Shown: positions 1-64,000 of the stretch, in pieces
Layout of the letters: each line of letters opens with the position of its first letter
Position numbering within the stretch: the first letter of the stretch is position 1
Origin: Sphingobium sp.
GTDB taxonomy: Bacteria; Pseudomonadota; Alphaproteobacteria; Sphingomonadales; Sphingomonadaceae
DNA length: 64,000 nucleotides
Direction: 5' to 3'
Assembly (NCBI GenBank): GCA_035196065.1
Contig: CP136575.1
Coordinates: forward strand, 2,458,769-2,522,768
Notes under the pieces: model-generated
What the model saw: only the letters and a program-made list of their open reading frames with translations
Told to the model about the DNA's origin: nothing
The model's database searches: none
Position numbers and translations under genes: made by a program

Positions 1-187
1 GATCGTCAGCCGCATCGTCAATTGTTGCCACCGGGGTCGTTTCGGCTTTTGCCATCACAGTCTTTGCCGGCAGAGCAGCGGCAATCAGCTGCTCTACCGG
101 AATTTCGGCTTCCTCCTCGGCCGCCACGGGTGTGTGAACCGGGGCGGGCGCGGCGGCGAGGAGAAACAGAGAAAGCAGCTTGCCCAT
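1..187 (-). CDS. Probable beta-propeller 3-phytase, N-terminal part (runs off window)
   Basis: The reading frame starts at ATG 187 and is open to base 1, so only the first 62 codons are present. It begins MGKLLSLFLLAAAPAP, a signal peptide, and then after an Ala/Glu-rich stretch reads ETTPVATIDDAADD. The ETxPVAT..DAADD pattern is what I recall at the start of secreted beta-propeller phytases, which hydrolyse phytate to free phosphate outside the cytoplasm. The start codon overlaps the TBDR stop (TGATG), so the two are translationally coupled, and phytase genes of this type are commonly found beside TonB-dependent receptors. The catalytic propeller lies outside the window, so the call rests on about 14 residues plus context. 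Confidence 0.65.
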   Translation of the reverse strand, partial: MGKLLSLFLLAAAPAPVHTPVAAEEEAEIPVEQLIAAALPAKTVMAKAETTPVATIDDAADD

Positions 188-2991
188 CAGAATGTGAAGC
201 GGACGCCGCCGGTATAACGGCTGCCGAAACGCTCCCATTCGATCGTGTACTGGCCATTACGCTGTGCCGGAATGCCGAGTGCGTTTAGCAGGTTCGAGGG
301 ATCGGAATAACGGCGTCCTGGATTGTTCAGCAGGTTCGAGGCGTCAAAATAGACTTCGAAGCCCTCGAATAGTTCGTAACGGGCAGAAAAATCGAGCTCG
401 TCATCAGCCGCCCAATAGGTATCGCCGGCGTCGGCCAAGTTATCGGCAAAACCGTCTGCCCAGGTCGTGCGCTTTTGATATTGCAGGCGAAGCGATAGGC
501 CATATTTTTCATAATAGCCGCCAACATTGAACACAGCTTCCGAGGTTCCAGGAAGCGGTACCCGACGCGATGGCACAAGCTGCACCCCTAAATTGTCGAG
601 CAGTGCAGGCTTGGTCACCTTAGCATCGTTCCAGGTCGCATTGGCTGTGATACCGAACCCGCCCATCCAGTCGGGCAGACCGAGCTGCTCGGTATAAGGT
701 TCGAGCTGCGCTTGGACGGCGGCTTCGACGCCATAGATACGCCCCTTGCCGCCATTCACGATCCCGCTAAATGCATAGCCAGACCGGTCGATGCCGCCGA
801 AGTTGAGAGCATCTGAGCCAAAACTGCGACGCGAGGTGTAGAGCACCTCCTCCACGCGCTTGTAGAAGGCCCCCAGCATGAAATAGCCCTGCGGCTGGGC
901 ATAATATTCGTAATAAGCGTCGACGCCATAGGCCCGCTCGGGCTTAATAGCAGGATTGCCGCCGGAAATGCGCTGGTTTGCATCGTCCACCACGACATTG
1001 GGGCGCATCTGGTCGTAATCCGCACGTGCTGCGCCGCTGGTGAAGCCAACTCGGAACTTTTGTTCATCGGTCACGTCGAAATTGACATGAAGGCTGGGGA
1101 AGGCCAGCGTGCTGCTGCTCTCGGTTTCGACCGTACCGGTAACGCCCGGGATGGTCGCAAGCGACTGCCCACGGTTGGTGACTTTTTCCACACGGACGCC
1201 GCCGATGAAGCTACCCCCGTCAAACTTGCTATTCGCCATCAAATAGCCGGCAAGGATGCGTTCCCGCACATTGTAATGATTGCCGCTCACCGGGGTCGAA
1301 GGGAAAAGCTCCGCGGCGCGGTCAGTAGCATCGCGCATTGCGTCTTGGCTGAAATATCGGAACGAATAACCAAGCGGGATTTCGCCGCGAAATGGCCTGT
1401 CGAGCGAGAAGGCCGAATAGCTGGTCGGCATGCCGATAGCCGCAAATTGTGCAGCTGTATTGAGCAATATTTCGCGCTCGCGGTTGATCTTCGTTCGCTG
1501 GTCATATTGGAAACCGGCGCGGATGCGGCCTTCACCGCCGAATAGGTCGATGTCTCGGGCTAGTTCGGCCTTGAAGGTATATGCCTTGGTCGGATCAACC
1601 GCGATCAGGCGGCGCAGCGACGACAGAGGTTTGGTAAAGCCGTCGATTGCCGTCACCGGCGTACCCGCCTGAAAGCGAGTCGGGCTGGCAAGCTGGTTGG
1701 TCGTGAACAGGGCGATCCGCTGGAATCGACCATCGGCAAAATCATAAGCGATGGTCGGGCGCAGGTTACGCGTCGATGGGCTGTCCCAACGCGCTTCGCC
1801 GACGACCGAACGGTCATCTTTCGAGACCGTGTAATTGGCCACCCATTTGAAGCCCCAATCGTCGCCGAGACGATGGCTGCCTTCGGCAGTGTTGGTGAAC
1901 ACAGACTGGCGAAAGGCGCGCAGCGTTGAACGTTGGTTGATGTCGATGCCATAGACCGTGCCAAGGAACGCGTTGTTATTACAGACATCTGCATAGGCGC
2001 TGGTCGTCGGGGTGTTGGTTGGCGCAGTCGCACATGCGGCAGTATTGGCGACAAGATCTCCCTGCCGATCGTCCATATCGAAGATATAATTGTCTCGCGC
2101 CTCATCATCGGTGAAGATGGTGTAAAGCGAGCGCAGCGAGATAGTGTTGTCCGCATCCGGGCGGAAATCGACCCGGCCGGAAACCGACCAGTTCTTTCGC
2201 GTCAAGCGATAGAGCTTGTTTTCAGTCTCACGCGCCCAGAAGCGGTTCTCGAACCCGGGGCGGCGATCCTGCGATACCTGTTCCCAGTCGGTTTCGAAAT
2301 TGTCGGTGACCATGTTGCGCTCATAATAGCTACCTGAGAGCAGCACGCCGATTTCACCGACATTGGTGTCGAAGACGTTAGAAAGCGTCAGCGAACCTTC
2401 ATATTCCTCGCGGCTGCCATAATCGACCTTGCCGCCTCCCAGTTTGCCCGACAGGCGGAAACCGTCATAATCGAGCGGCGAGCGGGTGATGATATTGACG
2501 TTGCCCGAGATCGTCTCGCCGGGCATGTCCGGCGTCACGGCCTTCGATACCACAATCTGCGAGGCAAGCGCGCTGGGGATGCTGTCGAAACGTGCATCGC
2601 GGCCTTCGGGGCTGACGATGTTGATGCCGTCAAATGACAGCGTGGTCCAGTAATTGGGCGCCCCGCGCAGCGAAAGATAACGCGCCTGCCCCTGATCGCG
2701 TTCGACCGCCAGGCCGGGAAGACGGCCAGCTGCCTGTGCAATATTCTGGTCCGGAAGGCGGCCGACCGAATCTGACGCAGCGACTGTTACCAGCGAATCC
2801 GAATTCTTCTGGATGACAAGCGCGGCTGCTTCCGATTCGGCAATCGGTCGACTCCCGGTGACAATGATCGCATCCTCATTGGCTGGCAATTCCTCACTGC
2901 CGGGCGCTTGCGCGATGGCCGGAACAGCAACAAATGCTGCGCCACAGAGAAGAAACTGCCGGAACGTTTTAGAAATATTATCGGATGACAT
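187..2991 (-). CDS. TonB-dependent outer-membrane receptor (phytase-linked)
   Basis: 934 aa. A signal peptide (cut near AIAQA) is followed by a short TonB-box-like segment (DAIIVTGSR), a plug domain (SVGRLPDQNIAQAAGRLPGL, YLSLRGAPNYW, then GETISGNVNIITRSPL) and a long beta-barrel ending in the typical aromatic C-terminus GVRFTF. This is the Xanthomonas/Caulobacter-type large TBDR. It imports a bulky ligand across the outer membrane using TonB energy. The ATG is preceded by CAGGGGAT. The next gene, a probable phytase, overlaps its stop by one base, so the ligand is plausibly an inositol phosphate or a phytate breakdown product. A phased half-site array lies about 50 bp upstream. Confidence 0.9.
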   Translation of the reverse strand: MSSDNISKTFRQFLLCGAAFVAVPAIAQAPGSEELPANEDAIIVTGSRPIAESEAAALVIQKNSDSLVTVAASDSVGRLPDQNIAQAAGRLPGLAVERDQGQARYLSLRGAPNYWTTLSFDGINIVSPEGRDARFDSIPSALASQIVVSKAVTPDMPGETISGNVNIITRSPLDYDGFRLSGKLGGGKVDYGSREEYEGSLTLSNVFDTNVGEIGVLLSGSYYERNMVTDNFETDWEQVSQDRRPGFENRFWARETENKLYRLTRKNWSVSGRVDFRPDADNTISLRSLYTIFTDDEARDNYIFDMDDRQGDLVANTAACATAPTNTPTTSAYADVCNNNAFLGTVYGIDINQRSTLRAFRQSVFTNTAEGSHRLGDDWGFKWVANYTVSKDDRSVVGEARWDSPSTRNLRPTIAYDFADGRFQRIALFTTNQLASPTRFQAGTPVTAIDGFTKPLSSLRRLIAVDPTKAYTFKAELARDIDLFGGEGRIRAGFQYDQRTKINREREILLNTAAQFAAIGMPTSYSAFSLDRPFRGEIPLGYSFRYFSQDAMRDATDRAAELFPSTPVSGNHYNVRERILAGYLMANSKFDGGSFIGGVRVEKVTNRGQSLATIPGVTGTVETESSSTLAFPSLHVNFDVTDEQKFRVGFTSGAARADYDQMRPNVVVDDANQRISGGNPAIKPERAYGVDAYYEYYAQPQGYFMLGAFYKRVEEVLYTSRRSFGSDALNFGGIDRSGYAFSGIVNGGKGRIYGVEAAVQAQLEPYTEQLGLPDWMGGFGITANATWNDAKVTKPALLDNLGVQLVPSRRVPLPGTSEAVFNVGGYYEKYGLSLRLQYQKRTTWADGFADNLADAGDTYWAADDELDFSARYELFEGFEVYFDASNLLNNPGRRYSDPSNLLNALGIPAQRNGQYTIEWERFGSRYTGGVRFTF

Positions 2992-3037
2992 TTACAATCC
3001 CCTGATCAAAACTCAAAACAGCAGCTAGCGTTGCCAT

Positions 3038-3099
3038 ATGACTTATTGGGGAATCTTCGGTGACGGATTTGAGTCGGCACTGTGACCAATTAATGTCGC
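3038..3099 (-). promoter_or_regulatory. Weak Pho-box-like phased array upstream of the TBDR
   Basis: Read on the minus strand, successive 7-mers at exact 11-bp steps are GCGACAT, TGGTCAC, CCGACTC, CCGTCAC, GATTCCC and AAGTCAT. CCGTCAC matches the CTGTCAC form of the Pho half-site in 6 of 7 places; TGGTCAC and AAGTCAT match in 5. The intervening units are poor, and no clear -10 follows (TAGCTG after 10 nt). The array lies between the TBDR and the divergent parA-like gene, so it could serve either. It is weaker than the arrays before gspC and the lipoprotein. Confidence 0.35.
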
Positions 3100-3130
3100 C
3101 ACCTGAAGTGACTCAACCAGGAGCTAAAGA

Positions 3131-3868
3131 TTGACAATAATCGCCGTCTTCAGCCCCAAGGGAGGCGTCGGGAAAACCACAATTGCGGTTAATCTTGCCT
3201 GGTGTGCGGCACGCCAAGGCGCTCCAGTGCTCTTATGGGAAATAGATCCCCAACGCGGCGCATCATTTTTGCTTGGTGAAGACGAACTTCCCACAGACCC
3301 CATGCTGCCTATATTTGCCCGAGAACGGCCTGTAAATTCTGCCATAGTTCATACCGAGGTCGACCATCTTGATCTTTTGCCGGCAGACAATAGCCTGCTA
3401 AATCTTGATAGTTTCTTCTCGCGACTAGGCAAAAAGCGCCGACTCGCCCGCATCGCATCAGATTTGCAAGAAGAGTATCAAACGATTTTTCTTGATTGTC
3501 CGCCTGCCATGAATGAGGTCGGCCGGCAGATCTTGCGCGCCGCAGATCTGATTATAGTCCCGCTATCTCCCTCACCGCTTGCGCGAAGGGCGCTCGACGA
3601 AGTTATGCGCCAATTGGCCTTGATGACAAAGTCATCCGCAGTGGTGCTGCCGGTGTTCTCAATGATCGACCGGCGACGATCGCTTCATAAGGAAGCATGC
3701 AAAGCCCAACCTGACTGGCCAGTAATACCTATGTCGAGCGCAATCGAACAAATCGCTGTACAGCGCGCGCCAATAGGAAGCTGTGGCGGCAACTGCCTTG
3801 CGGCTGATGCCTTTGCAAAATTATGGACAGCTATTGATCGCAAGCTCGGCTCATTATCCCGACCATGA
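3131..3868 (+). CDS. ParA/MinD-family ATPase
   Basis: 245 aa. The deviant Walker A motif KGGVGKTT sits at residues 10-17, followed by IDPQ (switch I region) and FLDCPPAM as the Walker B region. It is therefore a ParA/Soj-type cytoplasmic ATPase that would pattern a cargo on the nucleoid or the membrane. The start is TTG, supported by the Shine-Dalgarno CAGGAGC just upstream; there is no in-frame ATG close by. No parB-like partner or parS repeats are visible nearby, so it is an orphan. It is divergent from one TBDR and upstream of another. The cargo is unknown, and a role in the surrounding phosphate genes is not shown. Confidence 0.8.
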   Translation: MTIIAVFSPKGGVGKTTIAVNLAWCAARQGAPVLLWEIDPQRGASFLLGEDELPTDPMLPIFARERPVNSAIVHTEVDHLDLLPADNSLLNLDSFFSRLGKKRRLARIASDLQEEYQTIFLDCPPAMNEVGRQILRAADLIIVPLSPSPLARRALDEVMRQLALMTKSSAVVLPVFSMIDRRRSLHKEACKAQPDWPVIPMSSAIEQIAVQRAPIGSCGGNCLAADAFAKLWTAIDRKLGSLSRP

Positions 3869-3996
3869 GCCTTGCCGAACAACGTAGCGTAATCAAACAT
3901 ACTTAATTGAGACGCCAAACCGTCATCGGTATCACGCATTTTTGAAACAGTGTAATCCTAGTGCGCCCCCTCAGAACAACCAAAGAGGGAATCACA

Positions 3997-6216
3997 ATGC
4001 GCATCACCACTCTCCTGCTGTCAACGGCGGCACTTGTCGCAACGCCTGCATTTGCCCAAGCAACCCTGCCGGGAAACACCGACAGCGCGCCTGCTGATGA
4101 GATTGTCGTCTTCGGCCAAGGCGAAACCCGCCAAGTACAAGAAATCAAATCCGAGGACATCCAGATCCTCGCTCCCGGCACCAGCCCGCTCAAGGCGATT
4201 GAAAAGCTGCCTAGTGTGAACTTCCAGTCAGCCGACCCGTTCGGAACATACGAATGGTCAAGCCGCGTATCGATCCGTGGCTTCAACCAGAACCAATTGG
4301 GCTATACGCTCGACGGTATCCCGCTTGGTGATTCCACCTATGGTAATAATAACGGCCTGCATATCGGCCGTGCTATCACTTCCGAAAACATCGGCGTGAC
4401 TCGCGTTTCACAAGGTGCAGGCTCAATTGGCACTCAGGCGACCAACAATCTCGGCGGCACGCTGGAATTCTTTTCCGCCGATCCCGCAGACGGTTTTGGC
4501 GTTGATGCCAATCTGACCTATGGATCGGAAAACACCCTCCGCGGCTTCACACGCATCAATTTTGGCGAAAGCGACGGTGTTCGCGGTTTCGTTTCGGGCG
4601 TTTATCATAACGCCGACAAATGGAAGGGCGGCGGCGTTCAGAAAAACTGGCAGATCAATGCCAAGGCAATTGTACCGGTCGGTGAGGCAGAGTTCGATGC
4701 CTATTTCGCTTATTCCGACCGGGCCGAACAGGACTATCAGGACCTGTCACTCGAGATGATCCGGCGCCTCGGATATAATCACGACAATTTCTTTCCCGAC
4801 TATGCCCGTGCGATTGCGGCAGCACGTGGTAGCTATGTTGCACCGATCAACAATCTTGACGACAGCTATTATGACGCGTCCGGACTGCGCAAGGATACAC
4901 TCGCGGCTTATGGTTTGATGGCTCCGCTCGGCGAAAGGGTGACCTTCAAGATCAAAACCTATTACCATGACAATACCGGTCAGGGCACTTGGGGCACACC
5001 TTATGTCGCCAGCCCTAACGGGGTACCGATGTCCGCTCGCACTACGGAATATGATATTCAGCGCGGCGGTGTTTTTAGCTCGCTGGAAGCGGAAGTTGGG
5101 GATCATACAATCAGCGTGGGCGGCTGGTATGAACATAATGATTTCACGCAGGCACGGCGTTTCTACGCTTATGAAAGCCTTACAAATGCCGGGCGCGATC
5201 ACACCAAGTTTTTACGCAATCCATTTTTCACCCAGTGGCTGTTCGATTTCAACACCGACACCCTGCAATATTATGTGCAGGACAAGATCGCGTTGGGCGA
5301 CCTGACCATCAACCTCGGCTGGAAGGGTTTCCAGGTCAACAACGAGGCCGACCCGCGCGTGCAGGGTTCGCTTGCCGCGGGCAAGATCAAGTCACAAGAC
5401 TGGTTCCAGCCGCATGTCGGCGTGGCATACAAGCTCAGCAGCAATGCCGAAATGTTCGGCGGCTTCACCCAAGTGACCCGCGCATTTGTATCGTCTGCGA
5501 CCAGCGGTCCCTTTTCGACGACACAGGCGGGTTTCAATGCACTGCGCACGCGTGGTCTTAAGCCAGAAGAATCGGACACGTTTGAACTGGGCGCTCGTTA
5601 TAATGACGCGCGGTTCAACGGCGTGGTCGGAGTTTATTTGGTCAACTTCAGGAACCGATTGCTGGGCGTTCCGACAGGCCCCGGCATCGTCGGCAACCCG
5701 GCAATCCTGCAAAATGTCGGTTCGGTACGCTCGATCGGATTCGAGGCAGCAGGCGATTACCGCCTCGGCAACGGATTTACAGTGTTCGCATCCTACAGCT
5801 TTACCGATGCAAGCTATCGCGACAATGTCATTGTCCCGGGTGCCACGGCAACAGTCATCGCGATCAAGGGCAAGGACGTGGTCGATACACCAAAGCATAT
5901 GCTGCGCGGTGAAATCGCATATGACAGCGATGGCCTTTTCGGTCGCTTGGGCGCCAATTACATGAGCAAACGCTACTTCAACTATCTGAATGATCGCTCG
6001 GTTCCTTCGCGCCTAGTCGTCGATGCCACATTGGGCTATCGCTTTGATGCAGGCTGGCGTCAGCCAATCGAGTTGCAGCTGAATGCCACCAACCTATTCG
6101 ACAAGAAATATGTATCGACGATCGGTTCAAACGGGTTTGGCAATAGCGGTGACAACCAGACGCTGCTCGCAGGGGCTCCGCAGCAGTTCTTTGCGACGGT
6201 CAAGGTCGGATTCTGA
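3997..6216 (+). CDS. TonB-dependent outer-membrane receptor (phosphodiesterase-linked)
   Basis: 739 aa from ATG 3997, chosen because it opens the signal peptide MRITTLLLSTAALVATPAFA and follows AAAGAGGGAATCACA; an in-frame GTG 36 bp upstream has no ribosome site. After EIVVFGQGE (TonB-box region) come the plug (PLKAIEKLPSVNF, VSIRGFNQNQLGYTLDGIPL, NLGGTLEF) and a 22-strand-type barrel (LNATNLFDKKYV, terminal KVGF). The stop overlaps the ATG of the following secreted phosphodiesterase (TGATG), so receptor and enzyme form one unit, probably for taking up a nucleotide or other phosphoester product. Confidence 0.9.
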   Translation: MRITTLLLSTAALVATPAFAQATLPGNTDSAPADEIVVFGQGETRQVQEIKSEDIQILAPGTSPLKAIEKLPSVNFQSADPFGTYEWSSRVSIRGFNQNQLGYTLDGIPLGDSTYGNNNGLHIGRAITSENIGVTRVSQGAGSIGTQATNNLGGTLEFFSADPADGFGVDANLTYGSENTLRGFTRINFGESDGVRGFVSGVYHNADKWKGGGVQKNWQINAKAIVPVGEAEFDAYFAYSDRAEQDYQDLSLEMIRRLGYNHDNFFPDYARAIAAARGSYVAPINNLDDSYYDASGLRKDTLAAYGLMAPLGERVTFKIKTYYHDNTGQGTWGTPYVASPNGVPMSARTTEYDIQRGGVFSSLEAEVGDHTISVGGWYEHNDFTQARRFYAYESLTNAGRDHTKFLRNPFFTQWLFDFNTDTLQYYVQDKIALGDLTINLGWKGFQVNNEADPRVQGSLAAGKIKSQDWFQPHVGVAYKLSSNAEMFGGFTQVTRAFVSSATSGPFSTTQAGFNALRTRGLKPEESDTFELGARYNDARFNGVVGVYLVNFRNRLLGVPTGPGIVGNPAILQNVGSVRSIGFEAAGDYRLGNGFTVFASYSFTDASYRDNVIVPGATATVIAIKGKDVVDTPKHMLRGEIAYDSDGLFGRLGANYMSKRYFNYLNDRSVPSRLVVDATLGYRFDAGWRQPIELQLNATNLFDKKYVSTIGSNGFGNSGDNQTLLAGAPQQFFATVKVGF

Positions 6217-7538
6217 TGCGAATGATGCCCCGCCTTCTGGCTGCTGCCGCCCTGCTCTCCCCTGGGGCAGTAGTGGCCGAGCCTGTGCTGCTGATCTCGA
6301 TTGACGGCCTGCAACCGGCCGATATCCTTGAAGCAGAAAAGCGGGGCATCGACATCCCGAACCTGCAAAGGTTCGTAACGCAAGGCAGCTACGCCAGCGC
6401 CGTTGTTGGCGTGCTGCCGACCGTCACTTATCCCAGCCATGCGACTTTGATTACCGGGGTTTCACCCGCCGAACATGGCATCGTGTCGAACACCGGATTT
6501 GATCCACTTCAGATTAACCAGTCAGGCTGGTATTGGTACGCCAGCGATTTCAAAGTCCCAACTTTATGGGATGCCGCTGCCAAGGCGGGGCTCAAGACCG
6601 CAAATGTACATTGGCCGGTCAGCGTTGGCGCGACATCAATCACGTTCAACTTGCCGCAAATCTGGCGCACCGGGCATGGCGACGACATCAAGCTGATGAA
6701 GGTTCTGGCAACGGCTGGTCTTGTCGATCGTCTCGAAAAATCCGTTGGACAAACCTACGCCCAAGGCATTGACGAAAGCATTGTGGGCGATGAAAATCGG
6801 TCGCTGTTTGCCGAAGCCTTGATCCGCGAGGAAAAGCCGGATTTCATGACCGTTTATTTCACTGCTCTTGATCATGAGCAGCATGAAAAGGGACCAGACA
6901 CCGCTGAAGCGCACCGTGTCCTTAAGCGCATTGATACAATCGTCGGCCGACTGGTCAACGCGCAGATGAAGGCTGATCCCGATGCGGTGATCGCTATCGC
7001 ATCGGACCACGGCTTCGCGGCAACTTCAACCGAGATTAATCTCTATAGGGCTTTCATCGATGCCGGCCTGATCAAGCTCGATTCCGCTGGCAGGATCAAG
7101 AGCTGGCAAGCAGCGCCCTGGAATTCTGGTGGCTCGAGCGCGATCATGCTCGCCAACCCCGATGATGCAGCGGTTGCAGCCCGCGTCCAGGCGCTTCTCG
7201 AGAAACTCAAAAGCGATCCTGCCAACAAGATCGCGAACTTAGCTGTTCCTGAAGATGTCGCGTCCATGGGCGGTAATCCAAGAGCCAGCTTCTATGTCAA
7301 TTTCGAATACGGAGCCTATGCCGGGGGGTTCAAAGGCGTTGATGCACCGCTGGTTGCTCCCTCTGCTTCGAAAGGCATGCACGGCTATTTTCCCCGCGGC
7401 AGCAGAATGCGATCATCATTCATGATTATGGGTAAGGATGTGTCTGCAAAACGCGACCTCGGCGAAATCGACATGCGCATGATAGCGCCAATGCTTGCCG
7501 CGCATCTTGGCATCAGCCTTAGCCATAGAACGCCATAG
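6216..7538 (+). CDS. Secreted nucleotide pyrophosphatase/phosphodiesterase (alkaline phosphatase superfamily)
   Basis: 440 aa with a signal peptide (MRMMPRLLAAAALLSPGAVVA). The NPP-type active site is readable: the ISIDG metal ligand Asp, PTVTYPSHATLITG with the nucleophile Thr, and SPAEHGIVSN, followed by LDHEQHEKGP and ASDHGF supplying the remaining Asp and His zinc ligands. Such enzymes cleave phosphodiester or pyrophosphate bonds of nucleotides and lipids in the periplasm or outside. Translation is coupled to the upstream TBDR. The pairing suggests hydrolysis of an organophosphate followed by import of a product. The natural substrate cannot be told from sequence alone. Confidence 0.88.
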   Translation: MRMMPRLLAAAALLSPGAVVAEPVLLISIDGLQPADILEAEKRGIDIPNLQRFVTQGSYASAVVGVLPTVTYPSHATLITGVSPAEHGIVSNTGFDPLQINQSGWYWYASDFKVPTLWDAAAKAGLKTANVHWPVSVGATSITFNLPQIWRTGHGDDIKLMKVLATAGLVDRLEKSVGQTYAQGIDESIVGDENRSLFAEALIREEKPDFMTVYFTALDHEQHEKGPDTAEAHRVLKRIDTIVGRLVNAQMKADPDAVIAIASDHGFAATSTEINLYRAFIDAGLIKLDSAGRIKSWQAAPWNSGGSSAIMLANPDDAAVAARVQALLEKLKSDPANKIANLAVPEDVASMGGNPRASFYVNFEYGAYAGGFKGVDAPLVAPSASKGMHGYFPRGSRMRSSFMIMGKDVSAKRDLGEIDMRMIAPMLAAHLGISLSHRTP

Positions 7539-7606
7539 TCCGGGTGTTTTACCCCAGAAAATTCGACTTATCACTGCAACTCTTCGGTCGGCGACCCGTG
7601 AAACAG

Positions 7607-7640
7607 GAGTCATGAATTTGTCATTTAGAGGCTGCATTTA
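7607..7640 (+). promoter_or_regulatory. Candidate Pho box and -10 before the PhoB-like gene
   Basis: GAGTCAT (7607-7613), spacer GAAT, TTGTCAT (7618-7624): two half-sites of the CTGTCAT type with the canonical 4-bp spacer. CATTTA (7635-7640) follows exactly 10 nt later in the place of a -10, as in PhoB-activated promoters where the Pho box replaces the -35. The coding start at 7668 lies 27 bp downstream. The match is by eye. Confidence 0.55.
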
Positions 7641-7667
7641 GCAGAAATTGCAGAGGGGAAGCCAATA

Positions 7668-8339
7668 ATGACGGATCGGAAGACAGTGCTCTTTACAACG
7701 CACCGCCCTACCCTCCTCACGGAATTGCAGAGGGAGCGCCCTGACCTAGCAGTAATGGTCATTGGATCAACGGTTCCTCCTTTAGATCCATCATCCGCAA
7801 CCTGGTGCTTCGTCGATTTTGTAATGCACCCGATTTCGGGAATTGAAATGTGCCGCCGGCTTCGCAATGAACTGGCGACACACGAAGCCAACATAACGAT
7901 GGTGTTTGAGGAACTGGATTCCGATCTTGTCTCTCGCGCGCTGAAGGCGGGAGCTGATGACTATACGATCGGAACACTGGCAATTAGTGACATCTTACAC
8001 CGGCTAGACACCAAGTCGATCCCGACAACTTGGTTGAACGCTAAGATCGAGCTTGGCGAATTGGCAATTGAGCCGCTCGCTCGCCGGATCAGATACAGAG
8101 GCCAAAGGGTGGATTTGGCACCCAACGAATTCAATTTACTTCTGCATCTTGCGCATCAGCCGGACCGGGTCTTTACCCGCGAGGACATTATCAAGCTGAT
8201 TGGCAAACCATCCGAGGAAATAGACACTCGCACAGTCGATGTCTGGATCGGCCGGCTCAGGAAGGCGCTCAAACTGGGTGGTGCACCTGACATTATTCGA
8301 ACGGTTCGTCCCATGGGATATATGCTTGAGATTAATTGA
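7668..8339 (+). CDS. PhoB-like winged-helix response regulator with degenerate receiver
   Basis: 223 aa. The C-terminal half (about 130-223) is an OmpR/PhoB winged helix: LAPNEFNLLLHLAHQPDRVF, then TRTVDVWIGRLRKALK and a final RTVRPMGYML, very like PhoB. The N-terminal half aligns with a receiver (AGADDY is intact, and D50 in FVDFVM fits the phosphoacceptor). However, the acidic pair is replaced by TTHRP, the conserved Lys (KPF) by TIGTLAIS, and the Thr/Ser switch by VFE. It may therefore act without phosphorylation. No histidine kinase gene is nearby. It sits amid phosphate genes behind its own Pho-box-like site. Not necessarily the canonical phoB. Confidence 0.8.
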   Translation: MTDRKTVLFTTHRPTLLTELQRERPDLAVMVIGSTVPPLDPSSATWCFVDFVMHPISGIEMCRRLRNELATHEANITMVFEELDSDLVSRALKAGADDYTIGTLAISDILHRLDTKSIPTTWLNAKIELGELAIEPLARRIRYRGQRVDLAPNEFNLLLHLAHQPDRVFTREDIIKLIGKPSEEIDTRTVDVWIGRLRKALKLGGAPDIIRTVRPMGYMLEIN

Positions 8340-8353
8340 ATGGTGCAATAAAA

Positions 8354-8406
8354 CCGACATCAAACCGACGCTGAATTGTCCCCATATCGCGACGTGAATG
8401 TAAAAT
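8354..8406 (+). promoter_or_regulatory. Phased direct repeats and promoter upstream of plcP
   Basis: AAACCGAC occurs twice exactly 11 bp apart (8351-8358 and 8362-8369). In Pho-box register the 7-mers are CCGACAT, CCGACGC and TTGTCCC with 4-bp spacers. TTGTCC (8376-8381) and TAAAAT (8401-8406) could be -35 and -10 with a long 19-nt gap. This could bind PhoB or the neighbouring PhoB-like protein; the match to the Pho consensus is only partial (5, 4 and 5 of 7). Confidence 0.4.
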
Positions 8407-8451
8407 TCTTCCTCTAAATAACGACCATAAGTCGTTGGGGGAGACGGAGCG

Positions 8452-9330
8452 ATGTTGAATAATGTTGAAACCGCAGCAAGAAATCTTACCGCTCCTCCAG
8501 CAGCTAGTCCTCCAGACTGGATAGCATATCCGGAGCCAAAAAGTTTTCGACCTAAGGCGCGGTTTCGCACGATTTGGGTTTCGGACATTCACCTCGGTAC
8601 AAAGGGCTGCAATGCCGAACTGCTGCTCGATTTTCTGCAATCCACCGAAAGCGAGACGCTCTACCTCGTCGGTGATATCATCGACGGCTGGCGGCTGCGC
8701 AAGGGTTGGTATTGGCCCGACACCCATAATGAAGTCGTGCGTAGGATTTTGAAGATCGCGCATCGCGGGACGCGGGTTGTGTTCATTGTCGGCAATCATG
8801 ACGAAATGCTCCGCGATTATGCAGGTTTCTCCTTCGGCGGGATCGAACTGGCGCGGGAAGCAATCCACGAAACTGCTGATGGACGGTTGCTCCTGATAAC
8901 CCATGGTGACGCTTTTGATGGCGTCGTGCTCTACGCACGTTGGCTCGCCTTTCTCGGCGACAAAGCCTATGAATTACTGCTCAAGGCTAATGTCTGGCTG
9001 AACCGGCTGCGCAAGTGGTTCAACCTGCCCTATTGGTCACTGTCATCTTATCTGAAAAAGCGGGTTAAAAACGCGGTCCAATATGTCTGCGCATTCGAGG
9101 ATGCGGTGGCACGCGAGGCTGCGGAGCGCGGTGTGGACGGCGTGGTATGCGGCCATATTCATTGCGCCGAAATTCGCCAGATTGGCGAGACAACTTATTA
9201 CAACGACGGCGACTGGGTGGAGAGCTGCACCGCGCTGACCGAAGCATTTGATGGCAGCATGCAAATTGTAGACTGGCTCGAAGTACATCGCAGTGAACAT
9301 GCGTCCCGGAAAGTGCGGGAGACTGTATGA
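8452..9330 (+). CDS. plcP: PlcP-type phospholipase C, calcineurin-like metallophosphoesterase
   Basis: 292 aa, strong Shine-Dalgarno (GGGGGAGACGGAGCG) before ATG 8452. All ligands of the two-metal calcineurin fold are present: SDIHLG, GDIIDGW, GNHDE, THGDAFD and GHIHCAE. Such proteins are often labelled UDP-2,3-diacylglucosamine hydrolase (LpxH-like). The pattern here (HLGTKGCNAELLLDF, KGWYWPDTHNEVV, NDGDWVESCTA) is instead that of the alphaproteobacterial PlcP group, which releases the headgroup from phosphatidylglycerol/phosphatidylcholine-type lipids under phosphate starvation to give diacylglycerol. The ATGA overlap with a glycosyltransferase is the classical plcP-agt arrangement. Cytoplasmic or inner-membrane peripheral; no signal peptide. 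Confidence 0.8.
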   Translation: MLNNVETAARNLTAPPAASPPDWIAYPEPKSFRPKARFRTIWVSDIHLGTKGCNAELLLDFLQSTESETLYLVGDIIDGWRLRKGWYWPDTHNEVVRRILKIAHRGTRVVFIVGNHDEMLRDYAGFSFGGIELAREAIHETADGRLLLITHGDAFDGVVLYARWLAFLGDKAYELLLKANVWLNRLRKWFNLPYWSLSSYLKKRVKNAVQYVCAFEDAVAREAAERGVDGVVCGHIHCAEIRQIGETTYYNDGDWVESCTALTEAFDGSMQIVDWLEVHRSEHASRKVRETV

Positions 9331-10403
9331 GGATCGCGATTGTAACAGATGCCTGGTTCCCGCAGGTCAATGGCGTTGTACGCAGCCTTGTCATGACAGT
9401 ATCGATCCTCCAGCGGCGAGGTTACGAGATTGAACTGGTGACACCTGATCAGTTCGCGACATTGCCGATCCCGGGCTATAGAGAAATCCGTTTGGCGGTC
9501 GCTCCTCGGTTCCGGGTCCGAAAGACATTGGGCAACTATCGGCCCGATATCGTGCATATCGTAACGGAGGGTCCGATCGGATGGGCAGCGCGGTCATGGT
9601 GCATAAGCCGCAATGTTCCTTTTACAACAGCCTTCCATACGCGCTTTCCAGACTATGCGGCAGTGCGGACAGGCATTTCGGCCGATCGGTTCTGGCCCAT
9701 CATGCGCCGTTTCCACAAGCCTGCCCGAGCGGTGCTTGTTTCGACCTTCAGTTTGATCGAAGAGCTGGAAAAACGGGGGATTAGAAATTCCCGACTGTGG
9801 TCACGCGGCATCGACAAATCGGTATTCCGCTCCGGCCTGCCACCCCTTGAGGCGCTGGCCGACTTGCCACGTCCAATTTTGTTGTCCGTCGGACGGGTAG
9901 CGTCCGAGAAGAACTTGCCTGCATTTTTAAATGCCCCCGTTGCCGGGACCAAAGTTATAGTAGGCGACGGTCCGGCGCTTGCGCAATTGCGCGCACGGTT
10001 CCCGGATGCCATTTTTCTAGGCGCACTGTTCGGCGAGGAACTCGCACGCGCTTATTGCAGTGCAGATGTTTTTGTCTTTCCCAGCCGCACCGACACTTTT
10101 GGTCTGGTGGTCATTGAAGCGCTTGCCTGCGGTCTGCCGGTAGCGGCCTACCCCGTCGCCGGCCCGATAGATATATTGGGGCGTTCGGGTAGAGGCAATT
10201 TTGATCAGCTGTCCGAACCGGCCGGCGTGGTCGATGAATCGCTTTCGCACGCCATTATCCGGGCGCAATCGGCATCGCCTCAATCAGCAACAGAATTGGG
10301 ATCCAGTTTTGACTGGGAAAAATGCACCGACCAGTTTCTCAGCGCGCTTATCGATGCAGTCGAAAGCCCGTCGGAAGAAATTCAGAAATTACTGCCTGCC
10401 TGA
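9327..10403 (+). CDS. Agt-like family 4 glycosyltransferase
   Basis: 358 aa GT-B glycosyltransferase. The N-terminal Rossmann half begins MRIAIVTDAWFPQVNGVV; FTTAFHTRFPDYA lies near residue 95; the C-terminal donor half has LLSVGRVASEKN, VGDGPALAQL and the family 4 signature DTFGLVVIEALACGLPV. Its start overlaps plcP by four bases (ATGA). In rhizobia and marine alphaproteobacteria the partner of PlcP adds a sugar (glucose, galactose or glucuronate) to diacylglycerol, making glycolipids that replace phospholipids. That role is inferred here from linkage and family. The donor sugar is unknown, and a mannosyltransferase role cannot be excluded. Confidence 0.75.
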   Translation: MRIAIVTDAWFPQVNGVVRSLVMTVSILQRRGYEIELVTPDQFATLPIPGYREIRLAVAPRFRVRKTLGNYRPDIVHIVTEGPIGWAARSWCISRNVPFTTAFHTRFPDYAAVRTGISADRFWPIMRRFHKPARAVLVSTFSLIEELEKRGIRNSRLWSRGIDKSVFRSGLPPLEALADLPRPILLSVGRVASEKNLPAFLNAPVAGTKVIVGDGPALAQLRARFPDAIFLGALFGEELARAYCSADVFVFPSRTDTFGLVVIEALACGLPVAAYPVAGPIDILGRSGRGNFDQLSEPAGVVDESLSHAIIRAQSASPQSATELGSSFDWEKCTDQFLSALIDAVESPSEEIQKLLPA

Positions 10404-10413
10404 CTTTGAGGCG

Positions 10414-11193
10414 CTAAAACCAATACGAAAACCATTGGCTACATAGAAGTAGGGGAACAGCCAAAGCAAGACAGGTGCCGAATGGGAGCCGTGTGACATC
10501 ACGTCCTCGCACAGTCGCAAATAAAACAAGCACCAAGCCGAAACCACTGGCCCCCAACAGCAACAGAGGCAGATCGAGCGGGGCACACCAAAGTGCAATC
10601 GCAGCAGCCAGTTTCGGGTCTCCTGCCCCCATACCTTCTCGGTGGCGAAGCACCATATAAGTACGGCGCAGCGCTTCGAGCAGCAAATAGGCAAGCACGG
10701 CACCCATCAGCCGCGTAGCAAGTCCAGACCCGCCAGAAGTGACACTGCCACCAATGGTTCCGACCGCTGCAAGGGCTATCGTCAGCCGGTCAGGTAACCA
10801 GAAATGCCGTGCGTCCAGCATCGCAATGGGCAGCAGCAGCAGCAACAATGTTAACCAAGCGAACGCCGCTGTTGGTGGCAGCAAAAGAAAGACCGTGAAA
10901 GCAACAGCTGCACTCAACGCCTCGCTTAACGGCTGTATGCCATCAATCGGCGCTCGGCATTGGGCGCATCGCCCGCGCAGCGCTACCCATGACAGCAGCG
11001 GCAGCATTTCGTACCACGAGAGTGTCCGACCACATCCGTCACATGTCGAGCGGCCCGCCACGGTCTGTTCCGATCGCGGCCAACGCAATACGATGACCCC
11101 GATATAGCTTCCGATGATTGCACCGCACATACCAGCAAGAATGGCGGAAACCAGAGGGCCGACGTAAAGCAATATGTCCACGGGATTACCCAA
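10414..11193 (-). CDS. gspO: Prepilin leader peptidase/N-methyltransferase, GspO
   Basis: 259 aa polytopic inner-membrane aspartic peptidase (A24). It has the two zinc-type Cys pairs CDGC and CAQC around residues 53-80, the catalytic aspartates in AMLDARHFWLPDR and GMGAGDPKL (the usual GxGD box), and several hydrophobic helices. It cleaves and methylates the pseudopilins GspG-K encoded upstream in the same operon. It is the last gene of the T2SS cluster, 2 bp after gspN. Its stop lies only 10 bp from the convergent agt-like gene, with no obvious terminator between. Confidence 0.9.
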   Translation of the reverse strand: MGNPVDILLYVGPLVSAILAGMCGAIIGSYIGVIVLRWPRSEQTVAGRSTCDGCGRTLSWYEMLPLLSWVALRGRCAQCRAPIDGIQPLSEALSAAVAFTVFLLLPPTAAFAWLTLLLLLLPIAMLDARHFWLPDRLTIALAAVGTIGGSVTSGGSGLATRLMGAVLAYLLLEALRRTYMVLRHREGMGAGDPKLAAAIALWCAPLDLPLLLLGASGFGLVLVLFATVRGRDVTRLPFGTCLALAVPLLLCSQWFSYWF

Positions 11194-11195
11194 GG

Positions 11196-11927
11196 CTACC
11201 AGAATTTTCCCTTGGCGCTAAGCCGATAGCCACTTGCAACTGGCGTGAGGCCCGCTTGATCCAGCAGCGGAACGAGCTCGGCTGATGGTTGTTGTAACAG
11301 CAGCTTTACACTATAGCTGCCGGTGCCGGAAATGCGCAGTTCCAGGCGTTCCATTCCTGACCCGCTGGTCATCGGCAGCAACAAATCCCCTTTGTCACAC
11401 CGTGCACGGCCAATCAGGCCATCACCTAACCCCAGAATTGCGAATATCTCGCTGTCGGGCCGACTTCGAATACTTCCGCTTGCCGTGCGACACCGCCCAT
11501 CGGAAAGATCGACCGACAGATCTTCAAATTCCAACCGCACCGCAGACATGCCGGGCAGCAACCCGCCAATTACGATCGGGCCGTTCAATTGTTCGACCGC
11601 AACTCCGCTAAAGCTCTTTGCAATACGGCCCCGCAGCCCTTCTGTGCCAGCCGCGGCAGGCTGACTGAACCATAAGGAATAATCGGCAGTAAGCAGACCG
11701 AGAGGACGCAATCCTGCTTCAATCGTTCCGATAGCAACAGACCCCGCGCGCATGTCAAATATCCGGCCGGCCCAAATCGAACCGCTGGCGCCGGATGCGG
11801 CCATGGTCGAGCTGTTGGGAATGCTGGTTGAAAGCAGAAAACGCATCGGCATTAACGCGAGCAATGCCAGTATGAACACCAAGCCGGCGGCGATCCTGGC
11901 ACGACGCGAAAGCTGGAATGCGATCAT
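11196..11927 (-). CDS. gspN: Type II secretion protein GspN
   Basis: 243 aa, one N-terminal transmembrane helix (residues about 12-32) followed by a periplasmic beta-rich domain. The family is poorly conserved; the call rests on the position between gspM and gspO, the length and the topology, together with segments such as SGSIWAGRI and LDLSDGRC-like repeats typical of GspN. Its start overlaps gspM (ATGA). Not every T2SS carries gspN; its role in the secreton is accessory. Confidence 0.8.
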   Translation of the reverse strand: MIAFQLSRRARIAAGLVFILALLALMPMRFLLSTSIPNSSTMAASGASGSIWAGRIFDMRAGSVAIGTIEAGLRPLGLLTADYSLWFSQPAAAGTEGLRGRIAKSFSGVAVEQLNGPIVIGGLLPGMSAVRLEFEDLSVDLSDGRCRTASGSIRSRPDSEIFAILGLGDGLIGRARCDKGDLLLPMTSGSGMERLELRISGTGSYSVKLLLQQPSAELVPLLDQAGLTPVASGYRLSAKGKFW

Positions 11928-12406
11928 CGCCCGGCCCTTGTCAAAACGATCCGCGCCGCGACTGTTTGGTCGCCGGCCTGCTTGATCTCGATGGTCTCAA
12001 CCAAGACACCCGACATTTCGGTTTCTGCTATCCATTTCATCAGCGCAGCTGGCTTGGCTTGGGCCATGTAAAGCGCAACCTTGTCCTGTCCTTGAGATGT
12101 CAGTTCGTCGACCGAGAAGCCAGCTTCGGTTGCAGTCCCGCGAATGATTGGTTCCAGCGCTGCCTGTTCACCAGCGACAACGGTGGGGCTGGCATTTGCC
12201 CGCAAATCAGCAACCATAGCCTCGACGGAAACGCGCCGCTCCAACGCTTCGCGATAGGCGATACGTTGATCGGTGATCGCATTGGTCAGCGGCAAATAAA
12301 GCCCATATATTGCAAGCACAAGGGCAGACAGTCCAGCGGCAACGGCAACCATCACCCGCTCGCGCAGCGACATATTGCTGTACCAGTTTTTGAATGCTTC
12401 GATCAT
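11924..12406 (-). CDS. gspM: Type II secretion inner-membrane platform protein GspM
   Basis: 160 aa with a single N-terminal transmembrane helix (VMVAVAAGLSALVLAIYGLY, residues about 18-37) and a small periplasmic ferredoxin-like domain. GspM pairs with GspL in the assembly platform. The WYSNMSLRERVMV start is characteristic of the family (membrane-proximal aromatic followed by SxRERxM). It overlaps gspL by four bases (ATGA). Confidence 0.88.
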   Translation of the reverse strand: MIEAFKNWYSNMSLRERVMVAVAAGLSALVLAIYGLYLPLTNAITDQRIAYREALERRVSVEAMVADLRANASPTVVAGEQAALEPIIRGTATEAGFSVDELTSQGQDKVALYMAQAKPAALMKWIAETEMSGVLVETIEIKQAGDQTVAARIVLTRAGR

Positions 12407-13485
12407 GGTGTCCTCACAGTGATCGCCGCCGCAATCGCGCCATTGGCTTCCTGCCGGGGCGTCGCCGTTACCTTGAAACCCTTGGCCTGCAAATCTGTCA
12501 GCACACGATTAATCGGATCAACCGATGCAGCCGTCAACGTCAGCGACACTATCCTGTCTTCCCCAAAGCGTAGGTCGCGCAAAATTGCACCCTCGGATTG
12601 ACGCAGCGACTGCCAGACCGCCACAGTCGCAACGGTAAAGCTGCGCTTTCCGCCGCCACGCGAAACCAACTCACGCTCTATCCGCGCGGGCGCCTCGTCA
12701 GGGGACTGAACCGACGGCACCATCTTTTGGGCAGCGGCAAGCGTTGCTGCGTCTTCGCGCGCGACAGCCTGTTTTGCCTGGACCCAGTTCGTAATGGCAA
12801 GAAGCAGGCTCAAGATAAGTGCTGCACCGCCGATAATCCCGGCAAAGCGCAGTTTGTTGCGGTCAATTGCCGACCTCCGACGTTTCTTCGCAAATTCACC
12901 GCTACGAAGGTCAATAGGCGATGCTTGCAGCGCAGCGCGAAGACTGTCGCCGAGTTCGGCATCGTTGATCTCGAGAATGCGCTGTCCGTCGATCAACCTG
13001 GCGAGCAGTTCGGATTCGTCCGGCAAGAGCAGTGCTCCCGAGCGGACAACTGCCATTCCGCCTAGCCTAGCGCGGACCGGATCAATCTGATCTGGGAGGA
13101 CGAGCCCAAAAGGCCAGACATGATCCGGATCAAAGCCATGTGTCTGCAATATACCCAAAGCAGCCGCAAACTGCGCTCGATCAATCGTGATCGACTGAAT
13201 ATCGGCGTCTCGGGCCTGCGCTGCGACATGCACTTTGCCAGGATCGACAGAGGCTGATGCTGCATCAAGCCGAGCGGCCGTTTCGGCCTGCCGTTTTGTC
13301 AGGCCGTCATAATGATGCACCCGCATTACGCTGTCTTGCGGTGCCACCAGCGCAATAAGCAAGGGCGTTTCGCCCTCAGTCGGGGCGGCATGACCCGGTT
13401 GCAGCGCGGTTTCGGTCAAATCCCAGAAGCGGGGCTGATCGGTCGGATCGCAAGGCAAAATGCTTATTCGGGCAAGCAAGGTCAT
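12403..13485 (-). CDS. gspL: Type II secretion platform protein GspL
   Basis: 360 aa. A cytoplasmic actin-like domain (about 1-225) precedes a basic patch (FAKKRRRSAIDRNK), one transmembrane helix (about 235-255) and a periplasmic domain of about 100 residues. GspL links the GspE ATPase to the GspM/GspF inner-membrane platform. The size and the basic-then-hydrophobic join are as expected for the family, and the gene sits between gspK and gspM with four-base overlaps on both sides. Confidence 0.88.
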   Translation of the reverse strand: MTLLARISILPCDPTDQPRFWDLTETALQPGHAAPTEGETPLLIALVAPQDSVMRVHHYDGLTKRQAETAARLDAASASVDPGKVHVAAQARDADIQSITIDRAQFAAALGILQTHGFDPDHVWPFGLVLPDQIDPVRARLGGMAVVRSGALLLPDESELLARLIDGQRILEINDAELGDSLRAALQASPIDLRSGEFAKKRRRSAIDRNKLRFAGIIGGAALILSLLLAITNWVQAKQAVAREDAATLAAAQKMVPSVQSPDEAPARIERELVSRGGGKRSFTVATVAVWQSLRQSEGAILRDLRFGEDRIVSLTLTAASVDPINRVLTDLQAKGFKVTATPRQEANGAIAAAITVRTP

Positions 13486-14474
13486 CCTGCATCACCCCAA
13501 CGGCGCCATATGGTCCGAACTTGCGGCGATCGGGCATCGAGAAGCGCCTCGCTCTCCAGCTCAATTGATTCAGCCGCGATTCGGCTGCGTATAAAAAACC
13601 AGTTGCTTGTCACACCTATTTGACCCTGAATATCGGCTGGGATTTGGGCTGCGGCCAATTGCGGCTGCGCCCAGAACCTGACGGCGCTGCCATAGCCTCC
13701 GGCTGGTCTAATGGCGAGCAAAGCCTTCGCCTGCGTCGGCGAAACTTTTCCCTCAAGTAACGCCGCAAGCAATATCGCACGTTCGGGAATGAGCGTGTTG
13801 GCATTGAGTTTAACGGGCTCCGAAATCGGCAAAGCGCAGATCCAAGGGCGCAATCGTTCAAAATGGGACGATGTCACCCCCCGAACGGCCCGCAATTCGC
13901 CCGCATCGACCAAGAGCCTATTGGCCGCCAGAAACGGACTGCTCAATCCGGCATAATAGCCGTCCTCTGCGCCATAAGGTAAGGCGTCGCTGTCACTGTC
14001 GATCCAGTCTGCAGTTGCATCGGCAATCACCGCCGCATCGGCAGGCGCGATTGCCAACAGCGTCATCAGTTTGGCAAATTGACCGATACTGCGACGGTTA
14101 GCGGACAACTGCCCTCCCTTGCCGGAGACGAGGCTGTTGAGATTGAAGCAATTCTGGCCATCGCTGATGTTCACCACTGCCTGGCCCCGGTCGACTGGTA
14201 CCGGCAAGTCGCGCCCCAGCCAGTCTCCGTTTACGGTCAATTGCGCGGGGCTGGACTGGATCAGGTCTTCCAGCCGCACCGCCGCGATCGCCTCTGCGGC
14301 ATAGCTATAGGCCCGCGCCTGCGCCATTGCAGCCCCATTGACCGCCAGACGGGTCGACAGACGCAACCGGTCCAGCGCAGTTGCAGTGATCACGGCCATT
14401 ACAGCAACCAGCAGCAAAACGGTCAACAACGCTGCACCCCGTTCACGCTCGGGCATTTTAATGGCATCAGACAC
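13482..14474 (-). CDS. gspK: Minor pseudopilin GspK
   Basis: 330 aa from GTG 14474, chosen because GGAGGA stands about 8 nt upstream inside gspJ; the frame can be read further upstream but that part is antisense or overlapping gspJ sequence. The prepilin motif ERERGAALLTVLLLVAVMAV has the cleaved Gly followed by Ala rather than Phe and lacks Glu at +5, both normal for GspK, the tip pseudopilin. The large C-terminal domain carries the helix-hairpin-helix-like region LNANTLIPERAILLAALLEG. Start overlaps gspJ by 8 bp. Confidence 0.88.
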   Translation of the reverse strand: MSDAIKMPERERGAALLTVLLLVAVMAVITATALDRLRLSTRLAVNGAAMAQARAYSYAAEAIAAVRLEDLIQSSPAQLTVNGDWLGRDLPVPVDRGQAVVNISDGQNCFNLNSLVSGKGGQLSANRRSIGQFAKLMTLLAIAPADAAVIADATADWIDSDSDALPYGAEDGYYAGLSSPFLAANRLLVDAGELRAVRGVTSSHFERLRPWICALPISEPVKLNANTLIPERAILLAALLEGKVSPTQAKALLAIRPAGGYGSAVRFWAQPQLAAAQIPADIQGQIGVTSNWFFIRSRIAAESIELESEALLDARSPQVRTIWRRWGDAG

Positions 14475-15102
14475 CGGACAGTTCCTCCGGCTCAACAGGC
14501 TTAGGCAAGCCATCGGCACCAACAAGGAACAGCATCTTATAAGCGGGTGCGCCGGCTGCGACGATCTGCATTTCGACTGCGCGCGGCATCGCTTCAGGAT
14601 CCAGCGCGGACCAATCGCTCCTCCATATGCCGGTAGCATCCCTGAACCGGACAGAGATGTCAGCAACGTTGGCGAGAATGATGGCCTCGCTGCTTTGGCC
14701 GCCATCAGCATGGGCAGTCGAACCGCGCACAAGCTGACCCTTGGTGAAACGATACGAAATTCTGCCGAGCGATGACTGGCCGGTATCGTCTGTGCCGACC
14801 GCACCTATGCGACTGAAGGAAAACAACTGGCCATCGACGGTGGTGAAGGCCGCATCGATAGTGCCACCAGATCGGCGCACCGGCCGGGGCACAGCCTGAG
14901 CAAGGTCTGCTTCGAGAAGGTTCGACAAACGACTTAACGTGGCGCGTTCGCCCAATTTGGTACGCAACTGCACCTGCCCGTCGGCACTGCTACGCAGCAA
15001 GGTGACCCCTGCAGCGGAGACTAGCCCGAAAACGAAAAGCGCAACAAGCATTTCGACAAGCGTGAAGCCATTGGCACAAGTTATTGGACGAACCATGCGC
15101 AT
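14467..15102 (-). CDS. gspJ: Minor pseudopilin GspJ
   Basis: 211 aa. Prepilin leader and cleavage site at NG/FTLVEMLVALFVFGLVSA (Glu at +5 present), followed by a beta-rich domain with DGQLFSFSRIG and a final EPEELSGV. GspJ forms part of the I-J-K tip of the T2SS pseudopilus. It starts one base into the gspI stop (TAATG); a second ATG two codons on is also possible. Confidence 0.9.
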   Translation of the reverse strand: MRMVRPITCANGFTLVEMLVALFVFGLVSAAGVTLLRSSADGQVQLRTKLGERATLSRLSNLLEADLAQAVPRPVRRSGGTIDAAFTTVDGQLFSFSRIGAVGTDDTGQSSLGRISYRFTKGQLVRGSTAHADGGQSSEAIILANVADISVRFRDATGIWRSDWSALDPEAMPRAVEMQIVAAGAPAYKMLFLVGADGLPKPVEPEELSGV

Positions 15103-15491
15103 TACAATGCCCGCCTTGCCAGCGAGATCACGGCCTTTCCGCCCTGCACGCCTTCCACAACAATATCAACGCGGACGAAACGGGAGTCATCGGTTTGTCG
15201 CGCAGTCTGGCGCCAGACAAAGTTCTGCCCGCCATTGCTATCGTTTCCGCGCGTTTCACCCAGCACAGGTGGCTGGGGACCAGACAACACATCGACCGCG
15301 CGATTGCGAGCGACCTGCCATGCCATTTCATGGCTGATCACGTCCCCGCCCGTACGCAGCGAAAAAGCAGACAATCGGATCAGCGCAAGCGCAGCAAGGC
15401 TGAAAATCGCGAGCGCGACTACCACCTCGATCAAGGTGAAGCCATCGGGTCGGGGATGGTCAGCGCGCAACTGCCACCTCACCCGAAGCAC
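15102..15491 (-). CDS. gspI: Minor pseudopilin GspI
   Basis: 129 aa with cleavage site DG/FTLIEVVVALAIFSLAALAL. The short globular domain includes the W.VARNRAVD segment normal for GspI. The listed start is a GTG inside gspH. A TTG at 15470 preceded by GAGG, giving a shorter leader (LRADHPRPDG), is a good alternative. It contributes to the pseudopilus tip with GspJ and GspK. Confidence 0.88.
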   Translation of the reverse strand: MLRVRWQLRADHPRPDGFTLIEVVVALAIFSLAALALIRLSAFSLRTGGDVISHEMAWQVARNRAVDVLSGPQPPVLGETRGNDSNGGQNFVWRQTARQTDDSRFVRVDIVVEGVQGGKAVISLARRAL

Positions 15492-15939
15492 TGATCTTTA
15501 CGATGCTGCGATCATCCGTATCGGACAGGGTAATTTCGACTGCGCGGGACGGCAAGCCGGTGGCATCAAAAAAGATGCGGTTGTTGGCCGGGCCACTTAT
15601 GCGTACCCCGCTGCTAAATTCTTGGTTGCGGAAGGCCGTATCCAAGTGGGGTTGCCATTTACCGTTTATCCTTCTTTCGAAACCATAGCCTGACGCGCGT
15701 GTCCAGACCGCGATCGGTCTCGCCTGCAAAACGGCTTCATCGCGCGCAGATGCGATGCGCGCGGCCAGCCTTTCAGCGTCGGTGCGTAGCGCGCTGCCAC
15801 CCGGCGGGACCACAAGGACCACCGCCGCCGATGCTAGGCCAAGGATAAAAACCACAACCAGCATTTCGACGAGCGTGAAGCCGTTCTCGGTTGGCGTGGG
15901 TTTATTCCGAATAGATATCGGCATTTTCATTTTCGCCAC
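15460..15939 (-). CDS. gspH: Minor pseudopilin GspH
   Basis: 159 aa. Prepilin site NG/FTLVEMLVVVFILGLASAAV, then a beta-sandwich domain with ARDEAVLQARPIAVW and RIFFDATGLPS, as in GspH/FimT. The start is GTG 15939 with GGAG upstream; ATG 15930 is equally possible. It overlaps gspG by about 38 bp and gspI by about 32 bp, showing how tightly this operon is packed. Confidence 0.88.
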   Translation of the reverse strand: MAKMKMPISIRNKPTPTENGFTLVEMLVVVFILGLASAAVVLVVPPGGSALRTDAERLAARIASARDEAVLQARPIAVWTRASGYGFERRINGKWQPHLDTAFRNQEFSSGVRISGPANNRIFFDATGLPSRAVEITLSDTDDRSIVKISASGEVAVAR

Positions 15940-16417
15940 CAGGCGCTCCGTCAGCCCCTAGCGAATAAACGTCAAACGCGCCGTTGCGGCCGGGATTGGC
16001 ATATTGATAGGGCCGACCCCACGGATCATTTGGCAGTTTTTTGATGTATCCCGGGCGCGCCGAGCTGGATCCAGCAGCGGCCGGCGGTGTTACAAGTGCC
16101 TGCAAGCCCTCGCTTGCCGAAGGATAGGTCATGTTATCCAGCCGATAACTCTCCATCGCCTGTGACAGCGTAGATACATCCGCCTTGGCCTTAGCCACCA
16201 TCGCTTTGTCCTGATTGGGCAGAACGTTGATAACCACGACGGTGGTGACAAGCCCGAGGATGAAAAGCGTCACCAGCATTTCGGTTAGGGTAAAGCCGTT
16301 GGACCGAATTCCCGGCGACTGGCGCGGTTCGGACTTTGGCAGCTTTTCCCGGCGGCTCTGGCGGACCGGCATTCCGGTATCGGTGAAGAGGTTCCAGATG
16401 AGTTTGCGAGAGATCAT
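15902..16417 (-). CDS. gspG: Major pseudopilin GspG
   Basis: 171 aa from ATG 16417 (AGGA nine bases upstream). The mature part begins SNG/FTLTEMLVTLFILGLVTTVV and contains the family hallmark of the calcium-binding C-terminal region: YPSASEGLQALV, KLPNDPWGRPYQY and FDVYSLGADGAPGGE. GspG is the main shaft subunit of the pseudopilus. Odd point: about 40 residues of basic leader precede the cleavage Gly, far longer than the usual 6-15. An internal ATG (MPVRQSRREK) would still leave about 25. Confidence 0.92.
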   Translation of the reverse strand: MISRKLIWNLFTDTGMPVRQSRREKLPKSEPRQSPGIRSNGFTLTEMLVTLFILGLVTTVVVINVLPNQDKAMVAKAKADVSTLSQAMESYRLDNMTYPSASEGLQALVTPPAAAGSSSARPGYIKKLPNDPWGRPYQYANPGRNGAFDVYSLGADGAPGGENENADIYSE

Positions 16418-16419
16418 GG

Positions 16420-17640
16420 TCACAGTCCTGCAAGGTTTTGCAATTGAAGAATGGGAAGGAGGATCGACAAGATGATGACGGCAACGACACCGCCCATCAT
16501 TACAATGATCAGCGGCTCAAGGAGGGAAAGCGCTGTTGCCGTAAAGTCGTCGAATTCGCGTTCAAGATAATCGGCAGCCCGCTCGAGCATGATATCCAAT
16601 TGCCCGGCACTCTCACCGCTTGCCGCGAGATAAACGAGCAGGGGCGGGAAGACCCCAGTCGCTCGCATGGCACCAGATAGGCTGCCGCCCCCGCGCACCT
16701 GTTCAATCATCATGTTGTTGGCCTTGCGCAAGGCCCTGTTGCCGATGGTATCGCGGGTGAGCCGTAATCCATCAAGCAAGGGCAAACGGCTTGACACCAT
16801 CGTGGCGAGCGTCCGCGACAGGCGTGCTGCATTGAGATCACGGATCAACCGGCCCAGAAAGGGAAGACGAAGCAGATGGCTGTCCACCCTTAGCCGAACA
16901 GTTTCTCTCCGCAGCAATGCCGCGAAGACGCCCACGATGAAGGCCAGTGCCAAAAGTAGCAGCCACCAATAAGCAGCGAGAAAAGCGGAAACGCCAATGA
17001 CGATTTGGGTGATCAAGGGCAATTGCTGATTTACATCGTCAAATTGCTCAACCACGCGTGGCACGACCGAAATCATCAATGCCGAAACGACCAGCGTTGC
17101 GACCAGCGTTAGGATTAAGGGATAGGCGAGAGCCGAGAGCAGCTTGCTGTTTATTGCTGCCCGCCGCTCCAATAGCGTCGCAAGCCGCAAAAGTATCTCG
17201 GGAAGTGCCCCTGAACTTTCACCAGCTGACACCATCGCCCGATACAGCGGAGGGAAACTGGCTTCTTCGCGACGCATCGCTTCTGAAAGGCGCTGCCCTT
17301 CGACGACACCGCTATGCACATTGCCGAGGATTGCACGGACCTGCATAGATTCGGTTTGAAGGCTCGCAGTACGGAGCGCTTCTTCCAGCGGCGAAACTTG
17401 CACCAGCGAGGACAATTGTCGGGTAAACAAAGTGAGCTGCTTCAGACCTAGCTTTGGCGTTCGACGCAGGATCGCCGTGACCGAAACCGTTCGCGCTTCA
17501 CTGGCTGCCGGCTCGACAGCGATAATATGTAATCGTTGGCGGGCAAGGCGCGCGCGCGCAGCAGCGTCATTGGCAGCAGCCACCCGACCAGTGCGTTCTC
17601 GGCCTTCAACATCGATTCCCCGCCAAGCGAAATCAGGCAT
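16420..17640 (-). CDS. gspF: Type II secretion inner-membrane platform protein GspF
   Basis: 406 aa from ATG 17640 (MPDFAWRGIDVEGRER), which overlaps the gspE stop by 8 bp; the upstream open frame is gspE antiframe. It has the two T2SSF domains, each with the conserved helix-rich core (LTLFTRQLSSLVQVSPLEEAL and LSRTLATMVSSRLPLLDGL), and three hydrophobic segments (about 170-190, 225-245, 375-400). GspF is the polytopic core of the platform, thought to be turned by GspE to add pseudopilin subunits. Confidence 0.93.
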   Translation of the reverse strand: MPDFAWRGIDVEGRERTGRVAAANDAAARARLARQRLHIIAVEPAASEARTVSVTAILRRTPKLGLKQLTLFTRQLSSLVQVSPLEEALRTASLQTESMQVRAILGNVHSGVVEGQRLSEAMRREEASFPPLYRAMVSAGESSGALPEILLRLATLLERRAAINSKLLSALAYPLILTLVATLVVSALMISVVPRVVEQFDDVNQQLPLITQIVIGVSAFLAAYWWLLLLALAFIVGVFAALLRRETVRLRVDSHLLRLPFLGRLIRDLNAARLSRTLATMVSSRLPLLDGLRLTRDTIGNRALRKANNMMIEQVRGGGSLSGAMRATGVFPPLLVYLAASGESAGQLDIMLERAADYLEREFDDFTATALSLLEPLIIVMMGGVVAVIILSILLPILQLQNLAGL

Positions 17641-19165
17641 CTCCGCTTGCCTCCGCACGCATGATGCGTACTGCCTCTTCAGCAGTCGTCTGACCTTCCG
17701 ATACCAGCCGCCGTGCAGCCGCCGCGAGATTGGGATTATTGGCGAAAACATGACGGGCGATAATTGCTTCGTCGCCGCCATTGGTGATGTACCGCCTTAC
17801 TGTATCGTCGATCTTGATTGTTTCGAACACGCCAATACGACCCTGAAAGCCAGTTTGACCGCATGACGGGCACCCCTTTGCGCGGTAAATCACGCTTCCG
17901 GCATCAAAGCCAAGCAATGCCGCAGCGCTCGCATCAGTCTGCACGGGCTCTCGACATTCCTGACAAAGACGACGCACCAGTCGCTGCGCGATGACCCCCC
18001 GCAAAGTCGACGCCAGCAGAAATGGTTCGATCTTGAAATCGCGCATGCGTGTAATGGCGCCGATTGCATCGTTCGTATGCACTGTAGAAAGCACAAGATG
18101 CCCTGTGAGTGCCGCCTGCACAGCAATGTCTGCGGTTTCGCGATCGCGGATTTCCCCGACCATCACCACGTCAGGATCCTGACGCAAAATCGCGCGCAGC
18201 CCAGCCGCAAAGGTCATTCCAACCTTGGCATTGACTTGAGTCTGGCCAACACCTTCGAAGGCATATTCAACTGGATCCTCGACCGTCAGTATATTGCGCT
18301 TCCCGTCATTTAGTTGCTTGAGACAGGCATATAAGGTCGTCGTCTTGCCCGAACCGGTGGGGCCGGTCACAAGAATGATGCCATTGGGCTCGGACAGCGC
18401 TGACCCCACCATCGTCCGTGCATTTTCAGACATGCCCAGCAAGTCGAGCGAAATGAATGCGTGATCCTTATCCAGAATTCGAAGAACCACGCGTTCGCCA
18501 GCGCGACTTGGTAGGGTCGAAACGCGCACATCGATCGGTTTTCCGCCTAGTGTCAGGCTGATGCGGCCATCTTGCGGCACACGCCGCTCGGCGATGTCGA
18601 GTCTTGCCATGACCTTGATGCGGCTGACCACGACCGGGGCGACATGAGGCGGCATACGCAGCCGTTCCTGCAAGACACCATCTTGCCGCATGCGGACAAC
18701 AAGGCCGGTTTCATAAGGTTCAACATGGATATCGGAGGCGCCTTGGCGGATCGCCTCTGCAATAATGCCGTTAATCAACCGGATCACCGGAGCATCGTCG
18801 GCGCTGTCAAGCAGATCATCGGCGCTCGGCAAGGCAGAGCCCAAAAGGTCTCCCTCGTCCGTCTCTTTGCCGATCGACCCGGCCATCGCTTCGGCCGTCC
18901 CGTCAACGGCATATGTTTCTGAAAGATGCCTATCAAAATCAGCGGGTTCGGCAATCTCGACATCGAAAGGCATTGCGAGATAACGGCGAACCTCAAGCAA
19001 ATCAGCAGGGTTAGCATCGCTGCGCATGGCAACGCGCAGCCGCCCGCCGTCATCGTCAAGGATAACCACACCCCTGCTTTTGGCGAATGCATAAGGCAGA
19101 TTTACGCGCAACGCTGGCAACAGCGGCGAACCCGGAACCTCTCCTTCCGGCCTGCTATCGCTCAT
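17633..19165 (-). CDS. gspE: Type II secretion ATPase GspE
   Basis: 510 aa hexameric cytoplasmic motor. Walker A TGPTGSGKTTTLYACL, Asp box region LRQDPDVVMVGEIRDRET (Walker B), His box LSTVHTNDAIGA, and a C-terminal zinc site built from CQEC and CPSC. The N-terminal N1E region is shortened but binds GspL in homologues. The start overlaps gspD by four bases. Full length and all catalytic motifs are intact, so the system should be powered. Confidence 0.94.
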   Translation of the reverse strand: MSDSRPEGEVPGSPLLPALRVNLPYAFAKSRGVVILDDDGGRLRVAMRSDANPADLLEVRRYLAMPFDVEIAEPADFDRHLSETYAVDGTAEAMAGSIGKETDEGDLLGSALPSADDLLDSADDAPVIRLINGIIAEAIRQGASDIHVEPYETGLVVRMRQDGVLQERLRMPPHVAPVVVSRIKVMARLDIAERRVPQDGRISLTLGGKPIDVRVSTLPSRAGERVVLRILDKDHAFISLDLLGMSENARTMVGSALSEPNGIILVTGPTGSGKTTTLYACLKQLNDGKRNILTVEDPVEYAFEGVGQTQVNAKVGMTFAAGLRAILRQDPDVVMVGEIRDRETADIAVQAALTGHLVLSTVHTNDAIGAITRMRDFKIEPFLLASTLRGVIAQRLVRRLCQECREPVQTDASAAALLGFDAGSVIYRAKGCPSCGQTGFQGRIGVFETIKIDDTVRRYITNGGDEAIIARHVFANNPNLAAAARRLVSEGQTTAEEAVRIMRAEASGDA

Positions 19166-21327
19166 GGTCGGACCTCGCTTTCGGGCAGCGACTGGATTGC
19201 GCCATCCTCGGTTCTGCTGCGATCGGTTGACGCGCCAATTAGGACATCGCCCTGCGAAACCGTCGGAGCCACGGGTGACACCGCACCCATATAGTCCCGA
19301 AAAAGCTGATCGATCGAAGGCTCAAGATCAGGATTACGGTCAAGCTGCAGGTTGCGCACATAATCATAGCGACGCGCGGTATGGACATCGCCGTCAGCAC
19401 GGCTGCGGATGACGGTCGGACGGATAAACACCGTCAAATTGGTCTTGCGCCTTGTCCGGCTCTTCGACTTGAATAACTCGCCCAGCAGCGGAATATCGGA
19501 CAGCAAGGGAATTTTCTCGATGGTCCGGCGTTCATCATCGTTCAGCAGGCCGCCAATTGCAAGGATCTGGCCATCGCCTACCGTCAGGGTCGTTTCGAAT
19601 TCGCGCTTGTTGAAAATCAGGTCCGACGATCGGTTCGACACTGGGCCGGCGACACTCGAAACTTCCTGCCGGACGAAGAGCTTAACTTCGCCCTGCTTGT
19701 TGACCTGCGGCATCACCTCCAGCTTGATACCTACTTCCTTGCGCTGCACGGTCCGAAAGGCATTGTCAAAATTGCCAGAAAGAGCCTCACCAGTCGTGAT
19801 TGGCACATCTTGCCCTACCAGAAACTTGGCCTTCTGGTTGTTCAGCGTCACAATATGCGGCGTTGCGAGGATGTTGGATTCGGTATCATTTTGCACGGCG
19901 TTGATGATCGTTCCGAAAATCGCATCATTGCCGATGTCGAGTGCCAGCCCGCCAAAACCACCGGTTGCGTTAAGTAATGATTGGGCAGCTGCCTGCTGCA
20001 AGCTGTCTCCAAGCGGAGAACGCTGCGTTGTGGTCGTCACATTTCCATTTACCGTGGTTGTGTTGGTGGCCAATTCTTCTGCAGCTACCGCCCCGCCAAT
20101 GGTCAATATGCTTGGAACGGCATTGGAATAGTTGGTCGCCGCAAAGGGGGCATTCTTCCCACCAACAAGGAACTGAACACCAAGGCGCTTTGCCGCATCG
20201 TTGCCAATCTCAACGACGATAGCCTCAACCAGCACCTGTTGCGGACGCGTATCGAGTTGCCGGATAAGTTCGCCCAGCATTTTCTGCACGTCCGCACTCG
20301 CCGCAATGATGATGGCATTGCTGCCTTCATAGCGACTGACAACCACCTTCCCGCGACCGCCGAGCGCCGTTGCCGAACCAGTGGCAGTAATCGGGGCGGC
20401 AACCGACGCAGCTGACGTGGCGCCCGCGCTTGGCGACGCATTTGCAGCCGCCGCAGGCGCAACGCCTGCATCGCTGCTTTCACTTCCCGTTTCACCGATC
20501 AATGAACGGATAGTAGGCAGCAAAGTCTCGGCATTGGCATATTCAAGCGGATAGACGCGGATTTCGGCACCGGATTCTGCCCGCTTGTCCAGTTCGCGTG
20601 CCATAGCAGCAAATCGTGAAACCGAAGTCGGATCGCCGCGCAACGCAATAGCATTACTTGAATCTACCGGAACCACCGTCACCGGCGGACGGCTACCCTC
20701 GCCGCCGACGCCCTGCCCTGCGAGACCCTGCAGCGCGCTGGCAATCTCGCGTGCTCCAGCAAAATCCAGCGTTACGATCTGTGTTGCGGCGCTATCGCGA
20801 TCGATCTGACGAACAAGATCGCGAATGCGGCGAATATTGTCTGCATAATCTGCAATGACCAAGCTGTTTGCATTGCGGTTGGCCGTGATTGAACCTTCCC
20901 GGCTGACCAAGGGCCGCAAGGTTTCGACGGCCGCCGTGGCATCGATCGAACGCAGCCGGAAAACCTCTGTCACAAACTGGCTAGCGGGTGCCGAAGCCGA
21001 TCCAACGCGTGACGGCTGGGTTGCCGCCCCTTCAGCCTGCTGGATGCGATAACCGCCGCCGCGCAAAGGAATGGCGACAAGGCCATTGGCCCGCAGGGTA
21101 GACAAAAATACTTCAAAATATTCAGAACGCGACAGCGATCGATCGGTAACTACCGACACCTTCCCCTGCACCCTGCTATCGACGATGAAGGTTTGACCCG
21201 TAACGCGCGCGGCATCCTGCACAAAGGCGCGAATATCGGCATCTCTTACGTTCAGGACATGCTGGGCCTGCAAGGGGGTTACAGCCAGCAAGGCGACAAG
21301 CGAACAGGCGATCAGATATTTCTTCAT
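19162..21327 (-). CDS. gspD: Type II secretion outer-membrane secretin GspD
   Basis: 721 aa with signal peptide MKKYLIACSLVALLAVTPLQA. The order is N0 (VRDADIRAFVQDAARVTG), three N1-N3 KH-like modules (NSLVIADYADNIRRI, SNAIALRGDPTSV, SNAIIIAASADVQKML), then the secretin barrel (QVLVEAIVVEIGND, LVGQDVPITTGE, VGIKLEVMPQV, IPLLSDIPLLGELF). An Ala/Ser-rich insert (about 285-320) sits in N3. It forms the outer-membrane channel. No pilotin gene (gspS) is visible in the cluster. Confidence 0.94.
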   Translation of the reverse strand: MKKYLIACSLVALLAVTPLQAQHVLNVRDADIRAFVQDAARVTGQTFIVDSRVQGKVSVVTDRSLSRSEYFEVFLSTLRANGLVAIPLRGGGYRIQQAEGAATQPSRVGSASAPASQFVTEVFRLRSIDATAAVETLRPLVSREGSITANRNANSLVIADYADNIRRIRDLVRQIDRDSAATQIVTLDFAGAREIASALQGLAGQGVGGEGSRPPVTVVPVDSSNAIALRGDPTSVSRFAAMARELDKRAESGAEIRVYPLEYANAETLLPTIRSLIGETGSESSDAGVAPAAAANASPSAGATSAASVAAPITATGSATALGGRGKVVVSRYEGSNAIIIAASADVQKMLGELIRQLDTRPQQVLVEAIVVEIGNDAAKRLGVQFLVGGKNAPFAATNYSNAVPSILTIGGAVAAEELATNTTTVNGNVTTTTQRSPLGDSLQQAAAQSLLNATGGFGGLALDIGNDAIFGTIINAVQNDTESNILATPHIVTLNNQKAKFLVGQDVPITTGEALSGNFDNAFRTVQRKEVGIKLEVMPQVNKQGEVKLFVRQEVSSVAGPVSNRSSDLIFNKREFETTLTVGDGQILAIGGLLNDDERRTIEKIPLLSDIPLLGELFKSKSRTRRKTNLTVFIRPTVIRSRADGDVHTARRYDYVRNLQLDRNPDLEPSIDQLFRDYMGAVSPVAPTVSQGDVLIGASTDRSRTEDGAIQSLPESEVRP

Positions 21328-22163
21328 TATGGTTCCAGAATAATGGCGACCGGGACTTTTTGAGCACCCCGCTCAACATCGAGCGTCAGGCGCGCACCGG
21401 GGCGCAATTGGGCTGCAAGTTCGGAAGGCGCGGAGACAGGCCTGCCGTTGATGGCGGTGATAATGTCACCCTTCTGCAATCCGGCAACGCCGAGCATCGT
21501 GCCGTCATCCTTGGCGGCAACGACCAAACCAGTCACCCGGCCTCCTTCGCTCCTCGGGGTGAGGCCGATCGATTGTTGCAGGTTCTGGGAGTTCAGCTTG
21601 GGCGCGCCGTTCTTGGAACCGGCTGGCCCCGATACCGTTGTGACTGGCGGGACCGAAGGCTGCGGGGTTACATTCTCCGCAGGGACTGACTGATCGATGA
21701 AAAGCTTTTCAAGAATGCCGTTATTACTGATCACGACATGGTCGAATGCGACTGCATGCAGCACGGCGCCGGGCATGATTGTTTCGCCGACGGTCCAACT
21801 CGACTGGATGCCATCGGCGCCTGCGATAATGGCCGAGCCGCCCCCTGAAGCCTCATTGGTTCGGATCCCGTAAAGTGTCAGCGGCAGTGACGTAACAATT
21901 TCTGTATTTGTGGACGCAAACTGCGTCCTGAAAAATGGATCAAAACCGCCAAAAAGTGCCGACCTCTCCGCCAGTGGAACGATTTGGGCCTTGGTGGGTC
22001 GCCAATCGCCGATTGGGGCTAACGGCGTGACAACCGTCCAGATCAGGCGGGCGGCCTGAACCGCTGCAACCACAATTGCCAACACTAGAAGGAGGTCGGC
22101 AACCGAAGGTCGCGGGACGCGCCCGATCAACCGACTGACCTTTGTTCGCAATTGATTTTCCAA
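21327..22163 (-). CDS. gspC: Type II secretion protein GspC with PDZ domain
   Basis: 278 aa. It begins at TTG 22163, supported by AGGGAG eight bases upstream. One transmembrane helix (about 22-42) is followed by the homology region (PLTLYGIRTNEASGGGSAII, about 95-115), a Pro/Thr linker and a C-terminal PDZ domain (VTGLVVAAKDDG, LGVAGLQKGDIITAINGRPV). GspC connects platform and secretin and helps choose substrates. As the first T2SS gene it is directly preceded by a phased Pho-box array; its stop overlaps the gspD ATG by one base. Confidence 0.92.
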   Translation of the reverse strand: MENQLRTKVSRLIGRVPRPSVADLLLVLAIVVAAVQAARLIWTVVTPLAPIGDWRPTKAQIVPLAERSALFGGFDPFFRTQFASTNTEIVTSLPLTLYGIRTNEASGGGSAIIAGADGIQSSWTVGETIMPGAVLHAVAFDHVVISNNGILEKLFIDQSVPAENVTPQPSVPPVTTVSGPAGSKNGAPKLNSQNLQQSIGLTPRSEGGRVTGLVVAAKDDGTMLGVAGLQKGDIITAINGRPVSAPSELAAQLRPGARLTLDVERGAQKVPVAIILEP

Positions 22164-22187
22164 CCGAACTACTCCCTGACCGAAAAT

Positions 22188-22243
22188 GATTTATTCCGGT
22201 CCGAAGACAGTTGGATGACTCTTGCGTTTCACTTTAATGACAA
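22188..22243 (-). promoter_or_regulatory. Candidate tandem Pho boxes and -10 upstream of gspC
   Basis: On the minus strand four 7-mers follow each other with 4-bp spacers: TTGTCAT, GTGAAAC, GAGTCAT and CTGTCTT. Three of the four match the CTGTCAT/C half-site in 5-6 of 7 positions; the spacers (TAAA, GCAA, CCAA) suit the AT-rich Pho-box linker. Exactly 10 nt after the last unit stands TAAATC (22188-22193), a fair -10. The gspC TTG start is 24 bp further on. This is the best-formed array in the window and predicts PhoB-type activation of the secretion operon. Confidence 0.65.
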
Positions 22244-22245
22244 AG

Positions 22246-22290
22246 GCGAAAGAAAAGGTCGGCAAAGAGGTGCTTCGCCCTTTCTTTCGC
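22246..22290 (-). other. Long inverted repeat between TBDR and gspC promoter
   Basis: GCGAAAGAAA (22246-22255) is the exact complement of TTTCTTTCGC (22281-22290) with a 25-nt interior that also contains short complementary pieces. It begins 6 bp after the TBDR stop in the direction of transcription. There is no U-run following it on the minus strand, so it is more likely an mRNA end-stabilising or partial termination hairpin separating TBDR from gspC than a classical terminator. Confidence 0.4.
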
Positions 22291-22295
22291 AAAAA

Positions 22296-25010
22296 TCAAA
22301 ACTCGACATCAATACCTAGGCTGAACGAACGGCCAGGCTTATACCGATTGTAGAAGATGCGATTGTCGCCATTTTGCTGGAATTCCTGATATTTGGTTCC
22401 GGTCAGGTTCCGCGCCTCAAACTTCAGTTCGATTTCCTGATCACCGATCTTGATCCCCTGCCGTGCTACAAAATCCAGTTCGAAACCTGGGCGCTCGACA
22501 ATGTCAGGCTGATTGGATGCGCCGCGGCTGGTAACCCGATCTGACGCATAATTCAAAAGCAGCGTCTGCGCCGACAGGCTGTCGGTATCTTCAAAACCAA
22601 ACTGCAGATTGACCAGATGGTCCGACTGGCCCGTGAGCGGCGCGCCGTCACGGAAGAAATCAGCCGCATTGGTCGAAGACGCCGAAAACACGGCAACAGG
22701 ATCGCCAGGTTTCACGCTGATCTTAGATTTGGAATATGTGTAGTTGGCCACCAATACGAGACGACGCGTCGAGAAGAATCCTTTTTCGGAAAGCGAAGAA
22801 AGATCGAAATATTTCTGAAGCTCGAACTCGGCACCGTAAAGCTGAGCGGTCGGTGCGTTGGCGAAGCTGGTAACGACGCTGTTATCGTTGAAGCTGGAAT
22901 ATGCCTCGATCGGCTTATCAATTTTCTTGAAGAAGCCGGCAGCCGAAAGCCGCTGATCGCGATCGAAATACCACTCGTACCGCGCTTCGGCATTGTACAG
23001 TTGGCTGTCGGTTAAAAGCGGGTTGCCGCGATATTGACGGTTACTGTCCGGATCGAAAAAGGTCTGGAAGATCAGTTCCCGAAACTGCGGGCGCGCGATC
23101 GTCTTAGAACCGCTGACGCGGAATTGCATCTGGTCAGCCAGTTCCCATGTAATCGTTGCAGACGGCAGCCAGTATTTCTTGTTGAGCGCAGTCGAAGCCA
23201 AAACCGCCGTAGGCGTGGTGAAAACCTGCACGGCTTCGACCGATTGCTTAGCGGCCTCATAACGCACACCCAGATTAACGTTGATTTCGGGTGTGATATA
23301 GGCGCGGATCTGGCCATAGCCGGCATTGTTGACCAAGCTGGCATCAAAGATCGGATTGCCTTCATTGGTGTCGATCAAACCAATATTATAGAATTTGATG
23401 ACATCGGGTTGCAGCAGCAAATCCGGACGGAACAAGGCAACTGCGGTCGGAAATGTTGTCGGCGCTGTGAACAGGAAATCACGTTTTTCTGTGCGGCGTG
23501 CCGTATCCGTATAAGCATACCCAATCGTCGCAGTAATATCGGGCGTGACATTATATGTCAGGTCGAGGCCGCCTGCCCAAAGATTTTCGTTCAGGTCAGA
23601 ATAGCTGACTTCGGCGCTGCCCTGCTGACCGTTATTAAGGCGATTTATGAAATACTTGCCATAGGGATCGCTCGCAACATTGCTGCGGAAATATTCGAAG
23701 CTCAATTCGCCCGGAGCTTCGCGCTGCGAATTTGCAAAGGCCAGACGCACGTCGAGTTTGATGTCTGTCGCGGGGCGGAATTCGCCGACAAGTTGCGAAG
23801 TAACGAGTTGACGTTCAAACCAACCAGTATCCTGCTGCTGCAATGTAGCGATCGGCGACAGCGTCTGACGCGTGCCGACGCCCAACCGTGTCTGCTTGAT
23901 TGTGTCGCGGATAAAGACATTGGTCCAGCGCAACTTCTGGTCACCGGCTTCAATGCCGAAACCGACCATTGCGTTGGCAACGATCCGATTGTCTGTAAGA
24001 ACCCGCCGGAAATCGAGTTCCTTTTGCGACAGATCCGCCGATGCTGCTGTCTGCTGGATCGTATCGCGGGTCCGCCATTTGTTGCTGTATCCAGCGGATG
24101 CAAGAATACCGAGCGTTGCATCGTCGCCGATTTCAAAGCTGGTGCCACCCGACAAACTCGCCGAGCCATTGACTGGAAGATGTTTGTTGCGCTGGATCAC
24201 GCCATTGCGTCCGGTCACCAGTTCAGATGCAATCGCCTGGGTGTTGACGTTGCCTTCACTTATCCGAGCGCCGCTGTTCAGGTAACGCTTTAAGGCCGGT
24301 GGGACCGCACGATTATCGTTGGTAAAACCACTCCAGTCGATGGAACTGCCGTAATGGGTATAGCCAAGCTGATTGGTCGTCTCGCTATTACCGCTAACGC
24401 TTCCGCCAACGCTGAGAAAGGTTTCCTCGGGTATTGCCTTGGTTGTCAGGTTGATGACACCGCCGCCAAATTCGCCGGGAAAGTTCGCCGAATAGGATTT
24501 CTGAACAAGCGACGAAGCGATGAGACTGGTGGGAAAAAGGTCAAGCGGCACAACGCGGCGCAGCGGTTCAGGGCTTGGCAAGGGTAAGCCGTTGAGCAGA
24601 GCAAGCGAATAGCGATCGCCAAGGCCGCGCACATAGACATAGCCATTGCCCACAACGCTAAGACCGGTGACGCGGCCGAGCGCGCCAGCAATGTCGCCTT
24701 CGCCTGTGCGGGCAATATCGGCCGCCGACAGGACCGAAACAACTTGGGGTGCAGCCTTTTCGACATTCTGGCTGCGACGACCTTGAACGACAATTTCGCC
24801 TCCGGGGATTGACACGTCGACAGTTTCATCCTGCGCAGCGTCGGCACTAGTCTCGGCGTCCGCAGCAGCTTCCGGCGGTTGCTGGTTTGCATCGTCCTGC
24901 GTGGCCGCGGCACCCGCAGGCTCTTCGGCCGACTGCGCGAATGCGTATGATGGCATTACGAGAGCGGTTGTAACGAGCAGGAGGCTCATTCGCCCAAAAG
25001 GCTTCAGCAT
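22296..25010 (-). CDS. TonB-dependent outer-membrane receptor (lipoprotein/T2SS-linked)
   Basis: 904 aa from ATG 25010, which opens MLKPFGRMSLLLVTTALVMPSYAFA after AAGGGAATTCC; the frame continues upstream without a ribosome site. After an acidic Ala/Gln-rich spacer come GGEIVVQGRRSQ and a plug with YVRGLGDRYSLALLNGLPLP, then EPLRRVVPLDLFPTSLI and FPGEFGGGVINLTTK, followed by the barrel and a terminal LGIDVEF. This RGLGDRY-type receptor is typically seen together with the beta-helix lipoprotein family encoded just upstream. The ligand is unknown; promoter context suggests expression at low phosphate. Confidence 0.9.
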   Translation of the reverse strand: MLKPFGRMSLLLVTTALVMPSYAFAQSAEEPAGAAATQDDANQQPPEAAADAETSADAAQDETVDVSIPGGEIVVQGRRSQNVEKAAPQVVSVLSAADIARTGEGDIAGALGRVTGLSVVGNGYVYVRGLGDRYSLALLNGLPLPSPEPLRRVVPLDLFPTSLIASSLVQKSYSANFPGEFGGGVINLTTKAIPEETFLSVGGSVSGNSETTNQLGYTHYGSSIDWSGFTNDNRAVPPALKRYLNSGARISEGNVNTQAIASELVTGRNGVIQRNKHLPVNGSASLSGGTSFEIGDDATLGILASAGYSNKWRTRDTIQQTAASADLSQKELDFRRVLTDNRIVANAMVGFGIEAGDQKLRWTNVFIRDTIKQTRLGVGTRQTLSPIATLQQQDTGWFERQLVTSQLVGEFRPATDIKLDVRLAFANSQREAPGELSFEYFRSNVASDPYGKYFINRLNNGQQGSAEVSYSDLNENLWAGGLDLTYNVTPDITATIGYAYTDTARRTEKRDFLFTAPTTFPTAVALFRPDLLLQPDVIKFYNIGLIDTNEGNPIFDASLVNNAGYGQIRAYITPEINVNLGVRYEAAKQSVEAVQVFTTPTAVLASTALNKKYWLPSATITWELADQMQFRVSGSKTIARPQFRELIFQTFFDPDSNRQYRGNPLLTDSQLYNAEARYEWYFDRDQRLSAAGFFKKIDKPIEAYSSFNDNSVVTSFANAPTAQLYGAEFELQKYFDLSSLSEKGFFSTRRLVLVANYTYSKSKISVKPGDPVAVFSASSTNAADFFRDGAPLTGQSDHLVNLQFGFEDTDSLSAQTLLLNYASDRVTSRGASNQPDIVERPGFELDFVARQGIKIGDQEIELKFEARNLTGTKYQEFQQNGDNRIFYNRYKPGRSFSLGIDVEF

Positions 25011-25089
25011 TGGAATTCCCTTATCCCCGATTGGAAAAAGGGGTGAGGTGCCGCCACGGCGCACCCCACCCCGATCATCATTAAGCGCT

Positions 25090-26661
25090 TCAGAAGATCG
25101 GAAGCGAGGTGCAGAGGCCGGTGTTGCCGGTGCCGAAATCGGCAGTGCTGCTGTTGCAGGTCCAAGTGCGGTACCAAGTGTCGTTGGCATCGCGGACTGC
25201 ACCGATGTATGTCACGGCATCAAAGAACGACGAGATGCTGGTCGGGTTGAATGCCGGAATTGCTGTTTCAGCTGTGCCGTTGATGAACAGCGAGCTGAAG
25301 CTGGGCGTGAAGGCATCATTGTTGTTGTTCGAACCCGTGCCGAAAATGGCTGCAACCTGCGCTTCGGTCACGCCGTTGCGACCCGAATATTTCGGGTTGC
25401 CGCACTGCATCGCGACCGAGCGGAAGACCGGAGCACCGGCTTCATCGATTGCGGCATCGGCCGTGGCTGATGCGGTCTGCGCCCGGCTGATGGCAAGGCA
25501 GGCCGTGTTCGGAGCCGATACGACACCATTTACCAGCGTATAATCGGTGCCACCACGCAACAGAATAGCAGTCTGGTTGCCGGGAGTTGCGCGCTGGAAG
25601 AAGGCGAAGTTTGAAATCCGCGTATCCTGACGCGGGTTGTTCCCGTCGAGCGCATTGTCTGAGTCCGCCTCAATGATCGAGTCACCCGCAGCGGCGCGCT
25701 GAACGGCGATCACATATTGGAAGTTTGCCTTCAAACCCACGTCGGTATCGATGCTATCGTCCTCAGCACCGACTGAGATGTAGTATTTCATGTTAACGCG
25801 GCCACCGAAGAACTCAGCACCATCGTCCGAACTGTTAAACACCTGAATGTTGTTGAGCACTGTTCCGGTACCCGTACCGCCGGTGGTCAACGCCTGCAAT
25901 TCGGAGTTGCCCGAGAGCACGAAGCCCGAGAAGCGGATCTGGACGAAGCTCATCCGGCCGCTATTGTCTGCGGGGTTAGCACCGCCGTAAAGCGCAGGAT
26001 CAACGGCACCTTCAACCTGGCGTTCGCATGCAGCGGTGCCGGGCGTTGCTGCCGGTGCAGCGCAGTCGGTTACAGGTGCGCGACCAGAAAGAACGACCCC
26101 GCCCCACTGACCGCTGGAGCTATCGGTATTGAGGCCGAGGACATTGTCACGGCTGGTAAAGATGATTGGCAGGGCTGCCGTGCCAACTGCGTTGATGCGG
26201 TTGCCGCGGTTGACGTGCAACCAGGAAACACCCGTGCCGCCAAACACGATCACGCCGGGTTCAATAGAGAGCGTTACGACATTGTTGGTCGATGAAGCGC
26301 CCTGATCCGTGCCGACGTCAACACGGCCGCCGAGACGGTACAGCAGGCCCGCAACGCGCGGGAGCGTGGAGCTAACATTGACGCGCGCAGGCAATGTGCA
26401 GACGCGATAGGTACCGGTCGGACCGGTGATTGTGCCGGAATCAGTCAAACCCTGCGGATCGGCAATCGTCGGGCATCCACCAGCCGGGGTCACCGCTGCG
26501 GGCGGCGGCGGCGGCGGCGGCGGGGGTGGCGGCGGAGCCGGATTGTTGATGGTGATGTTGCCACCTGCACCAGGCGATGCAATGTCATCTGCGCCGCAGC
26601 CAGCGAGCAAACTGGCTGCCGCCGTCACATAAACGATCCCACGCAATTTAGGGTCAATCAT
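25090..26661 (-). CDS. Surface or secreted lipoprotein, beta-helix-like, polyproline linker
   Basis: 523 aa from ATG 26661 (GGAGA upstream). The lipobox SLLAGC puts the lipidated Cys at about residue 22. It is followed by a linker containing 12 consecutive prolines and then a repetitive domain with segments such as VGTAALPIIFTSRD, SGQWGGVVLSGRAP, SDDGAEFFGGRVN and AEDDSIDTDVGLK. The GT..PIIFTS...WGG pattern recurs in large proteins of Bacteroidetes and Caulobacterales often mislabelled multidrug transporter; it looks like a right-handed parallel beta-helix. It is next to a TBDR and a T2SS, so it is a candidate T2SS cargo displayed or released outside. Caulobacter is known to secrete a lipoprotein by T2SS at low phosphate. 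Function unproven. Confidence 0.75.
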   Translation of the reverse strand: MIDPKLRGIVYVTAAASLLAGCGADDIASPGAGGNITINNPAPPPPPPPPPPPPAAVTPAGGCPTIADPQGLTDSGTITGPTGTYRVCTLPARVNVSSTLPRVAGLLYRLGGRVDVGTDQGASSTNNVVTLSIEPGVIVFGGTGVSWLHVNRGNRINAVGTAALPIIFTSRDNVLGLNTDSSSGQWGGVVLSGRAPVTDCAAPAATPGTAACERQVEGAVDPALYGGANPADNSGRMSFVQIRFSGFVLSGNSELQALTTGGTGTGTVLNNIQVFNSSDDGAEFFGGRVNMKYYISVGAEDDSIDTDVGLKANFQYVIAVQRAAAGDSIIEADSDNALDGNNPRQDTRISNFAFFQRATPGNQTAILLRGGTDYTLVNGVVSAPNTACLAISRAQTASATADAAIDEAGAPVFRSVAMQCGNPKYSGRNGVTEAQVAAIFGTGSNNNNDAFTPSFSSLFINGTAETAIPAFNPTSISSFFDAVTYIGAVRDANDTWYRTWTCNSSTADFGTGNTGLCTSLPIF

Positions 26662-26790
26662 TCTGAATCTCCGCAATAAACCTTTGCCCTGATCGGGCAG
26701 CGAGACATGCGGGCGCGAATCTGAAAAGGGCCCCACCCGTCGTCGAGTAGAGGCCCTATGCTATGCGTGTGACTCTATTGTTTGGATTTG

Positions 26791-26819
26791 ATGACAATAC
26801 TGTGAATGTTATGTGTCAT
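26791..26819 (-). promoter_or_regulatory. Candidate triple Pho-box array upstream of the lipoprotein gene
   Basis: Reading the minus strand: ATGACAC, spacer ATAA, CATTCAC, spacer AGTA, TTGTCAT. These are three half-sites at exact 11-bp steps, matching CTGTCAC/T in 5, 5 and 6 of 7 positions. CAATAG lies 10 nt downstream as a weak -10, and the start codon is 130 bp further on, leaving a long leader. The spacing is what makes this notable; the individual matches are moderate. Confidence 0.55.
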
Positions 26820-26889
26820 TTTTATTTCTGTATCCACAGGGATACATCCACGTCGCAAATGCGCGCGTGAAATTTAGATTAAAATATTT

Positions 26890-27246
26890 TTAATTTAGTG
26901 ATTTGAGCGCCAATAATGCAGCCTTACGCGAGCCCATAACCGAACCATCGGCCAGCACAAGATCCACCTCCTCGGTGGATTTCGCTGCAGCTTCAAACGC
27001 TTTGCGCGCACTCGCCTTGTCGCCAAGCCGCGCATGCGCCCGACCGATGTTAATCAAACGGGCCGGATCGTTGCGCGCAGTCTGATCGGCGAGCAATTGG
27101 CGCAAGGCACCTTCATTGTCGTTCGACATTAGCGCCGCATAGCCTGGTGTCGTGCGATCCGCATTCACCTCAGCCAAGGGAGCCTGCGCGACCGCCGCAG
27201 AGGCAACAAACATGGCGGCCATCCCACCAAAGAGAATCACTCTCAT
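26890..27246 (-). CDS. Small secreted TPR-like protein
   Basis: 118 aa with signal peptide MRVILFGGMAAMFVASAAVAQ and a single tetratricopeptide-like unit: ARLINIGRAHARLGDKASAR, then KAFEAAAKS. Periplasmic. An unusually strong ribosome site (AAGGAGATATACG) precedes ATG 27246. Upstream, CTGTAAT-GATA-GTGTAAC (27276-27293 on the minus strand) has 7-4-7 spacing like a Pho box, but no -10 follows at the right place. It lies upstream of the lipoprotein gene on the same strand. Function unknown; such proteins often hold partner proteins in the envelope. Confidence 0.7.
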   Translation of the reverse strand: MRVILFGGMAAMFVASAAVAQAPLAEVNADRTTPGYAALMSNDNEGALRQLLADQTARNDPARLINIGRAHARLGDKASARKAFEAAAKSTEEVDLVLADGSVMGSRKAALLALKSLN

Positions 27247-27293
27247 CGTATATCTCCTTCTCCGTTCTCCTGATTGTTACACTATCATTACAG

Positions 27294-27735
27294 TCGACGA
27301 AAAAAAGCAAAATCGGTCGGTCGGATGGCTTTTTGGGCAGTGGGGCATAATGAGCTCTGCAAGCGTCGGGTGCAGTGCCTCGAAATGCCTCGTACGAAGG
27401 CCACGCACGGGGGACGAAACAATGATCTCGAACCAGCCTCAGCCTCGCCGGGATTTCCGGCAGCGAGGGGTTTAAACGACCAGTTCGATTAGAAGGTTGA
27501 ACGGAAACGGCGATTTTGCTTCGTCTCGACTTAGAGCATACCAAGACATCCTCGGCGAGTCCGCTGGCAAAAGTCCAAATTTTTCGAGCCTTTTTGCCAA
27601 TAAAAAGCAGAATAGGGATTTGGAATCCCAACCGTATTTCTTTTCTGGCCAGCCGATCCTTGATTTTTATTTCGCCTAGTCAACCACCGACCGCAGCGAA
27701 TGCTGCCTCTCGATTCATTAACTTGGCTTACAGCT
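27294..27735 (+). other. Non-coding stretch at the left edge of the mobile element
   Basis: About 440 bp in which I find no convincing gene on either strand: open frames here lack ribosome sites and recognisable motifs. Composition changes to a more AT-rich, less codon-biased sequence between about 27,480 and 27,740. The left boundary of the mobile element probably lies here, but no tRNA gene, direct repeat or attachment core could be identified. Confidence 0.5.
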
Positions 27736-27947
27736 TTAATCTTGTTGGAGGACGAGTTTATTTCGACAATCCCAGCAATCGCCTCTCAGCTTTTTAAGCG
27801 GCGCGGTAAGCGCGGCAAATGGGCGTCTCCGCTGCGAACCGTAAGAGACACCCCTGCCCTGCACGGACGCAAACTGGCATTTGCGCGGCGGGAGGACGAG
27901 CGTCGTGCACCTGCGGCCGGCTATCGGACAGACCGCATACCAGCGCA
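27736..27947 (-). pseudogene. Decayed partial copy of the neighbouring hypothetical gene
   Basis: The translation RWYAVCPIAGRRCTTLVLPP followed by FASVQGRGVSYGSQ closely parallels RWYALCPHTGRRCAVLVLPP and FASVSGWNVAYGSQ of the intact gene at 27965-28540. Similarity begins just after that gene's stop and fades after the SQ, ending in unrelated residues. There is no start codon with a ribosome site. It appears to be the remnant of a tandem duplicate lacking its N-terminal 95 or so residues. Confidence 0.6.
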
Positions 27948-27964
27948 CACCGGCAGATGCCGCC

Positions 27965-28540
27965 CTAGAAGCGCAGTTGCGCCAACCTGTCGATTTCATC
28001 TTCCACGAACCCCTCTCGTTCGATCAGCCGATCCACCAGCCGTTCTCGCGTAGGTCTGCGGGTATATTTGGACAACGCACGGAGGCGCATGTCAGCCTTG
28101 TAGATGGCGCGATGGGCTCTCTCGATCGGGCACTCGCGTTGCGAGCCATATGCGACGTTCCAGCCGCTTACGGACGCGAAGTGTGTTTTGCCTGGCGGGA
28201 GAACAAGGACTGCGCACCTGCGGCCAGTATGTGGGCACAGTGCATACCATCGCTCTCCGCCGAAGGGGGCCGGCAGGCAGTCGAGCCACACCATACAATC
28301 GACCTTCCTGTCGAAGGCTCGCCCGGTGATTTTCAGGCAGGGAAAGGGTTCTCTACATTCGATGTCAGTCATCAAAGTCAGCCGCGCTATAACCTCTCCG
28401 TCGCTGCTCCAATATCGCTCCCGACGGTTGAAACAGTGTCGCCTAAGCATACCGAGGCTTTTAAGTTGCGACAGACTGATGCGCACGCACTCGTCGGTCG
28501 ACGGCCGGTTGGTGCGTCGCCCAGATCCGTAGCCACCCAT
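27965..28540 (-). CDS. Conserved hypothetical protein of mobile elements (MGGYGSGR type)
   Basis: 191 aa beginning MGGYGSGRRTNRPSTDECVR, an N-terminal signature I associate with small hypothetical proteins of proteobacterial integrative elements. Four clustered Cys/His positions (CPHTGRRC, LP..KTHF) suggest a zinc-ribbon-like core at about 100-130. The basic C-terminal part (YTRRPTRERLVDRLIEREGF) is predicted helical. Function unknown. It lies downstream of the primase-helicase gene on the same strand, separated by the repeat-rich patch. Confidence 0.65.
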   Translation of the reverse strand: MGGYGSGRRTNRPSTDECVRISLSQLKSLGMLRRHCFNRRERYWSSDGEVIARLTLMTDIECREPFPCLKITGRAFDRKVDCMVWLDCLPAPFGGERWYALCPHTGRRCAVLVLPPGKTHFASVSGWNVAYGSQRECPIERAHRAIYKADMRLRALSKYTRRPTRERLVDRLIEREGFVEDEIDRLAQLRF

Positions 28541-28659
28541 GCCGCCTCCAGATTAATCGAAATTCCCTGCGTAAATACATTTTTTAAGTGACTGCGTCGA
28601 TTATTTTCGGAGGGATGGTTTCTAAGTGTTTCGAAGTTAAGTTTCGGCCAGCTTGCTTC

Positions 28660-28770
28660 TGCTACACGCTTCACCCCTATAGGGTGGTGAAGCATGCAGC
28701 ATTTGAAGCAGCATTTGCTCGCAATGCTACAATTGCTGATTTGTAGCATTTTGAAGATGAAGCACGATCC
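28660..28770 (-). repeat. Repeat-rich non-coding patch downstream of the primase gene (possible origin or terminator)
   Basis: Within about 110 bp there are three copies of TGAAGCA (28688-28694, 28704-28710, 28758-28764), several GCATTT words, a perfect 9-bp inverted repeat AATGCTACA/TGTAGCATT (28723-28731 and 28742-28750, 10-nt loop), and the palindrome-like ACCCCTATAGGGT just before. This could be an iteron-like replication site used by the adjacent primase-helicase, or part of its transcription terminator. Nothing else coding is seen between 28541 and 28779. Confidence 0.4.
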
Positions 28771-28779
28771 GTACCCGCA

Positions 28780-30840
28780 TCAACTAGGCGCCACGCTTGG
28801 CAGATACAAACGATCATGATGCGTCTTAAGGTGGCCTTGCTCGCACAGCCGGTCGAGCGCCCTTTTGACACTCGTTCGGCGTTGGTCACGCCGTCCTTTA
28901 GAACCCTCGGCCGGTTGTGGTTCAAAGGGTATCAACTCGACACAAGCGTCTATAACATCTTGGGTTAAGGCCCCCTCGGACGTGCCTGCCCCGCATTGGC
29001 GCGCGCGGTTCATGATATCCCTTTGCCTCGCGCCGGTAGGTCCATCGGACTTATTCTTCCTTTGTGGAGCGGGGACATATTCAACAACACAACTGGTTTC
29101 AGGATCGCCGTCAAAGTCGACGCCTAAGTCAATGACATTAAGATGAAACCCCCATGCAAGATTGTCGTCGCCATCTTTCATTTTCGTGATCTTTAGCAGC
29201 CGACCACTATCATTGGCGCTGACCTCGAGTTCAGCATCTGCTGCAGCCCTGATACCCGACCACCCCCGCGCACCACGTGCCGCATCTTTACCCGCATGGT
29301 GAACGATTAGTGCTGTTGCGCCTGTGACTTGGGTTAGCGTTCGAATGTTCCCTAGGGCGCGCCCCATGTCTTCACTGGAGTTCTCATTCTTTCCCGGCGT
29401 CACCTGCGCGAAGGTATCGATCACAAAGATATCAGCCGCGACTGCTTTAAGCGCTTTGGCTAGCTCAGCGATATCCACATCTTTGATGACGTCAGGTGGC
29501 ACATTGATAACTCCAATGTCAAAATCCGCCTCATTTATGCCGTGGCGCTTACAGTAGGCCCGAATACGCTTTCCAACTCCCCCTGCCCCCTCGGCAGCGA
29601 TGATAACGGCATTCGCCTTGTTTACACGGTGTCCTTGCCAAGGAACGCCTTGAGCGATTGCGGCAGCCATATCCAAAGCGACGAAGCTTTTCCCGCTACC
29701 AGACGCTCCGTACAGGACGATCAGATCCGCCTTTGGTATTACGCCTTTTATATACCATTCACACGGCTGGTGCAGAATAGGATCTCCAGCCGAATAAATC
29801 GGAAACTTACCGGAAAAGCCTTCGGGCGTACGCACCCCATCGACCTGAGGCAGTTTTTCTAACTCCTCTTCGACAAGATGGCGCAGATTGTCTGCCTCCC
29901 ATTTGGGTGCACGATAACCAGCATCCTTGGCCATCTTGATGACGGTCGCCATCGTGACCTGCCTGCGGCGCTGCCCTTTCCGGCGATCGAAGCTGTCCCA
30001 CTGCGTGCGCAACCCCTCAGTGCCGGGGTAAGTAGCCCCGTCAGATGACCATTCGTCCCAGAGTTCGAAGCCGGTGTCGTCCCCTTGACCTTCATGATGC
30101 AGGGCAAGGCCAATTCGGATCCAATCGTCTCGACTCATGTTAGGGTCGAGCGCAGACAGTAGTTCCTCCATCTGCTCGACCGACAGGCCGAGGCGTGGTT
30201 CGCGACCGATCATGAAGTCCTCGGGGTCGGCCTCGACCTGTGGCTGCGAAGTGCGGAAGCGATTTTCGCAGAGGTTGCGCACATCGTCGCCCGCAGGCGC
30301 GATGTAGTTGGGCCCGACCACTAAGTCTGACACGGGCAGGATGTTGCCGGTGAAGGTCACGAAGCCCGAGGAGCTGAAGGTCTCGAAGCCGTACTGGTCG
30401 TCGGTCGCCTTGCTCTTGCGGTTGCCCAGATCGCCCTTCAGGGCGGCCCTAATGCCCTTGCCGCTCGGGCTGTACTCGGCATATGTGCGACCGACGATCT
30501 GTTCGATCTCGGGCGGCAGGGAGCCGTCAACGCCGACGCAGTTGTCGAAGTCGAGGAAGGTGTAGCCGCAGCCGGGCAGCGGTGCGAAACCCACACCTTC
30601 AAAACCTTTTTCTGCAGCGGCGGCTCGCGCAGTCGCGAATGTTGTCAAACGCTCGCGATCATTGCGATCACCATTTGCCCCATACCGCCGCATACCATCA
30701 GCCCAAGACGGTACCTTGCGAGGCCGGGCCTCACCCTCGACCTGCTCGAAGCGCCAGATCAACCACGCAGGGATTTCGCGCAGTTCTTCGGGTACCTCTA
30801 TCGACATGATTTTGGTTACGCTAGCGCTTTGCCGGATCAT
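28780..30840 (-). CDS. Mobile-element primase-helicase (RepA-like AAA ATPase)
   Basis: 686 aa from ATG 30840, which overlaps the preceding HTH gene stop (ATGA) with GAGG upstream. Order of domains: an N-terminal primase-like region (ELREIPAWLIWRFEQ, PSWADGMRRYGANGD, FLDFDNCVG, EYSPSGKGIRAALKGDLGN) as in bifunctional primase-polymerases of plasmids and phage satellites; a PriCT-2-type helical segment (ALDPNMSRDDWIRIGLALHH); and a RepA-like ATPase (LYGASGSGKSFVALDMAAA, VIIAAEGAGGVGKRIRAY, IFVIDTFAQV, TALIVHHAGKD). It would initiate element DNA replication. Codon use and GC differ from flanking genes. Confidence 0.82.
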   Translation of the reverse strand: MIRQSASVTKIMSIEVPEELREIPAWLIWRFEQVEGEARPRKVPSWADGMRRYGANGDRNDRERLTTFATARAAAAEKGFEGVGFAPLPGCGYTFLDFDNCVGVDGSLPPEIEQIVGRTYAEYSPSGKGIRAALKGDLGNRKSKATDDQYGFETFSSSGFVTFTGNILPVSDLVVGPNYIAPAGDDVRNLCENRFRTSQPQVEADPEDFMIGREPRLGLSVEQMEELLSALDPNMSRDDWIRIGLALHHEGQGDDTGFELWDEWSSDGATYPGTEGLRTQWDSFDRRKGQRRRQVTMATVIKMAKDAGYRAPKWEADNLRHLVEEELEKLPQVDGVRTPEGFSGKFPIYSAGDPILHQPCEWYIKGVIPKADLIVLYGASGSGKSFVALDMAAAIAQGVPWQGHRVNKANAVIIAAEGAGGVGKRIRAYCKRHGINEADFDIGVINVPPDVIKDVDIAELAKALKAVAADIFVIDTFAQVTPGKNENSSEDMGRALGNIRTLTQVTGATALIVHHAGKDAARGARGWSGIRAAADAELEVSANDSGRLLKITKMKDGDDNLAWGFHLNVIDLGVDFDGDPETSCVVEYVPAPQRKNKSDGPTGARQRDIMNRARQCGAGTSEGALTQDVIDACVELIPFEPQPAEGSKGRRDQRRTSVKRALDRLCEQGHLKTHHDRLYLPSVAPS

Positions 30841-31247
30841 ACGCCAACCTCGCAAAGATCACCGTTGTTGTCGGAATATTTGTTGGGCAGTTTCGCAATT
30901 GTATCGAGCACGGCCGAAGTGAGCTTTAGCGCTTTTGTCAGTTCAGCTTTTGTGTCTCCCAATGACCGCTCCAATTGCATCAGTGACAACCATAGGGCGT
31001 CATTATCGCTAAGAAGGTTGCGGAAGGAAACGCCGTAAAGGTGTTCCATCACCATCGCTTTACCCAACGGGACCGAACCTTGCTTTTGCCAGCGATTGAA
31101 CTCATTAGGCGTAATGCAGATTGCGCGCGAAATTGCCACGACACCGCCTGCCCGAGCAACGACTTCCTCGAAAGCAATCGCTTTGTTTGGTGTCTGACAT
31201 TCAACTTCAAGCTGGTCTGGTATTGGTTTGTTCTTAGTATCCATCAT
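30837..31247 (-). CDS. YdaS/Cro-like helix-turn-helix regulator
   Basis: 136 aa. A helix-turn-helix is seen at about 30-80: FEEVVARAGGVVAISRAICI, then TPNEFNRWQKQGSVPLGKAM and EHLYGVSFRNLL, the layout of Cro-like YdaS proteins. A C-terminal helical tail follows. Ribosome site TAGGAG before ATG 31247. It is translationally coupled to the primase-helicase, so it likely controls or accompanies element replication. Confidence 0.7.
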   Translation of the reverse strand: MMDTKNKPIPDQLEVECQTPNKAIAFEEVVARAGGVVAISRAICITPNEFNRWQKQGSVPLGKAMVMEHLYGVSFRNLLSDNDALWLSLMQLERSLGDTKAELTKALKLTSAVLDTIAKLPNKYSDNNGDLCEVGV

Positions 31248-31311
31248 TTAAACTCCTAAAGGCGCCCGCATCGACGTGCGCCGCCCTTCGCATTCGCAAT
31301 TGTTGGGACAT

Positions 31312-31471
31312 TTAAGCTGCGCGGCAGCCACTTGAGGTGCTGGTCGATGCGACCAAACGGCTCTCCAGCCACTTGTCGAGTTCGGCGCGTCGATAACGAA
31401 CGGCGCCACCCAGTTTGACATATAGAGGCCCTTCTCCTGTGAGCCGGAAACGCTCCAGGGTGGGCTTGGAG
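31312..31471 (-). pseudogene. AlpA/excisionase-like HTH gene truncated by IS21 insertion
   Basis: The remaining coding part reads SKPTLERFRLTGEGPLYVKL, then GGAVRYRRAELDKWLESR and a Ser/Thr tail, the C-terminal two thirds of a small AlpA/HTH_17 regulator. Normally about 20 residues ending in AAYLGVSKPTLERFR-type sequence precede it. Here the frame runs straight into the IS inverted repeat at 31472, so the native start and first helix are gone. The frame stays open into the IS, giving a hybrid start MGQISVKTYAPNG that is unlikely to be functional. Confidence 0.75.
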
Positions 31472-31501
31472 TGTTGATTGTCGTTGAGAAGTGACCCGTT
31501 A
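31472..31501 (+). repeat. IS21 left terminal inverted repeat
   Basis: 30 bp, perfectly complementary to 33947-33976. Interrupts the AlpA-like gene read on the minus strand. Confidence 0.92.
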
Positions 31502-31583
31502 GGGGCATAAGTTTTCACTGAGATTTGACCCATGTTTGAACCACACCCTGACCGACCGGTTGGGGGGATGAGGAGTGATCAAC

Positions 31584-33122
31584 ATGGATTTATTGAGTGT
31601 GATACGTCGCTGGCGTTTTCGGCAAGGGATGCCGATCCGTGAGATTGTACGGCGGACAGGATTGTCGCGGAACACGATCCGCAAGTATTTACGTGCAGAC
31701 ACGTTAGAACCGGTATTCAGGGCCTCTGTTCGGCCGAGCAAGCTTGATCCGTTTGCAGAGAAGCTGTCGGGGTGGCTGCGGATTGAGGTTGGCAAGTCGC
31801 GAAAGCAGAAGCGCACAGCCAAGCAGATGCACGCTGATCTTGTGGTATTGGGCTATGACGGTTCCTACGAGCGGGTTGCAGCCTTTGTGCGCGCTTGGAA
31901 GGCTGAACGCCAACGCGAGCAGCAGACCAGCGGACGCGGCACTTTTGTGCCCTTGGTGTTTGCGGCGGGTGAAGCCTTCCAGTTCGACTGGAGCGAAGAC
32001 TGGGCCATTATAGGTGGCAGGCAGACCAAGTTGCAGGTAGCGCATACCAAGCTATCATACAGCCGAGCGTTCATTGTTCGGGCATATCCACTTCAGACCC
32101 ACGAGATGCTGTTCGACGCGCTTGCTGAGGCGTTCAGGGTGCTGGGCGGTGTTCCCCAGCGGGGTATTTTTGATAATATGAGGACGGCGGTCGATCGCAT
32201 TGGCCGGGGCAAAGTCAGACAGGTCAATGCGCGCTTTGCCGCTATGGCGAGCCATTACCTGTTCGAAGCAGACTTCTGTAACCCGGCCTCGGGGTGGGAG
32301 AAAGGACAGGTCGAGAAGAACGTGCAGGATGCGCGGCGGCGGCTGTGGCAGCCCCTTAGTGCCTCTGGGCCCAGCTTCCCCGATATCGATGCCCTGAACG
32401 CTTGGCTGGAGGAACATTGCATTGCGCAATGGGGGCATATCAAGCACGGTAGCCTGCCTGGTACCGTGGCTGATGTGCATGCCGAGGAAGTCGCCAGCTT
32501 GATGCCGCAGGGCCGTATCTTCGACGGCTTTGTCGAACACAGCAAGCGGGTATCCCCGACCTGCCTCGTGAACTTTGACCGTAACCGTTATAGCGTGCCG
32601 GCATCGTTTGCGAACCAGCGGGTGAGCCTGCGGATATACCCGAACCGGGTCGTTGTTGTTGCCGAAGGGCAGATCGTGTGCGAGCATGTTCGGATTATTG
32701 AGCGCTCGCACCATATGCCCGGCCAAACGGTGTATGACTGGCGCCACTATCTGGCAGTAATCCAACGCAAGCCCGGTGCCTTGCGTAACGGGGCACCCTT
32801 CACCGAACTGCCGCAAGCGTTCCGGCAGTTGCAAGGGCTGATCCTCAAGCGGCCTGGCGGCGACAGGGAGATGGCCGAGATACTGGCGCTTGTGCTGCAT
32901 CATGATGAGCAGGCAGTGCTATGCGCGGTCGAGCTTGCCCTTGATGCTGGGGTGGCGACCAAGACCCATGTTCTCAATATCCTGCATCGTTTGACCGATG
33001 GCAAAGCTATCCCGCCAACCCCTATAGATGCACCACAGGCTTTGCGCCTTGCGCGCGAGCCTCTAGCCAATGTCGGGCGCTACGATGCCCTCCGGAACAA
33101 GGAGGCGCGTCATGCGTCATGA
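31584..33122 (+). CDS. istA: IS21 family transposase IstA
   Basis: 512 aa from ATG 31584 (GAGGA nine bases upstream; a GTG three codons earlier is less well placed). N-terminal HTH ([27 protein letters not shown]) precedes an integrase core with the DDE residues in [21 protein letters not shown] and [16 protein letters not shown]. The C-terminal beta-barrel part includes [19 protein letters not shown]. Full length, apparently active. Confidence 0.95.
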
Positions 33123-33891
33123 TCCCGCCAGCGCCGCGATCGTGGTCATGCTACGCGGCCTCAAGATGTACGGCATGGCTGGCGCCGTCAGCGACCTGAT
33201 CGAACAGGGTGCCCCTGCGTTCGAAGCGGCTGTGCCGATCCTCTCGCAGCTGCTCAAGGCGGAGATGACCGAACGTGAGGTCAGATCCATCGCTTACCAC
33301 ATTAAGGCAGCCCGGTTCCCGGCCTACAAGGATCTGGCCGGGTTCGACTTTGCAGCCAGCGAGGTGAATGAAGCCCTCATCCGTCAACTCCATCGTGGAG
33401 ATTTTATAGACGGTGCCGACAATATCGTACTGATCGGCGGTCCCGGGACAGGTAAAAGCCACATGGCTACAGCGCTTGGCGTGCAGGCTGTTGAGCATCA
33501 CCGCAAAAAGGTCCGCTTCTTCTCCACGGTTGATCTGGTCAATGCGCTGGAACAGGAAAAGGCTATGAATAAAGCTGGCCAGGTTGCCGAGCGCCTGCTG
33601 CGCCTTGATCTCGTCATTCTCGACGAGTTAGGCTATCTGCCGTTCAGTCCATCAGGCGGCGCGCTGCTGTTCCATCTGCTCTCCAAGCTTTATGAGCAGA
33701 CCAGCGTCATCATCACCACCAATCTATCGTTCAGCGAATGGGGCGGTGTGTTCGGTGATGCCAAGATGACGACCGCTTTGCTCGATCGACTTACGCACCA
33801 CTGCCACATCCTTGAGACCGGGAATGACAGCTTCCGCTTCCGCGCCAGTGCCGCAGCGCCCAAAAACAGAAAGGAAAAACCAACCTCTTGA
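33112..33891 (+). CDS. istB: IS21 family helper ATPase IstB
   Basis: 259 aa from ATG 33112, with GGAGG seven bases upstream and an 11-bp overlap with istA. AAA+ ATPase with Walker [16 protein letters not shown] and Walker [15 protein letters not shown], and a sensor region [11 protein letters not shown]. IstB binds target DNA and activates the transposase. Confidence 0.95.
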
Positions 33892-33946
33892 CCCAAAACC
33901 CGCAACGCGGGATATACCAACCACCCGGGTCACTTCTCAGTGAAAA

Positions 33947-33976
33947 TAACGGGTCACTTCTCAACGACAATCAACA
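33947..33976 (+). repeat. IS21 right terminal inverted repeat
   Basis: 30 bp, perfect complement of 31472-31501. The base after it begins an in-frame TBDR fragment. Confidence 0.92.
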
Positions 33977-34345
33977 TTCAGTGGTGCAATCGAACAGATC
34001 AGGGCAAATTTCACGCCCAAACATGCGGCTACCTTTGCCGTCGACTATCGCTTCCCGCGCTTTTCCTTCGGGCAATTGCGCGCGAACATGAACCTCGATA
34101 CGGCAGGGAATTATTACGCGAACGGCACCGTCAACTTTAAAGCCGAGAAGGCGATGCTCCTTGGTGGCCGTGTGACGCTGGGTGACATCAGCTTCCTCGA
34201 CAATGATCTGGAGTTTGCTCTGTGGGGCAAAAATCTGACCAACACGCGCTATAATCTGTTTGATTTCCGCGTTGCCGGCCGAAATACGGCCACGCAATAT
34301 AATGATCCGCGCACATATGGTTTTGAAATGCGTGCGCGTTTCTAA
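33977..34345 (+). pseudogene. C-terminal remnant of a TonB-dependent receptor
   Basis: About 122 codons, in frame from the first base after the IS end to TAA 34345: SGAIEQIRANFTPKHAATFA, then VDYRFPRFSF, LEFALWGKNLTNTRYN and a final GFEMRARF. These are the last beta-strands of a TBDR barrel. Plug, signal peptide and most of the barrel are missing, and no start codon with a ribosome site precedes it, so it cannot form a receptor. It lies 27 bp upstream of a surE-like gene, the usual receptor-then-enzyme order seen twice earlier in this window. Confidence 0.88.
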
Positions 34346-34372
34346 CGGACGTTGAAGAGCAAGGGGTTTCCG

Positions 34373-35341
34373 ATGAAGACATGGATTTGCGGATTGGTGG
34401 CGATTGCCATCGCATCGTCACCGGCTCAGGCTGAAAACATCCTGATCACCAATGACGACGGCCTGACCAGCAACCTGAAGGCGCTTTATACCGCACTGAA
34501 GGCCCAAGGTCATGACGTGATCGTCTCTGTTCCCTGTCAGGGTCAGAGCGGCATGGGTGCTGCCATCAAATTCATGCGGCCATTGGGCCCCCTTGCCACA
34601 AATTGCCTGAATGACGCCGCGAAGGCCGGTGATCCCGGCGTTGGCCCGATGACCCGGACGGGCTTTGAAACCGACTTTCACTATGTCGACGGAACGCCCG
34701 TAATGGCAACATTATATGGCCTCGACGTGCTGGCACAGGCACGGTGGGGCAAAATGCCCGACCTTGTCATTTCCGGACCGAATGAAGGCCGCAATGTCGG
34801 GACAATGATCGTGTCGTCGGGAACGGTCAGCAATGTTCAATATTCGACGGCACGCGGCGTGCCTTCGATCGCCGTGAGCGCGGGTACCAACAGCGTGGAC
34901 AACGCAAAACTGGCCAACCCCAATTCGGCACTTGTCGCGGAACGGACCGCTGAGTTGGTAGGGAAGCTGTTTGCGAACAAAGCTAAGGGCGCTTTGCTGC
35001 CGACGGGGATCGCCCTCAATATCAACCTGCCTGATGATGTTGCCAAGGCCAAATGGAAAGCGACACGCATCGGCAGTTACGAGATTTATGATATCCGCTT
35101 TACCGCCGACATGGGAAAAAGCGAGGCGGCCGCGGCCTTTGGCCTTGGAGGCGTGCACAAGCCAGGAATGGTATTGGGCTTCAACAAAACCCCTCCCCGC
35201 GCTGACCAATCGGATGACGAGGCCGGTGTTTCCCTGACCCACATCTCCATCAGTGCTGTTCAGATTGGGTATGAACCTGGCGCGCGGCAAAACCCGGATA
35301 AATGGCTGCGCAGGCTTATAAAGAAGCTGGACGGGAAATAG
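34373..35341 (+). CDS. Secreted SurE-like 5'/3'-nucleotidase
   Basis: 322 aa from ATG 34373, preceded by CAAGGGGTTTCC. The signal peptide MKTWICGLVAIAIASSPAQA is followed at once by ENILITNDDGLTSNLKAL, the SurE metal site, then VSVPCQGQSGMG, ISGPNEGRNVG and SIAVSAG, all SurE motifs. SurE is a phosphatase on nucleoside monophosphates; the usual form is cytoplasmic and about 250 aa, while this one is exported and about 60 residues longer. With the broken TBDR in front it was probably part of a periplasmic nucleotide scavenging pair. It may now lack its own promoter and depend on read-through from the IS. Confidence 0.85.
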   Translation: MKTWICGLVAIAIASSPAQAENILITNDDGLTSNLKALYTALKAQGHDVIVSVPCQGQSGMGAAIKFMRPLGPLATNCLNDAAKAGDPGVGPMTRTGFETDFHYVDGTPVMATLYGLDVLAQARWGKMPDLVISGPNEGRNVGTMIVSSGTVSNVQYSTARGVPSIAVSAGTNSVDNAKLANPNSALVAERTAELVGKLFANKAKGALLPTGIALNINLPDDVAKAKWKATRIGSYEIYDIRFTADMGKSEAAAAFGLGGVHKPGMVLGFNKTPPRADQSDDEAGVSLTHISISAVQIGYEPGARQNPDKWLRRLIKKLDGK

Positions 35342-35357
35342 GCAGCCGCCACTATAC

Positions 35358-36011
35358 CTATTCGTCCATCTCCCGCTTCACTCTGGCCTCACCCATCTGG
35401 CGTTCATGCAGAGTGATCCGTTGCGCTTTTGTCCAACCTCGTGCGATCGCCGCAAGCCTTTGATCACGCGCCGGATGGGTCGGCGTTTCCCAATTCTGGG
35501 CATATTCAGATGCAACGAGCTGCGCCTCCTGCAGCGTAGCCCCCATACGATAAATCAGAAATCCGGAAAACTCGTCCGCCTCCAATTCACGGACTTTGAA
35601 ATTCTGGTCATATTCGAAGATATGGCCAAGCAAATGGTGCCCAATTTCATGCAGAATTACAGAAATTTGTGACCATTTGGGCGAGCCATAGCTGCTTATT
35701 TCGCGAATGAAGGCCGGATTATAGTAAATCACTCGATGCCCGCGCTCATCCATCGTTGCCAGTGCATTTGGAATGCGTGCTGCCTGTTGCACGAAATTGC
35801 GGGTTAGGCCGGCATGCTCCATGATGTGGTCGATAACAGCGTCGACGCTGTTATCGTCATGGTCGACCGGCTCCAGCCTTTCGCCAGAATCCGGTTTTCC
35901 AGCATGATCAAATGCCAGCATCTGTGGTGGCTGTTGGGCCTGTGCGAACGATGCCCATGGAAACCCTGCGCAACAAACCGCCAGTAGCAGCAACCGCACA
36001 ATAGACGGCAT
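35358..36011 (-). CDS. Secreted M48-like zinc metallopeptidase
   Basis: 217 aa from ATG 36011, chosen because it opens the signal peptide MPSIVRLLLLAVCCAGFPWA; the frame extends further upstream without a ribosome site, and the site at 36011 is also weak. The catalytic motif HEIGHH (HExxH) occurs in ISVILHEIGHHLLGHIF, and ELEADEFSGF provides the third zinc ligand Glu as in M48 peptidases. The C-terminal part holds the M48-typical HPARDQRLAAI. Likely periplasmic. The substrate is unknown. Confidence 0.8.
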   Translation of the reverse strand: MPSIVRLLLLAVCCAGFPWASFAQAQQPPQMLAFDHAGKPDSGERLEPVDHDDNSVDAVIDHIMEHAGLTRNFVQQAARIPNALATMDERGHRVIYYNPAFIREISSYGSPKWSQISVILHEIGHHLLGHIFEYDQNFKVRELEADEFSGFLIYRMGATLQEAQLVASEYAQNWETPTHPARDQRLAAIARGWTKAQRITLHERQMGEARVKREMDE

Positions 36012-36249
36012 TGCGACATATGAGAGCAACGGGCGAGGGTTCACCACAAATTGCCCATGCGAACTTGACCCGAAGCTTTTCATTGTTAGCTCGAGGCTAT
36101 CTCAGCCAGCGTCCGATACTAACAATTATCGAAGCCAATCCGGCACCATCGGGACCGTCCGTTCCCATCCGCTGGGGCGCGCTCAAGGCACAGCATTGCA
36201 AAAACGGGAGACCATCGCGGCCGCCCGATTTTGAGCGATCTAGGCCTTA

Positions 36250-37917
36250 TCAGCTGTCGATATTGCGCCGGAATGTTTCAGGCAGGAACATCAAGCCAAT
36301 CACCACCGTCACGCCGGCAACGATGATCGGGTACCAAAGGCCATAATAAATGTCCCCTGTGGCAGCCACCATCGCAAAGGCCGTAGTGGGCAGAAATCCG
36401 CCGAACCAGCCATTGCCAATATGATAGGGCAGCGACATTGCTGTGTAGCGGATACGCGTCGGGAAGAGTTCGACGAGCAGCGCGGCAATCGGGCCGTAAA
36501 CGGCGGTCACCAGCAGCACCAAATATGTCAGAATCGCGATGACAACCGGCGTGTTAATCTCATCGGGATTGGCCTTAGAAGGATATCCTGCTTTGGCTAG
36601 TGCGGCTCTCGCCTCGTCTTGGAATTTAGCGATCGCAGCCTTGCGTTCATCGCCATTCACCTTCGCCGGATCGGGCGCTATCAAAACAGTATTGCCGATG
36701 CGGATCTGGGCAACAGTGCCCGCGGGTGCCTCAACCTTGCTATAGCTGATCCCACCCTTGGCGAGGAAGGATTTCGCAATATCGCAGCTCTTGCTGTCAA
36801 ACTTGTTCCTGCCAACGGGGTCAAACTGGACCGAACATTCATTATCATTGACGACAACGCTGACCGGGGCAGTTGTCTGTGCCTTGGCAAGCGCAGGGTT
36901 GGCTGCTTCCGTAAGGGCGTGGAATGCCGGGAAATAGGTGAAAGCCGCCAGTGCGCACCCCGCCAAGATGATCGGCTTGCGGCCAATCTTATCCGACAGC
37001 CAGCCGAAAAAGACGAAGAATGGCGTGCCAATTGCCAGCGCAATTGCGATCAGGATGTTGGTGGTCGCACCATCGACCATCAACATTTTTTCAAGGAAGA
37101 ACAGCGCGTAGAACTGACCCGTATACCAGACGACGGCTTGACCGGCGACGGCACCAAGCAAAGCGATCAAGACAAAGCGGCCGTTTTTCCAGTTACCAAA
37201 TGCCTCCGAAATCGGGGCTTTGGAAGAGGTCCCCTCTTCTTTCATCTTTTGAAAGACGGGGCTTTCCTGCAATTGCATGCGGATCCATAGCGAAACGCCG
37301 AGAAGCAACACGGAAATAAGAAACGGCACGCGCCAGCCCCAATCCTTGAAAGCATCCTCGCCGATCAGCGTCCGGGTTCCGATCACCACAAGCAGCGCAG
37401 CGAAAAGGCCTAGCGTTGCCGTGGTCTGGATGAAACTGGTGTAAAGCCCGCGTTTGTGATTGGGCGCATGCTCTGCAACATAGGTCGCAGCACCGCCATA
37501 TTCACCGCCCAGCGCCAAGCCTTGAAGCAAGCGTAGTAGGACGAGCATGATCGGCGCAGCGACGCCGATGCTGGCATAGTTGGGCAGGATACCGACTGTG
37601 AAGGTCGCAAAGCCCATCAGGCCCATTGTCACCAGAAAGGTATATTTGCGGCCAACAAGGTCGCCAAGGCGTCCAAATACCAGCGCGCCAAAGGGGCGCA
37701 CCGCAAATCCCGCAGCAAAAGCGCCGAGCGCAAAGATGAATCCGGTCGTTTCATTCACGCCCGAGAAAAACTGCGCAGAAATTACAGTGGCTAAAAGGCC
37801 ATAAAGATAGAAATCATACCATTCGAAAACCGTACCCAAGGACGAGGCCAGGATGACTTTCTTTTCGCCTCCTGTGGCCGCGTGATGCTTGGGCATGGCG
37901 TCATTAATCGTAGCCAT
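36250..37917 (-). CDS. MFS metabolite:proton symporter with a large mid-protein insert
   Basis: 555 aa from ATG 37917 (GGGGGAAT upstream). Begins with the metabolite/H+ symporter signature SLGTVFEWYDFYLYG, followed by GRLGDLVGRKYTF, LRLLQGLALGGEYGGAATYV and, in the second half, GWLSDKIGRKPIIL. About 12 transmembrane helices. Between helices 8 and 9 there is an insert of about 100 residues with two Cys (NDNECSVQF, SKSCDIAKSF) that must lie in the periplasm, an unusual addition seen in some sphingomonad members. Substrate unknown (family includes proline/betaine, shikimate and dicarboxylate carriers). Confidence 0.85.
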   Translation of the reverse strand: MATINDAMPKHHAATGGEKKVILASSLGTVFEWYDFYLYGLLATVISAQFFSGVNETTGFIFALGAFAAGFAVRPFGALVFGRLGDLVGRKYTFLVTMGLMGFATFTVGILPNYASIGVAAPIMLVLLRLLQGLALGGEYGGAATYVAEHAPNHKRGLYTSFIQTTATLGLFAALLVVIGTRTLIGEDAFKDWGWRVPFLISVLLLGVSLWIRMQLQESPVFQKMKEEGTSSKAPISEAFGNWKNGRFVLIALLGAVAGQAVVWYTGQFYALFFLEKMLMVDGATTNILIAIALAIGTPFFVFFGWLSDKIGRKPIILAGCALAAFTYFPAFHALTEAANPALAKAQTTAPVSVVVNDNECSVQFDPVGRNKFDSKSCDIAKSFLAKGGISYSKVEAPAGTVAQIRIGNTVLIAPDPAKVNGDERKAAIAKFQDEARAALAKAGYPSKANPDEINTPVVIAILTYLVLLVTAVYGPIAALLVELFPTRIRYTAMSLPYHIGNGWFGGFLPTTAFAMVAATGDIYYGLWYPIIVAGVTVVIGLMFLPETFRRNIDS

Positions 37918-38116
37918 TGCTATTCCCCCACTCTCGGTCATTCATTCCAGAAAATATGTCGTGCGGCAAGTTTACACGATCACACTTGCCATCCGCCACA
38001 TTCACCTGCCTATGTTCCGGGTGACAATAGTCGGCGTTAGCAAAGCCCTCCAGTTCCGCTTCGCGTCACCGACCGAAATCCAAGAAGCGTGAGGCACGCA
38101 GGTACAAACAATCAAA

Positions 38117-38500
38117 GTGGATATGATTTCGCTGGTTTTGAATAAATCCTGCCGCAAGGTGAAAATTGATCAAGTAAAACAGCTTTTGGTGGCGGAGAAT
38201 ATGCCAAGGTTCATCAACTTTCTTGTCAGTCTGCGCCGCCTGCCTCCTTTATCCGAACTGTCCGGAGACGAAGAGCGCATGCTTTTCGAACTGCGCCTGT
38301 TGTGGGAACGACAGGGGAGCCTCTCAGTGGCGGATGTTTACGACCTGGTAAGCGCGCAATCGGCCACCACCTCTTACCGGCAGTTGATGGCGTTAAAAAA
38401 CCAAGGGCTTGTTGATGTCCGCGTGACCGACGAAGATCGTCGCAAACGGGCAGTGACCTTTACGCAGTCTGCAGAGAAGCTGTTTTCAGCTCTCGGATAA
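38117..38500 (+). CDS. MarR-like winged-helix regulator
   Basis: 127 aa. A winged helix is visible at about 45-115: ELRLLWERQGSLSVADVYDL, TTSYRQLMALKNQGLVDVRV and DEDRRKRAVTFTQSAEKLF, the wing and final helix of MarR proteins. The listed GTG start lacks a clear ribosome site; ATG 38201 (GGCGGAG just upstream) would give about 99 aa. It is 4 bp from the next gene, so the two form a unit. Confidence 0.7.
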   Translation: MDMISLVLNKSCRKVKIDQVKQLLVAENMPRFINFLVSLRRLPPLSELSGDEERMLFELRLLWERQGSLSVADVYDLVSAQSATTSYRQLMALKNQGLVDVRVTDEDRRKRAVTFTQSAEKLFSALG

Positions 38501-38504
38501 GCGG

Positions 38505-39062
38505 ATGCATAAGCCGCAATTTCGAACCTTCGCCACGGCGGGGATGTTTGCCGTCCTCTACGTCATCTTGTTTCATGTTTCCGACCTTATTTTAGGCAAT
38601 GTTCATTTTGGAGGCTTCGCCAGCCTCCTCTTCCTTCCCGCATTCATTCGTTTGCTGGGTTATCTTATGGTTGGCCCATGGATCGTTCCCGGGCTTTTTC
38701 TGGCATCATGCTGGCTGGTCTTTACCGGCGCCTATGACATTGCACCGGGAAATGACGTTGAACATCTGGTCAGCGCAGCCACTGCAATCGGCGGCCCATT
38801 GGGCGTCGCCGTGGCAGCTCGCGTGGCGAGACTTGAGACCAATCTCGCCAATTTGACGCCCCTGCGATTATTGGCTCTTTCCTTTGCTTGCTCTGCCGGC
38901 AATGCGCTATTCTATTATGCAAGCCTTCGGTTGACCAGTCTGGGCGCAGGGCCGGCCTCATCGATTTTCGCTATATTCGCCGGTGACATGCTAGGAACGT
39001 GGATGATCATCTATTTGATCAAGCTGGCGGTGGATTTTCTTCCGTCGCGCCTCCGGCGATAA
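38505..39062 (+). CDS. Small integral membrane protein (MASE1-like)
   Basis: 185 aa with about five hydrophobic helices (residues 10-30, 35-75, 90-110, 120-140, 150-175). The order and residues (FGGFASLLFLPAFIRLLGYL, SAATAIGGPLGVAVA, ALFYYASLR) recall the MASE1 sensor domain without an attached output domain. Partnered with the MarR-like gene 4 bp upstream. Function unknown. Confidence 0.6.
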   Translation: MHKPQFRTFATAGMFAVLYVILFHVSDLILGNVHFGGFASLLFLPAFIRLLGYLMVGPWIVPGLFLASCWLVFTGAYDIAPGNDVEHLVSAATAIGGPLGVAVAARVARLETNLANLTPLRLLALSFACSAGNALFYYASLRLTSLGAGPASSIFAIFAGDMLGTWMIIYLIKLAVDFLPSRLRR

Positions 39063-39195
39063 CCACATCCTGGCCGCATCGCTCGCCTGTTTAACCGCGA
39101 AATAGTCTCATTTTGGAAGCAATTTGACGGCCGGCTGTAATATGCTAGGGCGGCGTCCTACCCGATGATGCTTGTTTTTATGCAGCATCTATCCT

Positions 39196-39225
39196 GCCCG
39201 GCGTCTCGACAGCGCCGGGCTTTTT
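39196..39225 (+). terminator. Rho-independent terminator
   Basis: GCCCGGCG, a 9-nt loop, CGCCGGGC and TTTTT. It lies 134 bp beyond the membrane protein gene and may end that transcript, or a small RNA starting at about 39150 (see findings). Confidence 0.75.
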
Positions 39226-39268
39226 CCGCCGGTTCAGATTTCCGCTGCCATCGGCCCGGCTAAAATGC

Positions 39269-39424
39269 TCAGTCGATCATCCACCCTTGGCGCATGTCTT
39301 TGCGCATTACACGACCGCAGCCGACACATTCGGATACATGCTGACGCCCGTCGTGACGCGCGCGACGTTTGGATCGCTTATGGTAACCCAAGTTACACAA
39401 TATCATTCGGCGCAATATTTGCAT
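39269..39424 (-). CDS. Small zinc-ribbon-like protein
   Basis: 51 aa from ATG 39424, with GGGGGG nine bases upstream. It reads MQILRRMILCNLGYHKRSKR and later SECVGCGRVMRKDM. The C-x4-H and CxxC placement suggests a tiny zinc finger. Short proteins of this layout (basic, one CxxCG near the end, closing with W and a hydrophobic residue) are common in sphingomonad genomes. Function unknown. Confidence 0.55.
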   Translation of the reverse strand: MQILRRMILCNLGYHKRSKRRARHDGRQHVSECVGCGRVMRKDMRQGWMID

Positions 39425-39585
39425 GAACACCCCCCAATGGGTTAGGAGCATGCACATTCAATTCATAATTGAAAACATTTAACGCTAATCATATCGGCAC
39501 AATAGAACATCTATCACGCCCATTATGGCGGGATGACGGCACACTGACGATCAGCTCCAGTCGCGGCGAACTGGCTATGTAGAGA

Positions 39586-40305
39586 TCAATTGTTGTTCTG
39601 CAGCGCGATGATCAACGGCGTCGTCAAAAGAGGCACGACCTGCAGGGCATCGCGGAACAGGCGACGGGCCTGCGAATCACCAACGACGATCACGTCATTG
39701 GCGAAAACTTCAGGATCGCCATAATTGCCGCGGCGTATCGCCTTCAGGTCATAAAGCGCCGCCAGTTGCTGGCCCTTGACCGTGCGAAAAATGACCACAT
39801 CCTCCAACTTTGCAAATTCCGCCGTACCTTCTGCGGTCGCAACCGCGCGCATCAGCGTCATCTTGCCAATTACCGGATAAAGGCCGGGTCGCTTGACCTG
39901 ACCGTCCACCGTGATGACCTGGCTGACCGTTTCCTTAAGGTTCACCGTAACTTGCGGATCCCGCACATAGCGCGAACGCAACCGCGCTTCGATCTCTTCC
40001 TCTACCTCGGCGGGCGTGCGGCCGGCCGCCTCAATTATGCCGGCAAGAGGGAAGGATATGCGACCACTCGCGTCGGTCTGAACCTCTTTCTTGCTCAGTT
40101 CCTCAATGCCAAAAACGTCGATCATCAGCTTGTCGAACGGACCAATAAGATAGGGCCGCGATTCACCCAGAAGATCCGAACGATCAGGCACCGGCAATTC
40201 GCTGCCTTGCAATACTGTTACGTTCGACGCCCCGCCAAGCTGTCCCGAGCCGGCGCATCCAGCCAAAAGCGATAGAGCAAGCAAAGGCAAAGCGATCTTT
40301 TTCAT
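39586..40305 (-). CDS. Wza-like polysaccharide export lipoprotein
   Basis: 239 aa from ATG 40305 (CAGGA upstream). Lipobox LSLLAGC, then the poly_export domain (YLIGPFDKLMIDVFGIEELS) and a SLBB repeat (VTVDGQVKRPGLYPVIGKMT). It is an outer-membrane capsule or exopolysaccharide export protein. It is divergent from wecB-wecC-ugd and likely serves the polymer they feed. No Wzc/Wzz-type kinase lies next to it in the window. A C-terminal amphipathic helix (VVPLLTTPLIIALQ) could form the outer-membrane helical barrel. Confidence 0.88.
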   Translation of the reverse strand: MKKIALPLLALSLLAGCAGSGQLGGASNVTVLQGSELPVPDRSDLLGESRPYLIGPFDKLMIDVFGIEELSKKEVQTDASGRISFPLAGIIEAAGRTPAEVEEEIEARLRSRYVRDPQVTVNLKETVSQVITVDGQVKRPGLYPVIGKMTLMRAVATAEGTAEFAKLEDVVIFRTVKGQQLAALYDLKAIRRGNYGDPEVFANDVIVVGDSQARRLFRDALQVVPLLTTPLIIALQNNN

Positions 40306-40447
40306 CAATCCGTTCCTGTATATGATATGGTGTTCTGCTAGACGATAGCACAATCAGGTTCCAGCATGTTTTTCACTGCAAAGCTTTTACAGTTACTGAA
40401 TCGTCGCTTTAGTATGAATTTAAGATCAGTAAGCCTAATGTTTGGCC

Positions 40448-41578
40448 ATGGCTGAACTTCCCAAGATCCTTGTCATATTCGGAACCCGTCCCGAAGCTAT
40501 CAAGCTGTTTCCGGTGATCCACAAACTGCAAGAGCACAGCGATGTGCAGACGCGGGTGTTAGTCACAGGGCAGCATAGGCAGATGCTCGATCAAGTCCTC
40601 GATATTGGGGAAATCCAGCCTGACCATGATCTTGACGTCATGGCACCCAACCAGACGCTGGACGCGCTGACGGCCCGGCTGCTGACCGGCATCGGCGCGG
40701 TGCTGGACATCGAACGCCCTGCCCGCGTGATTGTTCAGGGCGACACGGCAACCGCAATGGTGGGGGCACTTGCCGCCTATTACCGCCAGATCCCTGTCAG
40801 CCATGTCGAGGCGGGTCTGCGCAGCCACAATATCTATCAGCCCTGGCCCGAAGAGGTGAACCGCAAAATTATCGGCACCATTGCCGACCAGCATTTTGCG
40901 CCGACCCATGTATCCGCCGATGCGCTCCGTGCCGAAGCAGTGGCGCCGGAGAATATCCACATCACAGGCAATAGCGTGATCGACGCCTTGCATTGGGTCA
41001 CCGACAAGATCGCGCGACAACCCGACCTCGCTTGCGATCTGGCGGAGATAGAAGAGCGATTTGAGGGCAAACGGATCATAGGCGTCACCACCCATCGGCG
41101 TGAAAATTTTGGTGACGGTATGGAAGATATCGCTGCCGCCTTGCTCGAAATCGCGGCCCGCGACGACGTTGCGATCATCTTTCCGGTGCATATGAATCCT
41201 AATGTTCGCAAAGTGATGGATGCCAAACTTGGCAATCACCCTCGCATTGCAATGATCGAACCACTGGATTACCCACATTTCGCACGTTTGCTCTCGATCA
41301 GCCATATCATGCTATCCGACAGCGGCGGTGTGCAAGAAGAAGCCCCGGCACTGGGCAAGCCCGTTTTGGTGATGCGCGAGACAACCGAACGCCCCGAAGG
41401 CGTTACTGCAGGCACCGCAAAACTTGTCGGAACTGACAAAAACCGAATCATTTCCGAAATATTCACGCTTCTCGACGATGAAGCCGCATATTCAAACATG
41501 GCGCGCGCGCACAATCCGTTCGGCGACGGGCAGGCTGCGCACAAAATAGCAGGATTGGTGGCCAATGCTTGTCGATAG
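40448..41578 (+). CDS. wecB: UDP-N-acetylglucosamine 2-epimerase (non-hydrolysing)
   Basis: 376 aa from ATG 40448. Begins KILVIFGTRPEAIKLFPVI, with QGDTATAMVGALAAYY, HVEAGLRSHNIYQPWPEEVN (catalytic region) and LSDSGGVQEEAP (substrate and UDP site). Converts UDP-GlcNAc to UDP-ManNAc in the cytoplasm. It overlaps wecC by 14 bp, so the product passes on to UDP-ManNAcA for surface polysaccharide. Confidence 0.92.
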   Translation: MAELPKILVIFGTRPEAIKLFPVIHKLQEHSDVQTRVLVTGQHRQMLDQVLDIGEIQPDHDLDVMAPNQTLDALTARLLTGIGAVLDIERPARVIVQGDTATAMVGALAAYYRQIPVSHVEAGLRSHNIYQPWPEEVNRKIIGTIADQHFAPTHVSADALRAEAVAPENIHITGNSVIDALHWVTDKIARQPDLACDLAEIEERFEGKRIIGVTTHRRENFGDGMEDIAAALLEIAARDDVAIIFPVHMNPNVRKVMDAKLGNHPRIAMIEPLDYPHFARLLSISHIMLSDSGGVQEEAPALGKPVLVMRETTERPEGVTAGTAKLVGTDKNRIISEIFTLLDDEAAYSNMARAHNPFGDGQAAHKIAGLVANACR

Positions 41579-42863
41579 GAAACCCGATGTTTGCGTCATG
41601 GGGCTGGGCTATATCGGCCTGCCTACCGCAGCTGTCATAGCAAGATCGGGATGCCGGGTTCTCGGCGTCGATGTGAACAGCAATATAGTCGATACAATCA
41701 ACCGCGGCGAAATCCATATTGAGGAAGTCGATCTGGATGGCCTGGTGCAGGGCGTCGTCCAACGCAAGTTATTGCGCGCATCCACGATGGTTGAACCGGC
41801 GGATGTATTCGTCATAGCCGTGCCGACACCCTGTGGTGATGATCATGCGCCCGATATCAGCTATGTTCTGGCCGCAGCCACCAGCATCGCGGCCGTGCTG
41901 AAAACCGGCGATACGGTGATCGTCGAATCCACCTCCCCCGTTGGCACCACCGACCGGGTGAAAGACCTGATCGCAAAGCTGCGGCCTGACCTCAAGGTTC
42001 CCAGCGTTACGGCGGATACGCCCGATGTCGCCATCGCGTATTGCCCAGAGCGCGTCCTTCCCGGAAAGATCCTTGAAGAACTGATTTCCAATGACCGCTC
42101 GATCGGCGGCATCACACCGCGCTGCGCCCGCAAGGCGCTGACCTTTTACAAGCGGTTCGTGCGCGGCGAGTGTGTTACTACCGATGCCCGTTCGGCAGAG
42201 ATGACCAAGCTGGTCGAAAACGCCTTTCGCGACGTCAACATTGCCTTTGCGAACGAACTGTCGATCGTCGCTGACCAGATGGGGCTGGACGTGTGGGAGG
42301 TGATCCGCCTCGCCAACCGTCATCCGCGTGTCAACATTCTCCAGCCGGGCCCCGGCGTCGGCGGCCATTGTATCGCCGTGGACCCTTGGTTCATCGTCCA
42401 TGGGGCGCCCGACCATACACCGCTGATCCGCGCTGCGCGGGAAGTGAATGACGGCAAGGTTGACCATGTCATCGCACAGGCGAACGCCTTGATAGAGGCT
42501 AATCCTGCCAAGACCATTGGTCTGCTGGGGCTTGCTTTCAAGGCCAATATCGATGATTTCCGCGAGAGCCCGGCGAAGAAGGTGGCGACAGCGCTTGCGC
42601 AAAAATATGGCGCCCGCATCCGCATTGTCGAGCCTTATGCAGCCGCCCTGCCTGTTGAATTTGAAGGCTCAGGCGCACAGTTGACCGACATTGACAGCGC
42701 ATTGCAGGACTGCGGTATACTGATCGCGCTGGTCGATCATGACGCGTTCAAAGCAATTCCGCTGGCCGAAAGGCGCGAGAAGCTGGTTTACGATACGCGC
42801 GGCATCTGGCCCGACCAGCCAGTGATGGCCATCGAAACCGCCTCGCTACGGCTGGCCAGCTAG
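41565..42863 (+). CDS. wecC: UDP-N-acetyl-D-mannosamine dehydrogenase
   Basis: 432 aa. Rossmann start VCVMGLGYIGLPTAAVIARS; STSPVGTTDRV; catalytic Cys in GPGVGGHCIAVDPWFIV; final UDP-binding domain with GLAFKANIDDFRESPA. The GGHCIAVDP variant marks the ManNAc-type dehydrogenase as against the GGSCFPKD of UDP-glucose dehydrogenase downstream. Makes UDP-ManNAcA. Confidence 0.9.
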   Translation: MLVDRKPDVCVMGLGYIGLPTAAVIARSGCRVLGVDVNSNIVDTINRGEIHIEEVDLDGLVQGVVQRKLLRASTMVEPADVFVIAVPTPCGDDHAPDISYVLAAATSIAAVLKTGDTVIVESTSPVGTTDRVKDLIAKLRPDLKVPSVTADTPDVAIAYCPERVLPGKILEELISNDRSIGGITPRCARKALTFYKRFVRGECVTTDARSAEMTKLVENAFRDVNIAFANELSIVADQMGLDVWEVIRLANRHPRVNILQPGPGVGGHCIAVDPWFIVHGAPDHTPLIRAAREVNDGKVDHVIAQANALIEANPAKTIGLLGLAFKANIDDFRESPAKKVATALAQKYGARIRIVEPYAAALPVEFEGSGAQLTDIDSALQDCGILIALVDHDAFKAIPLAERREKLVYDTRGIWPDQPVMAIETASLRLAS

Positions 42864-42929
42864 CGCACTTGCCGCACTTTCCCGCAGCGTCTAAACGCCG
42901 GGCTCAATATATCTTGCGGGGAAGCATCC

Positions 42930-44231
42930 ATGAAAATCGCGATGATCGGCTCGGGCTATGTTGGTCTGGTGTCAGGGGCTTGTTTTGCCGATTTTGGTCA
43001 TGATGTTGTCTGTGTTGACAAGGATCAGGGCAAGATCGACCGGCTGAACGCCAATGTGATGCCGATCTATGAGCCGGGGCTGGATGCACTGGTGAAGAGC
43101 AATGTCGATGCCGGGCGCTTGAGTTTTTCGACAGAACTGGCCAGCGCGGTAAAGGGTTGCGACGCGGTGTTCATTGCGGTCGGCACGCCTTCACGCCGCG
43201 GCGATGGCCATGCCGATCTGAGCTATGTCTATGCTGCGGCAAGAGAGATTGGCGCTGCGATCGATCCCAAGACGGTGGTCGTCACCAAATCGACCGTGCC
43301 CGTCGGCACAGGCGATGAGGTGGAGCGGATCATCCGCGAGGTGCGCCCTGACCTTGAATTTGCCGTTGTCTCCAACCCCGAATTCTTGCGCGAAGGTGCG
43401 GCAATCGGCGATTTCAAACGGCCTGACCGGATCGTTGTCGGCACCGATGTGGAATGGGCCCGCGATGTGATGCGCGCGGTCTACCGTCCGCTTTTCTTGA
43501 ACGAATCGCCGATCCTGTTCACCAGCCGGGCCTCATCCGAACTGATCAAATATGCCGCTAATGCCTTTTTGGCGACGAAGATCACCTTCATCAATGAAAT
43601 GGCTGATCTGTGCGAGAAACTGGGCGCTGATGTGCAGGATGTCTCGCGCGGGATCGGGCTGGATGGCCGCATTGGCGCAAAGTTCCTGCACGCAGGGCCG
43701 GGCTATGGCGGCAGTTGCTTCCCCAAGGATACGCTCGCGCTTTTGAAGACCGCGCAGGACAATGACACGCCGGTGCGGATTGTAGAGGCGGTGGTGCAGG
43801 CAAATGATTTGAGGAAGCGCGCGATGGGCCGCAAGATCGTCAATGCGCTGGGCGGTGATGCGCGCGGCAAGAAAGTCGCGCTTCTGGGTCTCACCTTCAA
43901 ACCCAATACCGATGATATGCGCGATGCGCCGTCGATTGCGATTGTACAGACGCTGATAGATGCCGGTGCCAAGATCAGCGCGCATGATCCCGAAGGCATG
44001 GCGGAAGCCGCCAAGATCATGCCCGAGGTCAGCATGACTGAAAGTGCCTATGCTGCAGCACAAGGTGCCGATGCGATTGCCATTGTCACCGAATGGGATG
44101 CCTATCGCGCGCTTGACCTTGCCAAGCTCAAGGCCGCAATGACGGGCGATGTTCTTGTCGACCTGCGCAACATCTACCGCCCCGAAGAAGGCGCTAAGGC
44201 AGGGTTTGATTATTATAGCGTGGGGCGTTGA
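42930..44231 (+). CDS. ugd: UDP-glucose 6-dehydrogenase
   Basis: 433 aa. Starts MKIAMIGSGYVGLVSGACFA; KSTVPVGTGDEV; active-site Cys in GPGYGGSCFPKDTLAL; GLTFKPNTDDMRDAPS in the C-terminal lobe. Oxidises UDP-glucose to UDP-glucuronate, a precursor for acidic exopolysaccharides (sphingan-type) and for glucuronosyl lipids. A 66-bp gap separates it from wecC. Confidence 0.93.
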   Translation: MKIAMIGSGYVGLVSGACFADFGHDVVCVDKDQGKIDRLNANVMPIYEPGLDALVKSNVDAGRLSFSTELASAVKGCDAVFIAVGTPSRRGDGHADLSYVYAAAREIGAAIDPKTVVVTKSTVPVGTGDEVERIIREVRPDLEFAVVSNPEFLREGAAIGDFKRPDRIVVGTDVEWARDVMRAVYRPLFLNESPILFTSRASSELIKYAANAFLATKITFINEMADLCEKLGADVQDVSRGIGLDGRIGAKFLHAGPGYGGSCFPKDTLALLKTAQDNDTPVRIVEAVVQANDLRKRAMGRKIVNALGGDARGKKVALLGLTFKPNTDDMRDAPSIAIVQTLIDAGAKISAHDPEGMAEAAKIMPEVSMTESAYAAAQGADAIAIVTEWDAYRALDLAKLKAAMTGDVLVDLRNIYRPEEGAKAGFDYYSVGR

Positions 44232-44306
44232 GGCGAAAGCAGGGCTTGATCACATCCAAGTCATAACTTCTTGCACCTCAGCGCGGCTTGGCCAATTGAG
44301 GCCATC

Positions 44307-45212
44307 ATGACGCGTAAATTGACCCATCTCGAACGGCTTGAAGCCGAAGCCATCCACATCATGCGCGAAGTTGTGGCCGAGGCAGAGCGTCCGGTGTTCC
44401 TCTATTCGGTCGGCAAGGATTCGGCGGTGATGCTCCACATCGCGCTGAAGGCCTTTTATCCGGCGCCCCCGCCCTTTCCCTTCCTTCATATCGCGAGCGG
44501 GTGGGATTTCAGGGACCTGCTCGAACTGCGCGACCGGCAAGCTGCGAAATATGGTCTCAATCTAATTGTCCACCACAATGCCGAGGCGGCGGCACAAGGC
44601 ATTGATCCGATCAACAGCCCGACATCGATTTACTCGCAACTGATGCTTACCGACGCTTTGAAAGCCGCGCTCGACGCTGGCGGTTTTGATGCTGCCTTTG
44701 GCGGCGGACGGCGCGATGAAGAGAAAAGCCGCGCCAAAGAGCGCATCTTCTCCTTCCGCACAGCAACGCACAACTGGGACCCCAAAAACCAACGCCCCGA
44801 ATTGTGGAACCTCTACAACGCGCGCAAGAAAAAGGGTGAAAGCATCCGCGTTTTCCCGCTGTCGAATTGGACGGAACTCGATATCTGGCAGTATATATTA
44901 GCCGAAGGTATCGAGATCGTACCGCTTTATTATGCGGCGACGCGGCCTACGGTCGAGCGCGACGGATTGCTTCTGGTTGTCGATGATGATCGCATGCCGC
45001 TGCTCCCGGGCGAAACGCTGGTCGAGCAATCAGTGCGTTTCCGCACGCTGGGCTGCTATCCGCTGACGGGTGCCGTGCCAAGTGAAGCAGCCACCCTGCC
45101 CGAGATCATCCAGGAAATGCTGCTGACGACGACATCCGAACGGCAAGGCCGCGCCGTCGACAAGGATCAATCTGCGACGATGGAGATCAAGAAGCAGGAG
45201 GGCTATTTCTGA
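44307..45212 (+). CDS. cysD: Sulfate adenylyltransferase subunit 2
   Basis: 301 aa from ATG 44307 ([20 protein letters not shown]). PP-loop [20 protein letters not shown], then [20 protein letters not shown] and the C-terminal [20 protein letters not shown] as in all CysD. With CysN it forms APS from ATP and sulfate. Its stop overlaps the cysNC start (TGATG). Confidence 0.94.
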
Positions 45213-47143
45213 TGACCCGCCCTGTTTACGAAACCGATGCCTTGATAGCTGAAGATATCGAAGCCTATCTCGAACAGCACCAACACAAGTCGATGCTCCG
45301 CTTCATCACTTGCGGCAGCGTTGATGATGGCAAGTCCACGCTGATCGGTCGGCTGCTATATGACAGCAAAATGATCTTCGAGGATCAACTCGCAAATCTC
45401 GAAAGCGACAGCAAGCGCGTCGGCACGCAAGGCGACGAAATTGACTTTGCCTTGCTGGTCGATGGCCTCGCTGCGGAGCGCGAACAGGGCATCACCATCG
45501 ATGTGGCCTACCGCTTTTTCACCACCGAAAAACGCAAGTTCATTGTCGCCGATTGCCCGGGACATGAACAATATACCCGCAACATGGTCACGGGGGCCTC
45601 GACCGCCGACCTCGCCGTAATTCTAATCGACGCGCGCAAGGGCGTGCTGCCTCAAACACGGCGGCACAGCTATTTGTGCAAGCTGCTCGGCATCCGCAAC
45701 ATCTTGCTGGCCGTCAACAAGATGGACCTTGTCGATTATGGGCAGCCCGTTTTCGACCAGATCGTCAGCGATTACCGCAGTTTTGCCGGATCGATTGGCA
45801 TCACCGAATTTACAGCCATCCCGATTTCGGGGTTCAAGGGCGATAATATCACCTCAGCATCGCCGAACATGCCCTGGTATCAGGGCCCTTCGCTGATCGA
45901 CCATCTGGAAACGGTCGAACTCGACAATGACGGCGAACAGGCCAGTCCGTTTCGCCTGCCGGTACAATGGGTCAATCGCCCCAATCTGGATTTCCGCGGC
46001 TTTGCCGGCCAGATCGCGAGCGGCACGATCTGCAAAGGCGATGCGGTGCGCATATTGCCATCGGGGAAGACCAGCAGCGTCAGCCGCATTGTTACCCTTG
46101 ACGGCGATCTGGACGAGGCCGTCGCCGGCCAGTCGGTAACGATTTGCCTTGCCGATGAAGTTGATTGTTCGCGCGGCAATGTCATTGCCGCTGCCGACGC
46201 TCCGCCGCAAACGGCCGATCAATTCGAGGCCAATCTAGTCTGGATGGCGGACGAGCCGATGATCCCGGGCCGGGCATATTGGCTAAAGCTTGGCACGCAA
46301 ATGGTTTCGGCAACCGTCCAGCAACCGAAATATCAGGTGAACGTCAATGCCGTCGGTAGTTCTGACGAGCAGTTGGCGGCAAAGACGCTCGAACTGAATG
46401 CCATTGGCGTGGCTGTAGTCAACACCGAACGGCAGTTGGTGTTTGAACCCTATAGCGACAATCGCACGCTGGGCGGTTTCATCCTGATCGACAAACTTAC
46501 CAATGCGACGGTAGCCGCAGGCATGCTCAATTTCTCGTTGCGTCGCGCCGAGAACATCCATTGGCAGGCGATAGATATCGACCGCGATGCCCATGCACGG
46601 CAAAAGGGGCAGGAGTCCCGCCTGCTCTGGTTCACCGGCCTTTCAGGTTCGGGCAAATCGACAATTGCCAACCTTGTCGAGAAAAAGCTTTATGCTCTCG
46701 GCAAGCATAGCTTCCTGCTTGATGGCGACAATATCCGCCATGGCTTGAACAAGGACCTTGGTTTCACCGACGCCGACCGCATTGAGAATATTCGCCGCGT
46801 TGGCGAAGTCGCCAAACTGATGACCGATGCCGGGTTGATTGTCCTCACTGCATTCATCTCGCCTTTCCGGGCGGAACGCGAAATGGTGCGGGCGATGCTT
46901 CCGAACGGCGAATTTGCGGAAATTTTCGTCGACACTCCGCTTGAAGTGGCTGAATCGCGCGATGTGAAAGGGCTTTACAAAAAGGCGCGTTCGGGGGCGC
47001 TGAAAAACTTCACCGGGATTGACAGCCCCTATGAAGCGCCGATCAATCCGGATATCCACATCGACACCACAAAGATGAGCCCGGAGGATGCGGCCGAAAT
47101 GATCGTGCAAAAACTCCTCGGAGTATGGAGCCCAGACCTGTGA
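45212..47143 (+). CDS. cysNC: Bifunctional sulfate adenylyltransferase subunit 1/APS kinase
   Basis: 643 aa fusion. Residues about 1-440: EF-Tu-like GTPase CysN with [33 protein letters not shown] and NKMDLVDYG. Residues about 465-643: CysC APS kinase with [20 protein letters not shown] and [16 protein letters not shown]. Generates APS and then PAPS. The PAPS step serves reductive assimilation or sulfation. It overlaps cysQ. Confidence 0.95.
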
Positions 47144-47868
47144 CCGACGCCGAGTTCGCGCATTTCCTTGCCGAAGAGGCAGGCCGGATGCTTCTTATAT
47201 TGCAGCAAACCAGCGGGCTGTCGGGCAAAGAATTAGGAGCCGAGGGCGATCGTGTTGCCAATGATTTTCTGATGGGCATGTTGCGGATGCGACGCCGCGA
47301 CGACGCGATCCTTTGCGAGGAAGAAAAGGATAGTCCGGCCCGGCTATCGGCCAGCCGCGTATGGATCATCGACCCACTAGATGGAACCCGTGAATATGGC
47401 GAAGGCCGCAGCGATTGGGCGGTGCATGTCGGTCTTGCCGTGAATGGCGAGGCCAGCCTTGGCGCTGTTGCCCTGCCCGGTCTTGGTACCACGCTATCGC
47501 CGCTGACACCAATGTTGCTGCAACCGGCCAATCGGCCGCTGAAAATGCTGGTCAGTCGCACCCGCCCGGCAGCCGAAGCAGTGGCCGTCGCCGACTATAT
47601 GAGCGCCGAATTGTTGCCCATGGGGTCGGCAGGTGCAAAGGCAATGGCCGTCGTGCGCGGCGAAGCCGACATCTATCTGCACACCGGCGGCCAATATGAG
47701 TGGGACAATTGCGCTCCAGTCGCTGTTGCGGCTGCGGCAGGACTCCATGTCAGTCGCGTCGATGGATCGTCGCTGCACTACAACAATGCCGATCCCTATC
47801 TTCCCGACCTTCTAATCTGCCGCAAAGAACTGGCAGCCCCGGCATTTGAGGCGCTGGCCGCCAGATAA
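47140..47868 (+). CDS. cysQ: 3'(2'),5'-bisphosphate nucleotidase CysQ
   Basis: 242 aa from GTG 47140 (GTGA overlap with the cysNC stop, GGAG nine bases upstream); an in-frame ATG at 47125 is the alternative. Inositol monophosphatase fold with the metal site [20 protein letters not shown] and the second motif [19 protein letters not shown]. Degrades PAP, the by-product of PAPS use, so it completes the sulfate activation operon. Confidence 0.88.
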
Positions 47869-47871
47869 GCG

Positions 47872-49428
47872 TCAATTGACCTGACGTTCATACCCTTCCC
47901 AATAGGGTGCCCGCAAATCCTTACGCAGGATCTTTCCTGATGCGTTGCGCGGCAGTGCCGGAATCACATCGATCGACTTCGGCACCTTGAACCCGGCAAT
48001 GCGTTCGCGTGACCAGTTAATAATGCTGTCGGGGTCGATCGTTGCGCCGGGTTTGGGCACGCAAACGGCCTTGACCGCCTCGCCCCATTTCGGATCAGGA
48101 ACACCGATCACTGCTACCTCCAGAACGTCGGGGTGGCCGTAAATTGCGCTTTCTACCTCGGCCGGATAGACATTCTCCCCACCGGAGATGATCATGTCCT
48201 TCACTCGGTCATGGATGTAAAGATAGCCATCCTCGTCCAAATAGCCCGCGTCGCCGGTCTTGATCCAGCCGCCCTCTGCCATTGTCTTTTCGGTGGCATC
48301 GGGCAGGTTCCAATACCCTGCCATATTGTTCGACGAACGGGTCCACAGTTCGCCTACCTCGCCTGCCGGCATTTCATTACCGGCGGTATCGACAATCTTC
48401 AGTTCAACGCCGGGCAGCGCCTTGCCAGCGCTGCGCATCCGCGCATTGCCATTTGGATCATGATCTTCGGGCGGCAGCATCACGATCGTGCCCGTCGTCT
48501 CCGTCATCCCATAGGCCTGAATGAATTCGCATTTAAACATCAATATGCACTGGCGCAGCAGTTCAAGCGGGATCGGCGCTGCGCCATAAAGGATGTATTT
48601 CAGTCGGCTGAAATCAACGGTCGGGCAGCGCGGATGCTGCAGCAGAATATGGAGCGCAGCGGGAACGATAAAGAGCCTGGTCACGCCGCCCGTTTCAACC
48701 GCATCAAAAAATCCGTCGGGGGTGAATTCGCCCAGGATATAGGCGGGAAGGCCCGACGCGATCGCCATGACTCCAAGCCCGGTGCCGCCGATATGCGCAC
48801 AGGGCATCGCAACCAGCACAACCTCGTCATCTGCCCATTTGGTATAGGCAAGTTCGGCATCATGGGCCTGCTTACGCAGTGCAAACATATTACGGTTGGT
48901 CAGCACAGCACCCTTGGGGTTGCCCGTCGTACCCGACGTATAAAGTTGCAGCACCGCATCGTCTGGACCGGACGCTTCGAATGGCGCACGCGCTGTATTT
49001 TCAATAAGCGCTCGCGCTTCATCAGCGGGAATGACCCGCTCGATATGCTCAACAAGTCCGTCCAAGGCAGTGCCCGCACTTTCGAAACCGGGACCAAAAA
49101 ACAGCATTTTGGCTTGGGTATCGTTGAGAATGAAAGCCCATTCGGGCGCAGCGAGTCGCCAGCCGATCGGTGCCATCACTACGCCAATCCGCGCGGCACC
49201 GTAAAACAGGGTGAAATAAAGATCGCTGTTTTTGCCGATCCAAGCGATGCGATCACCTTTCTGAAGACCCATTGCCAGCAGTGCGGTCGCAACACGCGCC
49301 GTCCGCTCTTCAAGCTCGGCATAATTGTACGCCCGATCCTCCTCGCGCATCGCCAGTCGGCCACCGCGTTCGTCACCCCAATGCGTCAAAAATTCATCAA
49401 AGGTCAGCAGATCCGAAACGTCGGCCAT
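47872..49428 (-). CDS. AMP-forming acyl-CoA synthetase/ligase
   Basis: 518 aa ANL-superfamily enzyme. P-loop LYTSGTTGNPKGAVLTNRNM, A5 QAYGMTETTG, A7-A8 TGDAGYLDEDGYLYIHDRVK and DMIISGGENVYPAEVE, and the catalytic Lys in LPRNASGKILRKDL. Activates a carboxylic acid (probably a fatty or short/medium-chain acid) to its CoA ester. The substrate cannot be read from sequence. Convergent with cysQ (3 bp apart) and preceded, 88 bp upstream of its start, by a perfect 16-bp palindrome. Confidence 0.85.
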   Translation of the reverse strand: MADVSDLLTFDEFLTHWGDERGGRLAMREEDRAYNYAELEERTARVATALLAMGLQKGDRIAWIGKNSDLYFTLFYGAARIGVVMAPIGWRLAAPEWAFILNDTQAKMLFFGPGFESAGTALDGLVEHIERVIPADEARALIENTARAPFEASGPDDAVLQLYTSGTTGNPKGAVLTNRNMFALRKQAHDAELAYTKWADDEVVLVAMPCAHIGGTGLGVMAIASGLPAYILGEFTPDGFFDAVETGGVTRLFIVPAALHILLQHPRCPTVDFSRLKYILYGAAPIPLELLRQCILMFKCEFIQAYGMTETTGTIVMLPPEDHDPNGNARMRSAGKALPGVELKIVDTAGNEMPAGEVGELWTRSSNNMAGYWNLPDATEKTMAEGGWIKTGDAGYLDEDGYLYIHDRVKDMIISGGENVYPAEVESAIYGHPDVLEVAVIGVPDPKWGEAVKAVCVPKPGATIDPDSIINWSRERIAGFKVPKSIDVIPALPRNASGKILRKDLRAPYWEGYERQVN

Positions 49429-49515
49429 TATTAATCCTCTCCCCAGAAAGCCCGAGCCTTGTTCAACCCCGACCCGTTTAATTGGGATGAGTTATCCGGC
49501 CGAGTCAATGCAATG

Positions 49516-49531
49516 TTAAGCGTACGCTTAA
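49516..49531. promoter_or_regulatory. 16-bp perfect palindrome, probable operator
   Basis: TTAAGCGTACGCTTAA, symmetric about the central TA. It lies between the divergent acyl-CoA synthetase (88 bp from its start) and the TonB-like protein gene. The size and shape suit a TetR-type dimer. Regulators of acyl-CoA genes often use such sites, but no such regulator is encoded nearby. Confidence 0.45.
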
Positions 49532-49711
49532 AATTGAGAGCGTTGCCGGAGCGGCAACAATCCGCAGGACCTACCGAATTTAGGTGCCATTTGCCGGTTG
49601 CAGTTGGCAGGATGGTCTGCCTCGTTTATCGAGCCAGTGTTTGCAAGCGCCTAGCCGCGATGCAAAATGCTGATCAGACCTGCCCTCTCCCGTTTCGCGA
49701 AAGGAATTTCC

Positions 49712-50944
49712 ATGTTGCTGCGCATTGCCCTGAGCCTTTCGGCTGCTCTGCTGACCACTGCTGCCATTGCAGAAGATGCGCCCGCCAACCGCGAAATTGT
49801 CGTCATCGGACAGTCGTTGAAAGACACTGAAAGGGCATGGCAGGATTGTATCGCGCGCGGCTGTCCGCCAGATCAGGAAATCCGGGCAGCGCTCGCCCAT
49901 GCGGAGAATCAGTTCATCACCGGCGATTATCGCGATGCCAAGACCACCATCAACAAGACGGTCGGCCGCAATCGCAAGCATGGCGGGCAGTATCCCATCG
50001 AGGTGTCGGATCTCTTCCGCGCCTCCAGCCGCATTTCGGAGCATCTTGGCGAAGCGGATCAATTCCGCCTCGCCGTTCTCGACATGCGCGACACGCTGCG
50101 CGAGGGCCTGACCGAAGGCGATCCGCGCGCAATGGTTGCCCAGATCGAGGTCGGTGACAGCCGCGCCAAGCTTGGATACCCGCGGGAAGCAATCCGCATC
50201 TACCGCGATGTCGCCGAAAAGGCCTTCAAGGCAGGGCAAGCTCGTGTGGGCACCTATGCCGACCTGCGGCGTTACTTGCTTGAATATGCCGTTGCCGATG
50301 AAAGCAATTACAAGGCCGATATGGACAAGGCGCTGGATGGCCTTCAGAAAATGGCCGATGGCCCGCCAGCAGGCGCCGAAGATTTCGGACTAGTCGCTGC
50401 TGTCACCCTCGCGCGTCTCGACCGCAAGGCCGGCAACACAGATTCCACTGCGGCAATCGTCAAGCGTTTTGCTGATCGCGGAGGTGCCAATCGACCGATC
50501 CTGTTGTCGGCGGAACCGATCAAACTGCCCGATACCGCAGGCCTCGACCAAAAAAGCGGCAATGTGCTGGCAATCAGCCAAGGCAATATTGAAGATCGCT
50601 GGATCGATGTCGGCTTCTGGGTCAATGCCAACGGCCTTGTCAGTGATGCCGAGGTGCTCCGTTCTTCGGGCAATAGCCGCTGGTCGAAACTGGTGATCGA
50701 TTCAATCGCATCACGCATTTATGCGCCACTGAAATCCAAGGGCGATGCCGCCGCCCCCGGATTTTACATGATCGAACGCTATACCTTCACCGCCCGCTAC
50801 ATGGACGAAGTAACTGGAACCCGTATCCGCCAGCGTTCACCGGTTCCGCGGATCGAACGGATCGACATCACGCCTGAAAATTACGATCAGCCCTTTGTCG
50901 CTCCCACTAAGACCGCATCGGAAGAGGCAAAGCCGCAGAGCTGA
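49712..50944 (+). CDS. Secreted protein with TonB-like C-terminal domain
   Basis: 410 aa from ATG 49712 (AAAGGAATTTCC upstream). Signal peptide MLLRIALSLSAALLTTAAIA; then a helical repeat-rich middle (about 30-260) with TPR-like units (FITGDYRDAKTTINKTVG, LGYPREAIRIYRDVAEKAF); and a C-terminal domain (about 295-385) with DVGFWVNANGLVSDAEVLRS and SIASRIYAPLK, resembling the TonB C-terminal fold (partner-binding). It lacks the usual TonB N-terminal anchor and Pro-rich spacer. Periplasmic; function unknown. Confidence 0.65.
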   Translation: MLLRIALSLSAALLTTAAIAEDAPANREIVVIGQSLKDTERAWQDCIARGCPPDQEIRAALAHAENQFITGDYRDAKTTINKTVGRNRKHGGQYPIEVSDLFRASSRISEHLGEADQFRLAVLDMRDTLREGLTEGDPRAMVAQIEVGDSRAKLGYPREAIRIYRDVAEKAFKAGQARVGTYADLRRYLLEYAVADESNYKADMDKALDGLQKMADGPPAGAEDFGLVAAVTLARLDRKAGNTDSTAAIVKRFADRGGANRPILLSAEPIKLPDTAGLDQKSGNVLAISQGNIEDRWIDVGFWVNANGLVSDAEVLRSSGNSRWSKLVIDSIASRIYAPLKSKGDAAAPGFYMIERYTFTARYMDEVTGTRIRQRSPVPRIERIDITPENYDQPFVAPTKTASEEAKPQS

Positions 50945-50962
50945 TCGCATACCGGTTCGGGA

Positions 50963-51214
50963 TCAGCCTTCGGCCTCGCGCTCAAACGCGGCTTCACCGC
51001 CGATGCGTGAGGCGATCTTACCGAGCCACACCAGCACGGCCACTGCAATCAGCGTGGCGACCGCGGCATAGGCAAAAAGACCACCAAGGCTATCACCGAG
51101 ATGCATTTCGGCGAGCAGCGCCTTGATTGCCTCATTCCAGGCGAGGGCCGCGGCAAGGCCAAGCGAGGCCGAAGCAAGCGAAATCATCGTCTGGATCATT
51201 GCGCGAGGATTCAT
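50963..51214 (-). CDS. DUF5654 family membrane protein
   Basis: 83 aa with two transmembrane helices (about 10-30 and 44-64). The motif LGLAAALAWNEAIKALL matches the DUF5654 family, known from bacteria and archaea without assigned function. Ribosome site GGAAG shortly before ATG 51214. Confidence 0.7.
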   Translation of the reverse strand: MNPRAMIQTMISLASASLGLAAALAWNEAIKALLAEMHLGDSLGGLFAYAAVATLIAVAVLVWLGKIASRIGGEAAFEREAEG

Positions 51215-51250
51215 GTGATATTCCTTCCGTGAGTTGAACTTCGGAAGGGG

Positions 51251-51895
51251 TTAGTCCGCAAGTCTTTTGTAAAACAATGATAAATTATTAGCCGGCATCT
51301 CCACACGCGCTTCAAGAGCAAAACCGGAATGCGCAGCAAGGGCGTTCATCTGCTCAACAGAGCGAAGCCCCCAAGCCGGATTGCGCGCCTTCAAGCTAAC
51401 GTCGAAGGCCTCGTTGCTTTCGGCGGTTGCAATGCCAGCCTCACGATAAGGGCCGTAAAGATAAAGCGGCGCGCCAGGTGCCAACAATCGCGCAGCACCG
51501 GCAAACAGGCCCTCGCTCGCTTCCCATGGTGCGATATGGGCCATGTTAATGCAGATGATGGCTTCAGCGCGCGTCATTGGCCAATCTGCTGCACTGGCGT
51601 CAATCCGAAGCGGTGACAGAATATTGGGCAAACCGCTCTCACTAGACCACGCCCCAATCGACGCAAGGCCCGCCGGGTCATAGTCACTTGGTTGCCAAGT
51701 CAGATCGGGAAAGGCGGCCGCGAAATGGACAACATGCTCGCCCGTCCCGCTCGCCACTTCGAGCACAACGCCCTTTGCAGGAAGGATATCCCGCAAAACT
51801 GACGCTATTGCCTCACGGTTGCGCTGCGTTGCCGGGGCGATGCGTTTCGCCTCGCCGCCTGCTTCAAGGATGAAGGGTTGCGGTCTTTCGGTCAC
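51251..51895 (-). CDS. DUF938 SAM-dependent methyltransferase-like protein
   Basis: 214 aa. The SAM-binding motif VLEVASGTGEHVVHFAAAFP, then WQPSDYDPAGLASI and INMAHIAPWEASEGLFAGA identify the DUF938 group. Starts at GTG overlapping the gcvPB stop (GTGA), so it is translated with the glycine cleavage operon. Substrate unknown; the link could be use of one-carbon units but may be only positional. Confidence 0.75.
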   Translation of the reverse strand: MTERPQPFILEAGGEAKRIAPATQRNREAIASVLRDILPAKGVVLEVASGTGEHVVHFAAAFPDLTWQPSDYDPAGLASIGAWSSESGLPNILSPLRIDASAADWPMTRAEAIICINMAHIAPWEASEGLFAGAARLLAPGAPLYLYGPYREAGIATAESNEAFDVSLKARNPAWGLRSVEQMNALAAHSGFALEARVEMPANNLSLFYKRLAD

Positions 51896-53463
51896 TCTGC
51901 GGCAACCGCGAGTTCAGGCTCTTTCCAGACGAGCACGGGCTTGCGCGCGGCCAGCGTTTCGTCAAGGCGGCGACGCGGGGCAAAATGGGGTGCGGACTTC
52001 AACGAGGCATCGCCTCCCTTGGCCCGCTCTGCCACCGAACGCAGCGCACCAATGAACTGATCCAGGGCGGCCTTACTCTCGGTCTCGGTCGGTTCGACCA
52101 GCATCGCACCATGGACGACGAGCGGGAAATACACAGTCATTGGATGGTATCCCTCATCGATCAGTCCCTTGGCCACGTCCAGCGTCGTGAAACCTTCAGC
52201 CAAGCCATTGTCGGTGAACAGTGCCTCATGCATGCAGGGACCCGACGCACCAAAGGGTGCTTCCAGCGTACCTTCCAGACTGCGCAAAATATAATTGGCG
52301 TTGAGCACTGCATCCTCAGCAACCTGTTTCAGCCCGTCGGCACCGTGACTGAGAATGTAAGAGAGCGCGCGGGTGAACATGCCCATTTGCCCGTGGAACG
52401 CGGTCATGCGACCGAAAGTTCGCGGGTGCATGTCGCTCGCCGACTCCTCTTCTACCAGCTTGAAACTACCGTCGGACATTTTTGCAACGAACGGGATCGG
52501 TCCAAACGGTGCCAGCGCTTCCGACAGCACCACGGGACCAGAACCTGGGCCGCCCCCACCATGCGGGGTAGAGAAGGTCTTGTGCAAGTTGATGTGCATC
52601 GCGTCGATGCCAAGATCACCAGGGCGGACCTTCCCGACAATGGCATTGAAGTTTGCGCCATCGCAATAAACATAGCCTCCGGCCGCGTGGACCGCATCCG
52701 AAATGCGGCGCATATCGCGCTCAAACAGGCCGCAGGTATTTGGGTTGGTAATCATCACCCCGGCCACGTCAGGGCCCAGCCGCGCCTTGAGTGCTTCCAG
52801 ATCGACACGGCCTTGGGGGGTTGCCGGAATATTCTCGACCTTGAAGCCAGCAAAGGCCGCCGTTGCGGGATTGGTGCCATGCGCCGATTCGGGAACAAGG
52901 ATGACCGGTCGGTCTTCGCCGCGCGCTTCGAGCGCTGCCTTGATGCACAGGATGCCGCACAATTCACCATGCGCACCCGCCTTGGGCGCCATAGCGACAC
53001 CATACATCCCGGTCAGCTTAATCAGCCACACCGCAAGTTCCTGAATGGCGGCAAGCGCACCCTGCACCGTTTCCTGCGGCTGAAGTGGGTGTACATCGGC
53101 AAAGCCTGCCATCCGCGCGACCTTTTCATTCAGGCGCGGATTGTGTTTCATCGTGCACGAACCCAACGGGAAAAGGCCGAGATCGATGGCATAATTCTGC
53201 CGCGACAGGCGCGTGTAATGGCGTACCGCTTCGGGTTCAGACAATCCCGGCAAACCGATTTCGCGATTGCGCTCCAGCCCACCAAGGCGCGATGCGACCT
53301 TGGGCACGGCCTCTATATCGACACCGGTTGTGCCGCCGTCGCCGATCTCGAAAATCAGCGCCTCTTCGAGCATCAGCGCACGATTACCGGTAAAGGTCGC
53401 GGTCGCTATACTATCATTTGCACCCATTTCGGGGCGCCATCCGCTCTGGTTGATCGTGCTCAT
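51892..53463 (-). CDS. gcvPB: Glycine dehydrogenase (decarboxylating) subunit 2
   Basis: 523 aa. The PLP-binding Lys is in MHINLHKTFSTPHGGGGPGS; other P-protein motifs are GLFPLGSCTMKHNPR and ANFNAIVGKVRPGDLG. It is the C-terminal half of P-protein as a separate chain, paired with GcvPA. Its ATG overlaps the gcvPA stop (ATGA). An N-terminal extension of about 25 residues precedes the usual start. Confidence 0.94.
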   Translation of the reverse strand: MSTINQSGWRPEMGANDSIATATFTGNRALMLEEALIFEIGDGGTTGVDIEAVPKVASRLGGLERNREIGLPGLSEPEAVRHYTRLSRQNYAIDLGLFPLGSCTMKHNPRLNEKVARMAGFADVHPLQPQETVQGALAAIQELAVWLIKLTGMYGVAMAPKAGAHGELCGILCIKAALEARGEDRPVILVPESAHGTNPATAAFAGFKVENIPATPQGRVDLEALKARLGPDVAGVMITNPNTCGLFERDMRRISDAVHAAGGYVYCDGANFNAIVGKVRPGDLGIDAMHINLHKTFSTPHGGGGPGSGPVVLSEALAPFGPIPFVAKMSDGSFKLVEEESASDMHPRTFGRMTAFHGQMGMFTRALSYILSHGADGLKQVAEDAVLNANYILRSLEGTLEAPFGASGPCMHEALFTDNGLAEGFTTLDVAKGLIDEGYHPMTVYFPLVVHGAMLVEPTETESKAALDQFIGALRSVAERAKGGDASLKSAPHFAPRRRLDETLAARKPVLVWKEPELAVAAE

Positions 53464-54830
53464 GCCTGAACTCCTTCAGCAAGCGCCCTTTGAAGCGCGG
53501 TCGCCAATGTCTCAATATCCTCTTCGCTCACAACTTCGGTAACCGCGATAACAAGCCCCTTTTCAAGCCCGCTCACGCCCGGATAAAGTCGGCCAAGCGA
53601 GACGCCCCCCAACACCTTGTCCGCGGCCATTATGTGGACGACATCGCGCGCATTAACCGGCAGTTTCAACGTGAATTCATTGAAGAAGCTGTCATTTACC
53701 AAGCTAACGCCGGGGATGCGGGACATCCGGTCGGCAGCCTGCACCGCGCGCGCATGGTTCAATGCGGCAAGATCGCGCAAGCCACGCTCTCCAAGCAAGC
53801 TCAAATGAATACTGAAGGCAAGCGCACAAAGTCCTGAATTTGTGCAAATATTACTCGTCGCCTTTTCGCGGCGAATATGTTGCTCACGGGTAGAAAGCGT
53901 CAGCACGAAACCGCGCTTGCCCTCGGCATCCACTGTCTCACCGCACAGCCTGCCCGGCATTTGCCGAACGAATTTTTCTTTGCAGGCAAAGAGGCCGACA
54001 TAAGGGCCACCAAATTGCAAGCCGACGCCCAGCGACTGCCCCTCACCCACCACAATGTCGGCACCCATTTCGCCCGGTGCGCGGATGGCGCCCAATGCCA
54101 CAGGCTCGGTCACAACGGCTATCAGCAGCGCACCATGTTCATGCGACTTTTGCGCGATAACCGACAGATCCTCGATACGCCCCAAAATGTCCGGATACTG
54201 CACCACGACACAGCTTGTTTCGCCATCGATCGCTGCGATCAGGCGTGCAGTGTCGGTGCTTTCGAAATTGGGCAATGCAGTGTCCAGCGTATCGCCGGTG
54301 AAATGTGCCATTGTCTGCGCAACGCTGACATAATGCGGGTGCAATCCGGACGAAAGGACAGCCTTGCTGCGTTTGGTAATGCGTCCCGCCATGCCGATCG
54401 CTTCCCAGCAGGCAGTCGAGCCATCATACATCGACGCGTTGGCCACATCGCAGCTGAAAAGCCGCGCGACCTGCGTCTGGAATTCGAAGAGCATCTGCAG
54501 CGTGCCCTGTGCGATTTCGGGCTGGTATGGCGTATAGGCCGTGAGAAATTCACCGCGCTGGATCAAGTGATCGACACTCGCCGGCACATGATGTTTATAC
54601 GCCCCTGCTCCCAAGAAGAAGGGATGATGCCCGGCCGCCATGTTGCGCCGTGCAAGCGCCGAGAAATGCCGTTCAACCGCCATTTCGCTGGCGTGCATCG
54701 GCAGGCCTGCAATCGGTCCATCCAGACGCGCCTCTTCAGGGACGTCCGCAAACAAGTCATCTATGGTCGCAGCGCCGATGGTGGCGAGCATCGACTGCCG
54801 GTCGGTATCTGTCAGGGGTAGGTAGCGCAT
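53460..54830 (-). CDS. gcvPA: Glycine dehydrogenase (decarboxylating) subunit 1
   Basis: 456 aa. Begins MRYLPLTDTDRQSMLATIGA and carries FFLGAGAYKHHVPASVDHL, FLTAYTPYQPEIAQGTLQ and ATSNICTNSGLCALA, all typical of the N-terminal P-protein chain. Part of gcvT-gcvH-gcvPA-gcvPB; separated from gcvH by 117 bp containing a palindromic repeat. Confidence 0.94.
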   Translation of the reverse strand: MRYLPLTDTDRQSMLATIGAATIDDLFADVPEEARLDGPIAGLPMHASEMAVERHFSALARRNMAAGHHPFFLGAGAYKHHVPASVDHLIQRGEFLTAYTPYQPEIAQGTLQMLFEFQTQVARLFSCDVANASMYDGSTACWEAIGMAGRITKRSKAVLSSGLHPHYVSVAQTMAHFTGDTLDTALPNFESTDTARLIAAIDGETSCVVVQYPDILGRIEDLSVIAQKSHEHGALLIAVVTEPVALGAIRAPGEMGADIVVGEGQSLGVGLQFGGPYVGLFACKEKFVRQMPGRLCGETVDAEGKRGFVLTLSTREQHIRREKATSNICTNSGLCALAFSIHLSLLGERGLRDLAALNHARAVQAADRMSRIPGVSLVNDSFFNEFTLKLPVNARDVVHIMAADKVLGGVSLGRLYPGVSGLEKGLVIAVTEVVSEEDIETLATALQRALAEGVQA

Positions 54831-54919
54831 TTCCTAATCCTTCCGCCCTCCGGCTTGCCAGAGGGGCTGGGGTAGGCCGAAAATCTAGGGAAGGAATGGC
54901 CCGGACTGACCCTCCCCTA

Positions 54920-54941
54920 CCCCTCCCGCAAGCAGGAGGGG
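54920..54941. repeat. REP-like palindrome between gcvH and gcvPA
   Basis: CCCCTCC (54920-54926), 8-nt loop, GGAGGGG (54935-54941), just after the gcvH stop on the minus strand, with a partly similar C-rich patch at 54911-54919. There is no U-run, so it is more like an extragenic palindrome that may trim or stabilise mRNA than a terminator. Such C/G-rich hairpins recur in sphingomonad genomes. Confidence 0.5.
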
Positions 54942-54947
54942 GATTGA

Positions 54948-55319
54948 TCAAAGCGAGTCCACAAATACCTTATAGGCAGCAGCATCCATCAGCCCGTCGA
55001 GTTCCGACGGATCGCTAAGCTCTATCTTGAAGAACCAGCCAGCGCCTTCAGGATCGCTGTTCACCAGCGCCGGATCATCGGCCAACGCATCATTGCCTTC
55101 GGTCACGGTGCCCGAAACCGGCGCATAAACATCCGACGCGGCCTTCACCGACTCCACAACCGCCGCATCGCCGCCTTTGCTCAGCTCTGCGCCGACAGCA
55201 GGCACTTCGGCAAACACGATGTCGCCCAACTGGCTTTGTGCATAGTCGGTAATACCAACTGTCGCGTTGGTACCTTCAACTTCAATCCATTCATGTTCGT
55301 CGGTAAAATAACGAGTCAT
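54948..55319 (-). CDS. gcvH: Glycine cleavage H protein
   Basis: 123 aa lipoyl carrier. Begins [20 protein letters not shown]; the lipoylated Lys is in [19 protein letters not shown]. It shuttles the aminomethyl group between P, T and L proteins. ATGA overlap with gcvT. Confidence 0.96.
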
Positions 55320-56431
55320 TTTGGGGCTCCTTTCCGGTGATAGCGATGGGGAATGAATGGCATTTGCGCGACCGTGAGCGGCACGCGCTTACCGCGCACC
55401 TCGGCCTCCAGCGCCGTTCCAATGCTGTTATGACCGGCAGCAACATAGCCCATAGCGATCGGTGCACCGACACTGGGGGCAAAGCCGCCGGACGTCACGA
55501 CGCCCACTTGCGTGTCGCCGGCAAAAATCGGCGCGCCTTCGCGCACCGGCATCTTGCCCTCCACGGAAAAGCCGACCAGCTTGCGTTTAGGCCCTTCGGA
55601 CAGCGCCTTCAGAATTGGCTCCGCACCATTAAAGCCGCCTTCCTGACGGCGGCGTTTTGATACGGCAAAGCTGGCATTGCCCTCAACCGGATCGGTGGTC
55701 GGGTCCATATCATGGCCATACAGCGGCAAGCCCGCCTCCATCCGCAGCGAATCACGCGCGCCCAATCCGATGGGCTTGACTTCCAACTGGGCGCTGAGCG
55801 CATCCGCGAGCGCCTCGACATGCTCTGCAGCAACAGAAATCTCGACGCCATCCTCGCCAGTATAGCCCGAGCGGCTGATCCAGAGCGGCACTTCACCCCA
55901 TAGGAACAGGTCGGCCTCCATAAAATAAAGCTGGTCGACGCCGGGCACGACCCGCGAAATCGCGGCAACGGCTTTGGGACCCTGCAGCGCGAGCAGTGCG
56001 CGGTCTTCAAGATGGTTGATCGCTATGCTGTCCGGCAGGTTAGCTCGCAGGTATGCGATGTCCTGATGCTTTACCGCCCCATTGACGACGACGTAGATGC
56101 CGGTGGGAGTTGCCGTGACCATCAGGTCATCGAGCACGCCGCCATCTTCGGCAAGCAGCAAGGAATAGCGCATCCGCCCTTCCTTAAGCGCCGAAACATC
56201 ACCTGGAACCAGCCTTTCCAAAGCGCCAGCCACATCGTCACCGGAAAGGATAAGCTGCCCCATATGCGACACGTCGAACAGCCCTGCATGTTCGCGCGTC
56301 CAAAGATGTTCGGCCATAATGCCTTCATACTGGATCGGCATCGCATAGCCTGCGAACGGCACCATTCGTGCGCCCTTCGCGCGGTGCCAGCCATCCAATG
56401 GCAGCGTCAGAATTTCGGTGTCGTCGCTCAT
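55316..56431 (-). CDS. gcvT: Aminomethyltransferase (glycine cleavage T protein)
   Basis: 371 aa from ATG 56431 (GCGGAGAGTTT upstream; further in-frame codons belong to the leader). Folate-binding and core motifs: [45 protein letters not shown] and [17 protein letters not shown]. First gene of the operon, 44 bp downstream of a tandem glycine riboswitch. Confidence 0.95.
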
Positions 56432-56474
56432 AAACTCTCCGCGCAAAGGTCCAGCCAGCGACTACGTCGCTACC

Positions 56475-56645
56475 TGCCCCCTCTGTCACGGATACCTGAG
56501 AGCTTTACCCCTTCGGTGGCCCATCCAAGGGCTCTTTCCAGAGTGTCGCAAAAGCCGAACCGGTCCTTTTGCCTGAGAGATTCCGGGGCGGTTGCTCCTT
56601 CGGCGGCGAAGTTTCCCTCGCACTCTCCCGTTTCGTCAGCGACTA
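56475..56645 (-). promoter_or_regulatory. Tandem glycine riboswitch
   Basis: Read on the minus strand there are two aptamers. The upstream one (about 56645-56565) has GGGAGAGTGCGAGG, GCCGCCGAAGGAGCAA and TCTCTCAGGCAAAAGGACC. The downstream one (about 56560-56475) has CACTCTGGAAAGAGCCC, CCACCGAAGGGGTAAAGCTC and TCAGGTATCCGTGACAGAGG. The GCCGAAGGRGYAA and CTCTCAGG signatures and the repeated layout are those of the glycine riboswitch, normally switching on the gcv operon when glycine is abundant. Confidence 0.93.
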
Positions 56646-56675
56646 ATCCGACTTAGGCCTTTGCCTTGCTTGGAG

Positions 56676-57332
56676 TCAACCGGCGAGCGCGCGGATTGAT
56701 TCATTTTCGTGGATATGTCGCCCGTCGCCGCCAGTAAGTGCCAGATTAGCCGCGGCCTGAGCGACTATGCGCGCGGGAATCGAGCGATAGCGGCGGAGCC
56801 CTCCCAGCATCAAAATGTCGGTCAACGGCGCAAGCAATGAGGCGATGCTTTCGCCGGGGCGGCTTTCAGGACGCTCGCCACCCGTCAGCAGTCCAGGCCG
56901 CAGGAAGTCGACACGGTCAAAGCCGGCTTGCATAATGGCGGCTTCCGCCTCACCTTTGGTTCTGAGGTAAAAATTGTTCGCCGATGCTGACGCGCCTACT
57001 GAAGTGACCGCGATCATGTGCCGCGCGCCTGCTTGATGCGCTGCAGTAGCTAAGTCAGATACCATACCGAAATCGACTGCGCGGAATGCCTCTTTCGATC
57101 CGGCTGTTTTCATTGTTGTACCTAGGCAGGAAATCGCGACTTCGGCTTTGATCGCCGTAACTTCACCTCCCCAATCCGCAACCGTTGCTTCATGCACGAT
57201 CACACCATCGGGAACACGCCCCAGTTTGCGACGGACAAGGATATGTGTTTCGACGCCTTCTTGCACCGCCAAGGCGGCAACCAATTGCTTGCCAACCAAC
57301 CCGGTCGCGCCCGCAATGACAATTTTTTTCAT
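56676..57332 (-). CDS. NAD(P)-binding atypical SDR protein
   Basis: 218 aa from ATG 57332, overlapping the dgt stop (ATGA). Dinucleotide motif KIVIAGATGLVGKQLVAALA; ISCLGTTMKTAGSKEAFRAV; MIAVTSVGASASANNFYL. Belongs to the HTATIP2/NmrA-like atypical short-chain dehydrogenase group, which often lacks the YxxxK catalysis. Function unknown. Partner of dgt by overlap. Confidence 0.8.
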   Translation of the reverse strand: MKKIVIAGATGLVGKQLVAALAVQEGVETHILVRRKLGRVPDGVIVHEATVADWGGEVTAIKAEVAISCLGTTMKTAGSKEAFRAVDFGMVSDLATAAHQAGARHMIAVTSVGASASANNFYLRTKGEAEAAIMQAGFDRVDFLRPGLLTGGERPESRPGESIASLLAPLTDILMLGGLRRYRSIPARIVAQAAANLALTGGDGRHIHENESIRALAG

Positions 57333-58495
57333 TTGCCCAGCCCCTCTATCTTCCCGCCGAAAATCTCTCGATGACAATTCATCGCGAAACGATCCGTCAT
57401 GCCGGCAAGGAAATCACCGATATGGCGTGCGCGAGCAGGCTGCTCTATCGGTAGGCTATCCCGCCATTCCTGCGGCAGGAGCCGCGCGTCGGTGCTATAG
57501 GCTGCGAACAGATCAGCGACAACTTTCGCTGCATGCTCGGCCGCCTCCAATTGTGTAGGGTGATGGTAGAGATTGGCGTACATGAAATTTTTCAGCATGC
57601 GCTCTCGATCTGCCAGTTCATCGGAAAAGCCGCCGATGGTCCGCCCGGCCGCACGAACATCATCGGCCGTTTCAATGCCGGCAGCTGCAATGCGCGCCCT
57701 CGTCGTTTCAATCACGTCGTTGACCATCACGCCAATCTGTTCGCGGATCAGCTCGCGAAGAAGTGTTTCATGGCGAGCGCCTGGATAGCGATCGCAAATC
57801 TCGCGCCAACGCCGTTCGACGAAGGGAAGTTCAAGCAGTTGATCGAGCGTGAGCAGGCCGGCGCGAATACCATCGTCAATGTCATGATTATCATAGGCGA
57901 TGTCGTCTGAAATCGCCGCTATCTGTGCCTCAAGCGAGGCAAATTGCTGCAGCCCTAAGGGAAACACCTCGTCGATTTCGCGCAAAGCCCAATTGAGGTC
58001 ATGAACGGGCCCGTTATGCTTGGCCAAGCCCTCCATCAATTCCCAACTGAGGTTCAAGCCGGGCCAGAGCGGATAGGGGCTTTCCAGTTTCGATAATGTG
58101 CGCAGCGTCTGAGCATTATGATCAAACCCGCCATAGGGAGCCATTGCGGCCTCAAGCGCATCCTCCCCCGCATGACCGAAGGGCGGATGGCCGATATCAT
58201 GGGCAAGACACAGGGCCTCGGTCAGATCCTCATCCAACCCCAACGCACGGGCAATGGTGCGACCGATCTGCGCCACTTCGAGGCTATGGGTCAGACGAAC
58301 GCGATAATGATCACCGTCGGGCGCAATAAACACCTGGGTCTTGTAACGCAGACGGCGGAAGGCAATCGAGTGAATGATGCGATCGCGATCGCGCTGGAAT
58401 ATATTACGCGGGCCACGCGCTTGACTGCTCGGTTCTGGATACAGTCGGCCCCGGCTGCTGTAGGGATCGCAGGAATAGGATACACGCATCTGCAT
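57329..58495 (-). CDS. dgt: Deoxyguanosinetriphosphate triphosphohydrolase-like protein
   Basis: 388 aa from ATG 58495 (an upstream TTG is less likely). HD-domain residues: RLTHSLEVAQIGR and CLAHDIGHPPFGHAGEDAL; also RDRDRIIHSIAFRRLRYKTQ typical of the family and a C-terminal helical region. Hydrolyses dNTPs (dGTP) to the nucleoside and tripolyphosphate, tuning dNTP pools. Confidence 0.9.
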   Translation of the reverse strand: MQMRVSYSCDPYSSRGRLYPEPSSQARGPRNIFQRDRDRIIHSIAFRRLRYKTQVFIAPDGDHYRVRLTHSLEVAQIGRTIARALGLDEDLTEALCLAHDIGHPPFGHAGEDALEAAMAPYGGFDHNAQTLRTLSKLESPYPLWPGLNLSWELMEGLAKHNGPVHDLNWALREIDEVFPLGLQQFASLEAQIAAISDDIAYDNHDIDDGIRAGLLTLDQLLELPFVERRWREICDRYPGARHETLLRELIREQIGVMVNDVIETTRARIAAAGIETADDVRAAGRTIGGFSDELADRERMLKNFMYANLYHHPTQLEAAEHAAKVVADLFAAYSTDARLLPQEWRDSLPIEQPARARHIGDFLAGMTDRFAMNCHREIFGGKIEGLGK

Positions 58496-58534
58496 GGCGG
58501 CGCTTTGCACTAGAGCCTGTCGCAAGACCAGCGG

Positions 58535-60487
58535 CTATTTTGCCGCCAGTTTGTCAACCACGGTACCGTTCGCGCTTTGCCAGACAAAGGCGTCACCAAA
58601 TTCCTTCTTGAAATCAGCTTCCCATTTTTTCGCGGCTTTCGAGTCAGGGAACGGCCCGACTAGCAATCGGCTGGTGCGTCCCCAATCCGAAGTCCATCCC
58701 GACTGGCCTTTGAACAAGGCAGGCGACTTGCGCGACATGCGACGGAAATCGGTCGGCAGGGCAGCTTCGGCGCCGGTCGCAATCTGCACCCAGATGCGCG
58801 CTGGCTGCGGCGGAGTTTTGGACTCCACCTTCGGCTTACCTGTTTTTGGATCCTTCGCCGTCGCCAAGGCTGTCGACGCCTGCCGACGTTCAAGAGCGCG
58901 TAGATCAACCGGCGCGACTTCGCGACGTTGCTCGCTTTCCGGAATTTCAATGGATTGTACCAGCGCACCCAGATCGAAGCTGGATCGCGACGCAGAAGCG
59001 ACGGCACTGCTCGTAACCGGCAGCGCGGGCAGCGCGGCCGGAGCAGAAGAGGACGGCGGCGCTGCTATGGCGACCGAAGCCGGGCTCGATACCGGAATTT
59101 CGACGGCTCGCGGCGCAACAGCAACCTTGACTTCAGTTTCAGAAATGGATGGTCGCAATGGCGCGGCTGTTGCCTGAGCAGGCACCGGCGCGGTGACAAT
59201 GGTCGGTTCGATAGCCTTCGCTGGCGCAGCCGCCACACTGGAAGGGGCCTGAACAACCCCGCTTTGCGCGGGGCTAACCCCTCGATCGACGGCGCTCAAC
59301 TGATCGGCGCGCGCAGCAATCGCAGCGGCCGAAGCAGCAGGAGCCGGCGGCATAGTGGCAATTGCAGGCGGCAAGGTAACGCGCACCGGCGGGCGGGCGG
59401 CATCCGGCGGCGGCAACGTTGCTGCCGCTAAAACGACAGGCTTGCCCTTGGCCGCGTCCTCAACCTTTTGCCGCGCATTTTCGGTCGAGAAGCCAGGGGT
59501 TGCATCATTTTTCGGCTCAACAGCGGCGACGGCATTGCGCTGGTTGCTGCCCTCCACCCTCTTGGTCGCAGGCGATTTCCTGGAAGCGGTACCAAGCGGT
59601 TCGCCGCTGGGGACAAGGCGATCCTGTCCGACTGCAGACGCTGCTGTGCGGACGGCGCCGGTCGCAGATGCCAGCTTGCGGACATCGGGCGTGTCTTCGC
59701 CGATCCTGCCCACGGGAAAATGTCCAAAATGCATTGCTGCTGCGCGCTGGGCTTCAGTCATGCGCGGCATCTGGCGCAAAAAGCCCTCCATGCGACGAGC
59801 GGCATCAGCCGACAGAAAACCTTGTGCGATCTGCCCTGCTTCCTTTTGTTCCCCGCGCGCAGCCAGCATGAAGGCGCGCGCGCGCCAAGCATCTGGATCG
59901 TTGCGTTGCAGCAACGGAACCAGCATCGCGTCTGCTTCCTTGGCCTTGCCCGCCATTGAAAGTGACATCGCATAGCGGCGTATTAGTTCATCATTATCGC
60001 CCAAACTGCGTGCCAACTGATAATCTTGGTGTGCGCGCGCGAAATTGCCAAGAAGGTCAAACGCCAAGGCCCGGTCAAACGCGATCAATCGCTCGCTGGC
60101 TCCCAGTCGTAGTGCATCATCAAAATATTTCAGAGCTTCGAACGGATTCTCAGTGCGGACGAGAGCGGAACCCAGCCCGGCCAATGTGCGGGCATTATTT
60201 GGTTGAACAGCATTGGCGCGCGTAAAAAAGTTGAGCGCAGCGGCCGCGTCCCCCAGCTTTATCGATGCGTAACCCGCATCCGACAATGCGATCGGATCGG
60301 TGGGGCGTTGCGCCATACGCCGCACGGCGTCGCGCAATTCAACCGAGGCAGGCGAATCATTGGTCGGTACAGGCCGCGTCTGTTCAAATTGATCCAGCGC
60401 GCTTTCGTCAGCTTCCTGCGCACGCACCGGAGTTGCGACCAGCGCAAGAAGCGCACAAGCAGTCATTAAGTGACGAGCAGCAATCAT
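58535..60487 (-). CDS. TPR and SPOR domain envelope protein
   Basis: 650 aa from ATG 60487, which opens the signal peptide MIAARHLMTACALLALVATP. Tetratricopeptide units occupy about 50-200 (SDAGYASIKLGDAAAALNFF, TLAGLGSALVRTENPFEALK, LAFDLLGNFARAHQDYQLAR); then a long Ala/Pro-rich linker (about 300-560); then a C-terminal SPOR domain (WVQIATGAEAALPTDFRRM to LVGPFPDSKAAKKWEADF). SPOR binds denuded peptidoglycan at the septum. It lies downstream of ftsZ, consistent with a division-site role. Confidence 0.8.
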   Translation of the reverse strand: MIAARHLMTACALLALVATPVRAQEADESALDQFEQTRPVPTNDSPASVELRDAVRRMAQRPTDPIALSDAGYASIKLGDAAAALNFFTRANAVQPNNARTLAGLGSALVRTENPFEALKYFDDALRLGASERLIAFDRALAFDLLGNFARAHQDYQLARSLGDNDELIRRYAMSLSMAGKAKEADAMLVPLLQRNDPDAWRARAFMLAARGEQKEAGQIAQGFLSADAARRMEGFLRQMPRMTEAQRAAAMHFGHFPVGRIGEDTPDVRKLASATGAVRTAASAVGQDRLVPSGEPLGTASRKSPATKRVEGSNQRNAVAAVEPKNDATPGFSTENARQKVEDAAKGKPVVLAAATLPPPDAARPPVRVTLPPAIATMPPAPAASAAAIAARADQLSAVDRGVSPAQSGVVQAPSSVAAAPAKAIEPTIVTAPVPAQATAAPLRPSISETEVKVAVAPRAVEIPVSSPASVAIAAPPSSSAPAALPALPVTSSAVASASRSSFDLGALVQSIEIPESEQRREVAPVDLRALERRQASTALATAKDPKTGKPKVESKTPPQPARIWVQIATGAEAALPTDFRRMSRKSPALFKGQSGWTSDWGRTSRLLVGPFPDSKAAKKWEADFKKEFGDAFVWQSANGTVVDKLAAK

Positions 60488-60552
60488 GGGCGTCAAATGT
60501 GCGCACGCCTCGGCAAATGCAATTGTGTGAAAAAAATGCACGACCAACGGTG

Positions 60553-60582
60553 CCGGATGCCGGACGAGTGACCGGCATCCGG
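60553..60582 (-). terminator. Hairpin terminator after ftsZ
   Basis: Perfect 11-bp stem CCGGATGCCGG/CCGGCATCCGG with an 8-nt loop, starting 8 bp after the ftsZ stop. On the minus strand a run of T's (TTTTTTTC) appears about 16 nt later, so termination may be imperfect. Confidence 0.55.
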
Positions 60583-60589
60583 TCGCAGA

Positions 60590-62098
60590 TTAGTTATTGC
60601 TCTGGCGATCGAGGAAACGCGGAATGTTGATATTGCCTTCCGGCTCGCCCGTGTCATCTTTGTCATCGCCGCCACGGCCAAGGCCCCGCGACAGATTTGA
60701 CATGCGCTCAAACAACGTACCGCCGCCCGAGGCAACCCGAGGTGGAGGCGGCAACGGATCGCCGCTACCATGACCGTAGTCAGCCTCTTTTGCAGCCAAT
60801 TCATCGCTCTGCACAGGTGCTTCAAGCGCTTCGTCCAATTCGAGCGGTGCATCCTCGACGGGCTGCGACAGATCGAGGACACCCTCTTCCTGTTCGGCTT
60901 CCACCGGCATTTGCGGTGCCGCTTCAAATCCAGGCGCGTGCTCGGTTTTCGGCTGGGCATCAGCATAAGAAGGCGCTTCTGCCTCTTCTGCACCGAAACC
61001 CGTCGAACCGAAATCTTCCGCCGGTGCTGCAACGGGCTCGGCCGGCGCTGGAGCAGCAGCAAAGCCACCAAGCGGGGTCGCCGTTCGGTTGTTCATGGCG
61101 AAGGCAGGCGCGGGCGTGGCGGCAGCGCTACCATCCTGGTCGATTCCCGTCGCGACAACCGAGACGCGGATCTTGCCATTCAGGTTTTCATTGAAGGCAG
61201 ACCCCCAGATGATGTTCGCGTCGGGATCAACGAGTTCGCGAATATGGTTTGCGGCTTCATCGACCTCCATCAGGCGCATGTCTTCGCCTCCAGTGATCGA
61301 GATGATCACCCCCTTCGCACCTTGCATCGACACGCCGTCGAGGAGCGGGTTGGCAATCGCGCGTTCGGCGGCCTCAAGTGCACGGCCGTCGCCTTCGGCT
61401 TCGCCGGTACCCATCATCGCCTTGCCCATTTCGTGCATCACCGAACGCACGTCGGCAAAGTCGAGGTTGATGAGGCCAGGCATGACCATCAGGTCGGTGA
61501 TGCCCCGTACGCCCTGCTGCAGCACTTCATCGGCAAGCAAAAATGCTTCCTTGAAAGTCGTATTCGGGTTGGCGACCAAGAAGAGGTTCTGGTTCGGAAT
61601 GACGATCAGCGTGTCAACATGCTGCTGGAGTTCGGCAATCCCCGAGTCTGCCGAGCGCATTCGCCGCGAACCTTCGAACAGGAAGGGCTTGGTGACGACC
61701 CCTACCGTCAAAATGTTCATTTCACGGGCCGCGCGGGCGATAACAGGGGCAGCGCCTGTTCCGGTGCCGCCGCCCATGCCGGCTGCGATGAAGCACATAT
61801 GCGCACCTTGCAGTGCGCCTTTGACCTGCTCGATCGTTTCTTCGGCGGCTGCACGTCCGACTTCGGGACGCGAACCTGCACCCAGACCCTGTGTGATATC
61901 TGGACCAAGCTGTATCCGATATTCGGCGGGAGAGGCGTTGAGCGCCTGAGCATCGGTGTTTGCGACTACAAAGTCGACGCCTTCAACGCGCGCGCCAATC
62001 ATGTTGGCGATCGCATTGCCCCCTGCGCCACCGACACCGATGACTGCAATTTTCGGCTTCAATTCATCGACGATTGGCGGACCGATGTTGATGCTCAT
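60590..62098 (-). CDS. ftsZ: Cell division GTPase FtsZ
   Basis: 502 aa. Tubulin-like core: [18 protein letters not shown]-type N-terminus ([20 protein letters not shown]), [12 protein letters not shown], signature [19 protein letters not shown] and VDFADVR-like T7 region ([17 protein letters not shown]). An acidic, Ala/Pro/Glu-rich linker of about 170 residues leads to the C-terminal peptide [13 protein letters not shown]. The longer linker is normal for alphaproteobacteria. Forms the Z-ring. Downstream of ftsA with a 134-bp gap. Confidence 0.97.
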
Positions 62099-62232
62099 TC
62101 CTGTTCACTCCCTTGGCCAGTCTGGAGAAATTATATAAGTAAAAGACCCCGTAATCTGCGCCTTGTTGCACAAAACTACGGGCAAAACACGTAAAAGTTA
62201 CCCACAGGCTAACCTCACGGAAAGTAGGCTGT

Positions 62233-63489
62233 TCAGAAGTTTTCGCGTACTGCCTGCAAGATGCGGGCAATAACGCCGGTTTCTGCAGTTTTCATCGCAC
62301 TATCAGAACCTTGCAACCCCAACCTCAGGTCATGCGGGTTGGAAACCGCATGTAGCGCTAACCCTGCAAGGGTCGAAAACGCCGGCCCCGAATGCGCTTC
62401 CGGCAAGCCCGCAAGCTCTGTCGGGCGGCCGATGCGGACCATCCGGCCAAGCGCGGCCTGCATATGGTCGGCAAGCCCCTTCAACTCGGCGCCGCCGCCA
62501 GACAGGACGACATGGTGGCGACCGGGATTGGAGAAGCCCATTTCCTTGAGCGCGCGGCCGACATCGGCAACCATAACGTCGATACGTTGCGCAATAATCG
62601 CGTTCAACTCCGCCCTCGTAATCCGAGGACGATCGCTTTGAGTGCTATCGCCCGGAGCGCCAACGTCGAGGCTTTCCTGATGATCGCGTGGAGAGGTAAT
62701 TGCCGAACCGTGGAAGCATTTCAGCCGCTCGGCTTCCGCACGGCGCACCCCGAACACTGAGGCTATTTCATCGGTGATGTCCGCCCCGCCCTGTTGCAGC
62801 GTAACCAGCCCGGCGAGCATGCCGCCGATAAACACGGAAACATTCGTAACCGCCGCACCCATTTCAACCAGGGCCACGCCCAGTTCACGCTCCTCGGCGC
62901 TGAGGCAGGCAAGACCCGCTGCAACCGGGGATGCGACAATCGCGTCAACGCCCAGATGCGATGCCCGCGCCGTCATATCGAGATTGCGAACAGGCGCAGG
63001 ATCGGCAAGCACGGCGTGGATATCAACGCCGAGGCGGTCGGCATAAAGCCCCAAAGGATTGGCGACGCCTGCATTACCATCAAGCGAATAGAGTGTGGGA
63101 CTGAGATGAAGGACAATCTTGCCGCGCGTATCGATATTGAGCCGTCCGGCGGTCAGCAAATCGTCAATATCCGCCTGCTCCACGCGATCGCCGCCCAGAT
63201 CGATTTCGACTGGCGATAATAAGCTATCGAGCCCGCCTGCGGACATGCCGAGCCAGGCTCGGTCGATATTAATGCCTGCGATCCGCTCGGCCTGCTCGAC
63301 CGCATGACGCACCGAAAGTTCAGCAAGCTGCATGTCGGCAATGCAGCCCCGGACAACACCCTTGCTTTCGCGCTGACCTGTGCCCAGCACATGGATAGCA
63401 CCGCTTTCATCAACGCCCGCAATCAGCGCCGACACTTTCGACGATCCGATATCCAGCGTTGAAATGATCTTTTCGTAACGAACAGCCAT
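62233..63489 (-). CDS. ftsA: Cell division protein FtsA
   Basis: 418 aa actin-like protein tethering FtsZ to the membrane. Phosphate-1 motif STLDIGSSKVSALIAGVD, the inserted 1C domain (LSVRHAVEQAERIAGINIDR) and a phosphate-2 region (LVEMGAAVTNVSVFIGG). Adenosine motif VVLSGGGAELKGLADHM. C-terminal amphipathic membrane helix (ARILQAVRENF). Start overlaps the ftsQ stop by one base (TGATG). Confidence 0.95.
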   Translation of the reverse strand: MAVRYEKIISTLDIGSSKVSALIAGVDESGAIHVLGTGQRESKGVVRGCIADMQLAELSVRHAVEQAERIAGINIDRAWLGMSAGGLDSLLSPVEIDLGGDRVEQADIDDLLTAGRLNIDTRGKIVLHLSPTLYSLDGNAGVANPLGLYADRLGVDIHAVLADPAPVRNLDMTARASHLGVDAIVASPVAAGLACLSAEERELGVALVEMGAAVTNVSVFIGGMLAGLVTLQQGGADITDEIASVFGVRRAEAERLKCFHGSAITSPRDHQESLDVGAPGDSTQSDRPRITRAELNAIIAQRIDVMVADVGRALKEMGFSNPGRHHVVLSGGGAELKGLADHMQAALGRMVRIGRPTELAGLPEAHSGPAFSTLAGLALHAVSNPHDLRLGLQGSDSAMKTAETGVIARILQAVRENF

Positions 63490-64000
63490 CAGGCAGCCAC
63501 CCCGCTGCTACCCGCGTTCGAAGTTGGCTTTTCTTCGTCTACTTCTATCTCAACGACAGGCTCTTTCGCGGCGCGGCGCATATAGGCCCGATCGGGATCA
63601 CGTAGGTCGAAATGGATGATGTCGCGACCGAGCAGGCGATGAACGCCGTCCATGCGTGTGAAATTGACCAGCGCCTGTGCTGCCAGAACATCGCCTTCGG
63701 GAAGCGACAAGGTCTCGCCAGTCTTGAAACGCAAATCCCAACGCCGGTTACCGACCCAGCTTGCACCGGCAACCTGATCTTTCAGCGATTGCGCACTATC
63801 GAGCAGCTTCCCCAAAGCCACAACTTGGCGGTCGGCACCTTCGCCGTTGATCACTGGTAGTTTGCCAACTTCAGTGGCGCCGATTTTCTCAAGCTCCACG
63901 CCCTGATCGTCAATCAGCGAATAAATGCCGCCGCGTTGCCATACTGCGGTCGGCTTTCGCTCGATGATGTCAACCACCAGCGTATCGGGAAGACGGCGAG
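63489..64000 (-). CDS. ftsQ: Cell division protein FtsQ, C-terminal part (runs off window)
   Basis: About 170 residues reading from base 64000: RRLPDTLVVDIIERKPTAVW, then GGIYSLIDDQGVELE, the end of the POTRA domain and the start of the beta domain. It continues through GASWVGNRRWDLRFKTG and LPEGDVLAAQALVNF, to a C-terminus DRAYMRRAAKEP... The N-terminal membrane helix is outside the window. FtsQ recruits FtsB/FtsL at the septum. Coupled to ftsA. Confidence 0.92.
   Translation of the reverse strand, partial: RRLPDTLVVDIIERKPTAVWQRGGIYSLIDDQGVELEKIGATEVGKLPVINGEGADRQVVALGKLLDSAQSLKDQVAGASWVGNRRWDLRFKTGETLSLPEGDVLAAQALVNFTRMDGVHRLLGRDIIHFDLRDPDRAYMRRAAKEPVVEIEVDEEKPTSNAGSSGVAA

Follow-up and report, generated by a model that had tools for sequence, protein, structure and literature searches.

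Does a complete T2SS that lies among phosphate-starvation genes belong to their regulon, or is it only a neighbour? This question is raised by a stretch of 64,000 nt from Sphingobium sp. (GCA_035196065.1, contig CP136575.1, positions 2,458,769–2,522,768, forward strand), called the window in the following, for which the initial annotation had proposed one linked phosphate regulon including the secretion machine. From left to right the island consists of ppk, ppx, phytase, TBDR, a ParA-like gene, TBDR–phosphodiesterase, a regulator and plcP–agt, followed on the opposite strand by gspO to gspC, a TBDR, an ElpS-like lipoprotein and a small TPR gene. We consider it very probable, judging from the sequence, that the island is PhoB-controlled and scavenges phosphate.

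Domain searches recovered both receptor–enzyme pairs coupled by TGATG as they had been read. The first consists of a TBDR (187–2991, minus strand; TIGR01782, 494 bits) and a phytase (PF02333, 293.6 bits, 2.7e-87), whose gene enters the window with its 5' end (1–187, minus strand) and lies mostly to the left of it (frame L004:14874-16007), adjoined by ppk1 and by ppx, the latter being convergent with it. The second comprises a TBDR (3997–6216, plus strand; PF00593/PF07715), for which ATG 3997 was taken as start next to a longer GTG frame from 3961, and a type I phosphodiesterase/nucleotide pyrophosphatase (NPP; 6216–7538, plus strand; PF01663, 8.2e-47). A ParA-like ATPase gene (3131–3868, plus strand; domain matches, TTG start) interrupts the island and is apparently outside the regulon, its Pho-box score being -0.2. 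Behind the regulator gene (7668–8339, plus strand), plcP for a metallophosphoesterase, a predicted membrane-lipid phospholipase C (8452–9330, plus strand; PF00149, 2.5e-10), overlaps with a gene for an agt-type GT4 glycosyltransferase (9327–10403, plus strand; PF13439, 1.6e-21), placing both in one transcription unit. The T2SS operon gspC-D-E-F-G-H-I-J-K-L-M-N-O (10414–22163, minus strand; gspC 21327–22163, gspD 19162–21327, gspE 17633–19165, gspM 11924–12406, gspO 10414–11193) is complete, with the core C–N and the prepilin peptidase O all showing Pfam/NCBIfam matches (M via PF04612). On the same strand follow a TBDR (about 22296–25013; PF00593/PF07715), the lipoprotein paired with it (25090–26661; lipobox LLAGC) and a gene for a small TPR-like protein whose N-terminus resembles a signal peptide (26890–27246; weak PF07719), adjoining elpS in several relatives. 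Lipoprotein, TBDR and gspC thus stand in the order of a Caulobacter-type locus on one strand. We call the lipoprotein, which is assigned to the outer membrane and has homologues in 117 of 196 genomes, ElpS-like on the basis of its position, lipobox and size and of the mention of Sphingomonas alaskensis in the locus description of PMC2996285. The genuine phoR-pstS-pstC…phoU-phoB region is located about 1 Mb from the island.

A crude 7-4-7 consensus is common (66 sites in 320 kb of sampled genome), so that consensus matches alone would prove little. A trained matrix favours the leader genes. This matrix was trained on pstS promoters only (30 of 163 genomes with pstS, including that of the window; 29/30 of these promoters score ≥14) and used with a threshold of 6.4; this is the 95th percentile of the scores of 184 control promoters, whose maximum is 13.0. 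Seven of 12 tested starts reach the threshold versus 0.6 expected, so the repeats do exceed chance, and all seven are leader genes, with the run-internal NPP, gspD, gspO and TBDRe genes and the ParA gene at background. Boxes individually above every control are found only at gspC (TTGTCATTAAAGTGAAAC, 22226–22243, minus strand; score 20.8), at the regulator gene (7607–7624, plus strand; 16.3, 0/184 controls as high) and at the TPR gene (CTGTAATGATAGTGTAAC, 27276–27293, minus strand; 16.1), and at these three the pattern of recurring TGTCAY-like half-site pairs with an 11-bp period is strong. The elpS promoter (26780–26830, minus strand) carries two Pho-box-like sites (10.4 at 26813–26830, 10.0 at 26780–26797) and ranks at about the 98–99th percentile of the controls. 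Weak Pho-box-like sites with scores of 7–9 (about 96–97th percentile), which would not stand alone in the window, precede plcP–agt (8343–8360, plus strand; 8.9), the phytase–TBDR unit (3060–3077, minus strand; 7.9, with 2.7% of the 184 controls as high) and the TBDR–phosphodiesterase unit (3909–3926, plus strand; 7.2).

Recurrence in relatives was counted at a score of ≥10, with the best matches of each search as loci. The elpS box recurs in 32/34 genomes (117 have a match), the regulator box in 27/28 homologues examined (44 carriers) and the plcP box in 16/29 homologues examined out of 103 others, the remaining 13/29 staying below 10. For gspC, 42 of 62 other GspD genomes were entered and two had no usable upstream DNA; among the resulting 40 relatives, other genera included, 27 carry the box and seven promoters score <6.4. 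The TPR-gene box was found in three of five relatives examined (23.4 in two same-genus genomes; the other two score 5.5 and -6.1), and of three orthologues of the TBDR–phosphodiesterase box two from the same genus score 15.2 and that of G059 2.4. As background, 128 ORFs of the relatives that lie >2.5 kb away from any island gene include three with a score of ≥10; column-shuffled matrices gave means of 0.27–0.97, and the worst of 200 reached 19/45 rows for elpS and 5/40 for gspC. Because of the leader-gene boxes and their recurrence, the proposal of one linked regulon that includes the secretion machine is well supported at the level of predicted sites, the gspC box being a dedicated one.

According to our model, PhoR would phosphorylate PhoB, encoded outside the island, when phosphate is scarce, and PhoB would bind the 7-4-7 boxes of TBDR–phytase, TBDR–phosphodiesterase, plcP–agt, elpS–TBDR, the TPR gene, the regulator gene and gspC. 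Phytase and phosphodiesterase could then liberate phosphate or nucleosides near the cell surface, the TBDRs could import organic-phosphate ligands and PlcP–Agt could substitute glycolipids for phospholipids, while the T2SS would be raised simultaneously so that ElpS, or hydrolases freeing ElpS, exit the cell as happens in Caulobacter. The regulator, likewise raised by PhoB, might act as a PhoB-derived and probably phosphorylation-independent second-tier factor.

A linked Pho regulon with a T2SS is not new in kind, as this conclusion has already been published for Caulobacter, and most of the island matches the knowledge from there; the odd regulator does not. The locus description of 2010, which names S. 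alaskensis, gives for Caulobacter crescentus the same order of elpS (cc0170), the cc0171 TBDR and gspC-N (PMC2996285), and the regulon study of 2024 lists T2SS, TBDRs, phytase, nucleotide pyrophosphatase and phospholipase C under PhoB (PMC11208175), to which predicted boxes correspond in the island. Unlike in Caulobacter, a single stretch of about 27 kb physically joins the units of phytase, phosphodiesterase, plcP–agt and gsp, and gspO is on the strand of the operon instead of the opposite one. The Sphingobium island embeds an atypical PhoB-derived regulator. The overlapping plcP and GT4 genes resemble the PlcP–Agt pair as described for lipid remodelling (PMC4796936), with a function that is predicted here and an agt product far under the NCBIfam GlcN-PG synthase cut-off (70 vs 480 bits).

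The T2SS might also be a constitutive general system merely located beside Pho genes, with the boxes serving elpS and the scavenging genes only. In the expression data given in PMC2996285, Caulobacter gspE and gspL show expression in rich medium too and increase 1.7-fold in poor medium, the mGFP-GspL protein is similar in both and cc0171 is reported as constitutive. The Hxc T2SS of Pseudomonas, which by its description resembles the island in adjoining a Pho-boxed gene for a phosphate-starvation substrate, points the same way, since in P. fluorescens SBW25 hxcR is not Pi-induced, though the substrate is (PMC2225411); moreover, 8/34 family genomes with both have gspD on a different contig than elpS or separated from it by >12 kb. 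In the other 26/34 it lies ≤12 kb from elpS on one strand, with elpS upstream in 24. Unlike in Hxc, however, the apparatus operon itself has a predicted Pho box, placed between TBDR and gspC, and its strength and recurrence together with the T2SS in the Caulobacter PhoB regulon make a purely constitutive system improbable. The further suggestion of a phosphate-stress 'organelle' was overstated in view of the Caulobacter expression in rich medium, and it is also weakened by the 36/40 family genomes with elpS and regulator in which GspD was not seen at the threshold used.

The regulator had been read as PhoB-like, which holds for its descent, as its family is PhoB-derived in the tree on a long branch, but not for its identity: it scores 123.5 bits against the TIGR02154 cut-off of 296.2, and the true PhoB (G000:C1:1454560-1455237) reaches 330.3 bits. 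The phosphorylation residues of a receiver are an acidic pair, Asp, Thr/Ser and Lys. Among 30 sequences of the regulator family Asp53 is kept in 30/30, Thr83 and Lys105 are lost in 30/30, and of the acidic pair residue 9 is never acidic and residue 10, given a one-position shift of the alignment, is so in a minority, so that a receiver fold lacking the PhoB-type residues is combined with an OmpR effector domain. A partner kinase gene beside the regulator was not found in the window, its neighbours being NPP and plcP. It is a PhoB-derived paralogue with a degenerate receiver, as far as sequence can tell, which is more unusual than the first reading implied, and probably phosphorylation-independent. 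The 50 PDB fold matches listed include 2hqr, which we take to be HP1043, and 5u8k and 5vfa (RitR), which share this architecture; unlike these orphan regulators, the Sphingobium protein is PhoB-derived in the tree, Pho-boxed and tied to elpS–TBDR. A published report of the family was not found in the literature.

Lost receiver residues and the long branch would also fit a functionless, decaying PhoB duplicate, as would the 69/113 family genomes without the regulator at the threshold used. Against this stand open reading frames, the invariant Asp53, an altered recognition helix (H198W in 30/30, R200G in 26/30), the Pho box in nearly all homologues examined and a linkage to elpS in 38/40 family genomes with both, and we regard decay as very improbable. 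Tentatively, and at somewhat less than an even chance, we read the regulator as an unreported PhoB-derived family with a phosphorylation-dead receiver forming a second Pho tier in Sphingomonadales: PhoB would switch it on, and it would co-activate elpS–TBDR from TGCAAY half-sites of its own next to the PhoB box, giving a feed-forward loop. It would be carried mainly where the T2SS is lost, often with a Pho-boxed lytic transglycosylase, and ElpS–TBDR would therefore work there without T2SS release; the genome of the window would be of a mixed type, its gsp operon standing between regulator and TBDR–elpS. A TGCAAY array occurs at the elpS promoter in 28/40 genomes with the regulator versus 1/43 without, and among 196 genomes at only one elpS beyond those 28. 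That the regulator instead occupies the ordinary Pho box, competing with PhoB or acting as its anti-activator, is unlikely, if far from negligible. In favour of this, the effector domain of the regulator fits onto that of E. coli PhoB in the effector–DNA structure 1gxp (TMt 0.88–0.89), the helix keeps much of the PhoB sequence (RTVDVWIGRLR vs RTVDVHIRRLR) and the elpS promoter of the window contains no TGCAAY arrays; the invariant H198W and the distribution of the arrays argue for own half-sites. The anticorrelation between T2SS and regulator, and the array, might finally reflect clade history and be silent on function, to which we give not quite an even chance, as all 44 carriers are in one family and the counts ignore phylogeny. 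The genus-majority table (0/13/12/4), the genera g1 and g15 holding genomes with both, and the lack of any second exact site like the array within a genome speak against it.

PhoB control of the T2SS would with these predictions extend from Caulobacter to Sphingomonadales, with a recurrent gspC box that can be tested. They also expose an orphan PhoB paralogue that is probably not phosphorylatable in the usual way, is under predicted PhoB control and adjoins one likely target, and whose family offers a way to follow how response regulators, once duplicated, come to lose phosphorylation and shift DNA specificity; the island may likewise help to study what lets a phosphate-related lipoprotein–TBDR pair at the surface work both with and without a secretion system. 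Related arrangements elsewhere support the reading of the island as PhoB-controlled: in G083, G131 and G059 the TBDRn–NPP–plcP–agt block is still beside gsp–TBDR–elpS, but on the other side of elpS, G146 and G185 hold the true phoB, agt, plcP, regulator, TBDR and elpS inside 18 kb, and G114 holds phoB, pstS, elpS, TBDR and regulator inside 13 kb.

The phosphate-starvation island in this genome, which consists of one contig of 3.02 Mb, is a real Pho island, ordinary in kind, with an unusual regulator. Domain and family searches showed that the genes listed in the initial annotation are all present in the window, and the gene described there as a probable phytase, which lies mostly outside the window, is indeed one (PF02333, 293.6 bits). 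As ppx and ppk1 are located directly beside the phytase, with ppx convergent to it (L004:11296-14877, in the DNA left of the window), the phosphate genes extend beyond the left edge. The TGATG junction could be read in both receptor-enzyme pairs, and a ParA-like ATPase gene (3131-3868) with a TTG start and without a Pho box breaks the island between the two TBDR units. The gsp operon (10414-22163, minus strand) is complete from C to O and is the only canonical T2SS seen in the genome, in which GspK has one match. Of the three secretins found, one is GspD of this operon. A second, GspD-like one scores under the family cut-off and belongs to a separate cluster that includes an ATPase of its own, and the third is of the pilus type and carries a BON domain. 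The locus L006:8751-17851 holds a second cluster with secretin-, GspE- and GspF-like proteins below the T2SS family cut-offs. The true phoR, pstS, pstC, phoU and phoB are grouped together approximately 1 Mb from the island.

A crude Pho-box consensus, with 66 sites in 320 kb, lacked specificity and gave way to a trained matrix. This 18 bp matrix was trained solely on the 250 bp preceding pstS in 30 genomes of the order including that of the window (the best 30 of 163 genomes) and converged on TTGTCATAAAACTGTCAC, with 29 of the 30 pstS promoters scoring ≥14. For 184 control ORFs from sixteen 20-kb stretches the median score was -0.9, the 95th percentile 6.4, the 99th 10.5 and the maximum 13.0. 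In the window the highest value was obtained for the promoter of gspC (20.8), followed by those of the regulator (7668-8339, plus strand; 16.3), the TPR gene (26890-27246, minus strand; 16.1), elpS (25090-26661, minus strand; 10.4), plcP (8.9), the phytase TBDR (7.9) and the second TBDR (TBDRn, 3997-6216, plus strand; 7.2), while the phosphodiesterase NPP (6216-7538), gspD, the elpS-paired TBDR (TBDRe, 22296-25013, minus strand), gspO and the ParA gene scored -2.5 to -0.2. The 7-4-7 repeats proposed before several units are thus more frequent than expected by chance, as seven of twelve tested starts reach the control 95th percentile versus 0.6 expected (P ~5e-7 in a simple binomial that assumes independence, for twelve starts chosen by the analyst).

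In order to follow these boxes in relatives we used the top-ranking loci of each search and not every genome, giving the best 34 of 117 genomes for elpS, the best 29 of 103 for plcP, 28 of 44 carriers for the regulator (29 were given, one of them too near a contig end) and 42 of 62 for gspC, the other 20 being G179, which is broken, and 19 genomes from other families with low scores. Among these best matches a score ≥10 was found for elpS in 32/34 genomes (45 ElpS rows were scored including duplicates of one genome, 34 being the per-genome figure), for the regulator in 27/28, its site lying 54-88 bp ahead of the inferred start, for gspC in 27/40 (33/40 at ≥6.4) and for plcP in 16/29. Column-shuffled matrices applied to the identical sequences gave mean counts of 0.27 to 0.97, and the worst of 200 shuffles reached 2 for the regulator, 3 for plcP, 5 for gspC and 19 for elpS, the latter for the 45 rows with duplicates. 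In the first-pass controls from relatives a score ≥10 was also reached by 23 of 283 ORFs that were not among the mapped island genes. Many of these hits came from a single gene that recurs next to elpS and encodes a lytic transglycosylase. The ORFs were therefore grouped anew by distance, resulting in 20/155 for those no more than 2.5 kb away from island genes and 3/128 for those farther away. The recurrence of the gspC box suggests that the T2SS operon is served by a Pho promoter of its own and does not depend only on read-through from elpS-TBDR.

Of 34 family genomes having both genes, 26 carry elpS and gspD on one strand no more than 12 kb apart, and in 24 of these 26 elpS is the upstream gene. 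In G083, from the same genus, the TBDRn-NPP-plcP-agt block is located on the elpS side and not on the gspO side. The elpS side is also where TBDRn, NPP and plcP lie in G131, for which the mapping covered these three genes of the block, and in G059, which has agt there as well and a 4.5-kb gap ahead of plcP. In the window the elpS end of the island borders on a primase/AAA protein (PriCT_2, AAA_25) and a Mu/IS-type transposase (28780-33122), and in same-genus genomes the TBDRn-NPP-plcP-agt block occupies the position of this stretch. This suggests a mobile-element-associated rearrangement at that end.

A 2010 Caulobacter paper describes elpS-TBDR-gsp synteny and reports that ElpS is produced when phosphate is lacking and released in a T2SS-dependent manner (PMC2996285), and according to a 2024 paper the Caulobacter PhoB regulon includes the T2SS, TBDRs, a phytase, a nucleotide pyrophosphatase and phospholipase C (PMC11208175). 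As these papers describe both the synteny and the PhoB regulon, the central idea of the initial annotation, that receptor-enzyme pairs, lipid remodelling and a whole T2SS form one linked regulon, is known in kind. In the open-licence literature, which misses most subscription journals, we found neither the physical linkage of all island units, nor a gspC Pho box in Sphingomonadales, nor, most notably, any report of the atypical, PhoB-derived regulator family.

The regulator family forms one clade with a support of 100/100 and a long stem adjoining PhoB in the tree, a placement that must be regarded as provisional because of the long branches. For the regulator of the window, the best relatives among named genomes belong to Sphingomonadaceae and Erythrobacter-like bacteria. 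In an alignment of 30 regulators (numbered as the true PhoB of the window's genome) the phospho-accepting Asp is kept in 30/30, Thr83 and Lys105 are each lost in 30/30 and the acidic pair of the receiver is incomplete. In the recognition helix His198 is replaced by Trp in 30/30, and Arg200 by Gly in 26 and Ser in 3 with one Arg remaining. The structure model (mean pLDDT 85) has a receiver without one helix and an effector domain superposing on a PhoB-DNA structure.

Regulator matches scoring under 115 bits were assigned to PhoB or other OmpR proteins and left out of the count, as was G118, whose match is its true PhoB; 44 carriers remain. In 38 of the 40 genomes with both, no more than 17 kb separates the regulator from elpS, and in every one of them the two genes converge from opposite strands. 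The two exceptions are G131, where the genes are on separate contigs, and G169, where each is close to the start of its own contig. In 27 of the 38 linked genomes regulator and elpS are separated by 2.86-3.07 kb, which matches the TBDR gene in length, and a TBDR was present in the gap in all 16 relatives mapped. Among 14 further loci (L272-L285) a TBDR is found beside the regulator in nine, eight of which also have elpS. Regulator, TBDR and elpS are direct neighbours in Pontixanthobacter rizhaonensis, Pelagerythrobacter rhizovicinus and Qipengyuania nanhaisediminis. True phoB, agt, plcP, regulator, TBDR and elpS fall within 18 kb in G146 and G185, as do phoB, pstS, elpS, TBDR and regulator within 13 kb in G114. 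G131 encodes a distant regulator-family member away from elpS (L147:9469-10137) with the recognition helix KTVNVWVGRLR.

Among the elpS promoters inspected, those of most regulator genomes contain two 7-4-7 pairs with TGCAAY half-sites. Written as the pattern TGCAAYNNNNNYGNMAYRNTGTCAY, this array occurs in 29 of 196 whole genomes with one copy each, in every case on the strand of the elpS match and 185-313 bp upstream of it, and the reversed control pattern was found in none of the 196. At zero mismatches it is present in 28/40 genomes with regulator and elpS versus 1/43 family elpS genomes without regulator; G183 has the array with no regulator detected, and the 12/40 without it include the window's genome. 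As TGCAAYNNNNNYGNMAYRNTGTCAY was written from elpS promoters of some regulator genomes, its presence there is not independent, and the informative observation is only that it is missing elsewhere and from genomes without the regulator. The TGCAAY array is a candidate second-tier site and, given this origin of the pattern and the lack of the array in the window's genome, backs the feed-forward idea for relatives only.

Taking no GspD at E ≤ 1e-90 as T2SS absence, the 83 family genomes with elpS divide into 4 with both T2SS and regulator, 36 with the regulator only, 30 with the T2SS only and 13 with neither (P = 2.7e-8 for the anticorrelation, phylogeny ignored). The linkage count had used the first 82 full-length ElpS rows, among them G002 from another family; it left out double-length proteins from other families as well as G132 and G148, whose rows are broken. 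For this table G132 and G148 were added and G002 dropped. Genus majorities for both, regulator, T2SS and neither are 0/13/12/4 (P = 6e-5, phylogeny ignored), the majority rule counting the window's own genus as regulator-less. GspK as second marker agrees with GspD except in G030 (weak partial GspK), G053 (weak GspK) and G155 (GspD without listed GspK). The window's genome is among the few with both, and its gsp operon is located between the regulator and TBDR-elpS.

A further member in relatives is the small lytic transglycosylase gene, which was located in 24 of 43 sources searched (e.g. L156:15063-15716) at a distance of 0.76-1.09 kb from elpS and was not found in the window, L004 or L005. 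Its Pho-box score is 11.4-19.3 in 24/24 loci, and PF01464 was detected in three of four reading frames scanned, the fourth being the wrong frame. None of the 16 carriers (of 24) with genome handles is in the GspD list, and G012, G129, G183 and G191 carry it without the regulator. For ElpS no sequence match was found in the PDB and its model (mean pLDDT 68) gave weak beta-helix-like matches, none at E ≤ 0.001, so that no function is drawn. ElpS homologues from other families of the order (f2, f5, f6, f7 and f8) are open frames of ~840-1040 aa with two ElpS-like copies.
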